Origin: an uncultured Prevotellaceae bacterium
GTDB lineage: Bacteria; Bacteroidota; Bacteroidia; Bacteroidales; Muribaculaceae
Assembly (NCBI GenBank): GCA_946186575.1
Contig: CAMHNO010000020.1
Span: 1 to 43,040, forward strand
DNA: 43,040 nucleotides
Reading direction: 5' to 3'
Part shown: piece after piece, positions 1 through 43,040 of the stretch
How the letters are laid out: the number at the start of each line of letters is the position of its first letter
Numbering within the stretch: the stretch's first letter is position 1
Program-made: the position numbers and the translations under genes
The notes under the pieces: model-generated
The model's database searches: none
Told to the model about the DNA's origin: nothing
The model's input: the letters and a program-made list of their open reading frames with translations, nothing else

Positions 1-230
1 AGTCGCACAGCAAGCGACTCGGAGTGAAACTTTTTGGTGGGCAATTCGCAAAGGCTGGTAACATCATCCGCCGTCAGCGCGGTACTGTTCACCGCCCAGG
101 TGTAAACGTTGGCATGGGCAAGGATCACACCTTGTATGCTCTCGTCGACGGAACTGTTGAGTTCCAGCACAGGGCAGGCCACACTTACATTAACGTAGTG
201 GCTGCTCCACAGCAAAGCGAAGAAAACTAA
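1..230 (+). CDS. rpmA: 50S ribosomal protein L27 (5'-truncated)
   Basis: This is the C-terminal part of ribosomal protein L27, a large-subunit protein near the peptidyl-transferase centre. The reading frame is open from base 3, and the first visible residues, [14 protein letters not shown], match the conserved L27 core. They are followed by [31 protein letters not shown] and a short acidic tail. The true start lies left of the window; the GTG at 24 is an internal valine codon (LGVKLFGG), not a start. About 75 residues of the usual 85-90 are visible. A strong terminator follows at 280-324. rplU (L21) normally lies immediately upstream, but it is outside the window. Confidence 0.97.
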
Positions 231-279
231 GACATCATCTCTGCTGGCGGCTTACTCGCCCGCGAGACTCATCAACAAT

Positions 280-324
280 AATCATCGGCGCATTGACTTG
301 TGCCGATGATTGTTTTTATTTTTA
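280..324 (+). terminator. Rho-independent terminator of rpmA
   Basis: A 13-bp stem (280-292 with 299-311, one G-U pair) closes a 6-nt loop and is followed by a T-rich tract at 312-324. It lies 49 nt after the rpmA stop codon. Confidence 0.9.
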
Positions 325-496
325 TAGACTACCGCTGATTGCCATAGTACTATAATAAACAGTGAGATGCGATGAAAAAAAGTTTTATTTGGTTAAAAAT
401 TTGCATATTATAATTATTCAGTGTAATTTTACGACAATTTTAATGGCAAATCGCGAAAATAACCAATTATTATTAACCAATCAAAAACTTATTACA

Positions 497-2413
497 ATGA
501 AAAAGACACTACTTCTGCTTGCTGTGATGCTGACATTCATTGGCATGAGTGCTCAGAATCCCTATGCCTACAAGCTGAGCTCAACCGACCTCGGCAACAC
601 GAGCGTGACACTGCATTACTCGCTCAACGCTCCTGCACAGGCAGTGGCTCTCGAAATTCTTGACGGGGAGAGCGTGGTTGCTACCATCAATGTGCCCGAG
701 ACTATGATTGTGGCCGGGGATCATGAGTACATCGTTAACTTTGCCGACTATCCTCAGCTGCCAACCGGCAAACAGCTCACTTGGAGGGTGAAGGTTACTG
801 GCACTGTGCTTAATGAGCCTGCCGAGATTACCGACAAAGTGCTGAAATTTTACTCGCCAGCGGGTGTGGCCGTCGACGTCAACCCCGAGAGCGACGACTT
901 TGGCAACATGTACATCACAGAGTCGACAGCCAAAGCGTCGGCAACTTATTTCACCAATCCCGATGGCGATGCCGTGGGCATTGGGCTCTACAAGTTTGAC
1001 CCGCAGTTCAACTGCCAGAAGAACGCTGAAGGCAAGTACGGCTTTAGCTGTGGCATGCAGTCGGCGGGAACTACACCAGTCGACTGGCGTCCAAGCCGCA
1101 TCCACATTAGCGATGATGGGCGCATGTTCATCCTCTCGCAGCGTGTGAGCACTGCCTATCCTCTCTACGAGATCAACCGCGAGACACTGCAGGCCTCGCC
1201 ACTCTTTGCCGGCACGCTCGACACCTCAACAGGTATTGTGGCCAATGGTGATGTTCAGGTTGCCGCCGGTGTAGGCGTTGCCTTCGATGTTATTGGCAGT
1301 GGCGACAATCTCAAGCTCATGATGATGACTTGCACCCCGGGCACTACTACCATTCCCGCCAACTACAAGACCAATGAGTACAACATTGGCACCGCAACCA
1401 GTTGGGGCGAGGCGCCAAGTCGTGCATTCACTGCATTTGACGGCAAAGCAATCAACTATGCTGGCATTAACCTCGCCTACGATTATGCAGGTGGCATTTG
1501 GATGAGCCAGTGGCGTGGCGCTCCCACCGAGGGTGAGCCAAGCTATGCTTATGCCAACCTTGAGAATGATGAGCTTCAATTTCTGGTAACCGACATCTAC
1601 AGCCGCAACGGCGGTATGGCATTTAACAAGGATCACACTCTCATGGTCCGTGGCGAGGGCTACAGCAAGAAACTCGCTGTCTATGCCGTAGAGGGTGGCG
1701 CCATCACCAAACTCTATGAGTACAGTTGCCCAAGCTTCACTGGTTGGAACCAGTTTGCCTTTGACTATGCTGGCAACCTCATCGCTTGCGACAATGCTGC
1801 CGAGGTCTTTGGTATGATACAGCTGCCCTATAGCGGAGAGGTGACCACACCCTGCGCCGAAAAGTTCAACTTTGAGATTGCTGGCGAGCCTGTTGAGACC
1901 GAATTCTACTTGGTGGGATCTTTCAACGACTGGAAACTTACCGAGGAGGAGGGACGCCTGGCATTTGCCGCAACGCAAGACGAGGGCATCTACGAGCTGA
2001 CTTGCACACTCGCCGCTGGCGATGAGTTCAAAGTTATCACACCCGTTGGCGACGGATGGAAGTGGTATGGCGGCATTGATGAGTATGGCTCGGGCTACTT
2101 CCTGATTAATGGCGACCTGCTCAACGTGCCCATTGCTATGATTGATGGAGCCAACTTCCGCATCGAAAGTGGTGGCAAGTTTACCATGCGTGTTGATGCT
2201 GCTGCTCATCAGCTCACTGTTGTGCCGGTGAATGTGGTTCCTGGCGATGTGGATGGCGATGGCATTGTAACAAGTGCCGACGTTACCGCCCTCTACAGCT
2301 TCTTGCTCACCGGCGACACCAGTAGCATTGTCAATGGCGACCAGAACGGCGATGGAGAGATAACCTCGGGCGACATTACAGTGGTTTATAACTGCCTCTT
2401 AGGAGTTCAATAA
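497..2413 (+). CDS. Secreted propeller-like protein with SusE/F-like domain and C-terminal dockerin
   Basis: I chose the ATG at 497 because it opens a clear signal peptide (MKKTLLLLAVMLTFIGMSAQ). The frame is open back to 362, but that extension is AT-rich and unlike a leader. The 638-aa product has an Ig-like segment (about 20-115), then a region resembling an NHL-type propeller (about 120-455; AVDVNPESDDFGNMYITES, RIHISDDGRMFILSQ). A SusE/SusF-type starch-binding-like domain follows at about 465-575 (FYLVGSFNDWKL). A dockerin ends the protein (582-638) with two calcium loops, DVDGDGIVTSAD and DQNGDGEITSGD. It is presumably exported by Sec and may bind glycan; no catalytic motif is seen. It is separated from the other dockerin genes by about 8 kb and lies on the opposite strand. 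The family call for the middle region is uncertain. Confidence 0.85.
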   Translation: MKKTLLLLAVMLTFIGMSAQNPYAYKLSSTDLGNTSVTLHYSLNAPAQAVALEILDGESVVATINVPETMIVAGDHEYIVNFADYPQLPTGKQLTWRVKVTGTVLNEPAEITDKVLKFYSPAGVAVDVNPESDDFGNMYITESTAKASATYFTNPDGDAVGIGLYKFDPQFNCQKNAEGKYGFSCGMQSAGTTPVDWRPSRIHISDDGRMFILSQRVSTAYPLYEINRETLQASPLFAGTLDTSTGIVANGDVQVAAGVGVAFDVIGSGDNLKLMMMTCTPGTTTIPANYKTNEYNIGTATSWGEAPSRAFTAFDGKAINYAGINLAYDYAGGIWMSQWRGAPTEGEPSYAYANLENDELQFLVTDIYSRNGGMAFNKDHTLMVRGEGYSKKLAVYAVEGGAITKLYEYSCPSFTGWNQFAFDYAGNLIACDNAAEVFGMIQLPYSGEVTTPCAEKFNFEIAGEPVETEFYLVGSFNDWKLTEEEGRLAFAATQDEGIYELTCTLAAGDEFKVITPVGDGWKWYGGIDEYGSGYFLINGDLLNVPIAMIDGANFRIESGGKFTMRVDAAAHQLTVVPVNVVPGDVDGDGIVTSADVTALYSFLLTGDTSSIVNGDQNGDGEITSGDITVVYNCLLGVQ

Positions 2414-2442
2414 CCTTAATATTCACACATTGTTGCATCAAG

Positions 2443-2473
2443 TTAGAGGGCGTGAAATTTTCACGCCCTCTAA
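2443..2473. terminator. Bidirectional terminator between convergent genes
   Basis: A perfect 13-bp inverted repeat (2443-2455 and 2461-2473, AGAGGGCGTGA arm) lies between the ends of two convergent genes (2413 and 2527). It has short A/T flanks on both sides, so it could stop transcription from either direction. Confidence 0.8.
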
Positions 2474-2526
2474 TCTTATAGTTTCAAAGCTAAGCACTAA
2501 TCCTGAATTATAGTGTGGATGGGGTG

Positions 2527-5013
2527 TTACATACCTTGTTGGCCTTGGCCTCCACCTTGCTGACCCTGGCCTCCGCCCTGCTGGCCACCACCCACCACAT
2601 CGTTGTTCTCGATGGTCTTGTCGGTGCGCTTAACATGGGCCTTGATTGAACCAAAGCGGTAGGTGAGGCTGATGCGGAACCCTCGCGATAGCCACTTGTT
2701 CTTGCTCCAGCCAGTGTAGTCGCCTTGATTGATGTAAGACTTCATGGTGGTGAACTTGCTCGAGTTTAGGAAGTTGTCGGCACTCAGGCGCACTGTGAGG
2801 CGGTCCTCCTTGAGGAACGAGCGCTGCAGGCCCAGGTTGTAGAACCAACTGCCGCTATAATGCCCGTAGAGGCCGTTGATGCCGCCACTCCACTCGCCAC
2901 CGCTCACGCTCAGGCGCAGCTTCCAGGGCAGCTGCTGGTTGAGTTGGGCATAGAAGAACGAGTTCCAGCGTTTGTTCTTCAGGTCGAGTTCGCGGCTCTC
3001 GTAGGTAGAATGTCCCACGTTTCCGTTAAAGGTGAAGCTGGTGCTCGGGCTTATTGTCCACTGCAGGAATCCGCTCAGACCCAGGTTGCGACTCTTGAGG
3101 GTGTTGGCATAGGTTGAGATGAAGATATCGCCATCGGTGTATTGTATGCCGGTTATCTGGTTGGTGCTGAACGAGATGCTTGGACTGAGGCTGAAAGTGA
3201 GCTTGGAGCCTATCTGCATGTAGGTCATGGTGATAGAGTGGTTGCGCGAACTGCTCAGGTGAGGATTGCCAAACGAGCGGCTCGTTGGGCTCTCCTCTAC
3301 GGCTGGATTCAGGTAATTGATGCCTGGGCGCTGAATGGTTGTAGAATAATTGATCTTGAGGCTGTGGGCCCAGTCAAACTTGTATTCCACGCTCAGGTCG
3401 GGCACCAGGTCGCTGAGATTGCGGTGATAGTTGGCCTGCTTACCGTCGGGGAACTCGGCGTTGAGGCGGCTGTACTCGTAGCGCAATCCGGCGCGAGTGG
3501 TCCAGTTGTTCTTGCTGAAGCGGTAGCTCAGGTAGGCCGCTGCCACGTGTGTGCGGTGGTTGAAAAGCGTGGTGTTGTTCATCTCGGGCATGCCAGTGTA
3601 GTCGAACGCGGCCTCGCTCTTGTTCAGGCGGTTGATGTATTTCACACCCGTCTCAATCTGGTGATACTTGGCAAAGGGGCGCGTCCAGTCGAGCTGGAAG
3701 GTGTGCTCGGCAAAGTTCTCCTTGGTGTCGTTGGTTTGGCCAGTGTAGGGGAACGGGCAGTTGAGCATGTCGCTAAAGATGGATATAGTCTTAGCAGCGT
3801 TGTGGTTGGTCGAGAGCATGTAGCTCAGAGTGAGCAGTTCGCCTGGGTGACGCAGCTTGCGCTGGTAGTCGAGGCGACCGTGCAAGTCGTAGAAGTCACC
3901 CTTGGGCGAGTGGCCATTGGTGGTGTACTTGTACAGGACGTTGCCGCTTGCATCGCTCATGCGGGTATGGGTGAGGCCGTCGCCTCGGTAGTCGTAGTAG
4001 AATCCGCCAAACGAGAGCGACACAAGGTTAGTGGTGTCGGGCTCCCAGCTGGCGCTTAGTTCGCCATAGTGCACGTTGACGCGTGCTCGCGAGTCGTTGT
4101 CGGTGCTGAGCACGTTGCCAGTGTTGTTATAGGTGTGCTCACTCTCGCTCAGGTTGTGTGAGCCATGTCGGTTCTGACCGTGGTAACCGTAGTTGAGCGA
4201 AGCCACCACCTTGTTGACCTGAGCAGTGATGTTGGCGTTGCCATTGATGCTGCCGGTGTTGTTCACACCAGCGCCCACGGTGCCGGTCACGCCATTCATG
4301 GTTGCGCCACCACCGCCGCCAAAGTCGGCCATCACAATGTTTAGGATGGCGCTTGTGCCCTCGGCGTCATATTTTGCACCCGGGTCGGTAATCACCTCAA
4401 TCTTCTTGATCATGCTCGCCGGCACCGCCTTGAGTATCTCCTTCATGTTCTGTCCGCTCAGGGCGGGGTCGGGGTGGCCGTTGCGGTATACCTTGAACGA
4501 GGTAGACCCCTTCACCCTAATCTCGTCCTGACCATCGACGGTGACCATGGGCACCTTCTTGAGCATGTCGAGCACGTTGTTGGTCTTAGAGTCGGCATCG
4601 GCCTGCACGTCGTAGCTCAGTCGGTCGATTTCGGTCTTGACGAGCTGGCGCTGAGTGGTGACAACCACCTCGCTGAGCATCGTCGACTCGGTGTCGAGTA
4701 CTATTGTTCCGAGCTGAGCCACTGGCTTAGCCTGACTAACTTCAAAAGTCACACTTTTGGTTGTCATGCCCACAAATTGGATTTTCATCAGGTAGTTGCC
4801 AGCCTTAGCAATGCTGTGGTCTACCTTGCCAAATGCGTCGCTCACGTCGCTGTCCACCACAGTGGCAGTGTCGTTGCTATTGTAGAGGTAGATAGTGGCA
4901 AACGGCACACCCTCTCCTTCACTGTCGTTCACTTGGCACTGCACGCCATAGTGTTGTGCCGCTGCGCTCATTGCGCTGGCAATAATCAATAAGATGGTGA
5001 TGATTTTCTTCAT
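2527..5013 (-). CDS. TonB-linked outer membrane beta-barrel protein (OMP_b-brl type)
   Basis: An 828-aa outer-membrane protein with a signal peptide (MKKIITILLIIASAMSAAAQ). A CarboxypepD_reg-like N-terminal domain (about 22-110; GVPFATIYLYNSNDTATVVD) is followed by a plug-like domain (about 120-225; LDMLKKVPMVTVDG, IKKIEVITDPGAKYDAEG). A long barrel (about 240-800) is rich in alternating aromatic strands and ends near SLTYRFGSIK. This order is typical of the Bacteroidetes outer-membrane beta-barrel family related to TonB-dependent receptors. No SusD partner is adjacent, so a substrate cannot be named. The C-terminus carries a low-complexity Gly/Gln tail (805-828, GGGQGQQ repeated) beyond the last strand. 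A -7 promoter box lies at 5052-5059. Confidence 0.88.
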   Translation of the reverse strand: MKKIITILLIIASAMSAAAQHYGVQCQVNDSEGEGVPFATIYLYNSNDTATVVDSDVSDAFGKVDHSIAKAGNYLMKIQFVGMTTKSVTFEVSQAKPVAQLGTIVLDTESTMLSEVVVTTQRQLVKTEIDRLSYDVQADADSKTNNVLDMLKKVPMVTVDGQDEIRVKGSTSFKVYRNGHPDPALSGQNMKEILKAVPASMIKKIEVITDPGAKYDAEGTSAILNIVMADFGGGGGATMNGVTGTVGAGVNNTGSINGNANITAQVNKVVASLNYGYHGQNRHGSHNLSESEHTYNNTGNVLSTDNDSRARVNVHYGELSASWEPDTTNLVSLSFGGFYYDYRGDGLTHTRMSDASGNVLYKYTTNGHSPKGDFYDLHGRLDYQRKLRHPGELLTLSYMLSTNHNAAKTISIFSDMLNCPFPYTGQTNDTKENFAEHTFQLDWTRPFAKYHQIETGVKYINRLNKSEAAFDYTGMPEMNNTTLFNHRTHVAAAYLSYRFSKNNWTTRAGLRYEYSRLNAEFPDGKQANYHRNLSDLVPDLSVEYKFDWAHSLKINYSTTIQRPGINYLNPAVEESPTSRSFGNPHLSSSRNHSITMTYMQIGSKLTFSLSPSISFSTNQITGIQYTDGDIFISTYANTLKSRNLGLSGFLQWTISPSTSFTFNGNVGHSTYESRELDLKNKRWNSFFYAQLNQQLPWKLRLSVSGGEWSGGINGLYGHYSGSWFYNLGLQRSFLKEDRLTVRLSADNFLNSSKFTTMKSYINQGDYTGWSKNKWLSRGFRISLTYRFGSIKAHVKRTDKTIENNDVVGGGQQGGGQGQQGGGQGQQGM
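2530..2595 (-). repeat. Gly/Gln-rich tandem repeat at the C-terminus of the OMP
   Basis: The last codons encode imperfect copies of GGGQQ / GGGQGQQ. On the + strand this appears as repeated units of the type TTGGCCTTGGCCTCCACC. The repeat is in frame and ends just before the stop. Confidence 0.7.
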
Positions 5014-5051
5014 TTTCTCTTTTTCTTGATTGCTATTTCATCAATTAGACG

Positions 5052-5059
5052 CAAAGTTA
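5052..5059 (-). promoter_or_regulatory. Bacteroidetes -7 box of the OMP gene
   Basis: TAACTTTG on the - strand fits the TAnnTTTG -7 consensus and lies 38 nt upstream of the ATG at 5013. No good -33 element is seen at the usual spacing. Confidence 0.5.
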
Positions 5060-5104
5060 GGGCAAAATGCTTCAAAAAACTCCGTCAAAAAACAAAAAAA
5101 TATG

Positions 5105-5467
5105 TTAATGCTTAAGATACTCCTGATACTTCTCCTTTAGTTCGGCAGGGGTAATGCCCACAGCCTTAAGTTGTCCAAAGAAGTAGTCCATCTCGCCTTG
5201 CATGAGTTGTTCACGACGCATGGTAATGATTTTCTCGCGGGCATCAGGGCACACAAAGTAACCCAGTCCACGCTTAGTGAAAATCACGCCACACTGCTGA
5301 AGGTATTCATAGGTTCGCGCCACTGTGTTGGCGTTTACCTCAATCTCTGCCGCCAACTCTCGCACACTGGGCACCTTGCCTTCAGCGGTCAAAGTCCCCG
5401 AGAGAATCTGGTCGCCAATGCGGTCGGCAATTTGCAGATATATTGCTTTATTATCCTTGAAGTTCAT
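5105..5467 (-). CDS. GntR-family (YtrA-type) transcriptional regulator
   Basis: A 120-aa regulator with an N-terminal winged helix-turn-helix (about 8-75). The hallmarks are IYLQIADRIGDQILSG, KVPSVRELAAEIEVNANTVARTYEYL and the wing GVIFTKRGLGYFV. Only about 45 residues follow, with no large effector domain, which is typical of the short YtrA-like GntR group that controls adjacent ABC transporters. It is the last gene of the operon, starting 3 nt after the permease stop codon. It probably represses its own operon through the palindrome at 7234-7257; that link is inferred from the operator's position and sequence. The inducer is unknown, although the group often responds to envelope or antibiotic stress. 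Confidence 0.9.
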   Translation of the reverse strand: MNFKDNKAIYLQIADRIGDQILSGTLTAEGKVPSVRELAAEIEVNANTVARTYEYLQQCGVIFTKRGLGYFVCPDAREKIITMRREQLMQGEMDYFFGQLKAVGITPAELKEKYQEYLKH

Positions 5468-5470
5468 AAC

Positions 5471-6343
5471 TTATTTCCACCATTTTAATGAAACAACATC
5501 TTTGCGCTTAAACAGGTACCAGGCCAGTGCGAAGAATGCAACCCCCTGCACTACAGTTAACCCTATGATAACCCTTAAGAAGTTACCACTTTTCATGAAT
5601 TCAAGACACCAATCGCCAAACTCATGAATGCCACCACACAGATAAATGATCAGTACAATAATTAAAATTACAATCATCAATATGGTTTCAATAACAAAAG
5701 TTACTGCATAGGTCTTGAGAAGCGACAAACGTGGCCATATCACGGCGCCTAGCAGATACATTATTGCGCTTGATACAGTACCAATAGTTACACCTGTTGT
5801 CATCAGATGATTAAAGCCACTATCTAATCCAAGCTTTTTTATATCCGACAAATCCATCTCCACATTAAAGCTGTTGAAGACGTTGATGGGACCAGGAACA
5901 ACGAAATTGTCGGTCTCAAACAGTTTCAATGCTGCTATGCGAGTGAGGTCGGCAAGCTGGGCGATTACAAACATAGCAACAAAAGTCCCCACAATATATA
6001 TAAGTACATTGACAATAAACTTCTCGAGCGTTGACGACGGGGAAGTGAACAGGCTTGTGCGACGTTTTTTTGTGGTAAGGTCTTTGAATGCCATTGAGGC
6101 CATGATGGCAGCAGCAAAAGATATTACACATAAAACAAAGGTTTGTGGCATATCATTAGTCATCATTTCCCAATCATCCATTTTGGGGTTGTGCGAAATC
6201 AGGTTGCCAAGAATCATGAAAAATGCAAAAAAAGCATATAAGCCTATAGCCGAGAACAGTAATAAGCGGCAGTTCTCTACCACTTCTTTCTTGAGTGCAG
6301 CAACGAAGCGATTCCAATTAAAAGTTTGACTTACGGTATTCAT
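5471..6343 (-). CDS. ABC transporter permease-like membrane protein
   Basis: A 290-aa membrane protein with six likely transmembrane helices (about 28-50, 66-87, 108-132, 180-203, 212-240, 255-278). A soluble stretch between helices 3 and 4 contains a Phe/Asp-rich loop (about 133-178). It starts 14 nt after the ATPase stop and ends 3 nt before the GntR start, so it is translationally linked to both. By position it is the membrane half of the ABC system whose ATPase is at 6358-7194. The sequence resembles ABC-2-type or bacteriocin-export permeases only in topology. The substrate, and whether it exports or senses, cannot be told. Confidence 0.85.
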   Translation of the reverse strand: MNTVSQTFNWNRFVAALKKEVVENCRLLLFSAIGLYAFFAFFMILGNLISHNPKMDDWEMMTNDMPQTFVLCVISFAAAIMASMAFKDLTTKKRRTSLFTSPSSTLEKFIVNVLIYIVGTFVAMFVIAQLADLTRIAALKLFETDNFVVPGPINVFNSFNVEMDLSDIKKLGLDSGFNHLMTTGVTIGTVSSAIMYLLGAVIWPRLSLLKTYAVTFVIETILMIVILIIVLIIYLCGGIHEFGDWCLEFMKSGNFLRVIIGLTVVQGVAFFALAWYLFKRKDVVSLKWWK

Positions 6344-6357
6344 AGTTGTGTTCTTTT

Positions 6358-7194
6358 TTAGGCGTTAAACAATTGGTTGATAGCATCGGGATTTTGAATA
6401 GTGGCGTTGAAGAGCATCTCTAGGTCAACAGTAGTCTCTTCGTCGGGCTGGCTAGGAACAACCACGAGCGACCCCATCACACTAGGCTGTGTGAAGAGTG
6501 GCTGATCGCCTTCGCGCATGGGGCGGAATGCCAAGCGGCTCATCACGTCGGCAATGGAAGCGTTGAGCAACACTTTACTCTGGTCGAGGATTGTTACATG
6601 GTCGAGAATTTCACTGATGTCGCGCACCTGGTGGGTAGAGATGAGCATCATCTTGTCGTCGGTCATGCCTGTGGTCACCAACTTGCGGAACTGGCTCTTG
6701 CTGGGGATGTCTAGGCCATTGGTGGGTTCATCCATAATGAGTACGCGGGTGTTGGTGGCAAATGCGAATGCCAATAGCACTTTCTTCTTTTGTCCCATCG
6801 ACAGCGAGTGAAGTTTCACATCAATGTCGCCACCCATATCGAAGATGTCGAGGTAGCGCTGCATGTCGTCCATCGAGAAATTGGGGTAGAACGGAGCATT
6901 GATACTCACATAGCGCTTTAAGGTGAGATTAGGCAGGTCAAATTCCTCGGGAACGAGGAATAGGTCGCTCATTGTTTTGGGAAGGCGGGCACGCACATTC
7001 ACATCATCGAGTGTTACATTGCCGCTCTTAGGGGTGAGCAGACCACACATTAAATTAATTAGGGTGGTTTTACCCGAACCATTTTTCCCTAACAACCCGT
7101 AAACGTTGCCTGCATTCAACTCAAACGAGAGATTATGAAACAAATCTCCAACGCGTTTGTTATACCTAAATGTTAAGTCGTTGATGGATAGCAT
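6358..7194 (-). CDS. ABC transporter ATP-binding protein
   Basis: A 278-aa cytoplasmic ATPase carrying all core motifs. These are Walker A GLLGKNGSGKTT (33-44), signature LSMGQKKK (131-138), Walker B VLIMDEPTNGLD (151-162) and the switch histidine in STHQVRD (H188). It is the first gene of the ATPase-permease-GntR operon and energises the permease downstream. The signature LSMGQ rather than LSGGQ is a common variant. The C-terminal 60 residues (about 215-278) hold no recognised domain and may be regulatory. The promoter and palindromic operator are just upstream at 7234-7291. Confidence 0.93.
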   Translation of the reverse strand: MLSINDLTFRYNKRVGDLFHNLSFELNAGNVYGLLGKNGSGKTTLINLMCGLLTPKSGNVTLDDVNVRARLPKTMSDLFLVPEEFDLPNLTLKRYVSINAPFYPNFSMDDMQRYLDIFDMGGDIDVKLHSLSMGQKKKVLLAFAFATNTRVLIMDEPTNGLDIPSKSQFRKLVTTGMTDDKMMLISTHQVRDISEILDHVTILDQSKVLLNASIADVMSRLAFRPMREGDQPLFTQPSVMGSLVVVPSQPDEETTVDLEMLFNATIQNPDAINQLFNA

Positions 7195-7233
7195 AATACT
7201 GATATGTTTTGATGGTTAAACAATAACTTCATT

Positions 7234-7257
7234 AGTGTACTACTTAACTAGTACACT
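7234..7257. promoter_or_regulatory. Palindromic operator, probable GntR/YtrA site
   Basis: This is a perfect 9-bp inverted repeat, AGTGTACTA, then 6 nt, then TAGTACACT. It lies immediately downstream of the -7 box of the ABC operon, so it covers the expected transcription start. The AGTGTA...TACACT half-sites resemble those reported for Bacillus YtrA-type repressors, and such a regulator is the last gene of this operon. Confidence 0.8.
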
Positions 7258-7258
7258 G

Positions 7259-7291
7259 CAAAGGTATAGCAAGGTATCCCATTTCACCAAA
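7259..7291 (-). promoter_or_regulatory. Promoter of the ABC/GntR operon
   Basis: On the - strand there is a -33 TTTG (7288-7291), a 21-nt spacer and a -7 TACCTTTG (7259-7266), which fits the Bacteroidetes primary sigma consensus closely. The start point would fall near 7252, inside the palindrome. Confidence 0.75.
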
Positions 7292-7340
7292 TTTCTTAAC
7301 ACTTTTTAAGGATTTTCTTTAAAAAACCTAGGAGCAACTA

Positions 7341-7354
7341 ATAACTGATAACTG
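7341..7354 (+). repeat. Short tandem repeat ATAACTG x2
   Basis: Two exact copies of ATAACTG, flanked by near copies (ACTA before, AAAACT after), lie in the divergent spacer between the ABC operon and the membrane protein at 7425. No function can be assigned. Confidence 0.4.
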
Positions 7355-7424
7355 AAAACTTTTTAAGCTGTTTTTACACTAAAATCACCTTTTTTTTGTT
7401 ATTATATAAATAAGTACTATTGAT

Positions 7425-8078
7425 ATGAAACCAATCACCAACATACTTTTGGTCCTAGCCCTTGTGTGCTATGTGTTCCTCCCTTTGTTTGATATTTCCT
7501 ACATGGGCAGCATCAATGGGCTGGGTTTTACTTCGAGTGTTATAACCTATAACTTTGGTTTCAAAGGTGTGGTGTTTGCTCTCACTCCATTCATCACCGT
7601 GTTTCTTGCCATAGGGTTCAATTGCCTGCGCAGCAGGTGGTGGGGCATTATCGATGTTGTACTGATTTTCCTCACCATCTACTTCTTCTTGAATCTGCTG
7701 GCCAAGTTTCAAGGCTTTTCGCTGGTTCACGACCCTGCGGTTATCACAGGAACCGAGCTCAACGAGGGTATGTCGATAAGGGGCTTGGGCAGCGGCTTCT
7801 TCTCGAGTCTTGCACTCATTGTGCTGGCTTTCCTGTCGGCAATCATCTCTCTGATGCCTTTCAAGTTCAACAAGCGACTTGAGGAGAAGTTGGACAATAG
7901 GTTGGCGTCGGGTAAAAGACGTCTGTCAAAGATGGGCGAGGGCATTAGTGGTGAGTTGGAGCGCAAGAGCAAGCACACCAGCAACGCTGCCAGCGACAGC
8001 GAGTCTTCATCCTCAAGCGAGCATCATAGTGCAAGCATTGAAATTGAAGAGGAGCCTCGTGATCAAGGAACTCACTGA
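7425..8078 (+). CDS. Hypothetical four-helix membrane protein with Ser-rich tail
   Basis: I do not recognise this 217-aa protein. It has four predicted membrane helices (about 4-24, 45-67, 72-93, 125-147). The segment between helices 3 and 4 (about 94-124) would be outside the membrane. A hydrophilic C-terminal tail starts basic (about 150-180, KRLEEKLDNRLASGKRR) and ends Ser-rich and acidic (185-217, SDSESSSSSEHHSAS). It is convergent with the antiporter gene (20-nt gap) and divergent from the ABC operon, so it is probably transcribed alone. The ATG at 7425 is the only sensible start before the first helix. Confidence 0.75.
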   Translation: MKPITNILLVLALVCYVFLPLFDISYMGSINGLGFTSSVITYNFGFKGVVFALTPFITVFLAIGFNCLRSRWWGIIDVVLIFLTIYFFLNLLAKFQGFSLVHDPAVITGTELNEGMSIRGLGSGFFSSLALIVLAFLSAIISLMPFKFNKRLEEKLDNRLASGKRRLSKMGEGISGELERKSKHTSNAASDSESSSSSEHHSASIEIEEEPRDQGTH

Positions 8079-8098
8079 CAGGCCAGAAGCTCACGCCA

Positions 8099-10345
8099 TC
8101 ACTTGAGCTTGCTCATCATCTGCTTGTCGCCCACAATCCAAATTTTGTCGCCTGCCTCAAACACAATATCGGGCGTGAGGTCGATGAAGCCATCGTCGGC
8201 TCGCTTCACAGCCACGAGCATCGATTTGTAGTCTTCTCTGAGGCTTGTGTCGCCCAGTCGCTTGCCTACTAAGGGCGACTTCTTGCTAAGCACCATTTTT
8301 GTGAACTTCACCTCGACCGATGGTAGCGATGTGGCGCTCTTGCCGCTTGCCTCTATCAGTGGCAATAGCTGCTGGATTTGTTCGTCGGTGCCTATCACGC
8401 CTATTTGGTCGCCAGGGAAGAGGCGCATGTCGCCCGTGGGAATGGGGTATCTCACCGAGTTGCGTTGAATGTCGACAACATTCACACCATATTTCCTGCG
8501 CAGATCGGCGTTCTTGAGCCTCTCGCCCACAAATGGACATTCGTGCCCCACAGTGATGTAGGCCAGGTGCATGTCGCTCACCAGGTTGTTTTCCTTGCCG
8601 GTGCGGCGGTTCTCACGCTCATTCACGTTGCTCATGAATCGCTTCTCCATCATGTCGAGATGCTTGCGCACTACGGGAGCAAAAAACAGCAGTAGCGAGA
8701 CATTATAAATCAGGGCAACCACCACAGCAGTGAGGCTTGAGTACAGGCCATAGAGCAGCGACATGAGAAAAATCATCGACAGCAGCCCACCCACAACCAG
8801 CATCACCATGCGTGGCAACAAGATTAGGGGTGCTGCATTAGAACTGGAGAGTTCTTCACGTTCCTTGGCCTTGATGCGTGGGGTGATAATGGCGTAGAAG
8901 AAAGGCGAGAGCAGCAGCAGCGAACCCGCTACGCTCAGCAGCAGTGCAAGGTTGCCGCTCATCACTTTCTCAAGCAGTCTGCTCACTGGAGGTATCACAT
9001 AAGACCTGAGCAGCAATATCGAGGCAATGATTATTGCCGAGAACACTGTCAGGCGAGTGATGTTACGCTTGATGATGCTCATCCACATGCTGCGCTGGGC
9101 AGGCTTAACATTGTCGCCAGCACTCTTGCCATAGCCCTCAATCAGCACTCCCCAGCTCTTGGGAATGCGTTTTTCCACTAAGTTGTAGCACGGCAAAGCA
9201 CTCTTGATGAAGAAGGGGGTGGTGAATGTGGTTATCACACTCACGGTCACGATGATGGGGTAGATGCTCTCGTCGAGCACACCCAGCGTGGTGCCTAAGG
9301 TGGCGATGATGAATGAAAATTCGCCTATCTGTGTGAGGCTAAAGCCGCTCTCCATGGCCACCTTCAGAGGCTGTCCAGTGGCAAGCATTCCCGTGGTGCC
9401 AAACACAATCATGCCCACTATCACAACGATCGAGAGCAGGGTGATAGTGCCGGCGTGCTGCACTATCACCTGCGGGTTGACCATCATGCCCACCGAGATG
9501 AAGAACACGGCGCCAAAGAGGTCTTTCACGGGGTTGATGATGCGCTCGATGCGCTCAGCCTCGCTGGTGCCGGCAAGAATTGAGCCCATCACAAAGGCTC
9601 CTAATGCCATCGAAAATCCACTCTCGACCGAGAATGTGGCCATCAAGAAGCACAGTCCCATGGCAATGATAAGCATCATTTCGTCGCTTATTATGCGGCG
9701 GAACTTCTTGAAAATTGTGGGGATTACAAACATGCCCACCACAAACCAGATGACGAGGAAGAACGTGAGCTTGGCGATGCTCCTGAGCAGTTGCTCGCCG
9801 GCCACTGTCTTGTTGATTGCTATCGACGAGAGAATCACCATCATCACCACAGCAAAGAGATCCTCGACAATGAGCACGGCAAACACACCTGGCACAAACT
9901 TGCGGTGGCGGATGTTGAGGTCGGTCAGTGCCTTGAGGATTATAGTGGTAGACGACATCGAGAGCATGGCACCCATGAAGATGCTGTTGACCGATGTGAA
10001 CCCCATGCTCTTGCCAATGATGAACCCCGTGCCCATCATCCCCAGCACTATTATCAGAGCTGTGGCGATGGCCGAGCCACCAGCGCCCACCAGTTTCTTG
10101 AAACTGAACTCAAGTCCCAGTGAGAAAAGCAGTACCACAATGCCTATCTGGCTCCAAAACTCGATGTTGCCCATGTTACCCACCGACGGAAGAAAGGCAA
10201 AGTGCGGACTGGCTATGAAGCCAGCCACGATATATCCCAGCACAACAGGCTGCTTCAGCAGCTTGAAAACGATTGTAGCTGCAGCTGCCAGTGTGAGGAT
10301 AAGCGCCAGGTCATAAATGAGTAATTGAATTTGTGAGTCTTCCAT
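8099..10345 (-). CDS. CPA2-family cation:proton antiporter with C-terminal TrkA-C domains
   Basis: A 748-aa inner-membrane protein. Residues about 8-385 form a KefB/CPA2-type exchanger with many helices and conserved signatures (FSLGLEFSF, MLSMSSTTIILKAL, FAVLIVEDLFAVV). A second hydrophobic block at about 420-570 adds roughly four more helices. The soluble C-terminus carries two TrkA-C-like domains (about 585-660 and 670-748; GDQIGVIGTDEQIQQL and GDKIWIVGDKQMM). No TrkA-N nucleotide-binding fold is present, which separates it from classical KefB/KefC. It probably exchanges K+ or Na+ for H+, gated by a ligand at the TrkA-C domains. It starts 51 nt after the dockerin peptidase gene ends, with no terminator between them, so read-through from that gene is possible. 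Confidence 0.9.
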   Translation of the reverse strand: MEDSQIQLLIYDLALILTLAAAATIVFKLLKQPVVLGYIVAGFIASPHFAFLPSVGNMGNIEFWSQIGIVVLLFSLGLEFSFKKLVGAGGSAIATALIIVLGMMGTGFIIGKSMGFTSVNSIFMGAMLSMSSTTIILKALTDLNIRHRKFVPGVFAVLIVEDLFAVVMMVILSSIAINKTVAGEQLLRSIAKLTFFLVIWFVVGMFVIPTIFKKFRRIISDEMMLIIAMGLCFLMATFSVESGFSMALGAFVMGSILAGTSEAERIERIINPVKDLFGAVFFISVGMMVNPQVIVQHAGTITLLSIVVIVGMIVFGTTGMLATGQPLKVAMESGFSLTQIGEFSFIIATLGTTLGVLDESIYPIIVTVSVITTFTTPFFIKSALPCYNLVEKRIPKSWGVLIEGYGKSAGDNVKPAQRSMWMSIIKRNITRLTVFSAIIIASILLLRSYVIPPVSRLLEKVMSGNLALLLSVAGSLLLLSPFFYAIITPRIKAKEREELSSSNAAPLILLPRMVMLVVGGLLSMIFLMSLLYGLYSSLTAVVVALIYNVSLLLFFAPVVRKHLDMMEKRFMSNVNERENRRTGKENNLVSDMHLAYITVGHECPFVGERLKNADLRRKYGVNVVDIQRNSVRYPIPTGDMRLFPGDQIGVIGTDEQIQQLLPLIEASGKSATSLPSVEVKFTKMVLSKKSPLVGKRLGDTSLREDYKSMLVAVKRADDGFIDLTPDIVFEAGDKIWIVGDKQMMSKLK

Positions 10346-10396
10346 AACGGCATGTGCTGTAGTGTGAATAATTAATCAATGGACAGAGCGATAATT

Positions 10397-13300
10397 CTAA
10401 TTGTCTGCTCCCAGCAAGATTGAGTAGACCACAGTAACGTCGCCGGCAGTGATCTCTCCGTCGCCGTCCTGGTCGCCATTGACAATGTGGCTCGCGTCGT
10501 CGGCAAGCAGCCAGTTGTAGAGCGCAGTGGCATCGGCAATCGTAACTTCGCCGTCGCCGTCCACATCGCCAGCAATAGCCGTGCTGCTGGCAGTGGTGAC
10601 GTCCACCTTGTTGCTCCAGTGGCTCTCGTCGGTTCCATAAAGTGCCATCACGTCGTAGAGGTAGGTAGTGGCAGGCATGAGCCCAGTCACCTTATAGCTG
10701 CAGCTCGTAATGCCAGTGAAGAACACGTCTTGGGCAAAAGTGCCCGAAGCGGGTTCGCCGTCGTAGATTTCTACGCCAGTAATAATCACGCGCTTGCTGC
10801 GGGCTGTGGTGGAGAAGACGAGCTGCTGGCCAGTGGCCGCCTGGCAATCGAGCGTCACAACGAAGGTCTGCTCAGAGCCATCGGGCACTACCACTGTGGT
10901 GCTGGCGTCGCCGCATGCTACGGCGAGTTCGCAATTGGTGTCGCTGTTGCCCATGTTGTTAGTAAACGTGTGGGCGGTGAATTTAACCCACACCTTGCCC
11001 GTCGTGGTACTCAAGTCAATAGCAGGAGTGGTGATGCTGCCAGTGGAGCTGCCAGTGCCCAGACGCACTCCGCCCACAGCACTGTAGGCTGCAGTGCCGG
11101 TCCAACCAGGGTTGTCGCAATAGTCATCCATCATTGAGCCAATCATTTGAGACCCAGCTGTGGTGCACCCTGCAAAAGTCTCTGACAGCAGCGACGAGGC
11201 TACAAACTGCTTCACGCGCAGGGTGTAGCTGGTGGCTCCCTCGCAAGGTTGCCAGTTGGCAACGAACTGGCGTGCCCCGACTTCGGTAGCTGCAGTGGCC
11301 ACTGGCCTCTCAAGGGCGTTAAGTGGAGTTTGGAAGCCTATTTCATAAAGGTTGGAGAAATCGTTGTAAATAGTGACCATATAGATTTTTTTGTCGTCGA
11401 GCGTGCTCGAAGTGATGACCTCGGGCGTGTTGTTGCCGTAGACCGTGCTCTGCTTAGTGTCGACAGGAGTGGGCGCAGGAGTGACGCTGCCATCGGCATT
11501 GAGCGTGCACTCATAGATCGACATAATCAGAGGATAGCTCGAACTCTTGTTCAACGCTAGCTGCTTAACCTGAGTGCAGTTGGTCACATAGAAGGTCTGG
11601 TAATCCTCGCTCCAGTCGGCATAGAAGGGTGTGCCGTTAAAGTAGTTGGGACTACCCAAGAAGATGTCGGTGGCAAGCCACGAACCGCTGCCGGTGCGGT
11701 TGCCGCTATTGGTGAACCATGCTTGAGTGGCATCGGCCTTGATCACGCCATAATTTGAGAGGGTGAGCCAGGCGTAGTCGTCATATTCGGTGTAGTTGTA
11801 GAGGTTCATGATGTCATCGCTGTTCCATCCTGCATCGTCGATGGTGGCATATTTGGCGATGTTCAGGTAGGGATCGGCGGCAGTGCCACCGTCGTGTGCG
11901 GCACCTGTGAGGTTAACAGTGACGCTTTGTGCTCCAGGGCTTGAGAACTCTATGGTGCCTGCAAAGTTGCCCTCGCGAGGTGAGTTGAAGGTCACTTCCA
12001 CTTGAACAGGAGTGTTGACGTCGGTGCTGCTCTGAGCAATTGTGGCTGGAGTGACTGAGAACACACCGTTGGGGTCGGTGAGAGTGGCTGTCACGTCGCC
12101 AGTGAGGAAGGCGCCAGTGAGGGTGATGCTCTTAGTGATGGGTCTTGACAAGATAGCGCCAAAGTTCAGCTCTAAGGGCTCGACCAGCAGGGTGGAAACC
12201 CGTGGGCGTGCCATGCCAGTGATGGGCACAGTAACGGTTTTTACTTCCTCTTGGTCACAGCTCAGTATGAGAGTGGCCTCGGTGCTGCCAGCGGTCGATG
12301 GCGAGTAGGTGATGGTCACGTCGTAGCCCTCGGCAGCCTGCTGGGCAGTGATGGTGGTGGCATTGATGCTGTAGTCGCTTGATGCGTCAAGCTCAATGGT
12401 TATGTCGCTCTCAAGGTTGCGGGCATGCACCTTGACGGTGGTGCTATAGGTCTCGCCGGCAAATCCCTCGAAGTTGACCTCATGTGGAGCAGTTGTGATG
12501 ATGCCAATGGGAGGCTGTATGCCAAGCACCATGCGCTGATTGTCGCTGAAGGTGTAGCTGCTGTAGCCAAATGCGTTCATCGCATACCAGTTGTTGCCGT
12601 CGCCGCTCCAACCAAAGTTCACGTGATACTTGTTAAGATTAGGGTCGTAGCCGTCTACATTGAAGGCGTGGCCTCCAGCACCGCCATTATCTACACCGCA
12701 GAACACCACAGGTCTGCTCTCTACAATCTCCTCTTGCAGCATTGCAGCCCATTGCTGTTCGGTGTAATCGCTTTTTCTTACCAAGCGGCAAGTGGTCTCG
12801 TCGTAGCCGAAACCGATGTACATGTCGGCAATAATCTGGGTGTCGGTGGTGTAGATGCCGCTGCCGCCAGCTTCGCGGGTGCCATACATCATCTGCTCGC
12901 ACTGGCCCACGTAGCGCATCAGTGTGGCTACTGCTGCTCCTTGCTCGGGAGTGTAATCACCGGTGTAGTCGTCGATCATATTGTCCCAGTCGAAGGTGAC
13001 TTGCGGCAGGGCAGGATAGGTATAGCTCACGCTGTTCCAGTAACCCAGGTCGAGTGTGGAGCTGTAGGATGGGATGGGGCCCACGGGTTCAACGGGATAT
13101 TTCCAGTAGTAGAGCACCATCGAGGCCGAGGTGGCTGGACAGCCAGTGTAGCACTCGTAGGTGGTGCCGTTGTAGTCGAAGTGGCACAGGTTGTTGAAGG
13201 GTGCATCCTGGTCCCACAGGGCTGTGAGCAGTGGGCCATAGGTGGTGTCGTCTTTTACCGAGGGCGACTTGTAGGTAGTGGGCTTGTCGACCTTGGCATC

Positions 13301-13675
13301 GGGGTGTGTGAGCAGCCAGTCGAGCTGCTTCTTGTAGCCTTCGAGCCATGCCTGCATGTTGCATGGCATGCGGTCGAGGTTGAGTGGCCTATCGCCAATG
13401 GCGAGTATTTCCTCGGCTCGGTCGTCACCCGATACTATCACAAAGGTTGTGCTCGTGTTGAAGATGTAATACACTGGAGTTTTGGCGGTTTCGCCCATCT
13501 CGGTCTTGATTAGTTTGGCTTTTGCAGCTCCTGGAGCCATAATTCTTCCAGAGTAGACCTTATTTAAAAGGTATTGCTCGGCGCGCTCCTTAGCTGTAGT
13601 GACATCGACCGGCGCAGCAAAGGCAGCCGCGCAAGCAATAACAACAGCAAGGGTAAGTAGTGTGACTTTTTTCAT
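10397..13675 (-). CDS. Secreted C10 (streptopain-like) cysteine peptidase with C-terminal dockerin
   Basis: A 1092-aa secreted protease. A signal peptide (1-20) is followed by a Spi/C10-type inhibitory propeptide (about 24-125; PVYYIFNTSTTFVIVSGDDR). The catalytic domain (about 145-390) has Gln156 in WDQDAPF, nucleophile Cys179 in TGCPATSASM, His336 in GGHAFNVDGY, and the conserved NFGWSG (353-358). Two Ig-like repeats (about 395-490 and 495-595) precede the shared DPYL...EIGF module (601-785). An Fn3-like strand set, a jelly-roll-like segment (about 830-972), a second Fn3-like piece and the dockerin (1036-1090; DVDGDGEVTIAD, DQDGDGEITAGD) follow. A promoter box lies at 13753-13784. The propeptide suggests secretion as a zymogen. 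It closely resembles its neighbour at 13922-17197 over most of its length. Confidence 0.92.
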   Translation of the reverse strand: MKKVTLLTLAVVIACAAAFAAPVDVTTAKERAEQYLLNKVYSGRIMAPGAAKAKLIKTEMGETAKTPVYYIFNTSTTFVIVSGDDRAEEILAIGDRPLNLDRMPCNMQAWLEGYKKQLDWLLTHPDAKVDKPTTYKSPSVKDDTTYGPLLTALWDQDAPFNNLCHFDYNGTTYECYTGCPATSASMVLYYWKYPVEPVGPIPSYSSTLDLGYWNSVSYTYPALPQVTFDWDNMIDDYTGDYTPEQGAAVATLMRYVGQCEQMMYGTREAGGSGIYTTDTQIIADMYIGFGYDETTCRLVRKSDYTEQQWAAMLQEEIVESRPVVFCGVDNGGAGGHAFNVDGYDPNLNKYHVNFGWSGDGNNWYAMNAFGYSSYTFSDNQRMVLGIQPPIGIITTAPHEVNFEGFAGETYSTTVKVHARNLESDITIELDASSDYSINATTITAQQAAEGYDVTITYSPSTAGSTEATLILSCDQEEVKTVTVPITGMARPRVSTLLVEPLELNFGAILSRPITKSITLTGAFLTGDVTATLTDPNGVFSVTPATIAQSSTDVNTPVQVEVTFNSPREGNFAGTIEFSSPGAQSVTVNLTGAAHDGGTAADPYLNIAKYATIDDAGWNSDDIMNLYNYTEYDDYAWLTLSNYGVIKADATQAWFTNSGNRTGSGSWLATDIFLGSPNYFNGTPFYADWSEDYQTFYVTNCTQVKQLALNKSSSYPLIMSIYECTLNADGSVTPAPTPVDTKQSTVYGNNTPEVITSSTLDDKKIYMVTIYNDFSNLYEIGFQTPLNALERPVATAATEVGARQFVANWQPCEGATSYTLRVKQFVASSLLSETFAGCTTAGSQMIGSMMDDYCDNPGWTGTAAYSAVGGVRLGTGSSTGSITTPAIDLSTTTGKVWVKFTAHTFTNNMGNSDTNCELAVACGDASTTVVVPDGSEQTFVVTLDCQAATGQQLVFSTTARSKRVIITGVEIYDGEPASGTFAQDVFFTGITSCSYKVTGLMPATTYLYDVMALYGTDESHWSNKVDVTTASSTAIAGDVDGDGEVTIADATALYNWLLADDASHIVNGDQDGDGEITAGDVTVVYSILLGADN

Positions 13676-13752
13676 CTTTATATTTGAGATATTAGTTAAA
13701 AAAAATCAGATTAATGATGTAATAATTGAAACATTGTTTTTATAAAAACTTT

Positions 13753-13784
13753 CAAAGGTACTAAAAATAATTGGTTCACGCAAT
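13753..13784 (-). promoter_or_regulatory. Promoter of the C10 peptidase gene at 13675
   Basis: A -7 TACCTTTG (13753-13760) and a -33 ATTG (13781-13784) are separated by exactly 20 nt on the - strand. Confidence 0.6.
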
Positions 13785-13840
13785 ATCCTTGACTGTTGTT
13801 TTGGATGCATTTGAAGTATGCTTTTGGTCAAAGCATGTAA

Positions 13841-13876
13841 AATAGTCGCCCCCACATGGTAGAGGGAGCGACTATT
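13841..13876 (-). terminator. Terminator of the C10 peptidase gene at 13922
   Basis: Read on the - strand, a 13-bp stem (AATAGTCG arm, one G-U pair) with a 10-nt loop starts about 46 nt after the stop codon and is followed by a short T run. Confidence 0.8.
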
Positions 13877-13921
13877 AAATGTCATGTTTTAATGGTGAGT
13901 TAACTCACCGTGGGGTTTGAA

Positions 13922-16900
13922 TCAAATTTCAACCCCCAGCAAGATAGCATAGACAACGGTGACATCGCCCGATGTGATTTCGCCATCGCCGTCCTGGTCG
14001 CCATTGACAATAGCACTCATGTCGCCAGTGAGCAGGAAGTTGTAGAGAGCAGTGATGTCGCCAGAGTTGGTCTCACCATCGCCGTTAACGTCGCCAACAA
14101 CTCCGCCCAGTGTGAGAACCTCGATTACGTTGCTCCAATGGCTCTGTTCGGTGCCTATGAGGGCCTTCACGTCGTAGAGATAGGTGGTGGCGGGCTGCAA
14201 ACCAGTAACGTTGTACTTGTTGGCAGTGATGCCAGTGAAGATCATCTCGCCAGCAGCCTTGGCCTCGGTGTTGTACTCGCCGCTATAAAGCTCAACGCCT
14301 GTGATAACCACGCGCTTGCTCTTGGCTACGGTCTCAAATGTTACATTCTGGCCAGCCTGAGCGGTGCAGTCGAGTACTTGCACGAGCTCAATCTCCTCGT
14401 TGCTGGGCACGGTGATGGTGGCTGTGGCGTCGCCGCACGAAATCTTGAGGTCGCAATTGGTGTCGTTGTTGAAGGTCTTAACCTTGAGCTTTATGCTCAC
14501 CTTGCCGCCGCTCTGCGACAAGTCGAGGGCTGGGCTGGTGAGAGTGCCAGTGGCACTGCCAGTGCCCATGCGTATGCCGCCCACTGCGGTATAGAGCTTG
14601 CTGCCTGTCCAGCCAGGATTGTCGAGATAGTCGTCAAGCTTCGAACCCACATCTTGCGAGCCAGCGGCGGTGCAGTTTGTGAAGTTCTCGGTAATGAGCT
14701 GGATGTAGTCGGGCTTGGGCATCACGCGCAGGGTGTAGCTGTTAGCGCCCTCCACTGGGTTCCAGTTGGCAATGAAGCCAGTGGCAGCAACCTCGGTAGC
14801 GGCTGTGGCTACAGGAGCGTCGATTGTGCTGATTGGGGTCTTGAAGCCAATCTCATAGAGGTGAGAATAGTCGTTGTAGATTTTCACCATGTAGATCTTG
14901 GTTGGGTCGAGATTGCCCGAAGCAATCACCTCGGTGGCGCTGTAAACTGAGCTCTGCTTCGAGTCAACTGCAGTGTTGCCAGGAGTGATGCTGCCATCGT
15001 TGTTGAGTGTGCACTCATAGATTGTCATCTTCAAGGGATAGGACGACCCCTTGTTGTAGGCATATTGTTTAACCTGAGTACAATTGGTAACGTAGAAGGT
15101 CTGGTAGTTCTCGTTCCAGTCGGCATACTTGCTGGTTCCGTAGGCGGTGTTGCCTAAGAAGATGTCGGTAGCGTTCCAGACCTCGTTGCCTTCCTTCATG
15201 GTGCCCTCATGAGTAATCCACTTTTGGGTGGCGGTGTTGGTCATGGCGCCGTAGTTCGAGACGGTGAGCCATGCGCACTCTTGCTCGGGATACTCGGTGT
15301 ATTTGTACAAGCTTGTCAGGCCACTGAAGCCAGCTTCGTCGATAGTCTCATATTTGGCAATGTCGAGATAAGGATCGATTGCTGTGCCGCCATCGTTGGC
15401 ATTGGCAGTGAGCGTTACTTCAACGTTCTCGGCGCCAGCGCTGGCAAATGTGAGAGTTGCATTGTAGTTGCCCTCATTGTCGCTCTTGAAGTTGACGGTA
15501 ACTTGCTGTGGGGTCTCGCCGTTGAAGCTGCCAGCAGCAAGGTTGGTGGGATTCACGGTGAACACGCCGTTGGGGTCGTTGAGAGTGATTGAGACGTTGT
15601 CGGTCAAGAACACGCCGGTGAGGTCGATGGTCTTGCTCACGGTCTTACCAAGCTTAGCCACAAAGTTGAGTGCGGTGGGGTTGGCAACCAAAGTGGGCAC
15701 GCGAGGCTTAGCCACGGCGTTGATGGGCACTGTCACGTCGTCAACACCAGTCGCCGAGAGGGTGAGCGATGCGCTGGGGTTGCCGGCTGCTGTGGGCTTG
15801 TAGGTCACTGTCACGTCGTAGCCATTCTGAGCCTGGGCAGGAGTGATGGTGGTTGGGCTAACAGTGAAATCGTTAGAGCCGCTCTTGGTGATGGTGATGT
15901 TACTCTCCATCTCGCGAGCAGTCACGTGGAGGGTCTGAGTGTAGGTCTCACCCACATATCCTGTGAAGTCGAGCTGCTCGGGCGTAGCTATGATGATGCC
16001 GCTGCCAGGCTGTATGCCAATGATCATCTGCTGGTCGCTGTTGAAGTTGTAGCCTTCGCCGTCGGCAAAGGCGTTCATGGCGCACCAGTTGTTGCCGTCG
16101 CCGCTCCAGCCAAAGTTGATGTGATACTTATTAGTGTTAGCGTCGTAGCCATCAACGTTGAATGCATGGCCTCCAGCGCCGTTGTCCACTGCCATAAACA
16201 CCACGGGGCGGCTCTCAATCATCTCGGTTTGCAGCAATTGAGCCCACTGGGCCTCGGTGAAATTGCCTTTCTGAACCAAGCGAGTGGTGTTCTCGTCGTA
16301 GCCAAAGCCAATGTACATGTCGGCAACAATCTGGGCATCGGTTGTGTAGATGCCACTACCGCCAGCCTGAGCGGTGCCATACATCATGTGTTCGGCCTGA
16401 CCCACGTAGCGCATCAGTGTGGCTACTGCTGCGCCTTGCTCTGCGGTGTAAGTCTCGTTATGAGTGATACCGTTTTCGTCTTTCCAAGTGCCATAATGGT
16501 CTTTCATGTTGTCCCAGTCGAAGGTCACTTGTGGCAGAGCGGCGTAGGTGTAGTTCACGCTGTTATAGTAGCTCAGCTCGAGCGATGCGCTGTAAGCGGG
16601 CATCGGTCCAACGGGGCTAGTGGGGTACTTCCAGTAGTAGAGCACCATCGATGCCGAAGTGGCAGGGCAACCTGTGTAGCACTGATAGGTGGTGCCGCTA
16701 TAGGTGAACTTGCACTGATCCCAGTAAGGTTCAGTTTGATCCCACAAGCAGGTGAGCAGTGGGCCATAGACGTTGGCCTTGAGGCCTGGAGCCTTGAAAG
16801 TGGTTGGTTTCTCGACCTTGGCATCGGGGTGGGTGAGCAACCAGTCGATTTGGCGCTTGTAGCCATTGAGCCATGCCTGCATGTTGGTGGGGATGCGGTC

Positions 16901-17197
16901 CAGGTTCAGAGGTCTGTCGCCATAGGCAAGAACCTCCTCGGCGCGGTCATCACCAGCGACGATGACAAACGTGGTCTCGGTGTTGAAAATGTAGTACACA
17001 GGCTTTTGAGCCTTCTCGCCCATCTCGGTCTTGATGAGCTTTGCTTGAGTGGCTGCAGGAGCCATGGTTTTGCCGGTATAGACCTTGTTTTTAAGGTACT
17101 GCTCGGCCGTGCGTTGTGCTGCCGACGGGTCGACAGGAGCTGCCGCCAGTTGCATGGCAACTGCCGCGACAACGAGTAGAGATAAGAGTTTTCTCAT
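13922..17197 (-). CDS. Secreted C10 cysteine peptidase with C-terminal dockerin (second copy)
   Basis: The start is the ATG at 17197 (MRKLLSLLVVAAVAMQLAAA, a signal peptide). A TTG two codons upstream could extend it but would only spoil the leader. The 1091-aa product has a Spi-like propeptide (about 22-125; PVYYIFNTETTFVIVAGDDR). Its peptidase domain (about 143-390) carries Gln154 (WDQTEPY), Cys177 in TGCPATSASM, His344 in GGHAFNVDGY, and NFGWSGDG. Ig-like repeats, the DPYL...EIGF module (about 605-785), an Fn3/jelly-roll region and the dockerin (1034-1091; DVNGDGETNSGD, DQDGDGEITSGD) follow. Domain order is the same as in the neighbour at 10397-13675, so the pair arose by tandem duplication. 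It contains an extra loop near 238-250 (KDENGITHNETY) absent from that copy. Confidence 0.92.
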   Translation of the reverse strand: MRKLLSLLVVAAVAMQLAAAPVDPSAAQRTAEQYLKNKVYTGKTMAPAATQAKLIKTEMGEKAQKPVYYIFNTETTFVIVAGDDRAEEVLAYGDRPLNLDRIPTNMQAWLNGYKRQIDWLLTHPDAKVEKPTTFKAPGLKANVYGPLLTCLWDQTEPYWDQCKFTYSGTTYQCYTGCPATSASMVLYYWKYPTSPVGPMPAYSASLELSYYNSVNYTYAALPQVTFDWDNMKDHYGTWKDENGITHNETYTAEQGAAVATLMRYVGQAEHMMYGTAQAGGSGIYTTDAQIVADMYIGFGYDENTTRLVQKGNFTEAQWAQLLQTEMIESRPVVFMAVDNGAGGHAFNVDGYDANTNKYHINFGWSGDGNNWCAMNAFADGEGYNFNSDQQMIIGIQPGSGIIIATPEQLDFTGYVGETYTQTLHVTAREMESNITITKSGSNDFTVSPTTITPAQAQNGYDVTVTYKPTAAGNPSASLTLSATGVDDVTVPINAVAKPRVPTLVANPTALNFVAKLGKTVSKTIDLTGVFLTDNVSITLNDPNGVFTVNPTNLAAGSFNGETPQQVTVNFKSDNEGNYNATLTFASAGAENVEVTLTANANDGGTAIDPYLDIAKYETIDEAGFSGLTSLYKYTEYPEQECAWLTVSNYGAMTNTATQKWITHEGTMKEGNEVWNATDIFLGNTAYGTSKYADWNENYQTFYVTNCTQVKQYAYNKGSSYPLKMTIYECTLNNDGSITPGNTAVDSKQSSVYSATEVIASGNLDPTKIYMVKIYNDYSHLYEIGFKTPISTIDAPVATAATEVAATGFIANWNPVEGANSYTLRVMPKPDYIQLITENFTNCTAAGSQDVGSKLDDYLDNPGWTGSKLYTAVGGIRMGTGSATGTLTSPALDLSQSGGKVSIKLKVKTFNNDTNCDLKISCGDATATITVPSNEEIELVQVLDCTAQAGQNVTFETVAKSKRVVITGVELYSGEYNTEAKAAGEMIFTGITANKYNVTGLQPATTYLYDVKALIGTEQSHWSNVIEVLTLGGVVGDVNGDGETNSGDITALYNFLLTGDMSAIVNGDQDGDGEITSGDVTVVYAILLGVEI

Positions 17198-17283
17198 AAT
17201 CAATTAATTAAATTTGATGAAAATTGAATGATATTGAAAATATTAGTTTTTCCTATTAAAAATGGTATTTCCAAAAAAGCCCT

Positions 17284-17315
17284 CAAAGTTATAAAAAATC
17301 CTTTTTTCTTGCAAC
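17284..17315 (-). promoter_or_regulatory. Promoter of the C10 peptidase gene at 17197
   Basis: A -7 TAACTTTG (17284-17291) and a -33 GTTG (17312-17315) have a 20-nt spacer on the - strand. Confidence 0.6.
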
Positions 17316-17384
17316 ATTTTTGAAATTAAAGTAAAGAAAATATTGATTTATGCATAAATATGAATTTGTGTTTTTGCTTTTTCA

Positions 17385-17420
17385 AATAAAAAGTCGCCAT
17401 CACAGTGCGTGACGACGACT
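17385..17420 (-). terminator. Terminator of the dockerin gene at 17444
   Basis: On the - strand, a 12-bp stem (AGTCGTCGTCAC arm, two G-U pairs) with a 5-nt loop is followed by TTTTTATTT. The two G-U pairs only work on the - strand, which fixes the direction. Confidence 0.85.
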
Positions 17421-17443
17421 CCAAGTGAAACTGTTATATGAAA

Positions 17444-19213
17444 TTATATCTCAACTCCAAGCAGGATGGCATAGACCCGGGTAACATCGCCCGCGGTAAT
17501 GTCGCCATCACCATCTTGGTCGCCATTGACTATGGCGCTCGAGTCGTTCATTAGCAAGAAGTTGTAGAGCGCAGTAATATCGGCCGACGACACTTGGCCA
17601 TCGCCGTCAACGTCGCCACTAACTGGAGGTGTTATGGGTTCATCGTCGTCGTCAAGGATTACTGGCCATTTGTTGGCCCAAGTGTAGAGCACCTGGTTAG
17701 ACCACTCACTCTCCTGGCCATCATAATAGACCGCCTTGACATCATAGTACCAGTAGGAGATGCCATTATAGAACGACATGTCGATCTGCTGATTTCCCAG
17801 CTCGTTGGTGTAATAACCAAATCGGAAGCCGATGCTGTCGGCTGGAATGTTGTGTACGAAGGTGGTGTCGCCACTCCAGGCAGCTTGGATATATTTGGGA
17901 TTAGGAGTTGAAGGATCAGCGGGCTTGGTGTAATCGCCCAGGTAAACCTTCATGTTGGTCAGGATCACGCGATGATCTTCCTCTTCTTCTCCGCTATAAG
18001 GATTGTAATAATAAGTGTTCTGGAAATTGAAGAAAGCATTGGTGGCACTCATGTAGTCATAGCTTCCGTTAAGATCTCTTTCCATTAAGAATTCATATTC
18101 TTTCTCGGGTCCTGAGATGGTAAATCGCTTGTTAAACGCACCAAATGAAACCAAAAGCTCGCCATCGGTCACACCCTCGGCGGGTTTTGCCTTGAACTTG
18201 AGTGTGATTTTCCTCACGTAGGGAGGAATGAATGCCGAATTTTCGTTCGACAATGGAGATGTAAGACTGCCATTATTCTCAATCTCGATGCCGCCATCAG
18301 CACCTTTTAGGCCGTAGCCTTGCCATTGGGGATGGTCGGTCAATGCATCGAGCGATGTCCAGTCTTCGGGGTCGACGTCGGCAGTGGCGTTGGCGAATGT
18401 CTCACGGTAAGTCAAGCCATCATACACACATGGATAGATGCGCAACGAGTAGCTCTTAGCGCCAGGTGATGGGCTCCAATGCATGAAGGCAGCCTGCTCT
18501 TCAATGTCGGTAACATCATAGGCCACTGGAGCCACGATTGGGCCGTCGTAGAGACCAGGAGTCTTGAAGCCAATCTCAAAGAGGTAAGAATAAGAGTTGG
18601 TAATCTTAATCTTGTAGATTTTCTCGGTGTTGAGTTCGCTCGAAGTGAACACTTCGGGTTCATTCATGGCGCTGTTGGTAATGGTCTCGATGGGAGTGGT
18701 ACCCTCGGTGAGTGTGCCGTTGCCATTGTCGGTGCACTCAAAGATTTCCATCGTAAGCAGATAGTAGGTCGAAGTGCTGCGGCTGAGCGACAAGAGCTTA
18801 ACCTGGTTACAGAAAGTAACGTAGAAGCATTGCTCCTTGGCGGGCATCTTGAACTTTGCCGAGTTAGGGGTGTTGCTGCCAAAGTAGGCTTGAGGCCCCT
18901 GGAAGATGTCGGTAGCAGTCCATTGGCCAGTGTACTGGCTGGAGTTGTCGGCATCGGTCATGGTGTTGGTAATCCAGCCCTGAGTTTCGTCGGCCATCAT
19001 GGCTCCGTAGTTAGAAACTGTGAGCCAGTAGCCGGCACCTTGGGGTGTGTACTTGTAGATGGTTTCCATGCCATCGACAGCAGCTCCTGCCTCATCGATT
19101 GAGGCGCATTTAGCAACGTTAAGATAAGCACTGCTTGCAGTGCCAATCTCACCTGCAGCCATGAGTTGCAATGCAACCAAAGCCATAGAAAAGAGTGTAA
19201 AAATCTTTTTCAT
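17444..19213 (-). CDS. Secreted non-catalytic module protein with dockerin
   Basis: A 589-aa secreted protein with no protease domain. After the signal peptide (1-20) it begins directly with the module that elsewhere sits behind peptidases (about 27-217). Its markers are SSAYLNVAKCASIDEAG, YWLTVSNYGAM, FYVTFCNQVKLLSL and SYLFEIGFKTPG. Next come an Fn3-like unit (about 225-265), a jelly-roll-like region (about 268-430) and another Fn3-like strand set ending at QESEWSNQVLYTW. The dockerin is at 532-589 (DVDGDGQVSSAD, DQDGDGDITAGD). It thus looks like the C-terminal half of the C10 proteins as an independent gene. It could be a binding or structural subunit, or a remnant that lost its enzyme half, but an intact leader, promoter and terminator argue for a working gene. 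Confidence 0.85.
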   Translation of the reverse strand: MKKIFTLFSMALVALQLMAAGEIGTASSAYLNVAKCASIDEAGAAVDGMETIYKYTPQGAGYWLTVSNYGAMMADETQGWITNTMTDADNSSQYTGQWTATDIFQGPQAYFGSNTPNSAKFKMPAKEQCFYVTFCNQVKLLSLSRSTSTYYLLTMEIFECTDNGNGTLTEGTTPIETITNSAMNEPEVFTSSELNTEKIYKIKITNSYSYLFEIGFKTPGLYDGPIVAPVAYDVTDIEEQAAFMHWSPSPGAKSYSLRIYPCVYDGLTYRETFANATADVDPEDWTSLDALTDHPQWQGYGLKGADGGIEIENNGSLTSPLSNENSAFIPPYVRKITLKFKAKPAEGVTDGELLVSFGAFNKRFTISGPEKEYEFLMERDLNGSYDYMSATNAFFNFQNTYYYNPYSGEEEEDHRVILTNMKVYLGDYTKPADPSTPNPKYIQAAWSGDTTFVHNIPADSIGFRFGYYTNELGNQQIDMSFYNGISYWYYDVKAVYYDGQESEWSNQVLYTWANKWPVILDDDDEPITPPVSGDVDGDGQVSSADITALYNFLLMNDSSAIVNGDQDGDGDITAGDVTRVYAILLGVEI

Positions 19214-19273
19214 AAAGTATAGTTTTTTAATAATAACTTATAGACAAAAGTGCAAGTTGTGTTTAAAAACTGC

Positions 19274-19305
19274 CAAAGTTAATAATTATTCGCAACTGTT
19301 GCAAG
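19274..19305 (-). promoter_or_regulatory. Promoter of the dockerin gene at 19213
   Basis: A -7 TAACTTTG (19274-19281) and a -33 CTTG (19302-19305) have a 20-nt spacer on the - strand. Confidence 0.55.
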
Positions 19306-19360
19306 AAAAATCGCAAATATTTACTGTAAACAGCAGGGTTATTGAAGGTATAAGCAATAG

Positions 19361-19405
19361 AAAAAAGCCGCTTCCCGGCTGCATGCGTTGGGGAAGCGGC
19401 TTTTT
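19361..19405 (-). terminator. Terminator of the C10 peptidase gene at 19460
   Basis: A perfect 12-bp stem, AAGCCGCTTCCC (19365-19376) with its complement at 19391-19402, has T runs on both outer sides. It lies about 57 nt after the stop codon. Confidence 0.9.
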
Positions 19406-19459
19406 GATTAGGCTTTAATGATGGCCTAGCTAAGGCCTATCATTTCAAGCCGAAGAAGT

Positions 19460-22400
19460 CTATTGCTTCTTAATGCTAGTGGTAGTTGCACTACTATTCA
19501 TGATTTTAGTTTCAGTAGTAGTCTCACTATTATTCATGATTTTAGTTTCACTATTAATCATAGTTTTAGTGATACTCTTAGCTTTACTGCTATTTGTAGT
19601 GAGCAGAATTGAATAAACTTCGGTAATGTCGGCCGAGGTGATATCGCCATCGCCGTTTTGATCGCCATTGACAATATCGCTGCTGTCGTTGAGGAGCAGG
19701 AAGTTGTAAAGAGCAGTGATGTCGAACGAAGTGACCTCGCCATCGCCATTCACGTCACCAGCAACGCTGCCGGCAAGAGTGGTGAAGATGGTTGAAGCAG
19801 TCCAACCGCTGGTTGCCGATTCAAACTTGCCTTGAACCTGAACCTCGTAGGTGGTATTTGCTGTCAAGCCCTCGATAGTGTAAGGACTGGTGACATTATT
19901 AACATAGTTCCACTCAGCAGCCGGCATGGATGTTAACGAAATGGCATCGATGAACATAAAGTCCTTGTCGGTGCAGTTATAGTGACGGAAAGCAATATAA
20001 CCTGTCTGGCCTTTATAAGCACTCAAATCAATAGACACTTCGGTCCAATCTGTTGAATTGGGTGAAAGCATGTCGTCGGTAACAGGCACAAAATCACTTA
20101 CATTCTTGCCGGTGGTAGAAACATATATGCGATAATTCTCTTGATAATTATTGCCATCGTCCATTATGTAATACTTGAGAGTTCCACCAAGGTCTGTAAT
20201 TTGAGGACTGATTAACCATTGGTCGGGAGTAACGGCACCAACTGAGTTGTTTATCCAGCTTCTTGACATTGCTACATAAGAACCGTCTTTGGCAGTGAAT
20301 TGTCCGCTGAAGCTGCTGGTCAGGTCAACTGTCTGCCAGTTGTAAGAGTCGCCATCGGTGTTGATCAGTGTCCAATTTCCAAGACCGTTCTCGAAATCCT
20401 CGGTGAATGTAACCTCATTATCACTTGCACCTTCAATGTACTCTCTCCAGCGCAAGTTCCAGCCATCATTGTTCTCACCTGGAGTCCAAGAAATGCTGGC
20501 GGTAGTGGTTGCAGGATCGGCTTGCACGTTGATTGGTGTTGCCGGAAGTGTCACGTCGAGGTCGGTCTTGAAGCCAATCTCATAGAGGCGAGAATAGTCG
20601 TTGTAGATTCTCACCTTGTAGATCTTGCTTGGATCCAAAGCGCCAGAAGATGTCACCTCTACCTGATTGGTAAGCTGGCTCTGCTTGTTGACAACGGCAG
20701 TAGTGCCCACACTGAGTGTACCATCGGCATTGAGGGTGCACTCATAGATTTGCATCTTCAATGGATAAGTATTGCCCGAAGAGTAGCTTGAACCAATGTT
20801 GTAAGAGAGCTGACTCACCTCAGTACAGTTGGTAACATAGAAGTTTTGCCAAGCCTCGTTCCAGTTGCAATAATAAGCAGTGCCGGTAAAGTAGTTGCTG
20901 CTGCCAAGGAAGATGCCGTTTGCATTCCAAGTCTCGTTGCCCGACTTAGCTGTGCCTTCAAAGTCAAACCAGTTCTGGTTGGCGTCGACCTTTTGTGCGC
21001 CATAGTAAGAGAGAGTGAGCCAAGCGCAAGCGTCACTTGGATATTCAGTGTAGCTGTAAATCTTTGACATACCGCTCACTGTGGCACCTGCCTCACCAAT
21101 TGTGTTATACTTGGAGATGTTCAGGTAAGGATCGCTAGCGTTGCCTCCCTCGGCAGCCGAAGCGGTGAGTTGAACGGTCTTACTCTCGGCACCATTGCTG
21201 GTCAGCACGAGTGAGCCAGTGAAATTGCCCTCGTTGGCCGAGTTGAACGAAACGGTTACAGGAACGCCATTGGCTGCGTTGGTAGCGGTGATGGTGGTTG
21301 GAGTAACGCTGAACACGCCGTTGTTGTCGTTCAAGGTAACAGTAATGTTATTTGTCAAGAACAGACCAGTAACGTTGATGGTCTTAGTCACTGTTGACGA
21401 CAAGTTTGCAGTCATGCTAACCGATGTTGGGTCAACATTGATAGTTGGAACCTTAGCTTGGGCAGTACCGGTAACGTTCACTGTCACGCTCTCGGCATTG
21501 GTGCTGGCGAGTGTGATAGTTGCATTGCTGTTGCCGGCTGCGGTGGGCTTATAGGTTACTGTAACCTGAACACCACCAGCTGCATTGGCAGCAGTGATGC
21601 TGGTGGGGCTCACGGTGATGTTGCTCGCACCTTGCTTAGTGATGGTGATGTTGCCCTCGAGGTTAGCACCTGTCACGGTGAAGGTCTTGGTGTAGGTGTC
21701 GCCTACATAGCCCTCAAACGCGAGGGTTGTGGGATCAACGGTGATTTGTGGGCCAAGTGCGCCTGCGGGAGGAGCAATGCCGATAATCATGGCCTCACCA
21801 TAGTTGAAGGTGTAAGAGCCGCCACCTTGGCCGGTAGAGTTGTTGCCAGTGGTGAAATTGTGCAGAGTGCAGTAGCCATTGTCTTCGCCGCTCCAACCCC
21901 AGTTTACGTAATATTTACCGTTTGCGTCGCATCCAAACACGTTGAAGGCGTGACCTCCAGCCGATGGGTCCGAAGCGAGATACTCGATGGGACGGCCTGC
22001 ATGCAGTTCAGCGAGCATCCATTCGTTCCACTGTGCGTCGGTATAGTTTTGATTATAACCTGCATAACCACTGGTGAGGGTGAGCAGTTGGGCATCGGTG
22101 TAACCGAAGGTGTGACAAGCCTCGAGGATATCGGGGTCGTAGGCACCACTACCGCTGGTAGTGTACTGCATATTGCAAGCTTGGCCCACATAGCGCATCA
22201 GCCATGAAACAGCTTCGGCTTGGGTGCTATTATAGGTAGTGTTGGTGGGACCAGTATACTCATCGAGCATGTTAGCCCAGTCGGCAGCCTTTTCACTAAG
22301 TGCAGGTGCAGTAACACCGCCACTCACAGAGACTTTTGGTAGCGCTGGATAGGTACTAGGCCATTTAAAGATATAGAAGCACATACTAAGAGAGGTTGCT

Positions 22401-22930
22401 GGGCAGCCAGTGTAGGTGTGTGTACTACCACTGGTGGGGGTGTGGTTCCAGTAAGGTGCGTTCTGGTCCCAGTTGGCATTTGTCAGCGGAGCAACTGCCG
22501 TTGTTGCTTTAGGAGTGTAACCGTTAGGCTTCATGGTACCAGCCTTGAGACCGTCAATCTGATACTTGTACTTGTTGAGCAACCACTGCATTGCGGGTGG
22601 GATGTCGTTCAAGTCAATTTGTCCTTCCTCGCCGTACATCAGAATTTCTGGTGCCTGGTCGTCACCAGAAACAACAACATACGCTTTGTCGGCATTAAAG
22701 ATGTAGTAGTCCACTGCTTTTGGGTTGAAAACCGAAGGTTCGGCTTTCGCGAGTTTTAGATTAGTGATGGCCGAGGCCCTTAGGCGGCCTTTTGCCACTT
22801 GCTTGGTCATGAATGTCCTTGCTACATTTTGTGCGGCAGCCAGGTCAACGTCGGCTGCCTGCATCTGTGTGGCAACGCATAGCATCAGCGCTAACGCCGA
22901 CCACTGTTTTAGTCGTTTGAATGGTTTCAT
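19460..22930 (-). CDS. Secreted C10 cysteine peptidase with cleaved-adhesin-like domain, dockerin and extra tail
   Basis: An 1156-aa secreted protease with a signal peptide (1-25) and a Spi-like propeptide (about 28-130; VDYYIFNADKAYVVVSGDD). The C10 domain (about 145-390) carries Gln156 (WDQNAPY), Cys176 in YTGCPATSLSM, His327 in GGHAFNVFGC, and NWGWSGED. Ig-like repeats precede the DPYL...EIGF module (about 610-800), then an Fn3-like unit. A cleaved-adhesin-like domain of the type found in gingipains (about 855-1010; FENGLGNWTLINTDGDSYNW, PDQWLISPQI) replaces the jelly-roll segment of the other copies. The dockerin is at 1057-1110. Unlike all its relatives, it continues for 46 more residues (1111-1156), a Ser/Thr/Lys-rich tail made from a short repeat. 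It is more divergent than the pair at 10397-17197. Confidence 0.9.
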   Translation of the reverse strand: MKPFKRLKQWSALALMLCVATQMQAADVDLAAAQNVARTFMTKQVAKGRLRASAITNLKLAKAEPSVFNPKAVDYYIFNADKAYVVVSGDDQAPEILMYGEEGQIDLNDIPPAMQWLLNKYKYQIDGLKAGTMKPNGYTPKATTAVAPLTNANWDQNAPYWNHTPTSGSTHTYTGCPATSLSMCFYIFKWPSTYPALPKVSVSGGVTAPALSEKAADWANMLDEYTGPTNTTYNSTQAEAVSWLMRYVGQACNMQYTTSGSGAYDPDILEACHTFGYTDAQLLTLTSGYAGYNQNYTDAQWNEWMLAELHAGRPIEYLASDPSAGGHAFNVFGCDANGKYYVNWGWSGEDNGYCTLHNFTTGNNSTGQGGGSYTFNYGEAMIIGIAPPAGALGPQITVDPTTLAFEGYVGDTYTKTFTVTGANLEGNITITKQGASNITVSPTSITAANAAGGVQVTVTYKPTAAGNSNATITLASTNAESVTVNVTGTAQAKVPTINVDPTSVSMTANLSSTVTKTINVTGLFLTNNITVTLNDNNGVFSVTPTTITATNAANGVPVTVSFNSANEGNFTGSLVLTSNGAESKTVQLTASAAEGGNASDPYLNISKYNTIGEAGATVSGMSKIYSYTEYPSDACAWLTLSYYGAQKVDANQNWFDFEGTAKSGNETWNANGIFLGSSNYFTGTAYYCNWNEAWQNFYVTNCTEVSQLSYNIGSSYSSGNTYPLKMQIYECTLNADGTLSVGTTAVVNKQSQLTNQVEVTSSGALDPSKIYKVRIYNDYSRLYEIGFKTDLDVTLPATPINVQADPATTTASISWTPGENNDGWNLRWREYIEGASDNEVTFTEDFENGLGNWTLINTDGDSYNWQTVDLTSSFSGQFTAKDGSYVAMSRSWINNSVGAVTPDQWLISPQITDLGGTLKYYIMDDGNNYQENYRIYVSTTGKNVSDFVPVTDDMLSPNSTDWTEVSIDLSAYKGQTGYIAFRHYNCTDKDFMFIDAISLTSMPAAEWNYVNNVTSPYTIEGLTANTTYEVQVQGKFESATSGWTASTIFTTLAGSVAGDVNGDGEVTSFDITALYNFLLLNDSSDIVNGDQNGDGDITSADITEVYSILLTTNSSKAKSITKTMINSETKIMNNSETTTETKIMNSSATTTSIKKQ
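19496..19574 (-). repeat. Direct repeats encoding the C-terminal tail of the C10 peptidase
   Basis: Two identical 19-bp copies (19496-19514 and 19532-19550, ATTCATGATTTTAGTTTCA on the + strand) lie 36 nt apart, with a third degenerate copy at 19556-19574. The period is a multiple of three, so SETKIMN is repeated in frame. Confidence 0.8.
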
Positions 22931-23020
22931 AAAGTAAAACTTTGGTTAATAATTATATATTTGTTTCTTTTAATTTTTAATGGTATTTGGTTTCTTGCGT
23001 TATGTTATTATAAAAACCCC

Positions 23021-23052
23021 CAAATTTATAAAAAATTATTTATTTATGCAAT
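23021..23052 (-). promoter_or_regulatory. Promoter of the C10 peptidase gene at 22930
   Basis: A -7 TAAATTTG (23021-23028) and a -33 ATTG (23049-23052) have a 20-nt spacer on the - strand. Confidence 0.6.
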
Positions 23053-23292
23053 ATTTGAACAAAAACTTTCAACAATATTATTGTTTCTTTCAGCGAAGGG
23101 GATGTGGCATGAGTAACGATTGGCCTATGATGAACTCCAAAAAGCCTTGCAAAAGGTTATTACAAATAGAAAGTGTTGCGTCAGCGGCAATGACGCCGGG
23201 AATGGTCACGTCGTCGCGCATCGAGCTTCGTAGCTGGCTATAAACATGTAGCAGGGCTGTGCGCAATAGCCTGCTGGGCTGGTGGTGTGGTG

Positions 23293-23340
23293 ATAAAAAA
23301 AGCAACCAAGCGGCCAGAGCATGCTGGCAACTTGGTTGCA
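23293..23340 (-). terminator. Terminator of the S8 peptidase gene at 23383
   Basis: On the - strand, a stem with GCAACCAAG as its outer arm (23331-23339 pairing with 23302-23310), extended inward by seven further positions with one mismatch, is followed by a run of seven T. Confidence 0.9.
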
Positions 23341-23382
23341 AATGAGTTTAAGAGTCTTTACTCCTGCAAAGCAGTTTTATTA

Positions 23383-26300
23383 TTATTTTTTGCTTTGTGT
23401 GAGCAGGATGGTGTAGACTACTGTGACATCGCCTGCGGTGATTTCTCCGTCGCCGTCCTGGTCGCCGTTGACGATAGCACTGTCGTCGCTCATCAGCAGG
23501 AAGTTGTAGAGGGCAGTCACGTCGGCACTGGTGACCTCGCCGTCGCCGTCAACGTCGCCAGCAAGTCCGGTAGTGGTGGTAACAAGTATTACGTTAGACC
23601 ACTTGCTCTCCTTGGTGCCATACACTGCTTTCACGTCATAGTAGTAGGTGGTGGCTGGATCAAGCCCGGTAACCTTGTAGCTATTGGTGGTGATGCCAGT
23701 GATTGTCACACCGTCGGGATCGATTGAGCGCAGAGCGTTGGCACGATCGCCGTCGATGATGTGGAGGCTGGTGATAATCACACGCTTGCTGTTAGCGGTG
23801 GTCTCAAACTGGATTTTTTGGCCTGCTTCAGCATTGCAGTCGAGAACAACGGTGAACAACTCCTCAGTGTTAGAGGCAACAGCCACGGTCTCGCTGTTGT
23901 CGCCACAAGAAACCTTGAGGTTGCAGTTGGTGTCGTTGTTAAAGGTCTTAGCCTTGAACTGAACGGTAACCTTGCCTGTGGTGAGGTTAAGCTCAGGAGA
24001 AGTGAGAGTGCCAAGGGCCGAACCAGTGCCCAGACGGATGCCGGCTACAGCCTCATAGAGCTTGCTGCCAGTCCAGCCAGCGTTGTCCATGTAGTTGTCG
24101 AGCTGGCTGCCCAGGTCTTGAGCGCCTGCCTTGGTGAACTTGGCAAAGGTCTCAGTCATCAGGTCATAGTTCTTGGGTGTGATGCGCAGCGTGTAGCTGG
24201 TTGCGCCCTCACATGCATTCCAGTTGGCAGTGAAGAAGGTGGGACCCACCTGGGTTGCGCTTGTGGCTACGGGAGCCTCGACACCGCTTATTGGAGTCTT
24301 GAAGCCAATCTCATAGAGCTTAGAGTAGTCGTTGTAGATTGTGATCTTGTAGACCTTCTCAGGATCGAGTTCATCGCTTGCGAGCACCTCCTTGGTTGTG
24401 GTGGTGTTCTGCTTAGTTTGAACAGCGGTGCTGCCTGCAGTGATTGAACCATCGGCATTGACAGTGCACTCATAGATGCGCATAATCAATGGATAGGTGG
24501 TGTTGCTGCGGTTCTCAGCAAATTGCTTAACCTGCGAGCAGTTGGTAACGAAGAATGTCTGGTAGTCCTCGTTCCAGTCGGTGTAGTAGGCAGTGCCAGT
24601 GAAGTAGCTTGCGCTGCCCTGGAACACGTCGGTAGCGCTCCAGCTCTCGCTGCCGGTCTTCTCGTTGCCTCCAATCGAGAACCAGTTCTGAGTGGCGTCG
24701 GCACGCAGGGCACCATAGTTAGAAACGGTGAGCCATGCGCAATCTTCGCCTTCTACCTCGGTGTACTTGTAGATGGTGCTCATTCCGCTAACAGCAGCAC
24801 CAGCCTCGTCGATCGACTCATACTTGGCAATGTCGAGATATGGGTCGGCAGCAGTGCCCTTGTCGCTGGCCTTGGCAGAGAGTTGCACAGTCTTGGTCTC
24901 GGCGCCTGCACTTGTGAGAGTGAGCGAGCCATTGAAAGTGCCTTCCTGTGCCGAGTTGAATGTAACGTTAACCTCAACCGGTGTGTCGATGCCAGTGTTG
25001 TCCTTGTTGATTGTTGTGGGCGAAACGGTGAACACGTTGTTCTCATCGGCCAGAGTTACAGTGATGTCGCCGGTGAGGAACAAGCCATTGACCTTAACAG
25101 TCTTGGTCATTGGGGTGTTCAACTTAGCGTTGAAGTTCAAAGTCTGAGGATCGGTGACAATAGTTGGCACGCGGGGCTGAGCCACACCTGAGAGTGCTAC
25201 GGTAGCAGCCTCGGCACCTTCACTGGTGAGTGTCAAAGTGGCCTGCGACTCACCGGCAGTGGTGGGTGCGTAGGTTACTGTAACCTCAACACCATTGTAA
25301 GCATCCTCGGCACTGATAGTGGTTGGGCTCACGGTGTAGGCAGCATCACCGCTCTTGGCGATGGTGATAGGCTGAGTGAGGTTATAGCCCTTGACGGTAA
25401 GGGTCTGAGTGTAGGTCTCGCCTTGATAGCCTTCGAAGTTAATCTCTGATGGTTTAGCAACGATGGTTGGTCCCTGATGCTGGAGAATATATTCAATACC
25501 AGCAAGAGCGTTGATAATACCATGACCTCGTGCCTTAACTGGGCTGGTAGAGCCGGCAGGATATTGAGTAGCGGTCTCGGCAATAATTTCCTTCACGCGG
25601 TCAACGTCGAGCGATGGGTCGGCCTGGAGGTAGAGCACTACCACACCTGCGGCCACGGGAGTAGCCATTGATGTACCACTCATCTCGCCCCACTTGTAGG
25701 TCTGGCCGTTGAAAGTGGTTGACCAAGTTGACGACTGATAGCTGTCGTAGCCGTTAATTGAAGAAATCACGTAGTGGCCAGGAGCTGTAACGAATGGCTG
25801 ATTCACGCCAGCGCAGTCGGTGCCGTAGCTCGAGAAATAGGCCACGTCGCCTTGTCCATAGCCATCGTTAGAGCGCGAAGCTTGAGCACCCACAGCAATA
25901 ACCTTGGGTGAAGTCATGTCGTCGCACATCGAGTTCTCGTAGGTGCCAGGAGTGAGAGTGTAGCCTGATACCGAGCCCGAAGTGGCAAGGGTGCTGTAGT
26001 AGCAGTCGGTGAACACATGAATGGTGTTGCCGCCTTTACCCTTGATGATGTATTTGGCTTGCGAAGCACTGCTCTCGATGTAGAGGTTGTAGCGATTGTT
26101 GGCTGCGTCAACGCCACCCTGAACGGTTACGCCATTGAAGCTGCCGCTGGTCATCCAGCCGCTCTCGCTTGAGTTGACGATAACCTTTACTTGAAGCTCA
26201 TCGGCTGTGCTGTTCCAGATGTCGCAGGCACCAGTGGCAGAGCCCCACCAGCCGCCCGACACGTTGTTGATCACGGCCATGCAGTCGTTGTCGCTGGCAA

Positions 26301-27291
26301 GGGTCTTAACGGCAGCACCAGTGATGTCGGCCTCGTTGCCTGCGGCAAGGAGGATAACAGCGCCATATTGCTCAGCCACCTCAGTATATGCGCGGCAAAT
26401 GCTGCTCAAACCATCGTGAGGGCCGGTGTCGCTACCCAAGCTGATGCTGATAACGCAAGGCTTACCCAGCACGTTCTTGGCATAGTTTGCAATATACTTA
26501 GCCGAGCTCACGATAGCTGTCTCGGTGAGCGAGGCACCGCAACCGGCCAGCACGAGGTCGGCCTCTGGAGCCATACCGGCATAGTTGCCCACTTGCGAAC
26601 CAGCTGCGCAGCCAGTGGTGTGAGTGCCGTGGCTCTCGCTTGAGTCGTCGCAGGTGAGGTTAGAAATCTGCGTAGCAGTGGTGTACTGGTAGCCCATGAG
26701 CTGCACGCCATCGACTGTGGCACGGGTGCCACCGTTGGCGCTGCTTGCGTTAGGCATGTACACGGCCTTCACGCGGCTGGTGCCGTCGGCCTTGAGGAAA
26801 GCGCGGTGGTTGAACTGGATACCATCGTCGATGATACCAAGCACAACGCCCTGGCCAGTGAAGCCCTGTGGCAGGCCATAGTTGGTGCCATCCCATGCTT
26901 TGTCGGCATTGACGATGCCTTTAGCTACATCAGTGTGATGACGGGCGTTGCGGGCAATGCCCACTTGCTTCACGCCCTTGAGGCGAGCAACGGCCTCAAG
27001 TTTGGTAATGGGTACACTGGCAGTCACAAAATCGCTGAACTTGCCTGTAACTTTCACTCCCATCGACTCGAGCTCTGAGATAGTAGCTCCTTCGAGTGAG
27101 ATGAAGCACTCAATGTACTCCACTCCATTCAATGTCTTGGGAGAGGCAAGAATTGACTTGCCATTAGGTGCCTGTGCAACTGCGTTGGCGCGCTGCTGCA
27201 AAAACACGCGAGTTGGCGCACTAAGCTTGTCGCCAGCTATCATAGTGACAGCTAAGCCCAGCGCCAAAAAGAATAGGAAAAACCTTTTCAT
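23383..27291 (-). CDS. Secreted S8 subtilisin-like serine peptidase with C-terminal dockerin
   Basis: A 1302-aa secreted protease. After the signal peptide (1-20), a propeptide-like segment (about 22-118; SLEGATISELESMGVKVTG) precedes the subtilase domain (about 125-615). The triad is Asp155 (LGIIDDGI), His221 (SHGTHTTG) and Ser541 (GTSMATPVAAG), with Asn319 (AAGNE) as the oxyanion residue. About 220 residues separate Asn319 and Ser541, much more than in subtilisin, so a beta-rich insert (about 335-470) is present. Two Ig-like repeats follow (about 620-815). Next come the DPYL...EIGFKTP module (about 820-1005), an Fn3/jelly-roll region, a second Fn3-like piece and the dockerin (1244-1302; ends VYTILLTQSKK). 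It is a relative of the S8 gene at 27586, but only this one carries the DPYL module. Confidence 0.93.
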   Translation of the reverse strand: MKRFFLFFLALGLAVTMIAGDKLSAPTRVFLQQRANAVAQAPNGKSILASPKTLNGVEYIECFISLEGATISELESMGVKVTGKFSDFVTASVPITKLEAVARLKGVKQVGIARNARHHTDVAKGIVNADKAWDGTNYGLPQGFTGQGVVLGIIDDGIQFNHRAFLKADGTSRVKAVYMPNASSANGGTRATVDGVQLMGYQYTTATQISNLTCDDSSESHGTHTTGCAAGSQVGNYAGMAPEADLVLAGCGASLTETAIVSSAKYIANYAKNVLGKPCVISISLGSDTGPHDGLSSICRAYTEVAEQYGAVILLAAGNEADITGAAVKTLASDNDCMAVINNVSGGWWGSATGACDIWNSTADELQVKVIVNSSESGWMTSGSFNGVTVQGGVDAANNRYNLYIESSASQAKYIIKGKGGNTIHVFTDCYYSTLATSGSVSGYTLTPGTYENSMCDDMTSPKVIAVGAQASRSNDGYGQGDVAYFSSYGTDCAGVNQPFVTAPGHYVISSINGYDSYQSSTWSTTFNGQTYKWGEMSGTSMATPVAAGVVVLYLQADPSLDVDRVKEIIAETATQYPAGSTSPVKARGHGIINALAGIEYILQHQGPTIVAKPSEINFEGYQGETYTQTLTVKGYNLTQPITIAKSGDAAYTVSPTTISAEDAYNGVEVTVTYAPTTAGESQATLTLTSEGAEAATVALSGVAQPRVPTIVTDPQTLNFNAKLNTPMTKTVKVNGLFLTGDITVTLADENNVFTVSPTTINKDNTGIDTPVEVNVTFNSAQEGTFNGSLTLTSAGAETKTVQLSAKASDKGTAADPYLDIAKYESIDEAGAAVSGMSTIYKYTEVEGEDCAWLTVSNYGALRADATQNWFSIGGNEKTGSESWSATDVFQGSASYFTGTAYYTDWNEDYQTFFVTNCSQVKQFAENRSNTTYPLIMRIYECTVNADGSITAGSTAVQTKQNTTTTKEVLASDELDPEKVYKITIYNDYSKLYEIGFKTPISGVEAPVATSATQVGPTFFTANWNACEGATSYTLRITPKNYDLMTETFAKFTKAGAQDLGSQLDNYMDNAGWTGSKLYEAVAGIRLGTGSALGTLTSPELNLTTGKVTVQFKAKTFNNDTNCNLKVSCGDNSETVAVASNTEELFTVVLDCNAEAGQKIQFETTANSKRVIITSLHIIDGDRANALRSIDPDGVTITGITTNSYKVTGLDPATTYYYDVKAVYGTKESKWSNVILVTTTTGLAGDVDGDGEVTSADVTALYNFLLMSDDSAIVNGDQDGDGEITAGDVTVVYTILLTQSKK

Positions 27292-27405
27292 AGATAAATG
27301 AATTAAAATGTTAGATTTGATGGAATGATTTGATATTTAGTTGTAAAATAGATGTTTGTGTAATAGTTGAATGCAAATCAACGTATAAATATTAATTCAC
27401 AGCCC

Positions 27406-27437
27406 CAAAATTATAGAAAAATTTTCATATTTACAAA
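27406..27437 (-). promoter_or_regulatory. Promoter of the S8 peptidase gene at 27291
   Basis: A -7 TAATTTTG (27406-27413) and a full-match -33 TTTG (27434-27437) have a 20-nt spacer on the - strand. Confidence 0.7.
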
Positions 27438-27518
27438 TTTTTTATCATTATACTTATCAAAAACAGTGGTATAAATGGCAAACAATGTCTATTAGCACAA
27501 TGTTCAGGGTTTTGACGC

Positions 27519-27560
27519 AAAAAAAACGACCAAGCCGTCAATGCTATGACGACTTGGTCG
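27519..27560 (-). terminator. Terminator of the S8 peptidase gene at 27586
   Basis: On the - strand, a 14-bp stem (CGACCAAGTCGTCA arm, one G-U pair) and a 6-nt loop are followed by eight T, 26 nt after the stop codon. Confidence 0.9.
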
Positions 27561-27585
27561 ATAGAAGTGATATGCAGTGGTTGCC

Positions 27586-30500
27586 TTAGTTCTTGCTTTG
27601 AGTGAGAAGAACCGTGTAAACCAAGGTCACGTCGGTTGAGGTGATATTGCCGTCGCCGTCTTGGTCGCCATTGACGATTGCGCTCATGTCGCCAGCGAGC
27701 AAGAAGTTGTAAAGGGCGGTGACGTCGGCACTGGTCACGAAACCGTCGCCGTTAACATCGCCTTGCAAAGCAGTGCCTTCGGCAAGGGTGGTCACATCAA
27801 TCATGTTTGACCAGTTGCTCTGTTGGGTGTCATAGAGTGCCATCACGTCGTAGGTGTAGGCGGTGGATGGGGTCAAACCATTGACAACCTTTTGGGTGGT
27901 GTTGATGCCCTCGATGATAATGGGCTCGCCACTTGAGCTGGTGTCGGTAAGGTCCACGTCGTAGATTTCTACGCTGGTGATAACCACGCGTTTCTTCTTG
28001 ACGGTGGTAGCAAAGCGAATCTTCTGTCCTGCCTCTTGTGTGCAGTCGAGAGCCACAATGTAGCTGCCCTCGTTGCTCGATGGCACAGTGATGGTCTCGC
28101 TGCTCTCGCCACAGCTCACCTGCAATGGGCAATCGACGTCGGTGTCGTAGGCACGAGCCGTGAACTTCACGCTCACCTTGCCATTGCTTCCGCTCAGGTC
28201 GATGGCTGGCGACTGAAGCAAGCCATTGTAGCTTGTAGAGCCCAGGCGGATGCCACCCACAGCTTGGTAGATGTAGCTGCCTGCCCAGCCAGCGTTGTCG
28301 GTGAAATTGTTAACGCTATTGGCAATATTGGTAGTGCTTTCCTTAGTGCACTTGGCAAAGGTCTCGGTCATGAGGGATGTTGCTTCGATTGCTTTCTGTA
28401 TGCGCAAGGTGTAGCTGGTAGCAAAGAGGCAGGGTTCCCAGTTGGCTGTGAACGAGGTGTTAGTGATGCCTGTGGCGTCGGTCGCATGAGGAGCAACAAT
28501 GTTGATGCTTGCAGTGCCAGTCGCTGTAAGGGTCTGGCTCTGGGCTCCTGTGCTTGAAACGGTGATGTTGCCAGTGTGGGTGCCTGCTGCAGTGGGAGCA
28601 TAGGTTGCTGTAACAATCACATAGCTGTTTTCGTCGAACTCTGAAGCGGCAATGGTGCTTGGTGTCACTGTGAACATCTCGTTGTCGCTGGTGATGTTGA
28701 CATCGCCATCAAGGAACATGCCGTAGACACGGAAAGTCTTAGTCGTCTCGCTGCCTGCCCAAGTGCTCATCTCGAGCGAGGTGGGGTTCAACGTCAGAGT
28801 TGGAGTCTTGGGCTCAGCAACACCTGCAACGCTGATCGACACTGTTTGAGCGCCAGCACTGGCAATGTTGATAGTGGCCTGAGTGCTGCCTGCAGCAGTG
28901 GGGATGAATTTGATGGTAAGGGTGGTTCCGGCAAGCAGGTTGGCATTGCTGATGCTTGTGGGTTCTACCTTGTAGATACTTGGGCCCACCACGCTCACGG
29001 TAGCACCCTGAGTGAGGTTGTAGCCTTTGAGGTCGACAGTGGTGGTGATGGTGTCGCCCACATATCCGCTCATGCTCAACTCGGTATTGCTGACCTCGAT
29101 GCGCGGAGCGCTGCTTTGCTGCAGGATGTACTGGATGCCTGCAAGGGCATTGATGATGCCATGACCACGCTGCTTGTCAGGGCTTTGAGGATTGGCATAG
29201 GCAGTGGCCGAATGGGCAATCACGTCCTTGATGCCATCGACGTTAAGTGTGGGGTCGGCTTGCAAGTACAGTGCCACCACGCCAGCAGCGATGGGAGTGG
29301 CCATTGAGGTGCCGCTATAGGCATCCCAATAGTCTTTCTGGCCAAAAAGGGTGGTGTTATATTCACAATAGTTCAGATAGGCGCTGCTGTAGTTTCCGGT
29401 GTCATACTTGTTGATAGGAGCTATCACAGCATGTCCAGGAGCGGTGATGTAGGGATGGTTGTTGCCGCTGAAGTCGGTGCCGAAACTCGAGAAGTAGGCC
29501 ACGTCGTTGAGGCTATAGGGGCTATTAGAGAACGAGTTCTTAGGTGTGCTCAGGCGCGAGCACATGGCACCCACGCTGATGGTTCTTGCGCCGCAAATGT
29601 CGTCGGTCATGGTGCCATCGGCAGTGCCTCGGGTCACGGTGTAGCCACTGACGGTGCCGGTCGAAGCGATAGTCGAGTAGTAGCCGCCGTCGGTCCATGC
29701 TTCAATCTTATTCCCGCTCTTGCCGCTGATGGCATAGACGATGCGGTAAGCACTGTTCTTAACTCCGCTCACTGTGGGGTTGATGTAGAGCTCGCGGCGT
29801 CCAAATGAAGTGCTGTTGTAAATCTGAATGTTCACGTTAGAGAAATAGGTGGTGCCCATTTGCGAGGTGGTGATGGTGCCGCTGCTAATGGGGTCGCTGG
29901 TGTAGAGCACAGCGCCGGTGGTCTTGTTCACAACCATTATCTTGACGGTCATGGCATCGGTGGTGCTGTTCCAGATGTCGATGGCGGCATTGCTTCCCAA
30001 GTTGCCCGAGATAGAGCCGTAGGCAGTCTTGCCCTCGTGGATGATGGTCATGGCGTCGGTGTCGCTGCTCAGGGTCTTGGTGGCATAGCCAGTGGCGTCG
30101 GCCTCATTGCCGCTGGCAAGCAGAATCACTGCGCCAAACTGGTTGGCAACTTGGTCGAGCACTCGGCAAATGGAGCTCTTGCCGTCGTGAGGTCCCATGT
30201 TGGAGCCCAAACTGATGCTGATGACGCAGGGCTTGCCCACGCTCTTGGCATAGTTGGCAATGTATTTTGCTGAGTTGGTGATAGAGGTCTCACTCATGTA
30301 GGCACCCAAGCCGCAAAGCACAAGGTCGGCATCAGGTGCCATGCCCGAGTAGCCACCAATAGTCGATGCACCGGCACAGCCGCTGGTGTGTGTGCCGTGG
30401 CTCTCGCTGGTGTCGTCGGTAGTGATTGATGAGAGCTGGCTACCAGTGTATTGGCGGCCACTGAATGAAATGCCGTTGACCGATGCTGCCGAGCCACCGC

Positions 30501-31050
30501 TGGTGGCGTTGGGCAGGTAGGCCACTTTCACGCGCGAGTTGCCATTAGCGTCCTTAAAGGCGATGTGGTTAAACTCGATGCCGCCGTCAATTACGCCCAA
30601 CACCACGTTTTGGCCGGTAAAGGCTTGTGTCAGGCCGTTGTTAAGGCCATTCCATGCGTTCTCGGCCTTGGTGATGGTCTTGGCCTTGTCGCTAAGGTGA
30701 TGCACCTGGCGTGCAATGGCAATTTGATTCACACACTTTAAGTTGGCCACCTCTTCTATAATGTTAATAGGTATCATTGCGCTCACAATACCGTCGTACT
30801 CGCCAGTGACAATCACACCAGCCGACTCAAGTTCGGCTATCTGCATGCTGTTGAGCGTGATGAAGCAATCGATGGTCTCAACCCCATTCACAGCTTTGCT
30901 CTTGACAAATGGGTGATGAGGATCGTGGTTTTGAGCAGTTCCGCTTGCAAGCTGGTGCAAGAAGGATAGGGTGGGAGCACTTAGCTTGTCGTTGGCGCTC
31001 ATTGTCAACGACATAGCAGCCACCACTATCAGTAGAAAGAATTTTCTCAT
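27586..31050 (-). CDS. Secreted S8 subtilisin-like serine peptidase with C-terminal dockerin (second copy)
   Basis: An 1154-aa secreted protease with a signal peptide (1-19) and a propeptide-like segment (about 21-118; TLNSMQIAELESAGVIVTGEY). The S8 domain (about 125-655) has Asp155 (LGVIDGGI), His218 (SHGTHTSG), Asn315 (ASGNE) and Ser582 (GTSMATPIAAG). The large insert between Asn and Ser (about 330-480) is longer than in the neighbouring S8 protein. Two Ig-like repeats (about 660-850), an Fn3-like unit (about 860-900), a jelly-roll-like segment (about 905-1040), another Fn3-like piece and the dockerin (1096-1154; ends VYTVLLTQSKN) follow. It lacks the DPYL...EIGF module found in its neighbour, so that module was gained or lost separately from the catalytic half. 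The protease probably cleaves outside the cell; its substrate is unknown. Confidence 0.93.
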   Translation of the reverse strand: MRKFFLLIVVAAMSLTMSANDKLSAPTLSFLHQLASGTAQNHDPHHPFVKSKAVNGVETIDCFITLNSMQIAELESAGVIVTGEYDGIVSAMIPINIIEEVANLKCVNQIAIARQVHHLSDKAKTITKAENAWNGLNNGLTQAFTGQNVVLGVIDGGIEFNHIAFKDANGNSRVKVAYLPNATSGGSAASVNGISFSGRQYTGSQLSSITTDDTSESHGTHTSGCAGASTIGGYSGMAPDADLVLCGLGAYMSETSITNSAKYIANYAKSVGKPCVISISLGSNMGPHDGKSSICRVLDQVANQFGAVILLASGNEADATGYATKTLSSDTDAMTIIHEGKTAYGSISGNLGSNAAIDIWNSTTDAMTVKIMVVNKTTGAVLYTSDPISSGTITTSQMGTTYFSNVNIQIYNSTSFGRRELYINPTVSGVKNSAYRIVYAISGKSGNKIEAWTDGGYYSTIASTGTVSGYTVTRGTADGTMTDDICGARTISVGAMCSRLSTPKNSFSNSPYSLNDVAYFSSFGTDFSGNNHPYITAPGHAVIAPINKYDTGNYSSAYLNYCEYNTTLFGQKDYWDAYSGTSMATPIAAGVVALYLQADPTLNVDGIKDVIAHSATAYANPQSPDKQRGHGIINALAGIQYILQQSSAPRIEVSNTELSMSGYVGDTITTTVDLKGYNLTQGATVSVVGPSIYKVEPTSISNANLLAGTTLTIKFIPTAAGSTQATINIASAGAQTVSISVAGVAEPKTPTLTLNPTSLEMSTWAGSETTKTFRVYGMFLDGDVNITSDNEMFTVTPSTIAASEFDENSYVIVTATYAPTAAGTHTGNITVSSTGAQSQTLTATGTASINIVAPHATDATGITNTSFTANWEPCLFATSYTLRIQKAIEATSLMTETFAKCTKESTTNIANSVNNFTDNAGWAGSYIYQAVGGIRLGSTSYNGLLQSPAIDLSGSNGKVSVKFTARAYDTDVDCPLQVSCGESSETITVPSSNEGSYIVALDCTQEAGQKIRFATTVKKKRVVITSVEIYDVDLTDTSSSGEPIIIEGINTTQKVVNGLTPSTAYTYDVMALYDTQQSNWSNMIDVTTLAEGTALQGDVNGDGFVTSADVTALYNFLLAGDMSAIVNGDQDGDGNITSTDVTLVYTVLLTQSKN

Positions 31051-31111
31051 AAAATAGTCTTGGTAATAGTTATTATTAATTTAGTATTAAAATATCGATA
31101 TTAAAAGCTCG

Positions 31112-31143
31112 CAAATTTAGCACAAATCAGGCAATTACGCAAT
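31112..31143 (-). promoter_or_regulatory. Promoter of the S8 peptidase gene at 31050
   Basis: A -7 TAAATTTG (31112-31119) and a -33 ATTG (31140-31143) have a 20-nt spacer on the - strand. The box partly abuts the terminator of the gene upstream. Confidence 0.6.
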
Positions 31144-31144
31144 T

Positions 31145-31178
31145 AAATCCCCCACAACATTGCTGCTGTGAGGGATTT
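31145..31178 (-). terminator. Terminator of the phosphodiester glycosidase operon
   Basis: On the - strand, a 14-bp stem (AAATCCCTCACAGC arm) containing two G-U pairs and a 6-nt loop is followed by an A/T-rich tract. The G-U pairs would be A-C mismatches in + strand RNA, so it acts for the gene ending at 31259. Confidence 0.75.
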
Positions 31179-31258
31179 TTAACTATTTCGGTAAAAAAAG
31201 AGGAAGGAGAAAATTGCATTCCTCATTATTGCATAACATCTATTTATATTAAATAGTG

Positions 31259-33670
31259 TTATGTGCCCATCAGGATGTTGTAGACCACAGTGACGTCGGC
31301 CGATGTGATGGTGTTGTCGCCATTCTGGTCGCCGCTGGCAATTGCGCTGTCATCGGTATTAAGCAGCCAGTTGTAAAGCGCAGTGATGTCGACCGCTGTT
31401 ACCTTGCCATCGCCGTTCACGTCGCCTGGCACAACTTCGCTCACGGGCGCGTTCTTGTAAATCACTTCAAGACCAGGAATCAGCATGGTGTATTGCTGAT
31501 CCTTGGTCGACTTGCCCATTGTTACTTGCACATAGGATAGCTTAATGGGATAGTTGCTCACATCGTTGGCATCAATCCACTGGCCGATGGGCAGGTCGAG
31601 GGTCGACTCCACATTGGTGGGAACCGAATCGGGGGAGACAGCCTGATAGCTGATGTTGCCACCGCAGGGTCGCAGGGCAAATTTCACACCAGTGACAGGT
31701 GCCATGCCAGGATTGATGCGCACTCGCAACGTGTCGGGCAAGCTCCACAGTATTATGTCCTTGCTCATCCTGAAGTAATTGGTGCGGCCGCTGTTGCCAG
31801 TGTAATCAACCTTTACACCATTGTCGAGGGGTTCAATAGTATAGTTCTTGCCACCGCTCATGGCAAAACTCCATGTGGCAAGGTCCATGTCGGGGTCAAG
31901 AGGATAGACGCGCTTAACAGGCTTCTCGACGATAACCTTCATTGTCACGTTCTTGTCCTCGATAGTGCCTGTGACCCAAGCCACACCATTCTTAACGCCC
32001 TGCAGCACTCCCGTGGCTGGATTGATGGTGACGATGCTCTCGTCGCTGCTGCTCCAGGTGAGTGCTGCTGGGTCGAGTGGCATCGATGCCTCGCCCATCA
32101 TGCTCACCAGCTCCACGGCATGAGTGCGATAAGTGTCGGTGAGTATTGAGTCGTTCTTGAGTGTCACCGCTTCGGCAGTGCCCACAATGGTGAGAGGCGC
32201 ACTCACTGTGATGTTGCCCAGTGTGGCAGTGAGCATCGCTGAGCCACTGCCGTTGCCAAAGAATGTGCTACCACCATCGCGTATCTCGCCCAGCGATTCA
32301 GGGCAAGAGAGTTGCACGCCTTGCACATCGGTGTCGACGAGCATGCCATACTGGTTGTAACCATAAAAATGAGGTGTGTAGATGCCAAACTTGGGCACCG
32401 TGAGGCTGAAGTCGACAAATCGCAGCGAGGCAATCTCGTTGTCGTCGGGTGCATTGCTCACGACAAAAAAAGCGTTGCCATCCTTGCGCTCAGTGCCGTC
32501 GCTGGGATTGTTGCGAGTTCCCAGGGCACTGGTGTAGAGAGCCGCCGAGCCGCCACCATCCACATTCATGGCATGAGTGCAGCCAGCGTAACGCATGATG
32601 TCGGCAAGCACTGTGGTGCGCACGCCGTCGCTAATGAGCGATCGCCCATCCACGACAAGGAAATACACCTTGCTGCCCCCATCGCTGTAGCCCACTGCCG
32701 AGCGTGGATGAAGCTGGCTGGCATCGCCACGCTCGCTTTCAGTGTCGAGCACTACGCCGTCTTCAAGAATCTTTGGATTGCCCGAGATTACCTGCTGCGG
32801 GTCGACACTCAAGTCGCCAAACTTCCATGTTGGGGCGATAGTGATGGTGTCGCCATCTTGCAAAGCGTTGACCACGGTGGCAGCAGTGCCGCGACCGCGA
32901 ATCACATATTTTCCCGAAGGGATTGTCATGTCGCCTTGAGTGCTGGGAGCGCCTTCAATCACCATCTTGTAGGGTTGTGCGCTCTCAAAGGTGAAGCCTT
33001 GCGCCAGTCGTGCAAGCACCTCGGTGCCATCGTTGGTCTCGTCGGTGCTGCCGTAGTAGCGGTCGGTGTAGATGACAATCTTGTTGTTGCATTCGCTCGA
33101 ATAAGTGTTCACGCCGCCCAGTGTGGCCGTTGCGCCCGTGGGTGATGTTAAAGTGCCAGCGAAGACGAATGGGTTGACATACACACCACCTTGCTTGTCA
33201 ACAACAAAGTTCTTGTAGAGCGCGGCATTGTTGCGTGCTCGATAAATTTCGCCATCGACCACTGTGGCACCCACAGGAGTGCCCACAACCGACACTCCCC
33301 GCCCAGTGGTGCCGCTGGTGAAGAAAAAGTCGGCATTGATTCCCACAAAGTATCGCTTGCCAGGCTCGCTCTTGCGCTGGGCCATTTCGGAAACACTCTC
33401 GTTACCTGCCACCTTGTCGGTAGCGCACACTCCAGCAAGCGACAGGTAAGGATTGGTCATGTCGATAGTGCAGTAGAACACCCTGAGTTTGCCTGTTTCG
33501 TTGTGAAACCACAGTGAGGTTTGAGTGGTACCAGGTCCCACTTGGTTGTGAAATAGCGTGTCGACCTGGTATTCCACACCGCGCAGAGTCCAAGTGGTTG
33601 TGGCGCTGGCGCTCAATGTCGCCGCTGCCATCAGTGCTATCAATATGAATAAAAGAGTGTTACGTTTCAT
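31259..33670 (-). CDS. Secreted NAGPA-type phosphodiester glycosidase with Big_2-like domain and dockerin
   Basis: An 803-aa secreted protein with a signal peptide (1-23). Residues about 65-410 form a phosphodiester glycosidase (NAGPA / former DUF2233) domain. Visible landmarks are FVGINADFFF (109-118), the GVSVVGTPVGATVVDGEI stretch (125-142), SAVGYSDGGSKVYFLVVDGR (324-343) and the hallmark NVDGGGSAALY (369-379). Relatives cleave GlcNAc-phosphodiester linkages; the bacterial substrate is not established. A Big_2-like Ig domain (about 515-590; LTWSSSDESIVTINPATGVL) and a beta-rich carbohydrate-binding-like segment (about 595-740) lead to the dockerin (748-803; DVNGDGKVTAVD, DQNGDNTITSAD). The start is 19 nt after the stop of the upstream gene and no promoter fits between, so it is the last gene of a three-gene operon. 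Confidence 0.87.
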   Translation of the reverse strand: MKRNTLLFILIALMAAATLSASATTTWTLRGVEYQVDTLFHNQVGPGTTQTSLWFHNETGKLRVFYCTIDMTNPYLSLAGVCATDKVAGNESVSEMAQRKSEPGKRYFVGINADFFFTSGTTGRGVSVVGTPVGATVVDGEIYRARNNAALYKNFVVDKQGGVYVNPFVFAGTLTSPTGATATLGGVNTYSSECNNKIVIYTDRYYGSTDETNDGTEVLARLAQGFTFESAQPYKMVIEGAPSTQGDMTIPSGKYVIRGRGTAATVVNALQDGDTITIAPTWKFGDLSVDPQQVISGNPKILEDGVVLDTESERGDASQLHPRSAVGYSDGGSKVYFLVVDGRSLISDGVRTTVLADIMRYAGCTHAMNVDGGGSAALYTSALGTRNNPSDGTERKDGNAFFVVSNAPDDNEIASLRFVDFSLTVPKFGIYTPHFYGYNQYGMLVDTDVQGVQLSCPESLGEIRDGGSTFFGNGSGSAMLTATLGNITVSAPLTIVGTAEAVTLKNDSILTDTYRTHAVELVSMMGEASMPLDPAALTWSSSDESIVTINPATGVLQGVKNGVAWVTGTIEDKNVTMKVIVEKPVKRVYPLDPDMDLATWSFAMSGGKNYTIEPLDNGVKVDYTGNSGRTNYFRMSKDIILWSLPDTLRVRINPGMAPVTGVKFALRPCGGNISYQAVSPDSVPTNVESTLDLPIGQWIDANDVSNYPIKLSYVQVTMGKSTKDQQYTMLIPGLEVIYKNAPVSEVVPGDVNGDGKVTAVDITALYNWLLNTDDSAIASGDQNGDNTITSADVTVVYNILMGT

Positions 33671-33689
33671 GGCCAGGAGGAATGAATAA

Positions 33690-35111
33690 TTAGTTGCCGA
33701 GCATTATGTTGTAGACCACAGTAATGTCGACGCTCGAGATGTGTCCGTCGCCATCCTGGTCGCCATTGACGAGGTCGGTGTCGTTGCCGTCGAGCAGGTA
33801 GTTGTAGAGGGCAGTGACGTCGACACTGCTCACATGGCCGTCGCCGTTCACGTCGCCAGGAATTGTAGCAGAAGAGTCAGGCTCAACACCTGGCCCAATC
33901 TTATAAACACCCATTCCGTTGAAAGCCTTGAAGGTGAGCAATGTAACTTCCTCGTTGCCTTGTTCGTCGGTGCCCTTTTCTACCGCTATGCAATGCACTC
34001 GCAAGCCCGAGTCGTTAAACTTGCCCACGCTGTCGGCTGGCAACTGCCAGTATTTCTCCATGGTCGCAAGCATGTCGCCCTCGCCCAGCTCGCACACGTT
34101 TATTTGGCACCCGTTGCCATTGCTGTTCATGTCGCCTTTGACGTAGGCAAAGAAGTGGCGGTCGTCGAGTGTGAACTCGTTCATGCCGTTGGCTGCCACA
34201 CCAGTGGGTTGCAGCTCTTGTGGCACGTTTTCGAAGCTGTCGATCAGGGTTCCGTCCACATAGTAGAGCAATGGTGCGCCATCGAAACAGTCGATGTAGA
34301 AATATTCGCCGCTATAGCGTGTCTCGTCGTCGGTGCCCAGAAGCATCTTAATCACTGGGGCGAGGCTGAAGCCCACTTTCTCGGCAGGATAGAACTCGGT
34401 AAACTCCATGTAGGGGTCTCCGCTGAAGCCACCCTCCCAGGTGTCGATGTCGCCACCCTGTTCGTTGTGCCAGCGATAGACGGTGGGGAAGCCTGGGTTG
34501 TTACTGTTGTGACCAATGGTCATGATGTTGCACTCGGCTTGCTCAAGAGTGATGTCGCCCACAAGGTCGAGATAGTCGGTGCGGTGTAGCACCTCGCCCT
34601 TGTCCATGTTGGTCACAAGAGTCATGGCGCCACTCTGCGTGTCGACCATGTAGATGGGTATGGTGGCAGCTGTCTCACCAGTCATTGGAGCCACCCAGAT
34701 GTGTCCAAAGTTGTCGCACCCTATGCTTGTGTTGCCTAAGAACACGCCGTAGGGTTCGCCATTGAGTGTGAGGTCCAGGTCGATGGTTGGTTCTCCAGTG
34801 ATGGCATCGAAACAGTGTATCACACCTTGCATGATGGTGTCGTTTTTTCCAGTGTTTGGGTTTGGGATAATCACTTGCTTCTCCTGGTTGCGCGACACGT
34901 AGACCACTCCGCCAGTCATTGTGGCCGTGCGGGCGTTGGTGTGAGCAATGGGCGAGGCAAGGTAGGCCTGGTTGGCATGCACTCGGTCAAGCATCCACAG
35001 GTTCTTTACTCCTATGCCGTTGATTTTTGCATAGGTCTGCCCGTCGGTCGCAGCCCATGCTCCCATGACGGTGATTGCCGCCAATGCTGCTATAAGAAAT
35101 AATTTTTTCAT
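33690..35111 (-). CDS. Secreted propeller-like protein with dockerin
   Basis: A 473-aa secreted protein with a signal peptide (1-20) and no enzyme motif that I recognise. The body (about 25-410) has repeating beta-strand units of a propeller type (TATMTGGVVYVSRNQEKQV, GCDNFGHIWVAPMTG, PIYMVDTQSGAMTLVTNM). The dockerin occupies 418-473 (DVNGDGHVSSVD, DQDGDGHISSVD). It is paralogous to the next gene upstream (35164-36594) through the whole length, sharing for example LVGDITLEQAECN and FSGDPYM.FTEFYP. It is the middle gene of an operon: 52 nt after the upstream paralogue and 19 nt before the phosphodiester glycosidase. Its role may be substrate or surface binding, which is inference. Confidence 0.85.
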   Translation of the reverse strand: MKKLFLIAALAAITVMGAWAATDGQTYAKINGIGVKNLWMLDRVHANQAYLASPIAHTNARTATMTGGVVYVSRNQEKQVIIPNPNTGKNDTIMQGVIHCFDAITGEPTIDLDLTLNGEPYGVFLGNTSIGCDNFGHIWVAPMTGETAATIPIYMVDTQSGAMTLVTNMDKGEVLHRTDYLDLVGDITLEQAECNIMTIGHNSNNPGFPTVYRWHNEQGGDIDTWEGGFSGDPYMEFTEFYPAEKVGFSLAPVIKMLLGTDDETRYSGEYFYIDCFDGAPLLYYVDGTLIDSFENVPQELQPTGVAANGMNEFTLDDRHFFAYVKGDMNSNGNGCQINVCELGEGDMLATMEKYWQLPADSVGKFNDSGLRVHCIAVEKGTDEQGNEEVTLLTFKAFNGMGVYKIGPGVEPDSSATIPGDVNGDGHVSSVDVTALYNYLLDGNDTDLVNGDQDGDGHISSVDITVVYNIMLGN

Positions 35112-35163
35112 GATGTATCGAAACTTTTAGTAATTGTCAGTTCAATGCATTATGAATAAATAA

Positions 35164-36594
35164 TTATTCGTTGCCGAGCATTATGTTATAGACCACGGTA
35201 ATGTCAACGCTCGAGATGTGTCCGTCGCCGTCCTGGTCGCCATTGACGAGGTCGGTGTCGTTGCCGTCGAGAAGGTAGTTATAGAGAGCGGTCACATCCA
35301 CGCTGCTCACGTGGCCGTCGCCATTCACATCGCCTGGGACAGCAACTTGGATGGGATCGTCGGGGGTCACTCCCTCGCCCACCATGTAGACGCCCATGCC
35401 GTTGTAGCACTTGTATTCAAGAATCATCACGGCCTCCTTGCCACCCTCGGTAGTATAGTCGGTGGTGATGGGGTGTATGCGCAAGCCACTGTCGCTGGTC
35501 TGTCCCTGGCCGTCGGCGGGGAATGTCCAATAGCGCTTCATGCCGTTGAAGGCCATGCCCTCACCCAGCTCGCAAATGTTGACCTGGCAAGAGTTGGGAG
35601 CATCGTACTGTGCCAGCGAATAGACGATGAAGTTGCGGTCGGCAAGTGCAAACTCGCCAATGCCGTTGGTTCCCACCTTGGGCATCAATAGGCTGTCGGC
35701 GTCCATCTCTTCTTGAGTGAGGCTGCCGAAGCCGTCGATTATGGTGCCGTCGTTGGCATAGAGCACGGGCACGGTTGTGAAGCCGTCGATGTAGAATGTC
35801 TCGCCACTGTAACGGTAGTCCTCGTCCTCGCCAAGCACGAAGCGGCTGGCGGGAGCAAAGCCCCAGTGGGTCTGGTTTTCGGGATAGAACTCGGTGAAGT
35901 CCATGTAGGGGTCGCCACTGAAGAAGCCATCCCAGGTGTCGATGTCGCCTCCCTGGTCGTTGTGCCAAGCATAGACGGTGGGCACCTGCGAGCCTGGAGT
36001 CATCACGTTGCACTCGGCCTGCTCAAGGGTGATGTCGCCCACGAGGTCGACATAGTCGGTGCGCGCTATCACGTCGCCCTTGTTAAGATTGCCGCGCAGG
36101 GTGAGTTCTCCTGTCTCAACGTTGAGCTGATAGATGGGCACCGTAGTGGCTGCCTCGCTGGTGTAAGGTGCCACCCACACGTGTCCAAAGTTGTCCTTGC
36201 CTATAGTGTTGGCGCCCAAAAATGCTCCATAAGGCTCACCATTGAGGGTTACATCAAGCGGTGCCAGTTCCTCGCCGGTCATGGCGTCGAAGCGATAGAT
36301 CACGGCTGCCATGATGGTGTCGCCTGGTTGTGGGATAATCTGTTTGGCCTCGCTGCGTGCCACATAGACGATGCCGTCTTGCATTGTGGCAGTGCGCGCC
36401 TTGGTGTTGCACCAGTCGAGTTTTTCGAGTTCGTTTGGCCCATAGTGGAAGCGGTCTTTGAGCCACAGGTTGCGCATGCTGATGCCGTTCACAGTCTCAT
36501 AGCTGTTAGGGTCGCGGGTGAGCAATGAGCCAGCAGCCATAGCTGTTGAGCATACCAATGCCACTAATGATAAAAGGAGTAATGTTCTTTTCAT
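35164..36594 (-). CDS. Secreted propeller-like protein with dockerin (paralogue, first gene of operon)
   Basis: A 476-aa secreted protein, signal peptide 1-20, paralogue of the gene at 33690-35111. The same landmarks appear in the same order: TATMQDGIVYVARSEAKQI, DNFGHVWVAPYTSEAATT, LVGDITLEQAECN, YSGETFYIDGF and GLRIHPITTD. The dockerin (420-476) matches that of its neighbour for 55 consecutive residues, while the bodies have diverged considerably. It is the first gene of the operon that ends with the NAGPA-type enzyme. No terminator or promoter lies in the 52-nt gap downstream. I found no good TAnnTTTG box in the 205 nt upstream, so its promoter is unclear. The function is unknown; no catalytic residues are evident. 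Confidence 0.85.
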   Translation of the reverse strand: MKRTLLLLSLVALVCSTAMAAGSLLTRDPNSYETVNGISMRNLWLKDRFHYGPNELEKLDWCNTKARTATMQDGIVYVARSEAKQIIPQPGDTIMAAVIYRFDAMTGEELAPLDVTLNGEPYGAFLGANTIGKDNFGHVWVAPYTSEAATTVPIYQLNVETGELTLRGNLNKGDVIARTDYVDLVGDITLEQAECNVMTPGSQVPTVYAWHNDQGGDIDTWDGFFSGDPYMDFTEFYPENQTHWGFAPASRFVLGEDEDYRYSGETFYIDGFTTVPVLYANDGTIIDGFGSLTQEEMDADSLLMPKVGTNGIGEFALADRNFIVYSLAQYDAPNSCQVNICELGEGMAFNGMKRYWTFPADGQGQTSDSGLRIHPITTDYTTEGGKEAVMILEYKCYNGMGVYMVGEGVTPDDPIQVAVPGDVNGDGHVSSVDVTALYNYLLDGNDTDLVNGDQDGDGHISSVDITVVYNIMLGNE

Positions 36595-36799
36595 GTTAAC
36601 GATTTATTTGAGATTAATAATATATTTTTATGGTTAGATTAACAACCCACAAAGAAAACAAAAAGTAAATAAAATTCAAAATATTTCAAGCATTTTTTCA
36701 AATAATGCCTTAAAAAATTACATATTAACATGGCTGTGTGCTCGCAATTACATCTTGTCCATTGTGAGTTCACTGTCGCTGTGAGCCTGCGGCGCTGGG

Positions 36800-37720
36800 C
36801 TAAATATTGTTGAGGTTAATAGTCATCCCCTCTTTTCCTAAGATGGTGTGGGGAAACTCTTCTTGTGCTTGGTCGAGGAGGATTGACTCGTCGTCGTAGC
36901 GGTTGCTGTAATGCCCCAGGACGAGACGCTTGGCGCCAGCCTCGCGGGCAACAATCCCTGCTTGACGGGCTGTGCTGTGATAGCGCTTGGCAGCATTCAC
37001 GGCATTCTCGTCGCCGTAGGTTGCCTCGTGATAAATCCAGTCGACCCCCTCAACCGCCTTGATCACCCGTTTCGAGAACTTGGTGTCGCTGCAGTAGGCA
37101 TAGGAGATGAGGTTGTCGGCGTCGGTGGTGAGTTCGCTGTTTGATATAACCTCTCCAGATGGCGATGTGAAATCCATTCCCTGCCTCAAGCTGTGCATGG
37201 CGTGCTGTGGCACCTGGTGTAGCTTGCATGCATCGGGGTTGATGTGTCGCAGCTTGCTTTTCTCGCGCATTACAAATCCCACGCATGGCACCCTGTGAGT
37301 GAGCGGGAAGGTGCTCACAGTGATGGCGTTGTCTTCATAGATTAGCGCCTTGTGTGTGTCGATTATATTGAACTTGAGGTCGAATGGGCGCTCGCGGCAG
37401 AAAAAGTCGATTAGGTTTCCAAAGATTTGCGCACCCTCCTTCAAGATGTGAACCGTCACAGTTCCTCTCTTGCCTTGCAGAGCCATGGTGGATAGGAGAC
37501 CTGGCAATCCAAAGCAGTGGTCGCCGTGCAGGTGGCTGATGAAAATGTTGTTAAGCCTTGATAGCTTCAGATGCATGCGTCGCATCTCGAGCTGAGCCCC
37601 TTCGCCGCAGTCAATCATCAGCAAATTTCCTCTCACGTTCAACACTTGGCACGAAGGCAGGTGATGCAAGGTTGATGTAGCCGATCCACATCCTAATATG
37701 TTAAGGTCAAGTTGAGCCAT
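36800..37720 (-). CDS. rnz: Ribonuclease Z (tRNA 3' processing)
   Basis: A 306-aa cytoplasmic metallo-beta-lactamase-fold enzyme that cuts tRNA precursors at the 3' end. The zinc motif is ISHLHGDHCFGLPG with His63, His65, Asp67 and His68. Further ligand and family motifs are YCSDTKFS, the HEATYGDE segment and LGHYSNRYDD near the C-terminus. Length and motif order are normal for the short RNase Z type found in bacteria. The ATG at 37720 gives the standard N-terminus (MAQLDLNILGCGSATST). Its neighbours are unrelated (dockerin operon downstream, phosphodiesterase divergent), so it is probably a single-gene unit. A possible -7 box (TAGTTTTG, 37790-37797) lacks a matching -33 element. Confidence 0.95.
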   Translation of the reverse strand: MAQLDLNILGCGSATSTLHHLPSCQVLNVRGNLLMIDCGEGAQLEMRRMHLKLSRLNNIFISHLHGDHCFGLPGLLSTMALQGKRGTVTVHILKEGAQIFGNLIDFFCRERPFDLKFNIIDTHKALIYEDNAITVSTFPLTHRVPCVGFVMREKSKLRHINPDACKLHQVPQHAMHSLRQGMDFTSPSGEVISNSELTTDADNLISYAYCSDTKFSKRVIKAVEGVDWIYHEATYGDENAVNAAKRYHSTARQAGIVAREAGAKRLVLGHYSNRYDDESILLDQAQEEFPHTILGKEGMTINLNNI

Positions 37721-37869
37721 TTCGATAAATCATATAATTTTTAGGCCACTAAGATAATAATTTTTGTCCAGCTTGCAGGAATATTTCCCCAAAACTACTC
37801 AAAATGGCGATAAATTTGTACATTTGCGCTAAAAAAATGTTAAAAACACGGTTTCTTTTGTTCTTAACT

Positions 37870-37901
37870 ATTGCATGATTAAAATCAACCTTATATATTT
37901 G
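37870..37901 (+). promoter_or_regulatory. Promoter of a predicted small RNA
   Basis: A -33 ATTG (37870-37873), a 20-nt spacer and a -7 TATATTTG (37894-37901) lie on the + strand. No open frame follows before the next promoter; the expected start is near 37907. Confidence 0.55.
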
Positions 37902-37906
37902 CAGTA

Positions 37907-37980
37907 AGTTTTTTCATAGGATTAGATTTTTAAGGTTTACTTTATGCGGCTGTTGAGAAACACCTGCATAATTTTTTTTT
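37907..37980 (+). ncRNA. Predicted small RNA of about 75 nt
   Basis: A promoter at 37870-37901 and a terminator-like hairpin at 37944-37969 with nine T after it enclose about 75 nt without a coding frame. The hairpin is an ATGCGG/CCTGCAT stem with small bulges, an inner TGTT/AACA stem and a GAGA (GNRA-type) tetraloop. A second hairpin with a T run at 37990-38026 could act as a back-up stop. I do not recognise an Rfam family. The alternative is a long, attenuated 5' leader of the phosphodiesterase gene at 38102, but that gene has its own promoter at 38036-38067. Confidence 0.45.
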
Positions 37981-37989
37981 ACCGCACAT

Positions 37990-38026
37990 CAAGTTTTGGG
38001 TACTTCCCAAACTTGAACTTTTTTTT
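37990..38026 (+). terminator. Second terminator-like hairpin before the phosphodiesterase gene
   Basis: A CAAGTTTTGGG / CCCAAACTTG stem with one bulged T (37990-38000, 38006-38015) and a 5-nt loop is followed by eight T (38019-38026). Confidence 0.75.
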
Positions 38027-38035
38027 ATATTATGT

Positions 38036-38067
38036 GTTGAGTTTCTCGCTTTTTCACTTTACCTTTG
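38036..38067 (+). promoter_or_regulatory. Promoter of the phosphodiesterase gene
   Basis: A -33 GTTG (38036-38039), a 20-nt spacer and a -7 TACCTTTG (38060-38067) lie 34 nt before the ATG at 38102. Confidence 0.7.
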
Positions 38068-38101
38068 CACAAGAAATAATTCTAATAAAAATTACAAAAC
38101 T

Positions 38102-39313
38102 ATGAAACGACTTCTTAATCTCTTTGTTGCCAGCTTGCTGGCTTTGAGTGTATGGGCCGCAAGCGACAACTACACCGTGGTTGTCTCCTGCGATGGCTTG
38201 CGCTGGGACTATGCCGAGTGCTTCGACATGCCTTTCTTTGACAGGCTCGCTCGCGAGGGCGTCAAGGCTGTGATGCAGCCATCTTTCCCTACCAAGACAT
38301 TTCCTAACCATTACACCCTGGCCACTGGCCTCTATCCCGACCATCATGGCATCATCGGCAATTCGTTTATTGTTAAAGACGATGGCAAGAGATACAGTAT
38401 AGGCAACGATGTGGCACGTGAAGGCAAAAACTATGGCGGCGACCCCATCTGGCTCACCGCTAAGAGACAAGGAGTGAAAACTGCCACAGTCTACTGGGTG
38501 GGCAGTGACGTGAAGATTAAAGAAGGACATGCCAACTACTGGGAAGACTATGCCAAGAAGCCGCTCCTCAAGCCCAATGAGCGAGTCGACAAGGTGATTG
38601 AGCTGCTGTCGATGCCCGAGGAGAAGCGCCCTCACCTGGTGATGTGCTACTTTGAGGAACCCGACCACACCGCTCACAGCTATGGCCCAATCACCAAGAA
38701 GAGCCGCCGCGTGGCCGAGGCTATGGACTCGCTGCTCTGGACCATGTGGGCACGCTTGAAGGCTATGCCCGAGATTGGCAATAAAATAAATCTTATCATT
38801 TTAGGCGACCACGGCATGACTTGGACCAGTGAGTTGCGAGTTGTGAACAGCAACCAGTACATCAAGAAGGAGTGGAATGCACGTGTCGAGGGCGACAGCC
38901 CGGCTATCATCTATGTTGACCGTCCTGAGATTGCCGACAGCATTGTCGGTGCTTTGCAAGGCGTTGACCACATTCGTGCTTGGAAAAAAGGTGAAGTTCC
39001 CGAATATCTGCACTATGGCACCAACAAGAACATGGGCGATGTGATTGTACTCCCCGACGTGGGCTGGGTGTTCCGCAACAACACCAAGGTGATTCAAGGC
39101 AACCACGGCTGGGACCATACCGCCAGCGACATGCAGGTGGGATTCCGTGCCATAGGTCCCGACTTCAAGGTGGGCTATGTGCGCCCTGGCTCGTTCCGCA
39201 ACGTGTGCATCTATCCACTGCTTGCCCACTTGCTCGGCATCACTCCCTCGCCCAACGATGGCGACTTGAAAGAAGTGAGCGACATGCTCAAAGTGGCGCC
39301 CCCACAATTTTAA
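38102..39313 (+). CDS. Secreted nucleotide pyrophosphatase/phosphodiesterase-like enzyme (alkaline phosphatase superfamily)
   Basis: A 403-aa enzyme with a signal peptide (1-20, MKRLLNLFVASLLALSVWAA), so it is likely periplasmic. The core is a type I phosphodiesterase/nucleotide pyrophosphatase (ENPP-like) domain. It shows metal ligand Asp31 (SCDGLRWDY), the nucleophile region FPTKTFPNHYTLATGLYP with Thr66, YFEEPDHTAHSYGP (Asp and His ligands), LGDHGMT and NHGWDH. Family members hydrolyse nucleotide pyrophosphates or phosphodiesters, releasing nucleoside monophosphates; the substrate here cannot be told. Length is normal for the bacterial enzymes. It is convergent with the TPR-CHAT gene and is probably transcribed alone. 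Confidence 0.92.
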   Translation: MKRLLNLFVASLLALSVWAASDNYTVVVSCDGLRWDYAECFDMPFFDRLAREGVKAVMQPSFPTKTFPNHYTLATGLYPDHHGIIGNSFIVKDDGKRYSIGNDVAREGKNYGGDPIWLTAKRQGVKTATVYWVGSDVKIKEGHANYWEDYAKKPLLKPNERVDKVIELLSMPEEKRPHLVMCYFEEPDHTAHSYGPITKKSRRVAEAMDSLLWTMWARLKAMPEIGNKINLIILGDHGMTWTSELRVVNSNQYIKKEWNARVEGDSPAIIYVDRPEIADSIVGALQGVDHIRAWKKGEVPEYLHYGTNKNMGDVIVLPDVGWVFRNNTKVIQGNHGWDHTASDMQVGFRAIGPDFKVGYVRPGSFRNVCIYPLLAHLLGITPSPNDGDLKEVSDMLKVAPPQF

Positions 39314-39471
39314 ACTCACGTGAGAGTAAGTGATAGAGGGCGTGTCAAAATTCTGTTTCAGTGCGCTACGCGCAGAAATCTAACAAATTATCACAAATCA
39401 AGTTGTTTAGTGTATTTGTCTTATAGGTTAAACATTCATGGTGGGCAAAATGTTGCGTGAATGTGCTTGCT
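39314..39471. other. Spacer between convergent phosphodiesterase and CHAT genes
   Basis: These 158 nt contain no convincing terminator. There is a weak inverted repeat ACATTCA/TGAATGT (39432-39438, 39458-39464) with an inner GCAA/TTGC, but no T run. The string AGAGGGCGTG at 39338-39347 equals one arm of the terminator at 2443-2473 without its partner. Confidence 0.4.
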
Positions 39472-42400
39472 TTATTGCAGTGCATCGAGAATGATGAAGG
39501 CAGCCCAGTGGGGCCTGTGCTGCTTGCGCCAGAGGTCGGCTTCTCGCTCCTCGATGCTGGGATTTTTCGTGTCGTAATCACCGGCCAGCTCTTTGGCTCT
39601 CACATGGTGCTGTGCCTCGAGGAAAGCCTGACGCTTGTTACTCAGGTCGGGGTTGAGCCGAGAGTAGAACTCGATCATCATGTCGCGTGTGGCCAGGTCG
39701 TTAACCTTCCACAGACTCATGACGATGCTCTGCGCACCAGCCTTTTTGAAGCCACGCTGGAGCCCGAATACCCCGTCGCCTCCTACTTCACCCAGAGCCG
39801 TTTGGCATGCCGAGAGCACCAGCAGGTCGAGGCCTCGCAGGTCGAGCCGTTCCACCTCGAGCGCAGTGAGCACCCCGTCGTCGTAACCCTTGGTGGGGGG
39901 CACGGTGTCGAAGGCATTCTGTCCGCCAGCGAAGAGCAGCCCTGCTCGCAGCATCGAGCGCTCGTCGGCTATGCGCTTCTCGTAGTCGACAGGCAAGAAA
40001 CTCACATTGTTCTTGAGTTTCTCGGCCAGTGCTGTCGAGTCGTTCCAGTAAAATCCGTGAGTTGCGATGTGGATGATGCTTCGCTTTTGCTTGCTCAGGT
40101 TTTTGAACGAAGTCTCGGTTGCGTCGGTCTTGGTTTTGTCGTCAACGTTAATGTTTTTTTCCCTGAGCATCGAGGCTATAGCTTCGGCCTCTTCCTCCGA
40201 GCCGTAGAGGGGGCGCCAGTAGAGCATGCGTGTGCCGTCGTCGTGGGTCACGATGCGATAAGTATGGTTGCTCTCGCTGTCCATGGCGAGCAAGTCAGCG
40301 CCGGTTGGAGCAACTTTGCCATCGTCGGTAATCGCTACATCCTGTGCTGGTTGTGGCGTACCATTGTAGGCCGTTTTGTCATTAAATTCGATGCCGCCGT
40401 AGACGACCGCTCCACCAGCTCCCTCGATTGGCTTACGATGCAGCGCGAGCTCGCGAGTGGACGATAGCCGGTAGAGGTTGAACCCCTCAGCTGGGTCGTT
40501 GATCATTACTCCCTCCTTTTCCCAGTGCGGCATCGACTCGATGGCGATGTTGTGGAGTTCTCCGCATGGCGAGAAGTAGATGTTCTTCACACCGCCAAGT
40601 TCAGGGGTCATCTTGCCCCAGATGATCTTGCTAAGGTCGTTGCTGGTGTAGGCCTTGTCGGCGGCAGCCTTGAGTTCGCTCTCAAAGCCGAGTATCGTCA
40701 TGTGAGGATACTCATAGTGTGGTCGCACTGTGAGTGCGATGTAGAGCATGCTGTCGGTGCCAACCTTCGGGAACGAGAGAAACTCAATTGCAATGTCATC
40801 ATTGCCCAAAGAATCCCTGACGTTCTCCCACTTAATTTCATGGTTAAGTAAGATATCAGGAGACGATTTCCACATGGCACTTCTAATCACATCTTCATAC
40901 TGTTTGGCTTGTTCTTCTAAATTATTCTTTTCTTCTGTTCCACGAGCAAGTGACATTTTCTTATATACCGATATCAATTCAGCATAAATAGAGTTTAATG
41001 TGCTGTCATTCTCTTCTGTGACAAATCGTTGCAATTCTTGGTCAGATCTAAGTAAAATGTCCTTGGCAAACAATGCCGACCAATCATACAGACTGCCAAC
41101 ATCTGTTTTTTGTCCATTATTAACAACAATGTTTGGATAAACCGTCTGGAACAACTCGGAATAACCATTCCAATAGTTAGATCGAGATGAATTGCCAGTA
41201 AAATCAAATAGCATATTTTGAAGTATTCTATTCCAAAGAATTCCTAATGCTTTTTTAGAGTATTCGTTTGCTTTTGTGAAATTTTTCTGTTTATAGTAGC
41301 AATAGAGTAGTTTGTCTTTTACACCAAGGTCAAAATCTATATTGTCTTCTTCAAACAGGCCATCTACACCCCATCTCACATCCATCAATATATCTTCAAC
41401 ATCAAGATAATAATCAATGGCGTCATTGTAGTCCTGGTGATAGAAATAATAATCACCAGTTTTTTTAATTGATAAAGCAGCATAGCCATAGTAATCGTTG
41501 TCATTATCTATGTCTTCGGCAATAACTGTTGCTTTGTTGTAATAAAGCATGGCTTGATCTTTGTTGTTTTCGCGACTATAGCAGTCACCCATGCCATTTA
41601 ATAATGATACATATTGAATTGTTTGCGTTTTCTCCTTTTGCTCTAATTTTGTTATTGCTTGTGAATATAGTTCTCGGGTTTTATCGTAGTTTTCATGAGA
41701 GAGATAAATATGTGCGATTTTGTCAATCATATGAAAATAGTAGTCATAACAAGTCATGTCATTGATTTCTTTAAAATCTATTTCAATAAAGTGCACATCT
41801 AGAGAGTCTGTTTCATTTTCTTCTTCTTCGAATTCATTCTCTTTTTCTTGTTCTTCTTGTATTATATCTTCTTCGATTTCATTGTCGTTGATTTCGTTGT
41901 CTTCTAAAGTTTCTGTTGGGTCAATTTCCTCTGGGACATAGCCTTTCGCGTATAATATTGGAAAATTGTCATAGTTGGTAATAGCATTGAAATAACAATC
42001 CATAGCCTGTTGAAAACAGTCTATTGCTTTGTCTTCATCTTTTTTTGACAAATAGCATTGACCTTTCATGTCCAACAGTTTTGCAATCTCAAAACTGTTT
42101 TCTCCATATATGCTGGAAAAGATGCTTTTGGCCTCATCAAGGCTTAAAATGGCATTGTCAAAATCATCATTACTACTAAAAGTATTATAGTATAAATAAA
42201 TTTCACTTAAAGACACGTCTATTATACCCACATTAAGGCTGTCTCTGCGCTCGGCAAAGATACCTTTTATCACTTTAAGGTATTCTGTTGCAAGTTTTGT
42301 TTCGTCTTCAATTATTAATGCAGTAACAGTTTCACCGTAGTTCTCAAGCGATTCAATATATTCTTCGTGGGTGAGAGAATGTTCTTTAATTAGTTTGTCG

Positions 42401-42552
42401 GCAAATCTGGTGTCGATCTCATATACAGGCATTACATTAATATACTCTTCTTCATCAACAATAATGGTGTCTTCCACTTCCTGGCACCAGGCCGAGAATG
42501 TGGCAAGGAGCATTAATAATGCTATAACAAAGTGTTTTGTAGTAGTTTTCAT
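39472..42552 (-). CDS. Exported TPR-CHAT (caspase-like) protein
   Basis: A 1026-aa protein with a signal peptide (1-23, MKTTTKHFVIALLMLLATFSAWC). Residues about 80-480 are helical with tetratricopeptide-like repeats (CQYLSKKDEDKAIDCFQQA-type units; DCYSRENNKDQAMLYYNKA). They are interrupted by a very acidic low-complexity stretch (about 215-250, many E/D/N). The C-terminal CHAT domain (about 690-1026) has His832 in IIHIATHGFYW and Cys916 in LVLSACQTALGE, the caspase-like dyad, plus MSLWKVND and HWAAFIILDA. CHAT proteases are activated by associated TPRs in several bacterial systems. An export signal is unusual if it acts on a cytoplasmic target. The DNA for the N-terminal 585 residues is clearly richer in A+T than that for the rest. 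A -7 box (TATATTTG, 42679-42686) lies upstream. Confidence 0.9.
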   Translation of the reverse strand: MKTTTKHFVIALLMLLATFSAWCQEVEDTIIVDEEEYINVMPVYEIDTRFADKLIKEHSLTHEEYIESLENYGETVTALIIEDETKLATEYLKVIKGIFAERRDSLNVGIIDVSLSEIYLYYNTFSSNDDFDNAILSLDEAKSIFSSIYGENSFEIAKLLDMKGQCYLSKKDEDKAIDCFQQAMDCYFNAITNYDNFPILYAKGYVPEEIDPTETLEDNEINDNEIEEDIIQEEQEKENEFEEEENETDSLDVHFIEIDFKEINDMTCYDYYFHMIDKIAHIYLSHENYDKTRELYSQAITKLEQKEKTQTIQYVSLLNGMGDCYSRENNKDQAMLYYNKATVIAEDIDNDNDYYGYAALSIKKTGDYYFYHQDYNDAIDYYLDVEDILMDVRWGVDGLFEEDNIDFDLGVKDKLLYCYYKQKNFTKANEYSKKALGILWNRILQNMLFDFTGNSSRSNYWNGYSELFQTVYPNIVVNNGQKTDVGSLYDWSALFAKDILLRSDQELQRFVTEENDSTLNSIYAELISVYKKMSLARGTEEKNNLEEQAKQYEDVIRSAMWKSSPDILLNHEIKWENVRDSLGNDDIAIEFLSFPKVGTDSMLYIALTVRPHYEYPHMTILGFESELKAAADKAYTSNDLSKIIWGKMTPELGGVKNIYFSPCGELHNIAIESMPHWEKEGVMINDPAEGFNLYRLSSTRELALHRKPIEGAGGAVVYGGIEFNDKTAYNGTPQPAQDVAITDDGKVAPTGADLLAMDSESNHTYRIVTHDDGTRMLYWRPLYGSEEEAEAIASMLREKNINVDDKTKTDATETSFKNLSKQKRSIIHIATHGFYWNDSTALAEKLKNNVSFLPVDYEKRIADERSMLRAGLLFAGGQNAFDTVPPTKGYDDGVLTALEVERLDLRGLDLLVLSACQTALGEVGGDGVFGLQRGFKKAGAQSIVMSLWKVNDLATRDMMIEFYSRLNPDLSNKRQAFLEAQHHVRAKELAGDYDTKNPSIEEREADLWRKQHRPHWAAFIILDALQ

Positions 42553-42678
42553 AATCTTTTTTTGTTTCTACTTCTACATCAATTCGTGATGCTGGAGGTA
42601 ATCAACTAAATGTTCTTTTTCCCATTTTTTGAGTGTCGCCGACAATTGTAGTCGCAGTTTTTTGGATTCTTTCAACTG

Positions 42679-42686
42679 CAAATATA
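42679..42686 (-). promoter_or_regulatory. -7 box of the TPR-CHAT gene
   Basis: TATATTTG on the - strand lies 126 nt before the ATG. No -33 TTG is found at 19-21 nt, so support is weaker than for the other promoters. Confidence 0.4.
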
Positions 42687-42984
42687 ATAATAAACCATTA
42701 AAAATTAAAATTAGACAACAATTTACCACTCAGGTTGTAGCAGGGGACTAAAGCTTTTTCAATGTTGATTTTAAATATATGGAATATTACCTTTACGCGC
42801 ACACTACGTTCATTGTTAAATTTTAAAACAGAAGACACTTCCATGAGACCATCCAATTATTTTTTTTCAAAAACTGTCCCACCCGGAATTTGGGATAATT
42901 CATGTCTTGTAACTCCTGTCATCTCCTGCTTCTCTTATCTAAATATTTTTTTCCATTAGTGTCCGATAAAAAATTTTGAGTGGC

Positions 42985-43028
42985 AAAAAAAATAGGGCTG
43001 AACCAGATTTTGTGGTTTCAGCCCTTTT
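42985..43028 (-). terminator. Hairpin terminator at the right edge
   Basis: A GGGCTGAACCA (42995-43005) / TGGTTTCAGCCC (43013-43024) stem with one bulge has an A-run on its left and TTTT on its right. On the - strand it would end a gene entering from beyond 43040; it could also work on the + strand. Confidence 0.65.
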
Positions 43029-43040
43029 GATTTACTTTGT

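What the first reader, a model, noticed from the sequence alone, without database searches (positions are those of the whole stretch)
10397..36594. A 26-kb block of nine dockerin-tagged secreted enzymes and binding proteins, with no cohesin in sight
Nine consecutive - strand genes, plus 497-2413, end in a two-repeat dockerin with intact calcium loops (D-x-[DN]-G-D-x6-D). The set mixes C10 and S8 proteases, a phosphodiester glycosidase and non-catalytic proteins. In cellulosomes dockerins plug enzymes into a cohesin scaffold, but here the enzymes are mostly proteases and no cohesin or scaffold is encoded in the window. Either a protease-based extracellular assembly exists with its scaffold elsewhere, or these dockerins do another job such as sorting or surface retention.
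Basis: partly seen in the sequence, partly recalled or inferred. Interest (0 to 1): 0.75.

Follow-up and report, generated by a model that had tools for sequence, protein, structure and literature searches.

The report
Cellulosome-like protease assembly in rumen Muribaculaceae
A rumen bacterium tags dozens of its secreted enzymes with a small plug-like domain and, elsewhere in its genome, encodes the matching socket proteins, so it probably builds a multi-enzyme machine on its surface where its cousins tag the same enzymes with a secretion signal instead.

The parts
497..2413 (+). secreted protein without a recognised catalytic family, C-terminal dockerin (dockerin match 2240-2401)
10397..13675 (-). 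C10 peptidase with I69 pro-domain, C-terminal dockerin (10421-10573)
13922..17203 (-). C10 peptidase with I69 pro-domain, fn3, C-terminal dockerin (13943-14095); listed TTG start, a Met follows as third residue
17444..19213 (-). secreted protein without a recognised catalytic family, C-terminal dockerin (17465-17617)
19460..22930 (-). C10 peptidase with I69 pro-domain and Cleaved_Adhesin domain, dockerin (19610-19762) followed by a 45-residue low-complexity tail
23383..27291 (-). S8 subtilase, C-terminal dockerin (23413-23562)
27586..31050 (-). S8 subtilase, C-terminal dockerin (27616-27762)
31259..33670 (-). NAGPA phosphodiester glycosidase, Big_2-like domain (below cut-off), C-terminal dockerin (31271-31429)
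33690..35111 (-). secreted protein without a recognised catalytic family, C-terminal dockerin (33705-33860); resembles 35164-36594 by eye
35164..36594 (-). secreted protein without a recognised catalytic family, C-terminal dockerin (35182-35337); resembles 33690-35111 by eye

Best explanation
The ten dockerin proteins of the window are cargo of a cellulosome-like, calcium-dependent cohesin-dockerin assembly of a rumen Muribaculaceae genus (probably Sodaliphilus; inference). Enzymes leave the cytoplasm by Sec signal peptides and plug by their dockerin into cohesins. The cohesins sit (a) on a secreted scaffold with six tandem cohesins and its own dockerin, and (b) on three proteins with one cohesin, one dockerin and a T9SS-type tail (two of them also with BspA-type LRRs), which would be the surface anchors. 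The scaffold's dockerin would plug into an anchor. In this genus the dockerin has taken the place that a T9SS sorting domain has on C10 and M6 proteases of other genera of the family, so the tag now gives the enzymes their surface address through a partner. Shown by sequence: dockerins, cohesin fold, architectures, T9SS-type tails, co-occurrence in the genus, exchange of tails. Inferred: the binding itself, which dockerin goes to which cohesin, surface location, and the route over the outer membrane.
Against: No binding was tested. The full-scaffold AlphaFold model (8 sequences, pTM 0.28) left the dockerin region at low confidence (10-residue means 35-50) and gave no docking. Genome G001 (another genus of the family, 85% complete) has 30 dockerin matches and no cohesin at E<=0.01, so dockerins can multiply without a detectable cohesin. 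Nine cohesins for 79 dockerins is few. Neither the scaffold nor most cargo has a T9SS tail, so their way to the surface is unexplained. 35 genomes outside the genus have cohesin matches with few or no dockerins. Other Bacteroidales families also have dockerin expansions whose cohesins were not looked at.
Confidence: 0.75

Rival explanations
1. The dockerin is itself a secretion or sorting signal read directly by T9SS or another exporter, with no cohesin partner: a new kind of tag that replaced the CTD.
For: It occupies the CTD's place on C10 and M6 proteases; most cargo has no other recognised outer-membrane signal; genome G001 has many dockerins and no detected cohesin.
Against: Of 79 dockerins, 11 lie within 110 residues of the start and 8 are internal, so it is not bound to the C-terminus; four proteins carry both dockerin and a T9SS-type tail; calcium loops and two-fold symmetry are those of a binding module; cohesin matches are present in 20 of 20 sampled genomes of the genus.
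Confidence: 0.1
2. A periplasmic assembly: cargo and scaffold meet by cohesin and dockerin under the outer membrane and never leave the cell.
For: 75 of 79 have a signal-like N-terminus (the four others are frames cut by contig ends), but only 4 of 79 show a T9SS-type tail, and a loose lipobox pattern fits 6 of 79; the scaffold has no tail either.
Against: Homologous proteases of other genera mostly carry T9SS tails, hence should be surface or secreted proteins; three of the four cohesin-bearing proteins of this genome have T9SS-type tails; cargo types (amylases with starch-binding CBM26, LRR, carbohydrate-binding Cthe_2159) suit extracellular substrates.
Confidence: 0.12
3. Dockerin and cohesin act only in cis: they are structural neighbours inside the dockerin-cohesin-CTD proteins, and dockerins elsewhere are calcium-stabilised end caps without a partner.
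For: In the single-cohesin proteins a dockerin stands right before the cohesin; no trans docking was obtained.
Against: 75 of 79 dockerin proteins hold no cohesin match with the profile; the six-cohesin scaffold is kept in 8 of 9 relatives, which a cis pair does not need; dockerins within a genome are alike across protein families.
Confidence: 0.08

Closest known systems
Ca. Stygibacter (Cloacimonadota) cellulosome-like complex, PMC8542988 (section 7 read)
   Same: Proposed from MAGs: C-terminal dockerins on S8/S53 and C25 peptidases, GH18 and GH57; scaffoldin-like protein with tandem cohesins; a CTD attaches the complex to the cell surface; starch, chitin and protein rather than cellulose.
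   Different: There one 3,755-residue scaffoldin-like protein carries cohesins, CBM2/CBM3 and, as described, the CTD. Here the scaffold has six cohesins and a dockerin, with no CTD and no CBM found by Pfam; the CTD is on separate cohesin proteins; cargo is dozens of proteins; the phylum is Bacteroidota; and the exchange of CTD for dockerin is documented.
Planctosome of Nemodlikiaceae (Planctomycetes), PMC6461901 (passages read)
   Same: Hypothetical non-cellulosic cohesin-dockerin machine for polypeptides, with anchor (cohesin) and adaptor (dockerin + cohesin) proteins.
   Different: Other peptidases (M12B, M14), lamin-tail-domain anchor instead of a T9SS tail, no six-cohesin scaffold in the passages seen.
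Dockerin-rich Sodaliphilus MAGs of goat kids, PMC10872696 (passages read)
   Same: Reports 63 to 107 cellulosome dockerins in Sodaliphilus members, probably this genus; our genome has 79 dockerin proteins.
   Different: The term cohesin does not occur in its main text (0 occurrences); read there as capacity for cellulose degradation; no scaffold, anchor or T9SS link in the passages seen.
Clostridial cellulosomes and the R. bromii amylosome (passage in PMC6118326; rest recalled)
   Same: Dockerin-bearing secreted enzymes, multi-cohesin scaffoldins; a dockerin on the scaffold (recalled).
   Different: No GH5, GH9 or GH48 and no CBM on the scaffold in the Pfam scans; Gram-negative, T9SS-type anchoring.

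Membership tests
Dockerin type I (PF00404) | two calcium-loop repeats matching the Pfam model above its cut-off | tested here: met
   10 of 10 window proteins; genome-wide, D/N at each calcium position in 78 of 79 rows, two proteins with one loop only, strict pattern in both loops in 48 of 79
Cohesin (PF00963 / cohesin fold) | sequence match to PF00963 | tested here: inconclusive
   one borderline match, 23.2 bits (24.3 with neighbours) against a cut-off of 24.1; hmmscan of the whole scaffold lists no cohesin at E<=0.001
Cohesin (PF00963 / cohesin fold) | cohesin beta-sandwich fold | tested here: met
Cellulosome | scaffoldin with several cohesins plus dockerin-bearing enzymes in one genome | tested here: met
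Cellulosome | calcium-dependent cohesin-dockerin binding | not testable with these tools
   no docking obtained in the full-scaffold model; needs a binding assay
Cellulosome | cellulases among the dockerin enzymes and a cellulose-binding module on the scaffold | tested here: not met
   no GH5, GH9 or GH48 in Pfam scans of the 79 proteins at E<=0.001 and only Dockerin_1 on the scaffold (scaffold)
T9SS substrates (anchor proteins) | signal peptide and C-terminal sorting domain | tested here: met
   TIGR04183 above cut-off at C10:43151, below it at C3:75453 and C10:41105; 16 of 25 cohesin proteins of the genus without a called terminal dockerin at E<=1
T9SS substrates (anchor proteins) | T9SS machinery in the genome | tested here: met
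   SprA, 2730 bits over positions 2-2318 of 2319; PorU, PorV and GldKLMN were not searched
T9SS substrates (window cargo) | C-terminal sorting domain | tested here: not met
   none of the 10 window proteins fits the tail pattern and none of the 13 TIGR04183 matches at E<=0.1 lies on the window's contig

The most novel reading that the evidence does not exclude
Dockerin as a travel ticket: in this genus the direct T9SS signal of many enzymes was given up, and folded enzymes are carried through the T9SS pore while bound by their dockerin to a cohesin protein that alone bears the sorting domain. One exported carrier type would then serve a whole exchangeable set of enzymes, and the same bond would hold them on the surface.
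Probability: 0.25. Interest if true: 0.92.

Novelty: new variant of a known kind. Interest (0 to 1): 0.75.

Why it matters
For dockerins in rumen Bacteroidetes one paper says the functional role 'is not defined yet' (passage in PMC7480376), and another states that no cohesins or dockerins were found, consistent with other Bacteroidetes genomes (passage in PMC5831590). Here a partner is put on the table: cohesins that Pfam barely detects, in all 20 sampled genomes of one genus whose named relatives are mostly rumen MAGs. If right, Gram-negative gut bacteria build cellulosome-like machines for protein and starch, anchored by T9SS. The exchange of sorting domain for dockerin gives a clean, testable handle on whether T9SS can export a complex.

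Tried and rejected
Pfam cohesin alone would have led to 'almost no cohesin'; a profile of the six repeats was needed (the six match it by construction, the three other proteins do not). PDB sequence search with that profile gave only a weak top hit to a scaffoldin cohesin, E 0.31. Full-scaffold model: beads visible, dockerin unresolved, so no statement on docking. 'The genus lost T9SS tails' rejected: 7-17 TIGR04183 matches remain per genome, within the range of the rest of the family (0-28, cap 28). T9SS piggyback transport: 7 papers hold both words (listing); in the one opened (PMC9251779, passages) piggyback refers to peroxisomes and hitchhiking to Tat. Searches for earlier reports: dockerin with Bacteroidetes/Prevotella/cohesin, Muribaculaceae, type IX secretion, Bacteroidales/scaffoldin, Bacteroidota, noncellulosomal/archaea, Sodaliphilus, sorting domain, and planctosome (mostly listings seen). 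None of the passages I read describes a cohesin scaffold in Bacteroidota, but most hits were not opened, and subscription papers are mostly not held. Frames set aside from the tail counts: those open at the 3' end (among them L163 of the genus) and duplicates. The eighth C10 match of the own genome was not located. The two dockerin linker classes could not be tied to particular cohesins.
Full report
Observation. The window is contig C20 of a 2,715,099-base genome in 80 contigs (94.76% complete, 3.47% contaminated). Three are C10 peptidases with an I69 pro-domain, two are S8 subtilases, one is a NAGPA phosphodiester glycosidase, and four have no catalytic family. One gene, 19460-22930, continues for 45 low-complexity residues after its dockerin. 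No cohesin match lies on this contig.

The genome-wide set. PF00404 gives 81 matches; with a profile made from the genome's own dockerins I count 79 proteins. At each of the eight calcium positions, taken singly, 78 of 79 rows have D or N; two proteins (in L131 and L136) have only one loop. 59 dockerins end within eight residues of the C-terminus, one is followed by the 45-residue tail, 11 lie within 110 residues of the start and 8 are internal. A signal-like N-terminus (a hydropathy rule of mine) is seen in 75 of 79; the other four frames are cut by contig ends. Cargo families: C10 peptidase 7, S8 3, M6 3, GH13 amylase 3, CBM26 without an amylase hit 2, GH53 1, GHL10 2, NAGPA 1, CotH kinase-like 6, FGE-sulfatase domain 4, Cthe_2159 carbohydrate-binding 2, one each of non-specific endonuclease, Amidase_3, PAP2, DUF4886 and Calycin_like, and eleven LRR proteins (counting only matches above the family cut-offs). 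No GH5, GH9 or GH48 appears at E<=0.001. So the set is protein-, starch- and adhesion-oriented rather than cellulolytic; many members have no family besides the dockerin.

The missing cohesins. The Pfam cohesin model gives one borderline match at C3:72882-73253 (23.2 bits, 24.3 with neighbours, cut-off 24.1). It lies in a 921-residue frame (C3:72657-75422, - strand) with a signal peptide, six tandem repeats of about 130 residues and a C-terminal dockerin. A profile of those six repeats finds nine domains in the genome: the six, and one each in three other proteins, at C3:75597, C10:41264 and C10:43295 (the six match by construction). Those three also hold a dockerin and a C-terminal tail of T9SS type: TIGR04183 is above its cut-off for C10:43151 and below it for C3:75453 and C10:41105. 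Two have BspA-type LRRs. The T9SS translocon SprA is present over its whole length; the other T9SS parts were not searched.

Conservation. A scan of named genomes with the scaffold returned nine loci, all from MAGs titled Muribaculaceae, Prevotellaceae or Bacteroidales; hosts named in the titles include red deer, water buffalo and goat. Eight keep six cohesins and one has four, all with a terminal dockerin; in nine of nine the gene just upstream is a 574-581-residue dockerin-cohesin protein with the T9SS-like tail. In 197 genomes of the family, cohesin matches occur in 55: all 20 of the own genus and 35 of the other 177 (one search lists all 197). Dockerins occur in 65: all 20 of the genus with 11-31 matches (scoring stopped at 31), G001 of another genus with 30, and 44 others with 1-6. 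With a broader profile, 19 of 19 other genomes of the genus have 3-28 cohesins and G001 has none. I sorted 44 closed cohesin-bearing frames of the genus (the genus loci, the nine named loci and the own genome): 16 end in a called dockerin, 28 do not. Of those 28, three are duplicates; of the remaining 25, 16 match TIGR04183 at E<=1. By eye three of the 25 still end in or close to a dockerin (one frame each in L052, L055, L074) and one in L054 ends in a FGE-sulfatase-like domain.

Exchange of tails. C10 peptidases occur in 137 of 148 family genomes and M6 peptidases in 101 of 148. I took loci by rank of the catalytic domain, not by tail (all genus members in the cut lists, plus the best of other genera), and kept frames closed at the 3' end. 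C10: 16 of 18 frames of the genus (10 genomes besides the own) end in a dockerin, 0 of 40 readable ones elsewhere; a 41st has a masked tail. M6: 19 of 20 of the genus (8 genomes), 0 of 28 elsewhere; the one M6 of G001 also ends in a dockerin. Tails of 100 residues from other genera (68 scanned) match TIGR04183 in 50 and PF18962 in 37; tails of the genus (38) match Dockerin_1 in 35 and PF18962 in 1, all at the lenient E<=1. The three genus exceptions are two C10 of G143 and one M6 of G126, which keep a sorting-domain-like tail. In the own genome 7 of 8 C10 matches are in dockerin proteins; the eighth was not located. This is a genus-level change seen in two protein families, not dozens of independent events.

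Sign of a shared partner. Among 45 C10 and M6 dockerins of 11 genomes of the genus, pairs from one genome but different protease families are 58.0% identical on average (53 pairs), pairs from different genomes but one family 42.5% (426 pairs); none of 2000 shuffles of genome labels reached the difference. That is what a common cohesin partner per genome would produce; gene conversion without a partner could do it as well.

How it most likely works. Cargo is exported by Sec, folds its calcium-bound dockerin and plugs into cohesins of the scaffold or of the T9SS-tailed proteins; the scaffold's own dockerin plugs into an anchor. The open step is the outer membrane: only 4 of 79 dockerin proteins show a T9SS-type tail, and 3 of these 4 are the cohesin-bearing anchors. 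Either cargo leaves by an unknown way and docks outside, or it rides through T9SS bound to an anchor, or the complex stays in the periplasm. That T9SS passes folded proteins is general knowledge recalled here, not tested.

Known or new. The genus is probably Sodaliphilus: relatives are mostly rumen MAGs called Muribaculaceae, and a goat-kid study reports 63 to 107 dockerins in Sodaliphilus members, with no occurrence of the word cohesin in its main text (passages). A CTD on a cohesin scaffold with peptidase cargo was proposed for Ca. Stygibacter of the Cloacimonadota (section read), and the planctosome is a hypothetical peptide-degrading relative (passages). Dockerins of rumen Bacteroidetes were reported without a known role (PMC7480376 passages). 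So this is a new variant of a known kind: a Bacteroidota version with split scaffold and anchors and with the dockerin standing in for the sorting domain.

Noticed in passing
own genome, 79 dockerins (L089-L136 and window): Two linker classes between the calcium loops: '..AIVNGDQ..' (43 of 79, all ten of the window) and '..T(F/Y)..TSDV..' (23 of 79, including the scaffold and 8 of the 11 dockerins near the N-terminus); 13 fit neither. May mark two cohesin specificities.
   Followed up: partly
G001 (L252): Genome of another genus with 30 dockerin matches, an M6 protease ending in a dockerin, but no cohesin found; either incomplete (85%) or a different partner.
   Followed up: partly
order-level genomes G199, G240, G283, G378, G444: Further dockerin-rich Bacteroidales from other families; their cohesins and protease tails were not examined.
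   Followed up: no
window 19460-19610: Low-complexity 45-residue tail after the dockerin with repeated short units (T/S/N/K rich); no other window dockerin protein has one.
   Followed up: partly
G040, G060, G090, G103, G115, G126, G143, G150, G157, G163, G184, G188 and G000: Two neighbouring cohesin frames of about 620-720 residues within 5 kb of each other; in G000 these are two LRR-dockerin-cohesin-CTD genes. Read by hand from a listing that was cut, so a lower bound of 13 of 20 genus genomes.
   Followed up: partly
L102, L103, L116, L126, L129 (own genome): Six CotH kinase-like proteins carry dockerins.
   Followed up: no
window 39472-42552 (-) and 38102-39313 (+): By eye: a secreted TPR protein with a CHAT-like protease end, and a secreted phosphodiesterase-like protein; neither shows a dockerin. 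Not scanned.
   Followed up: no
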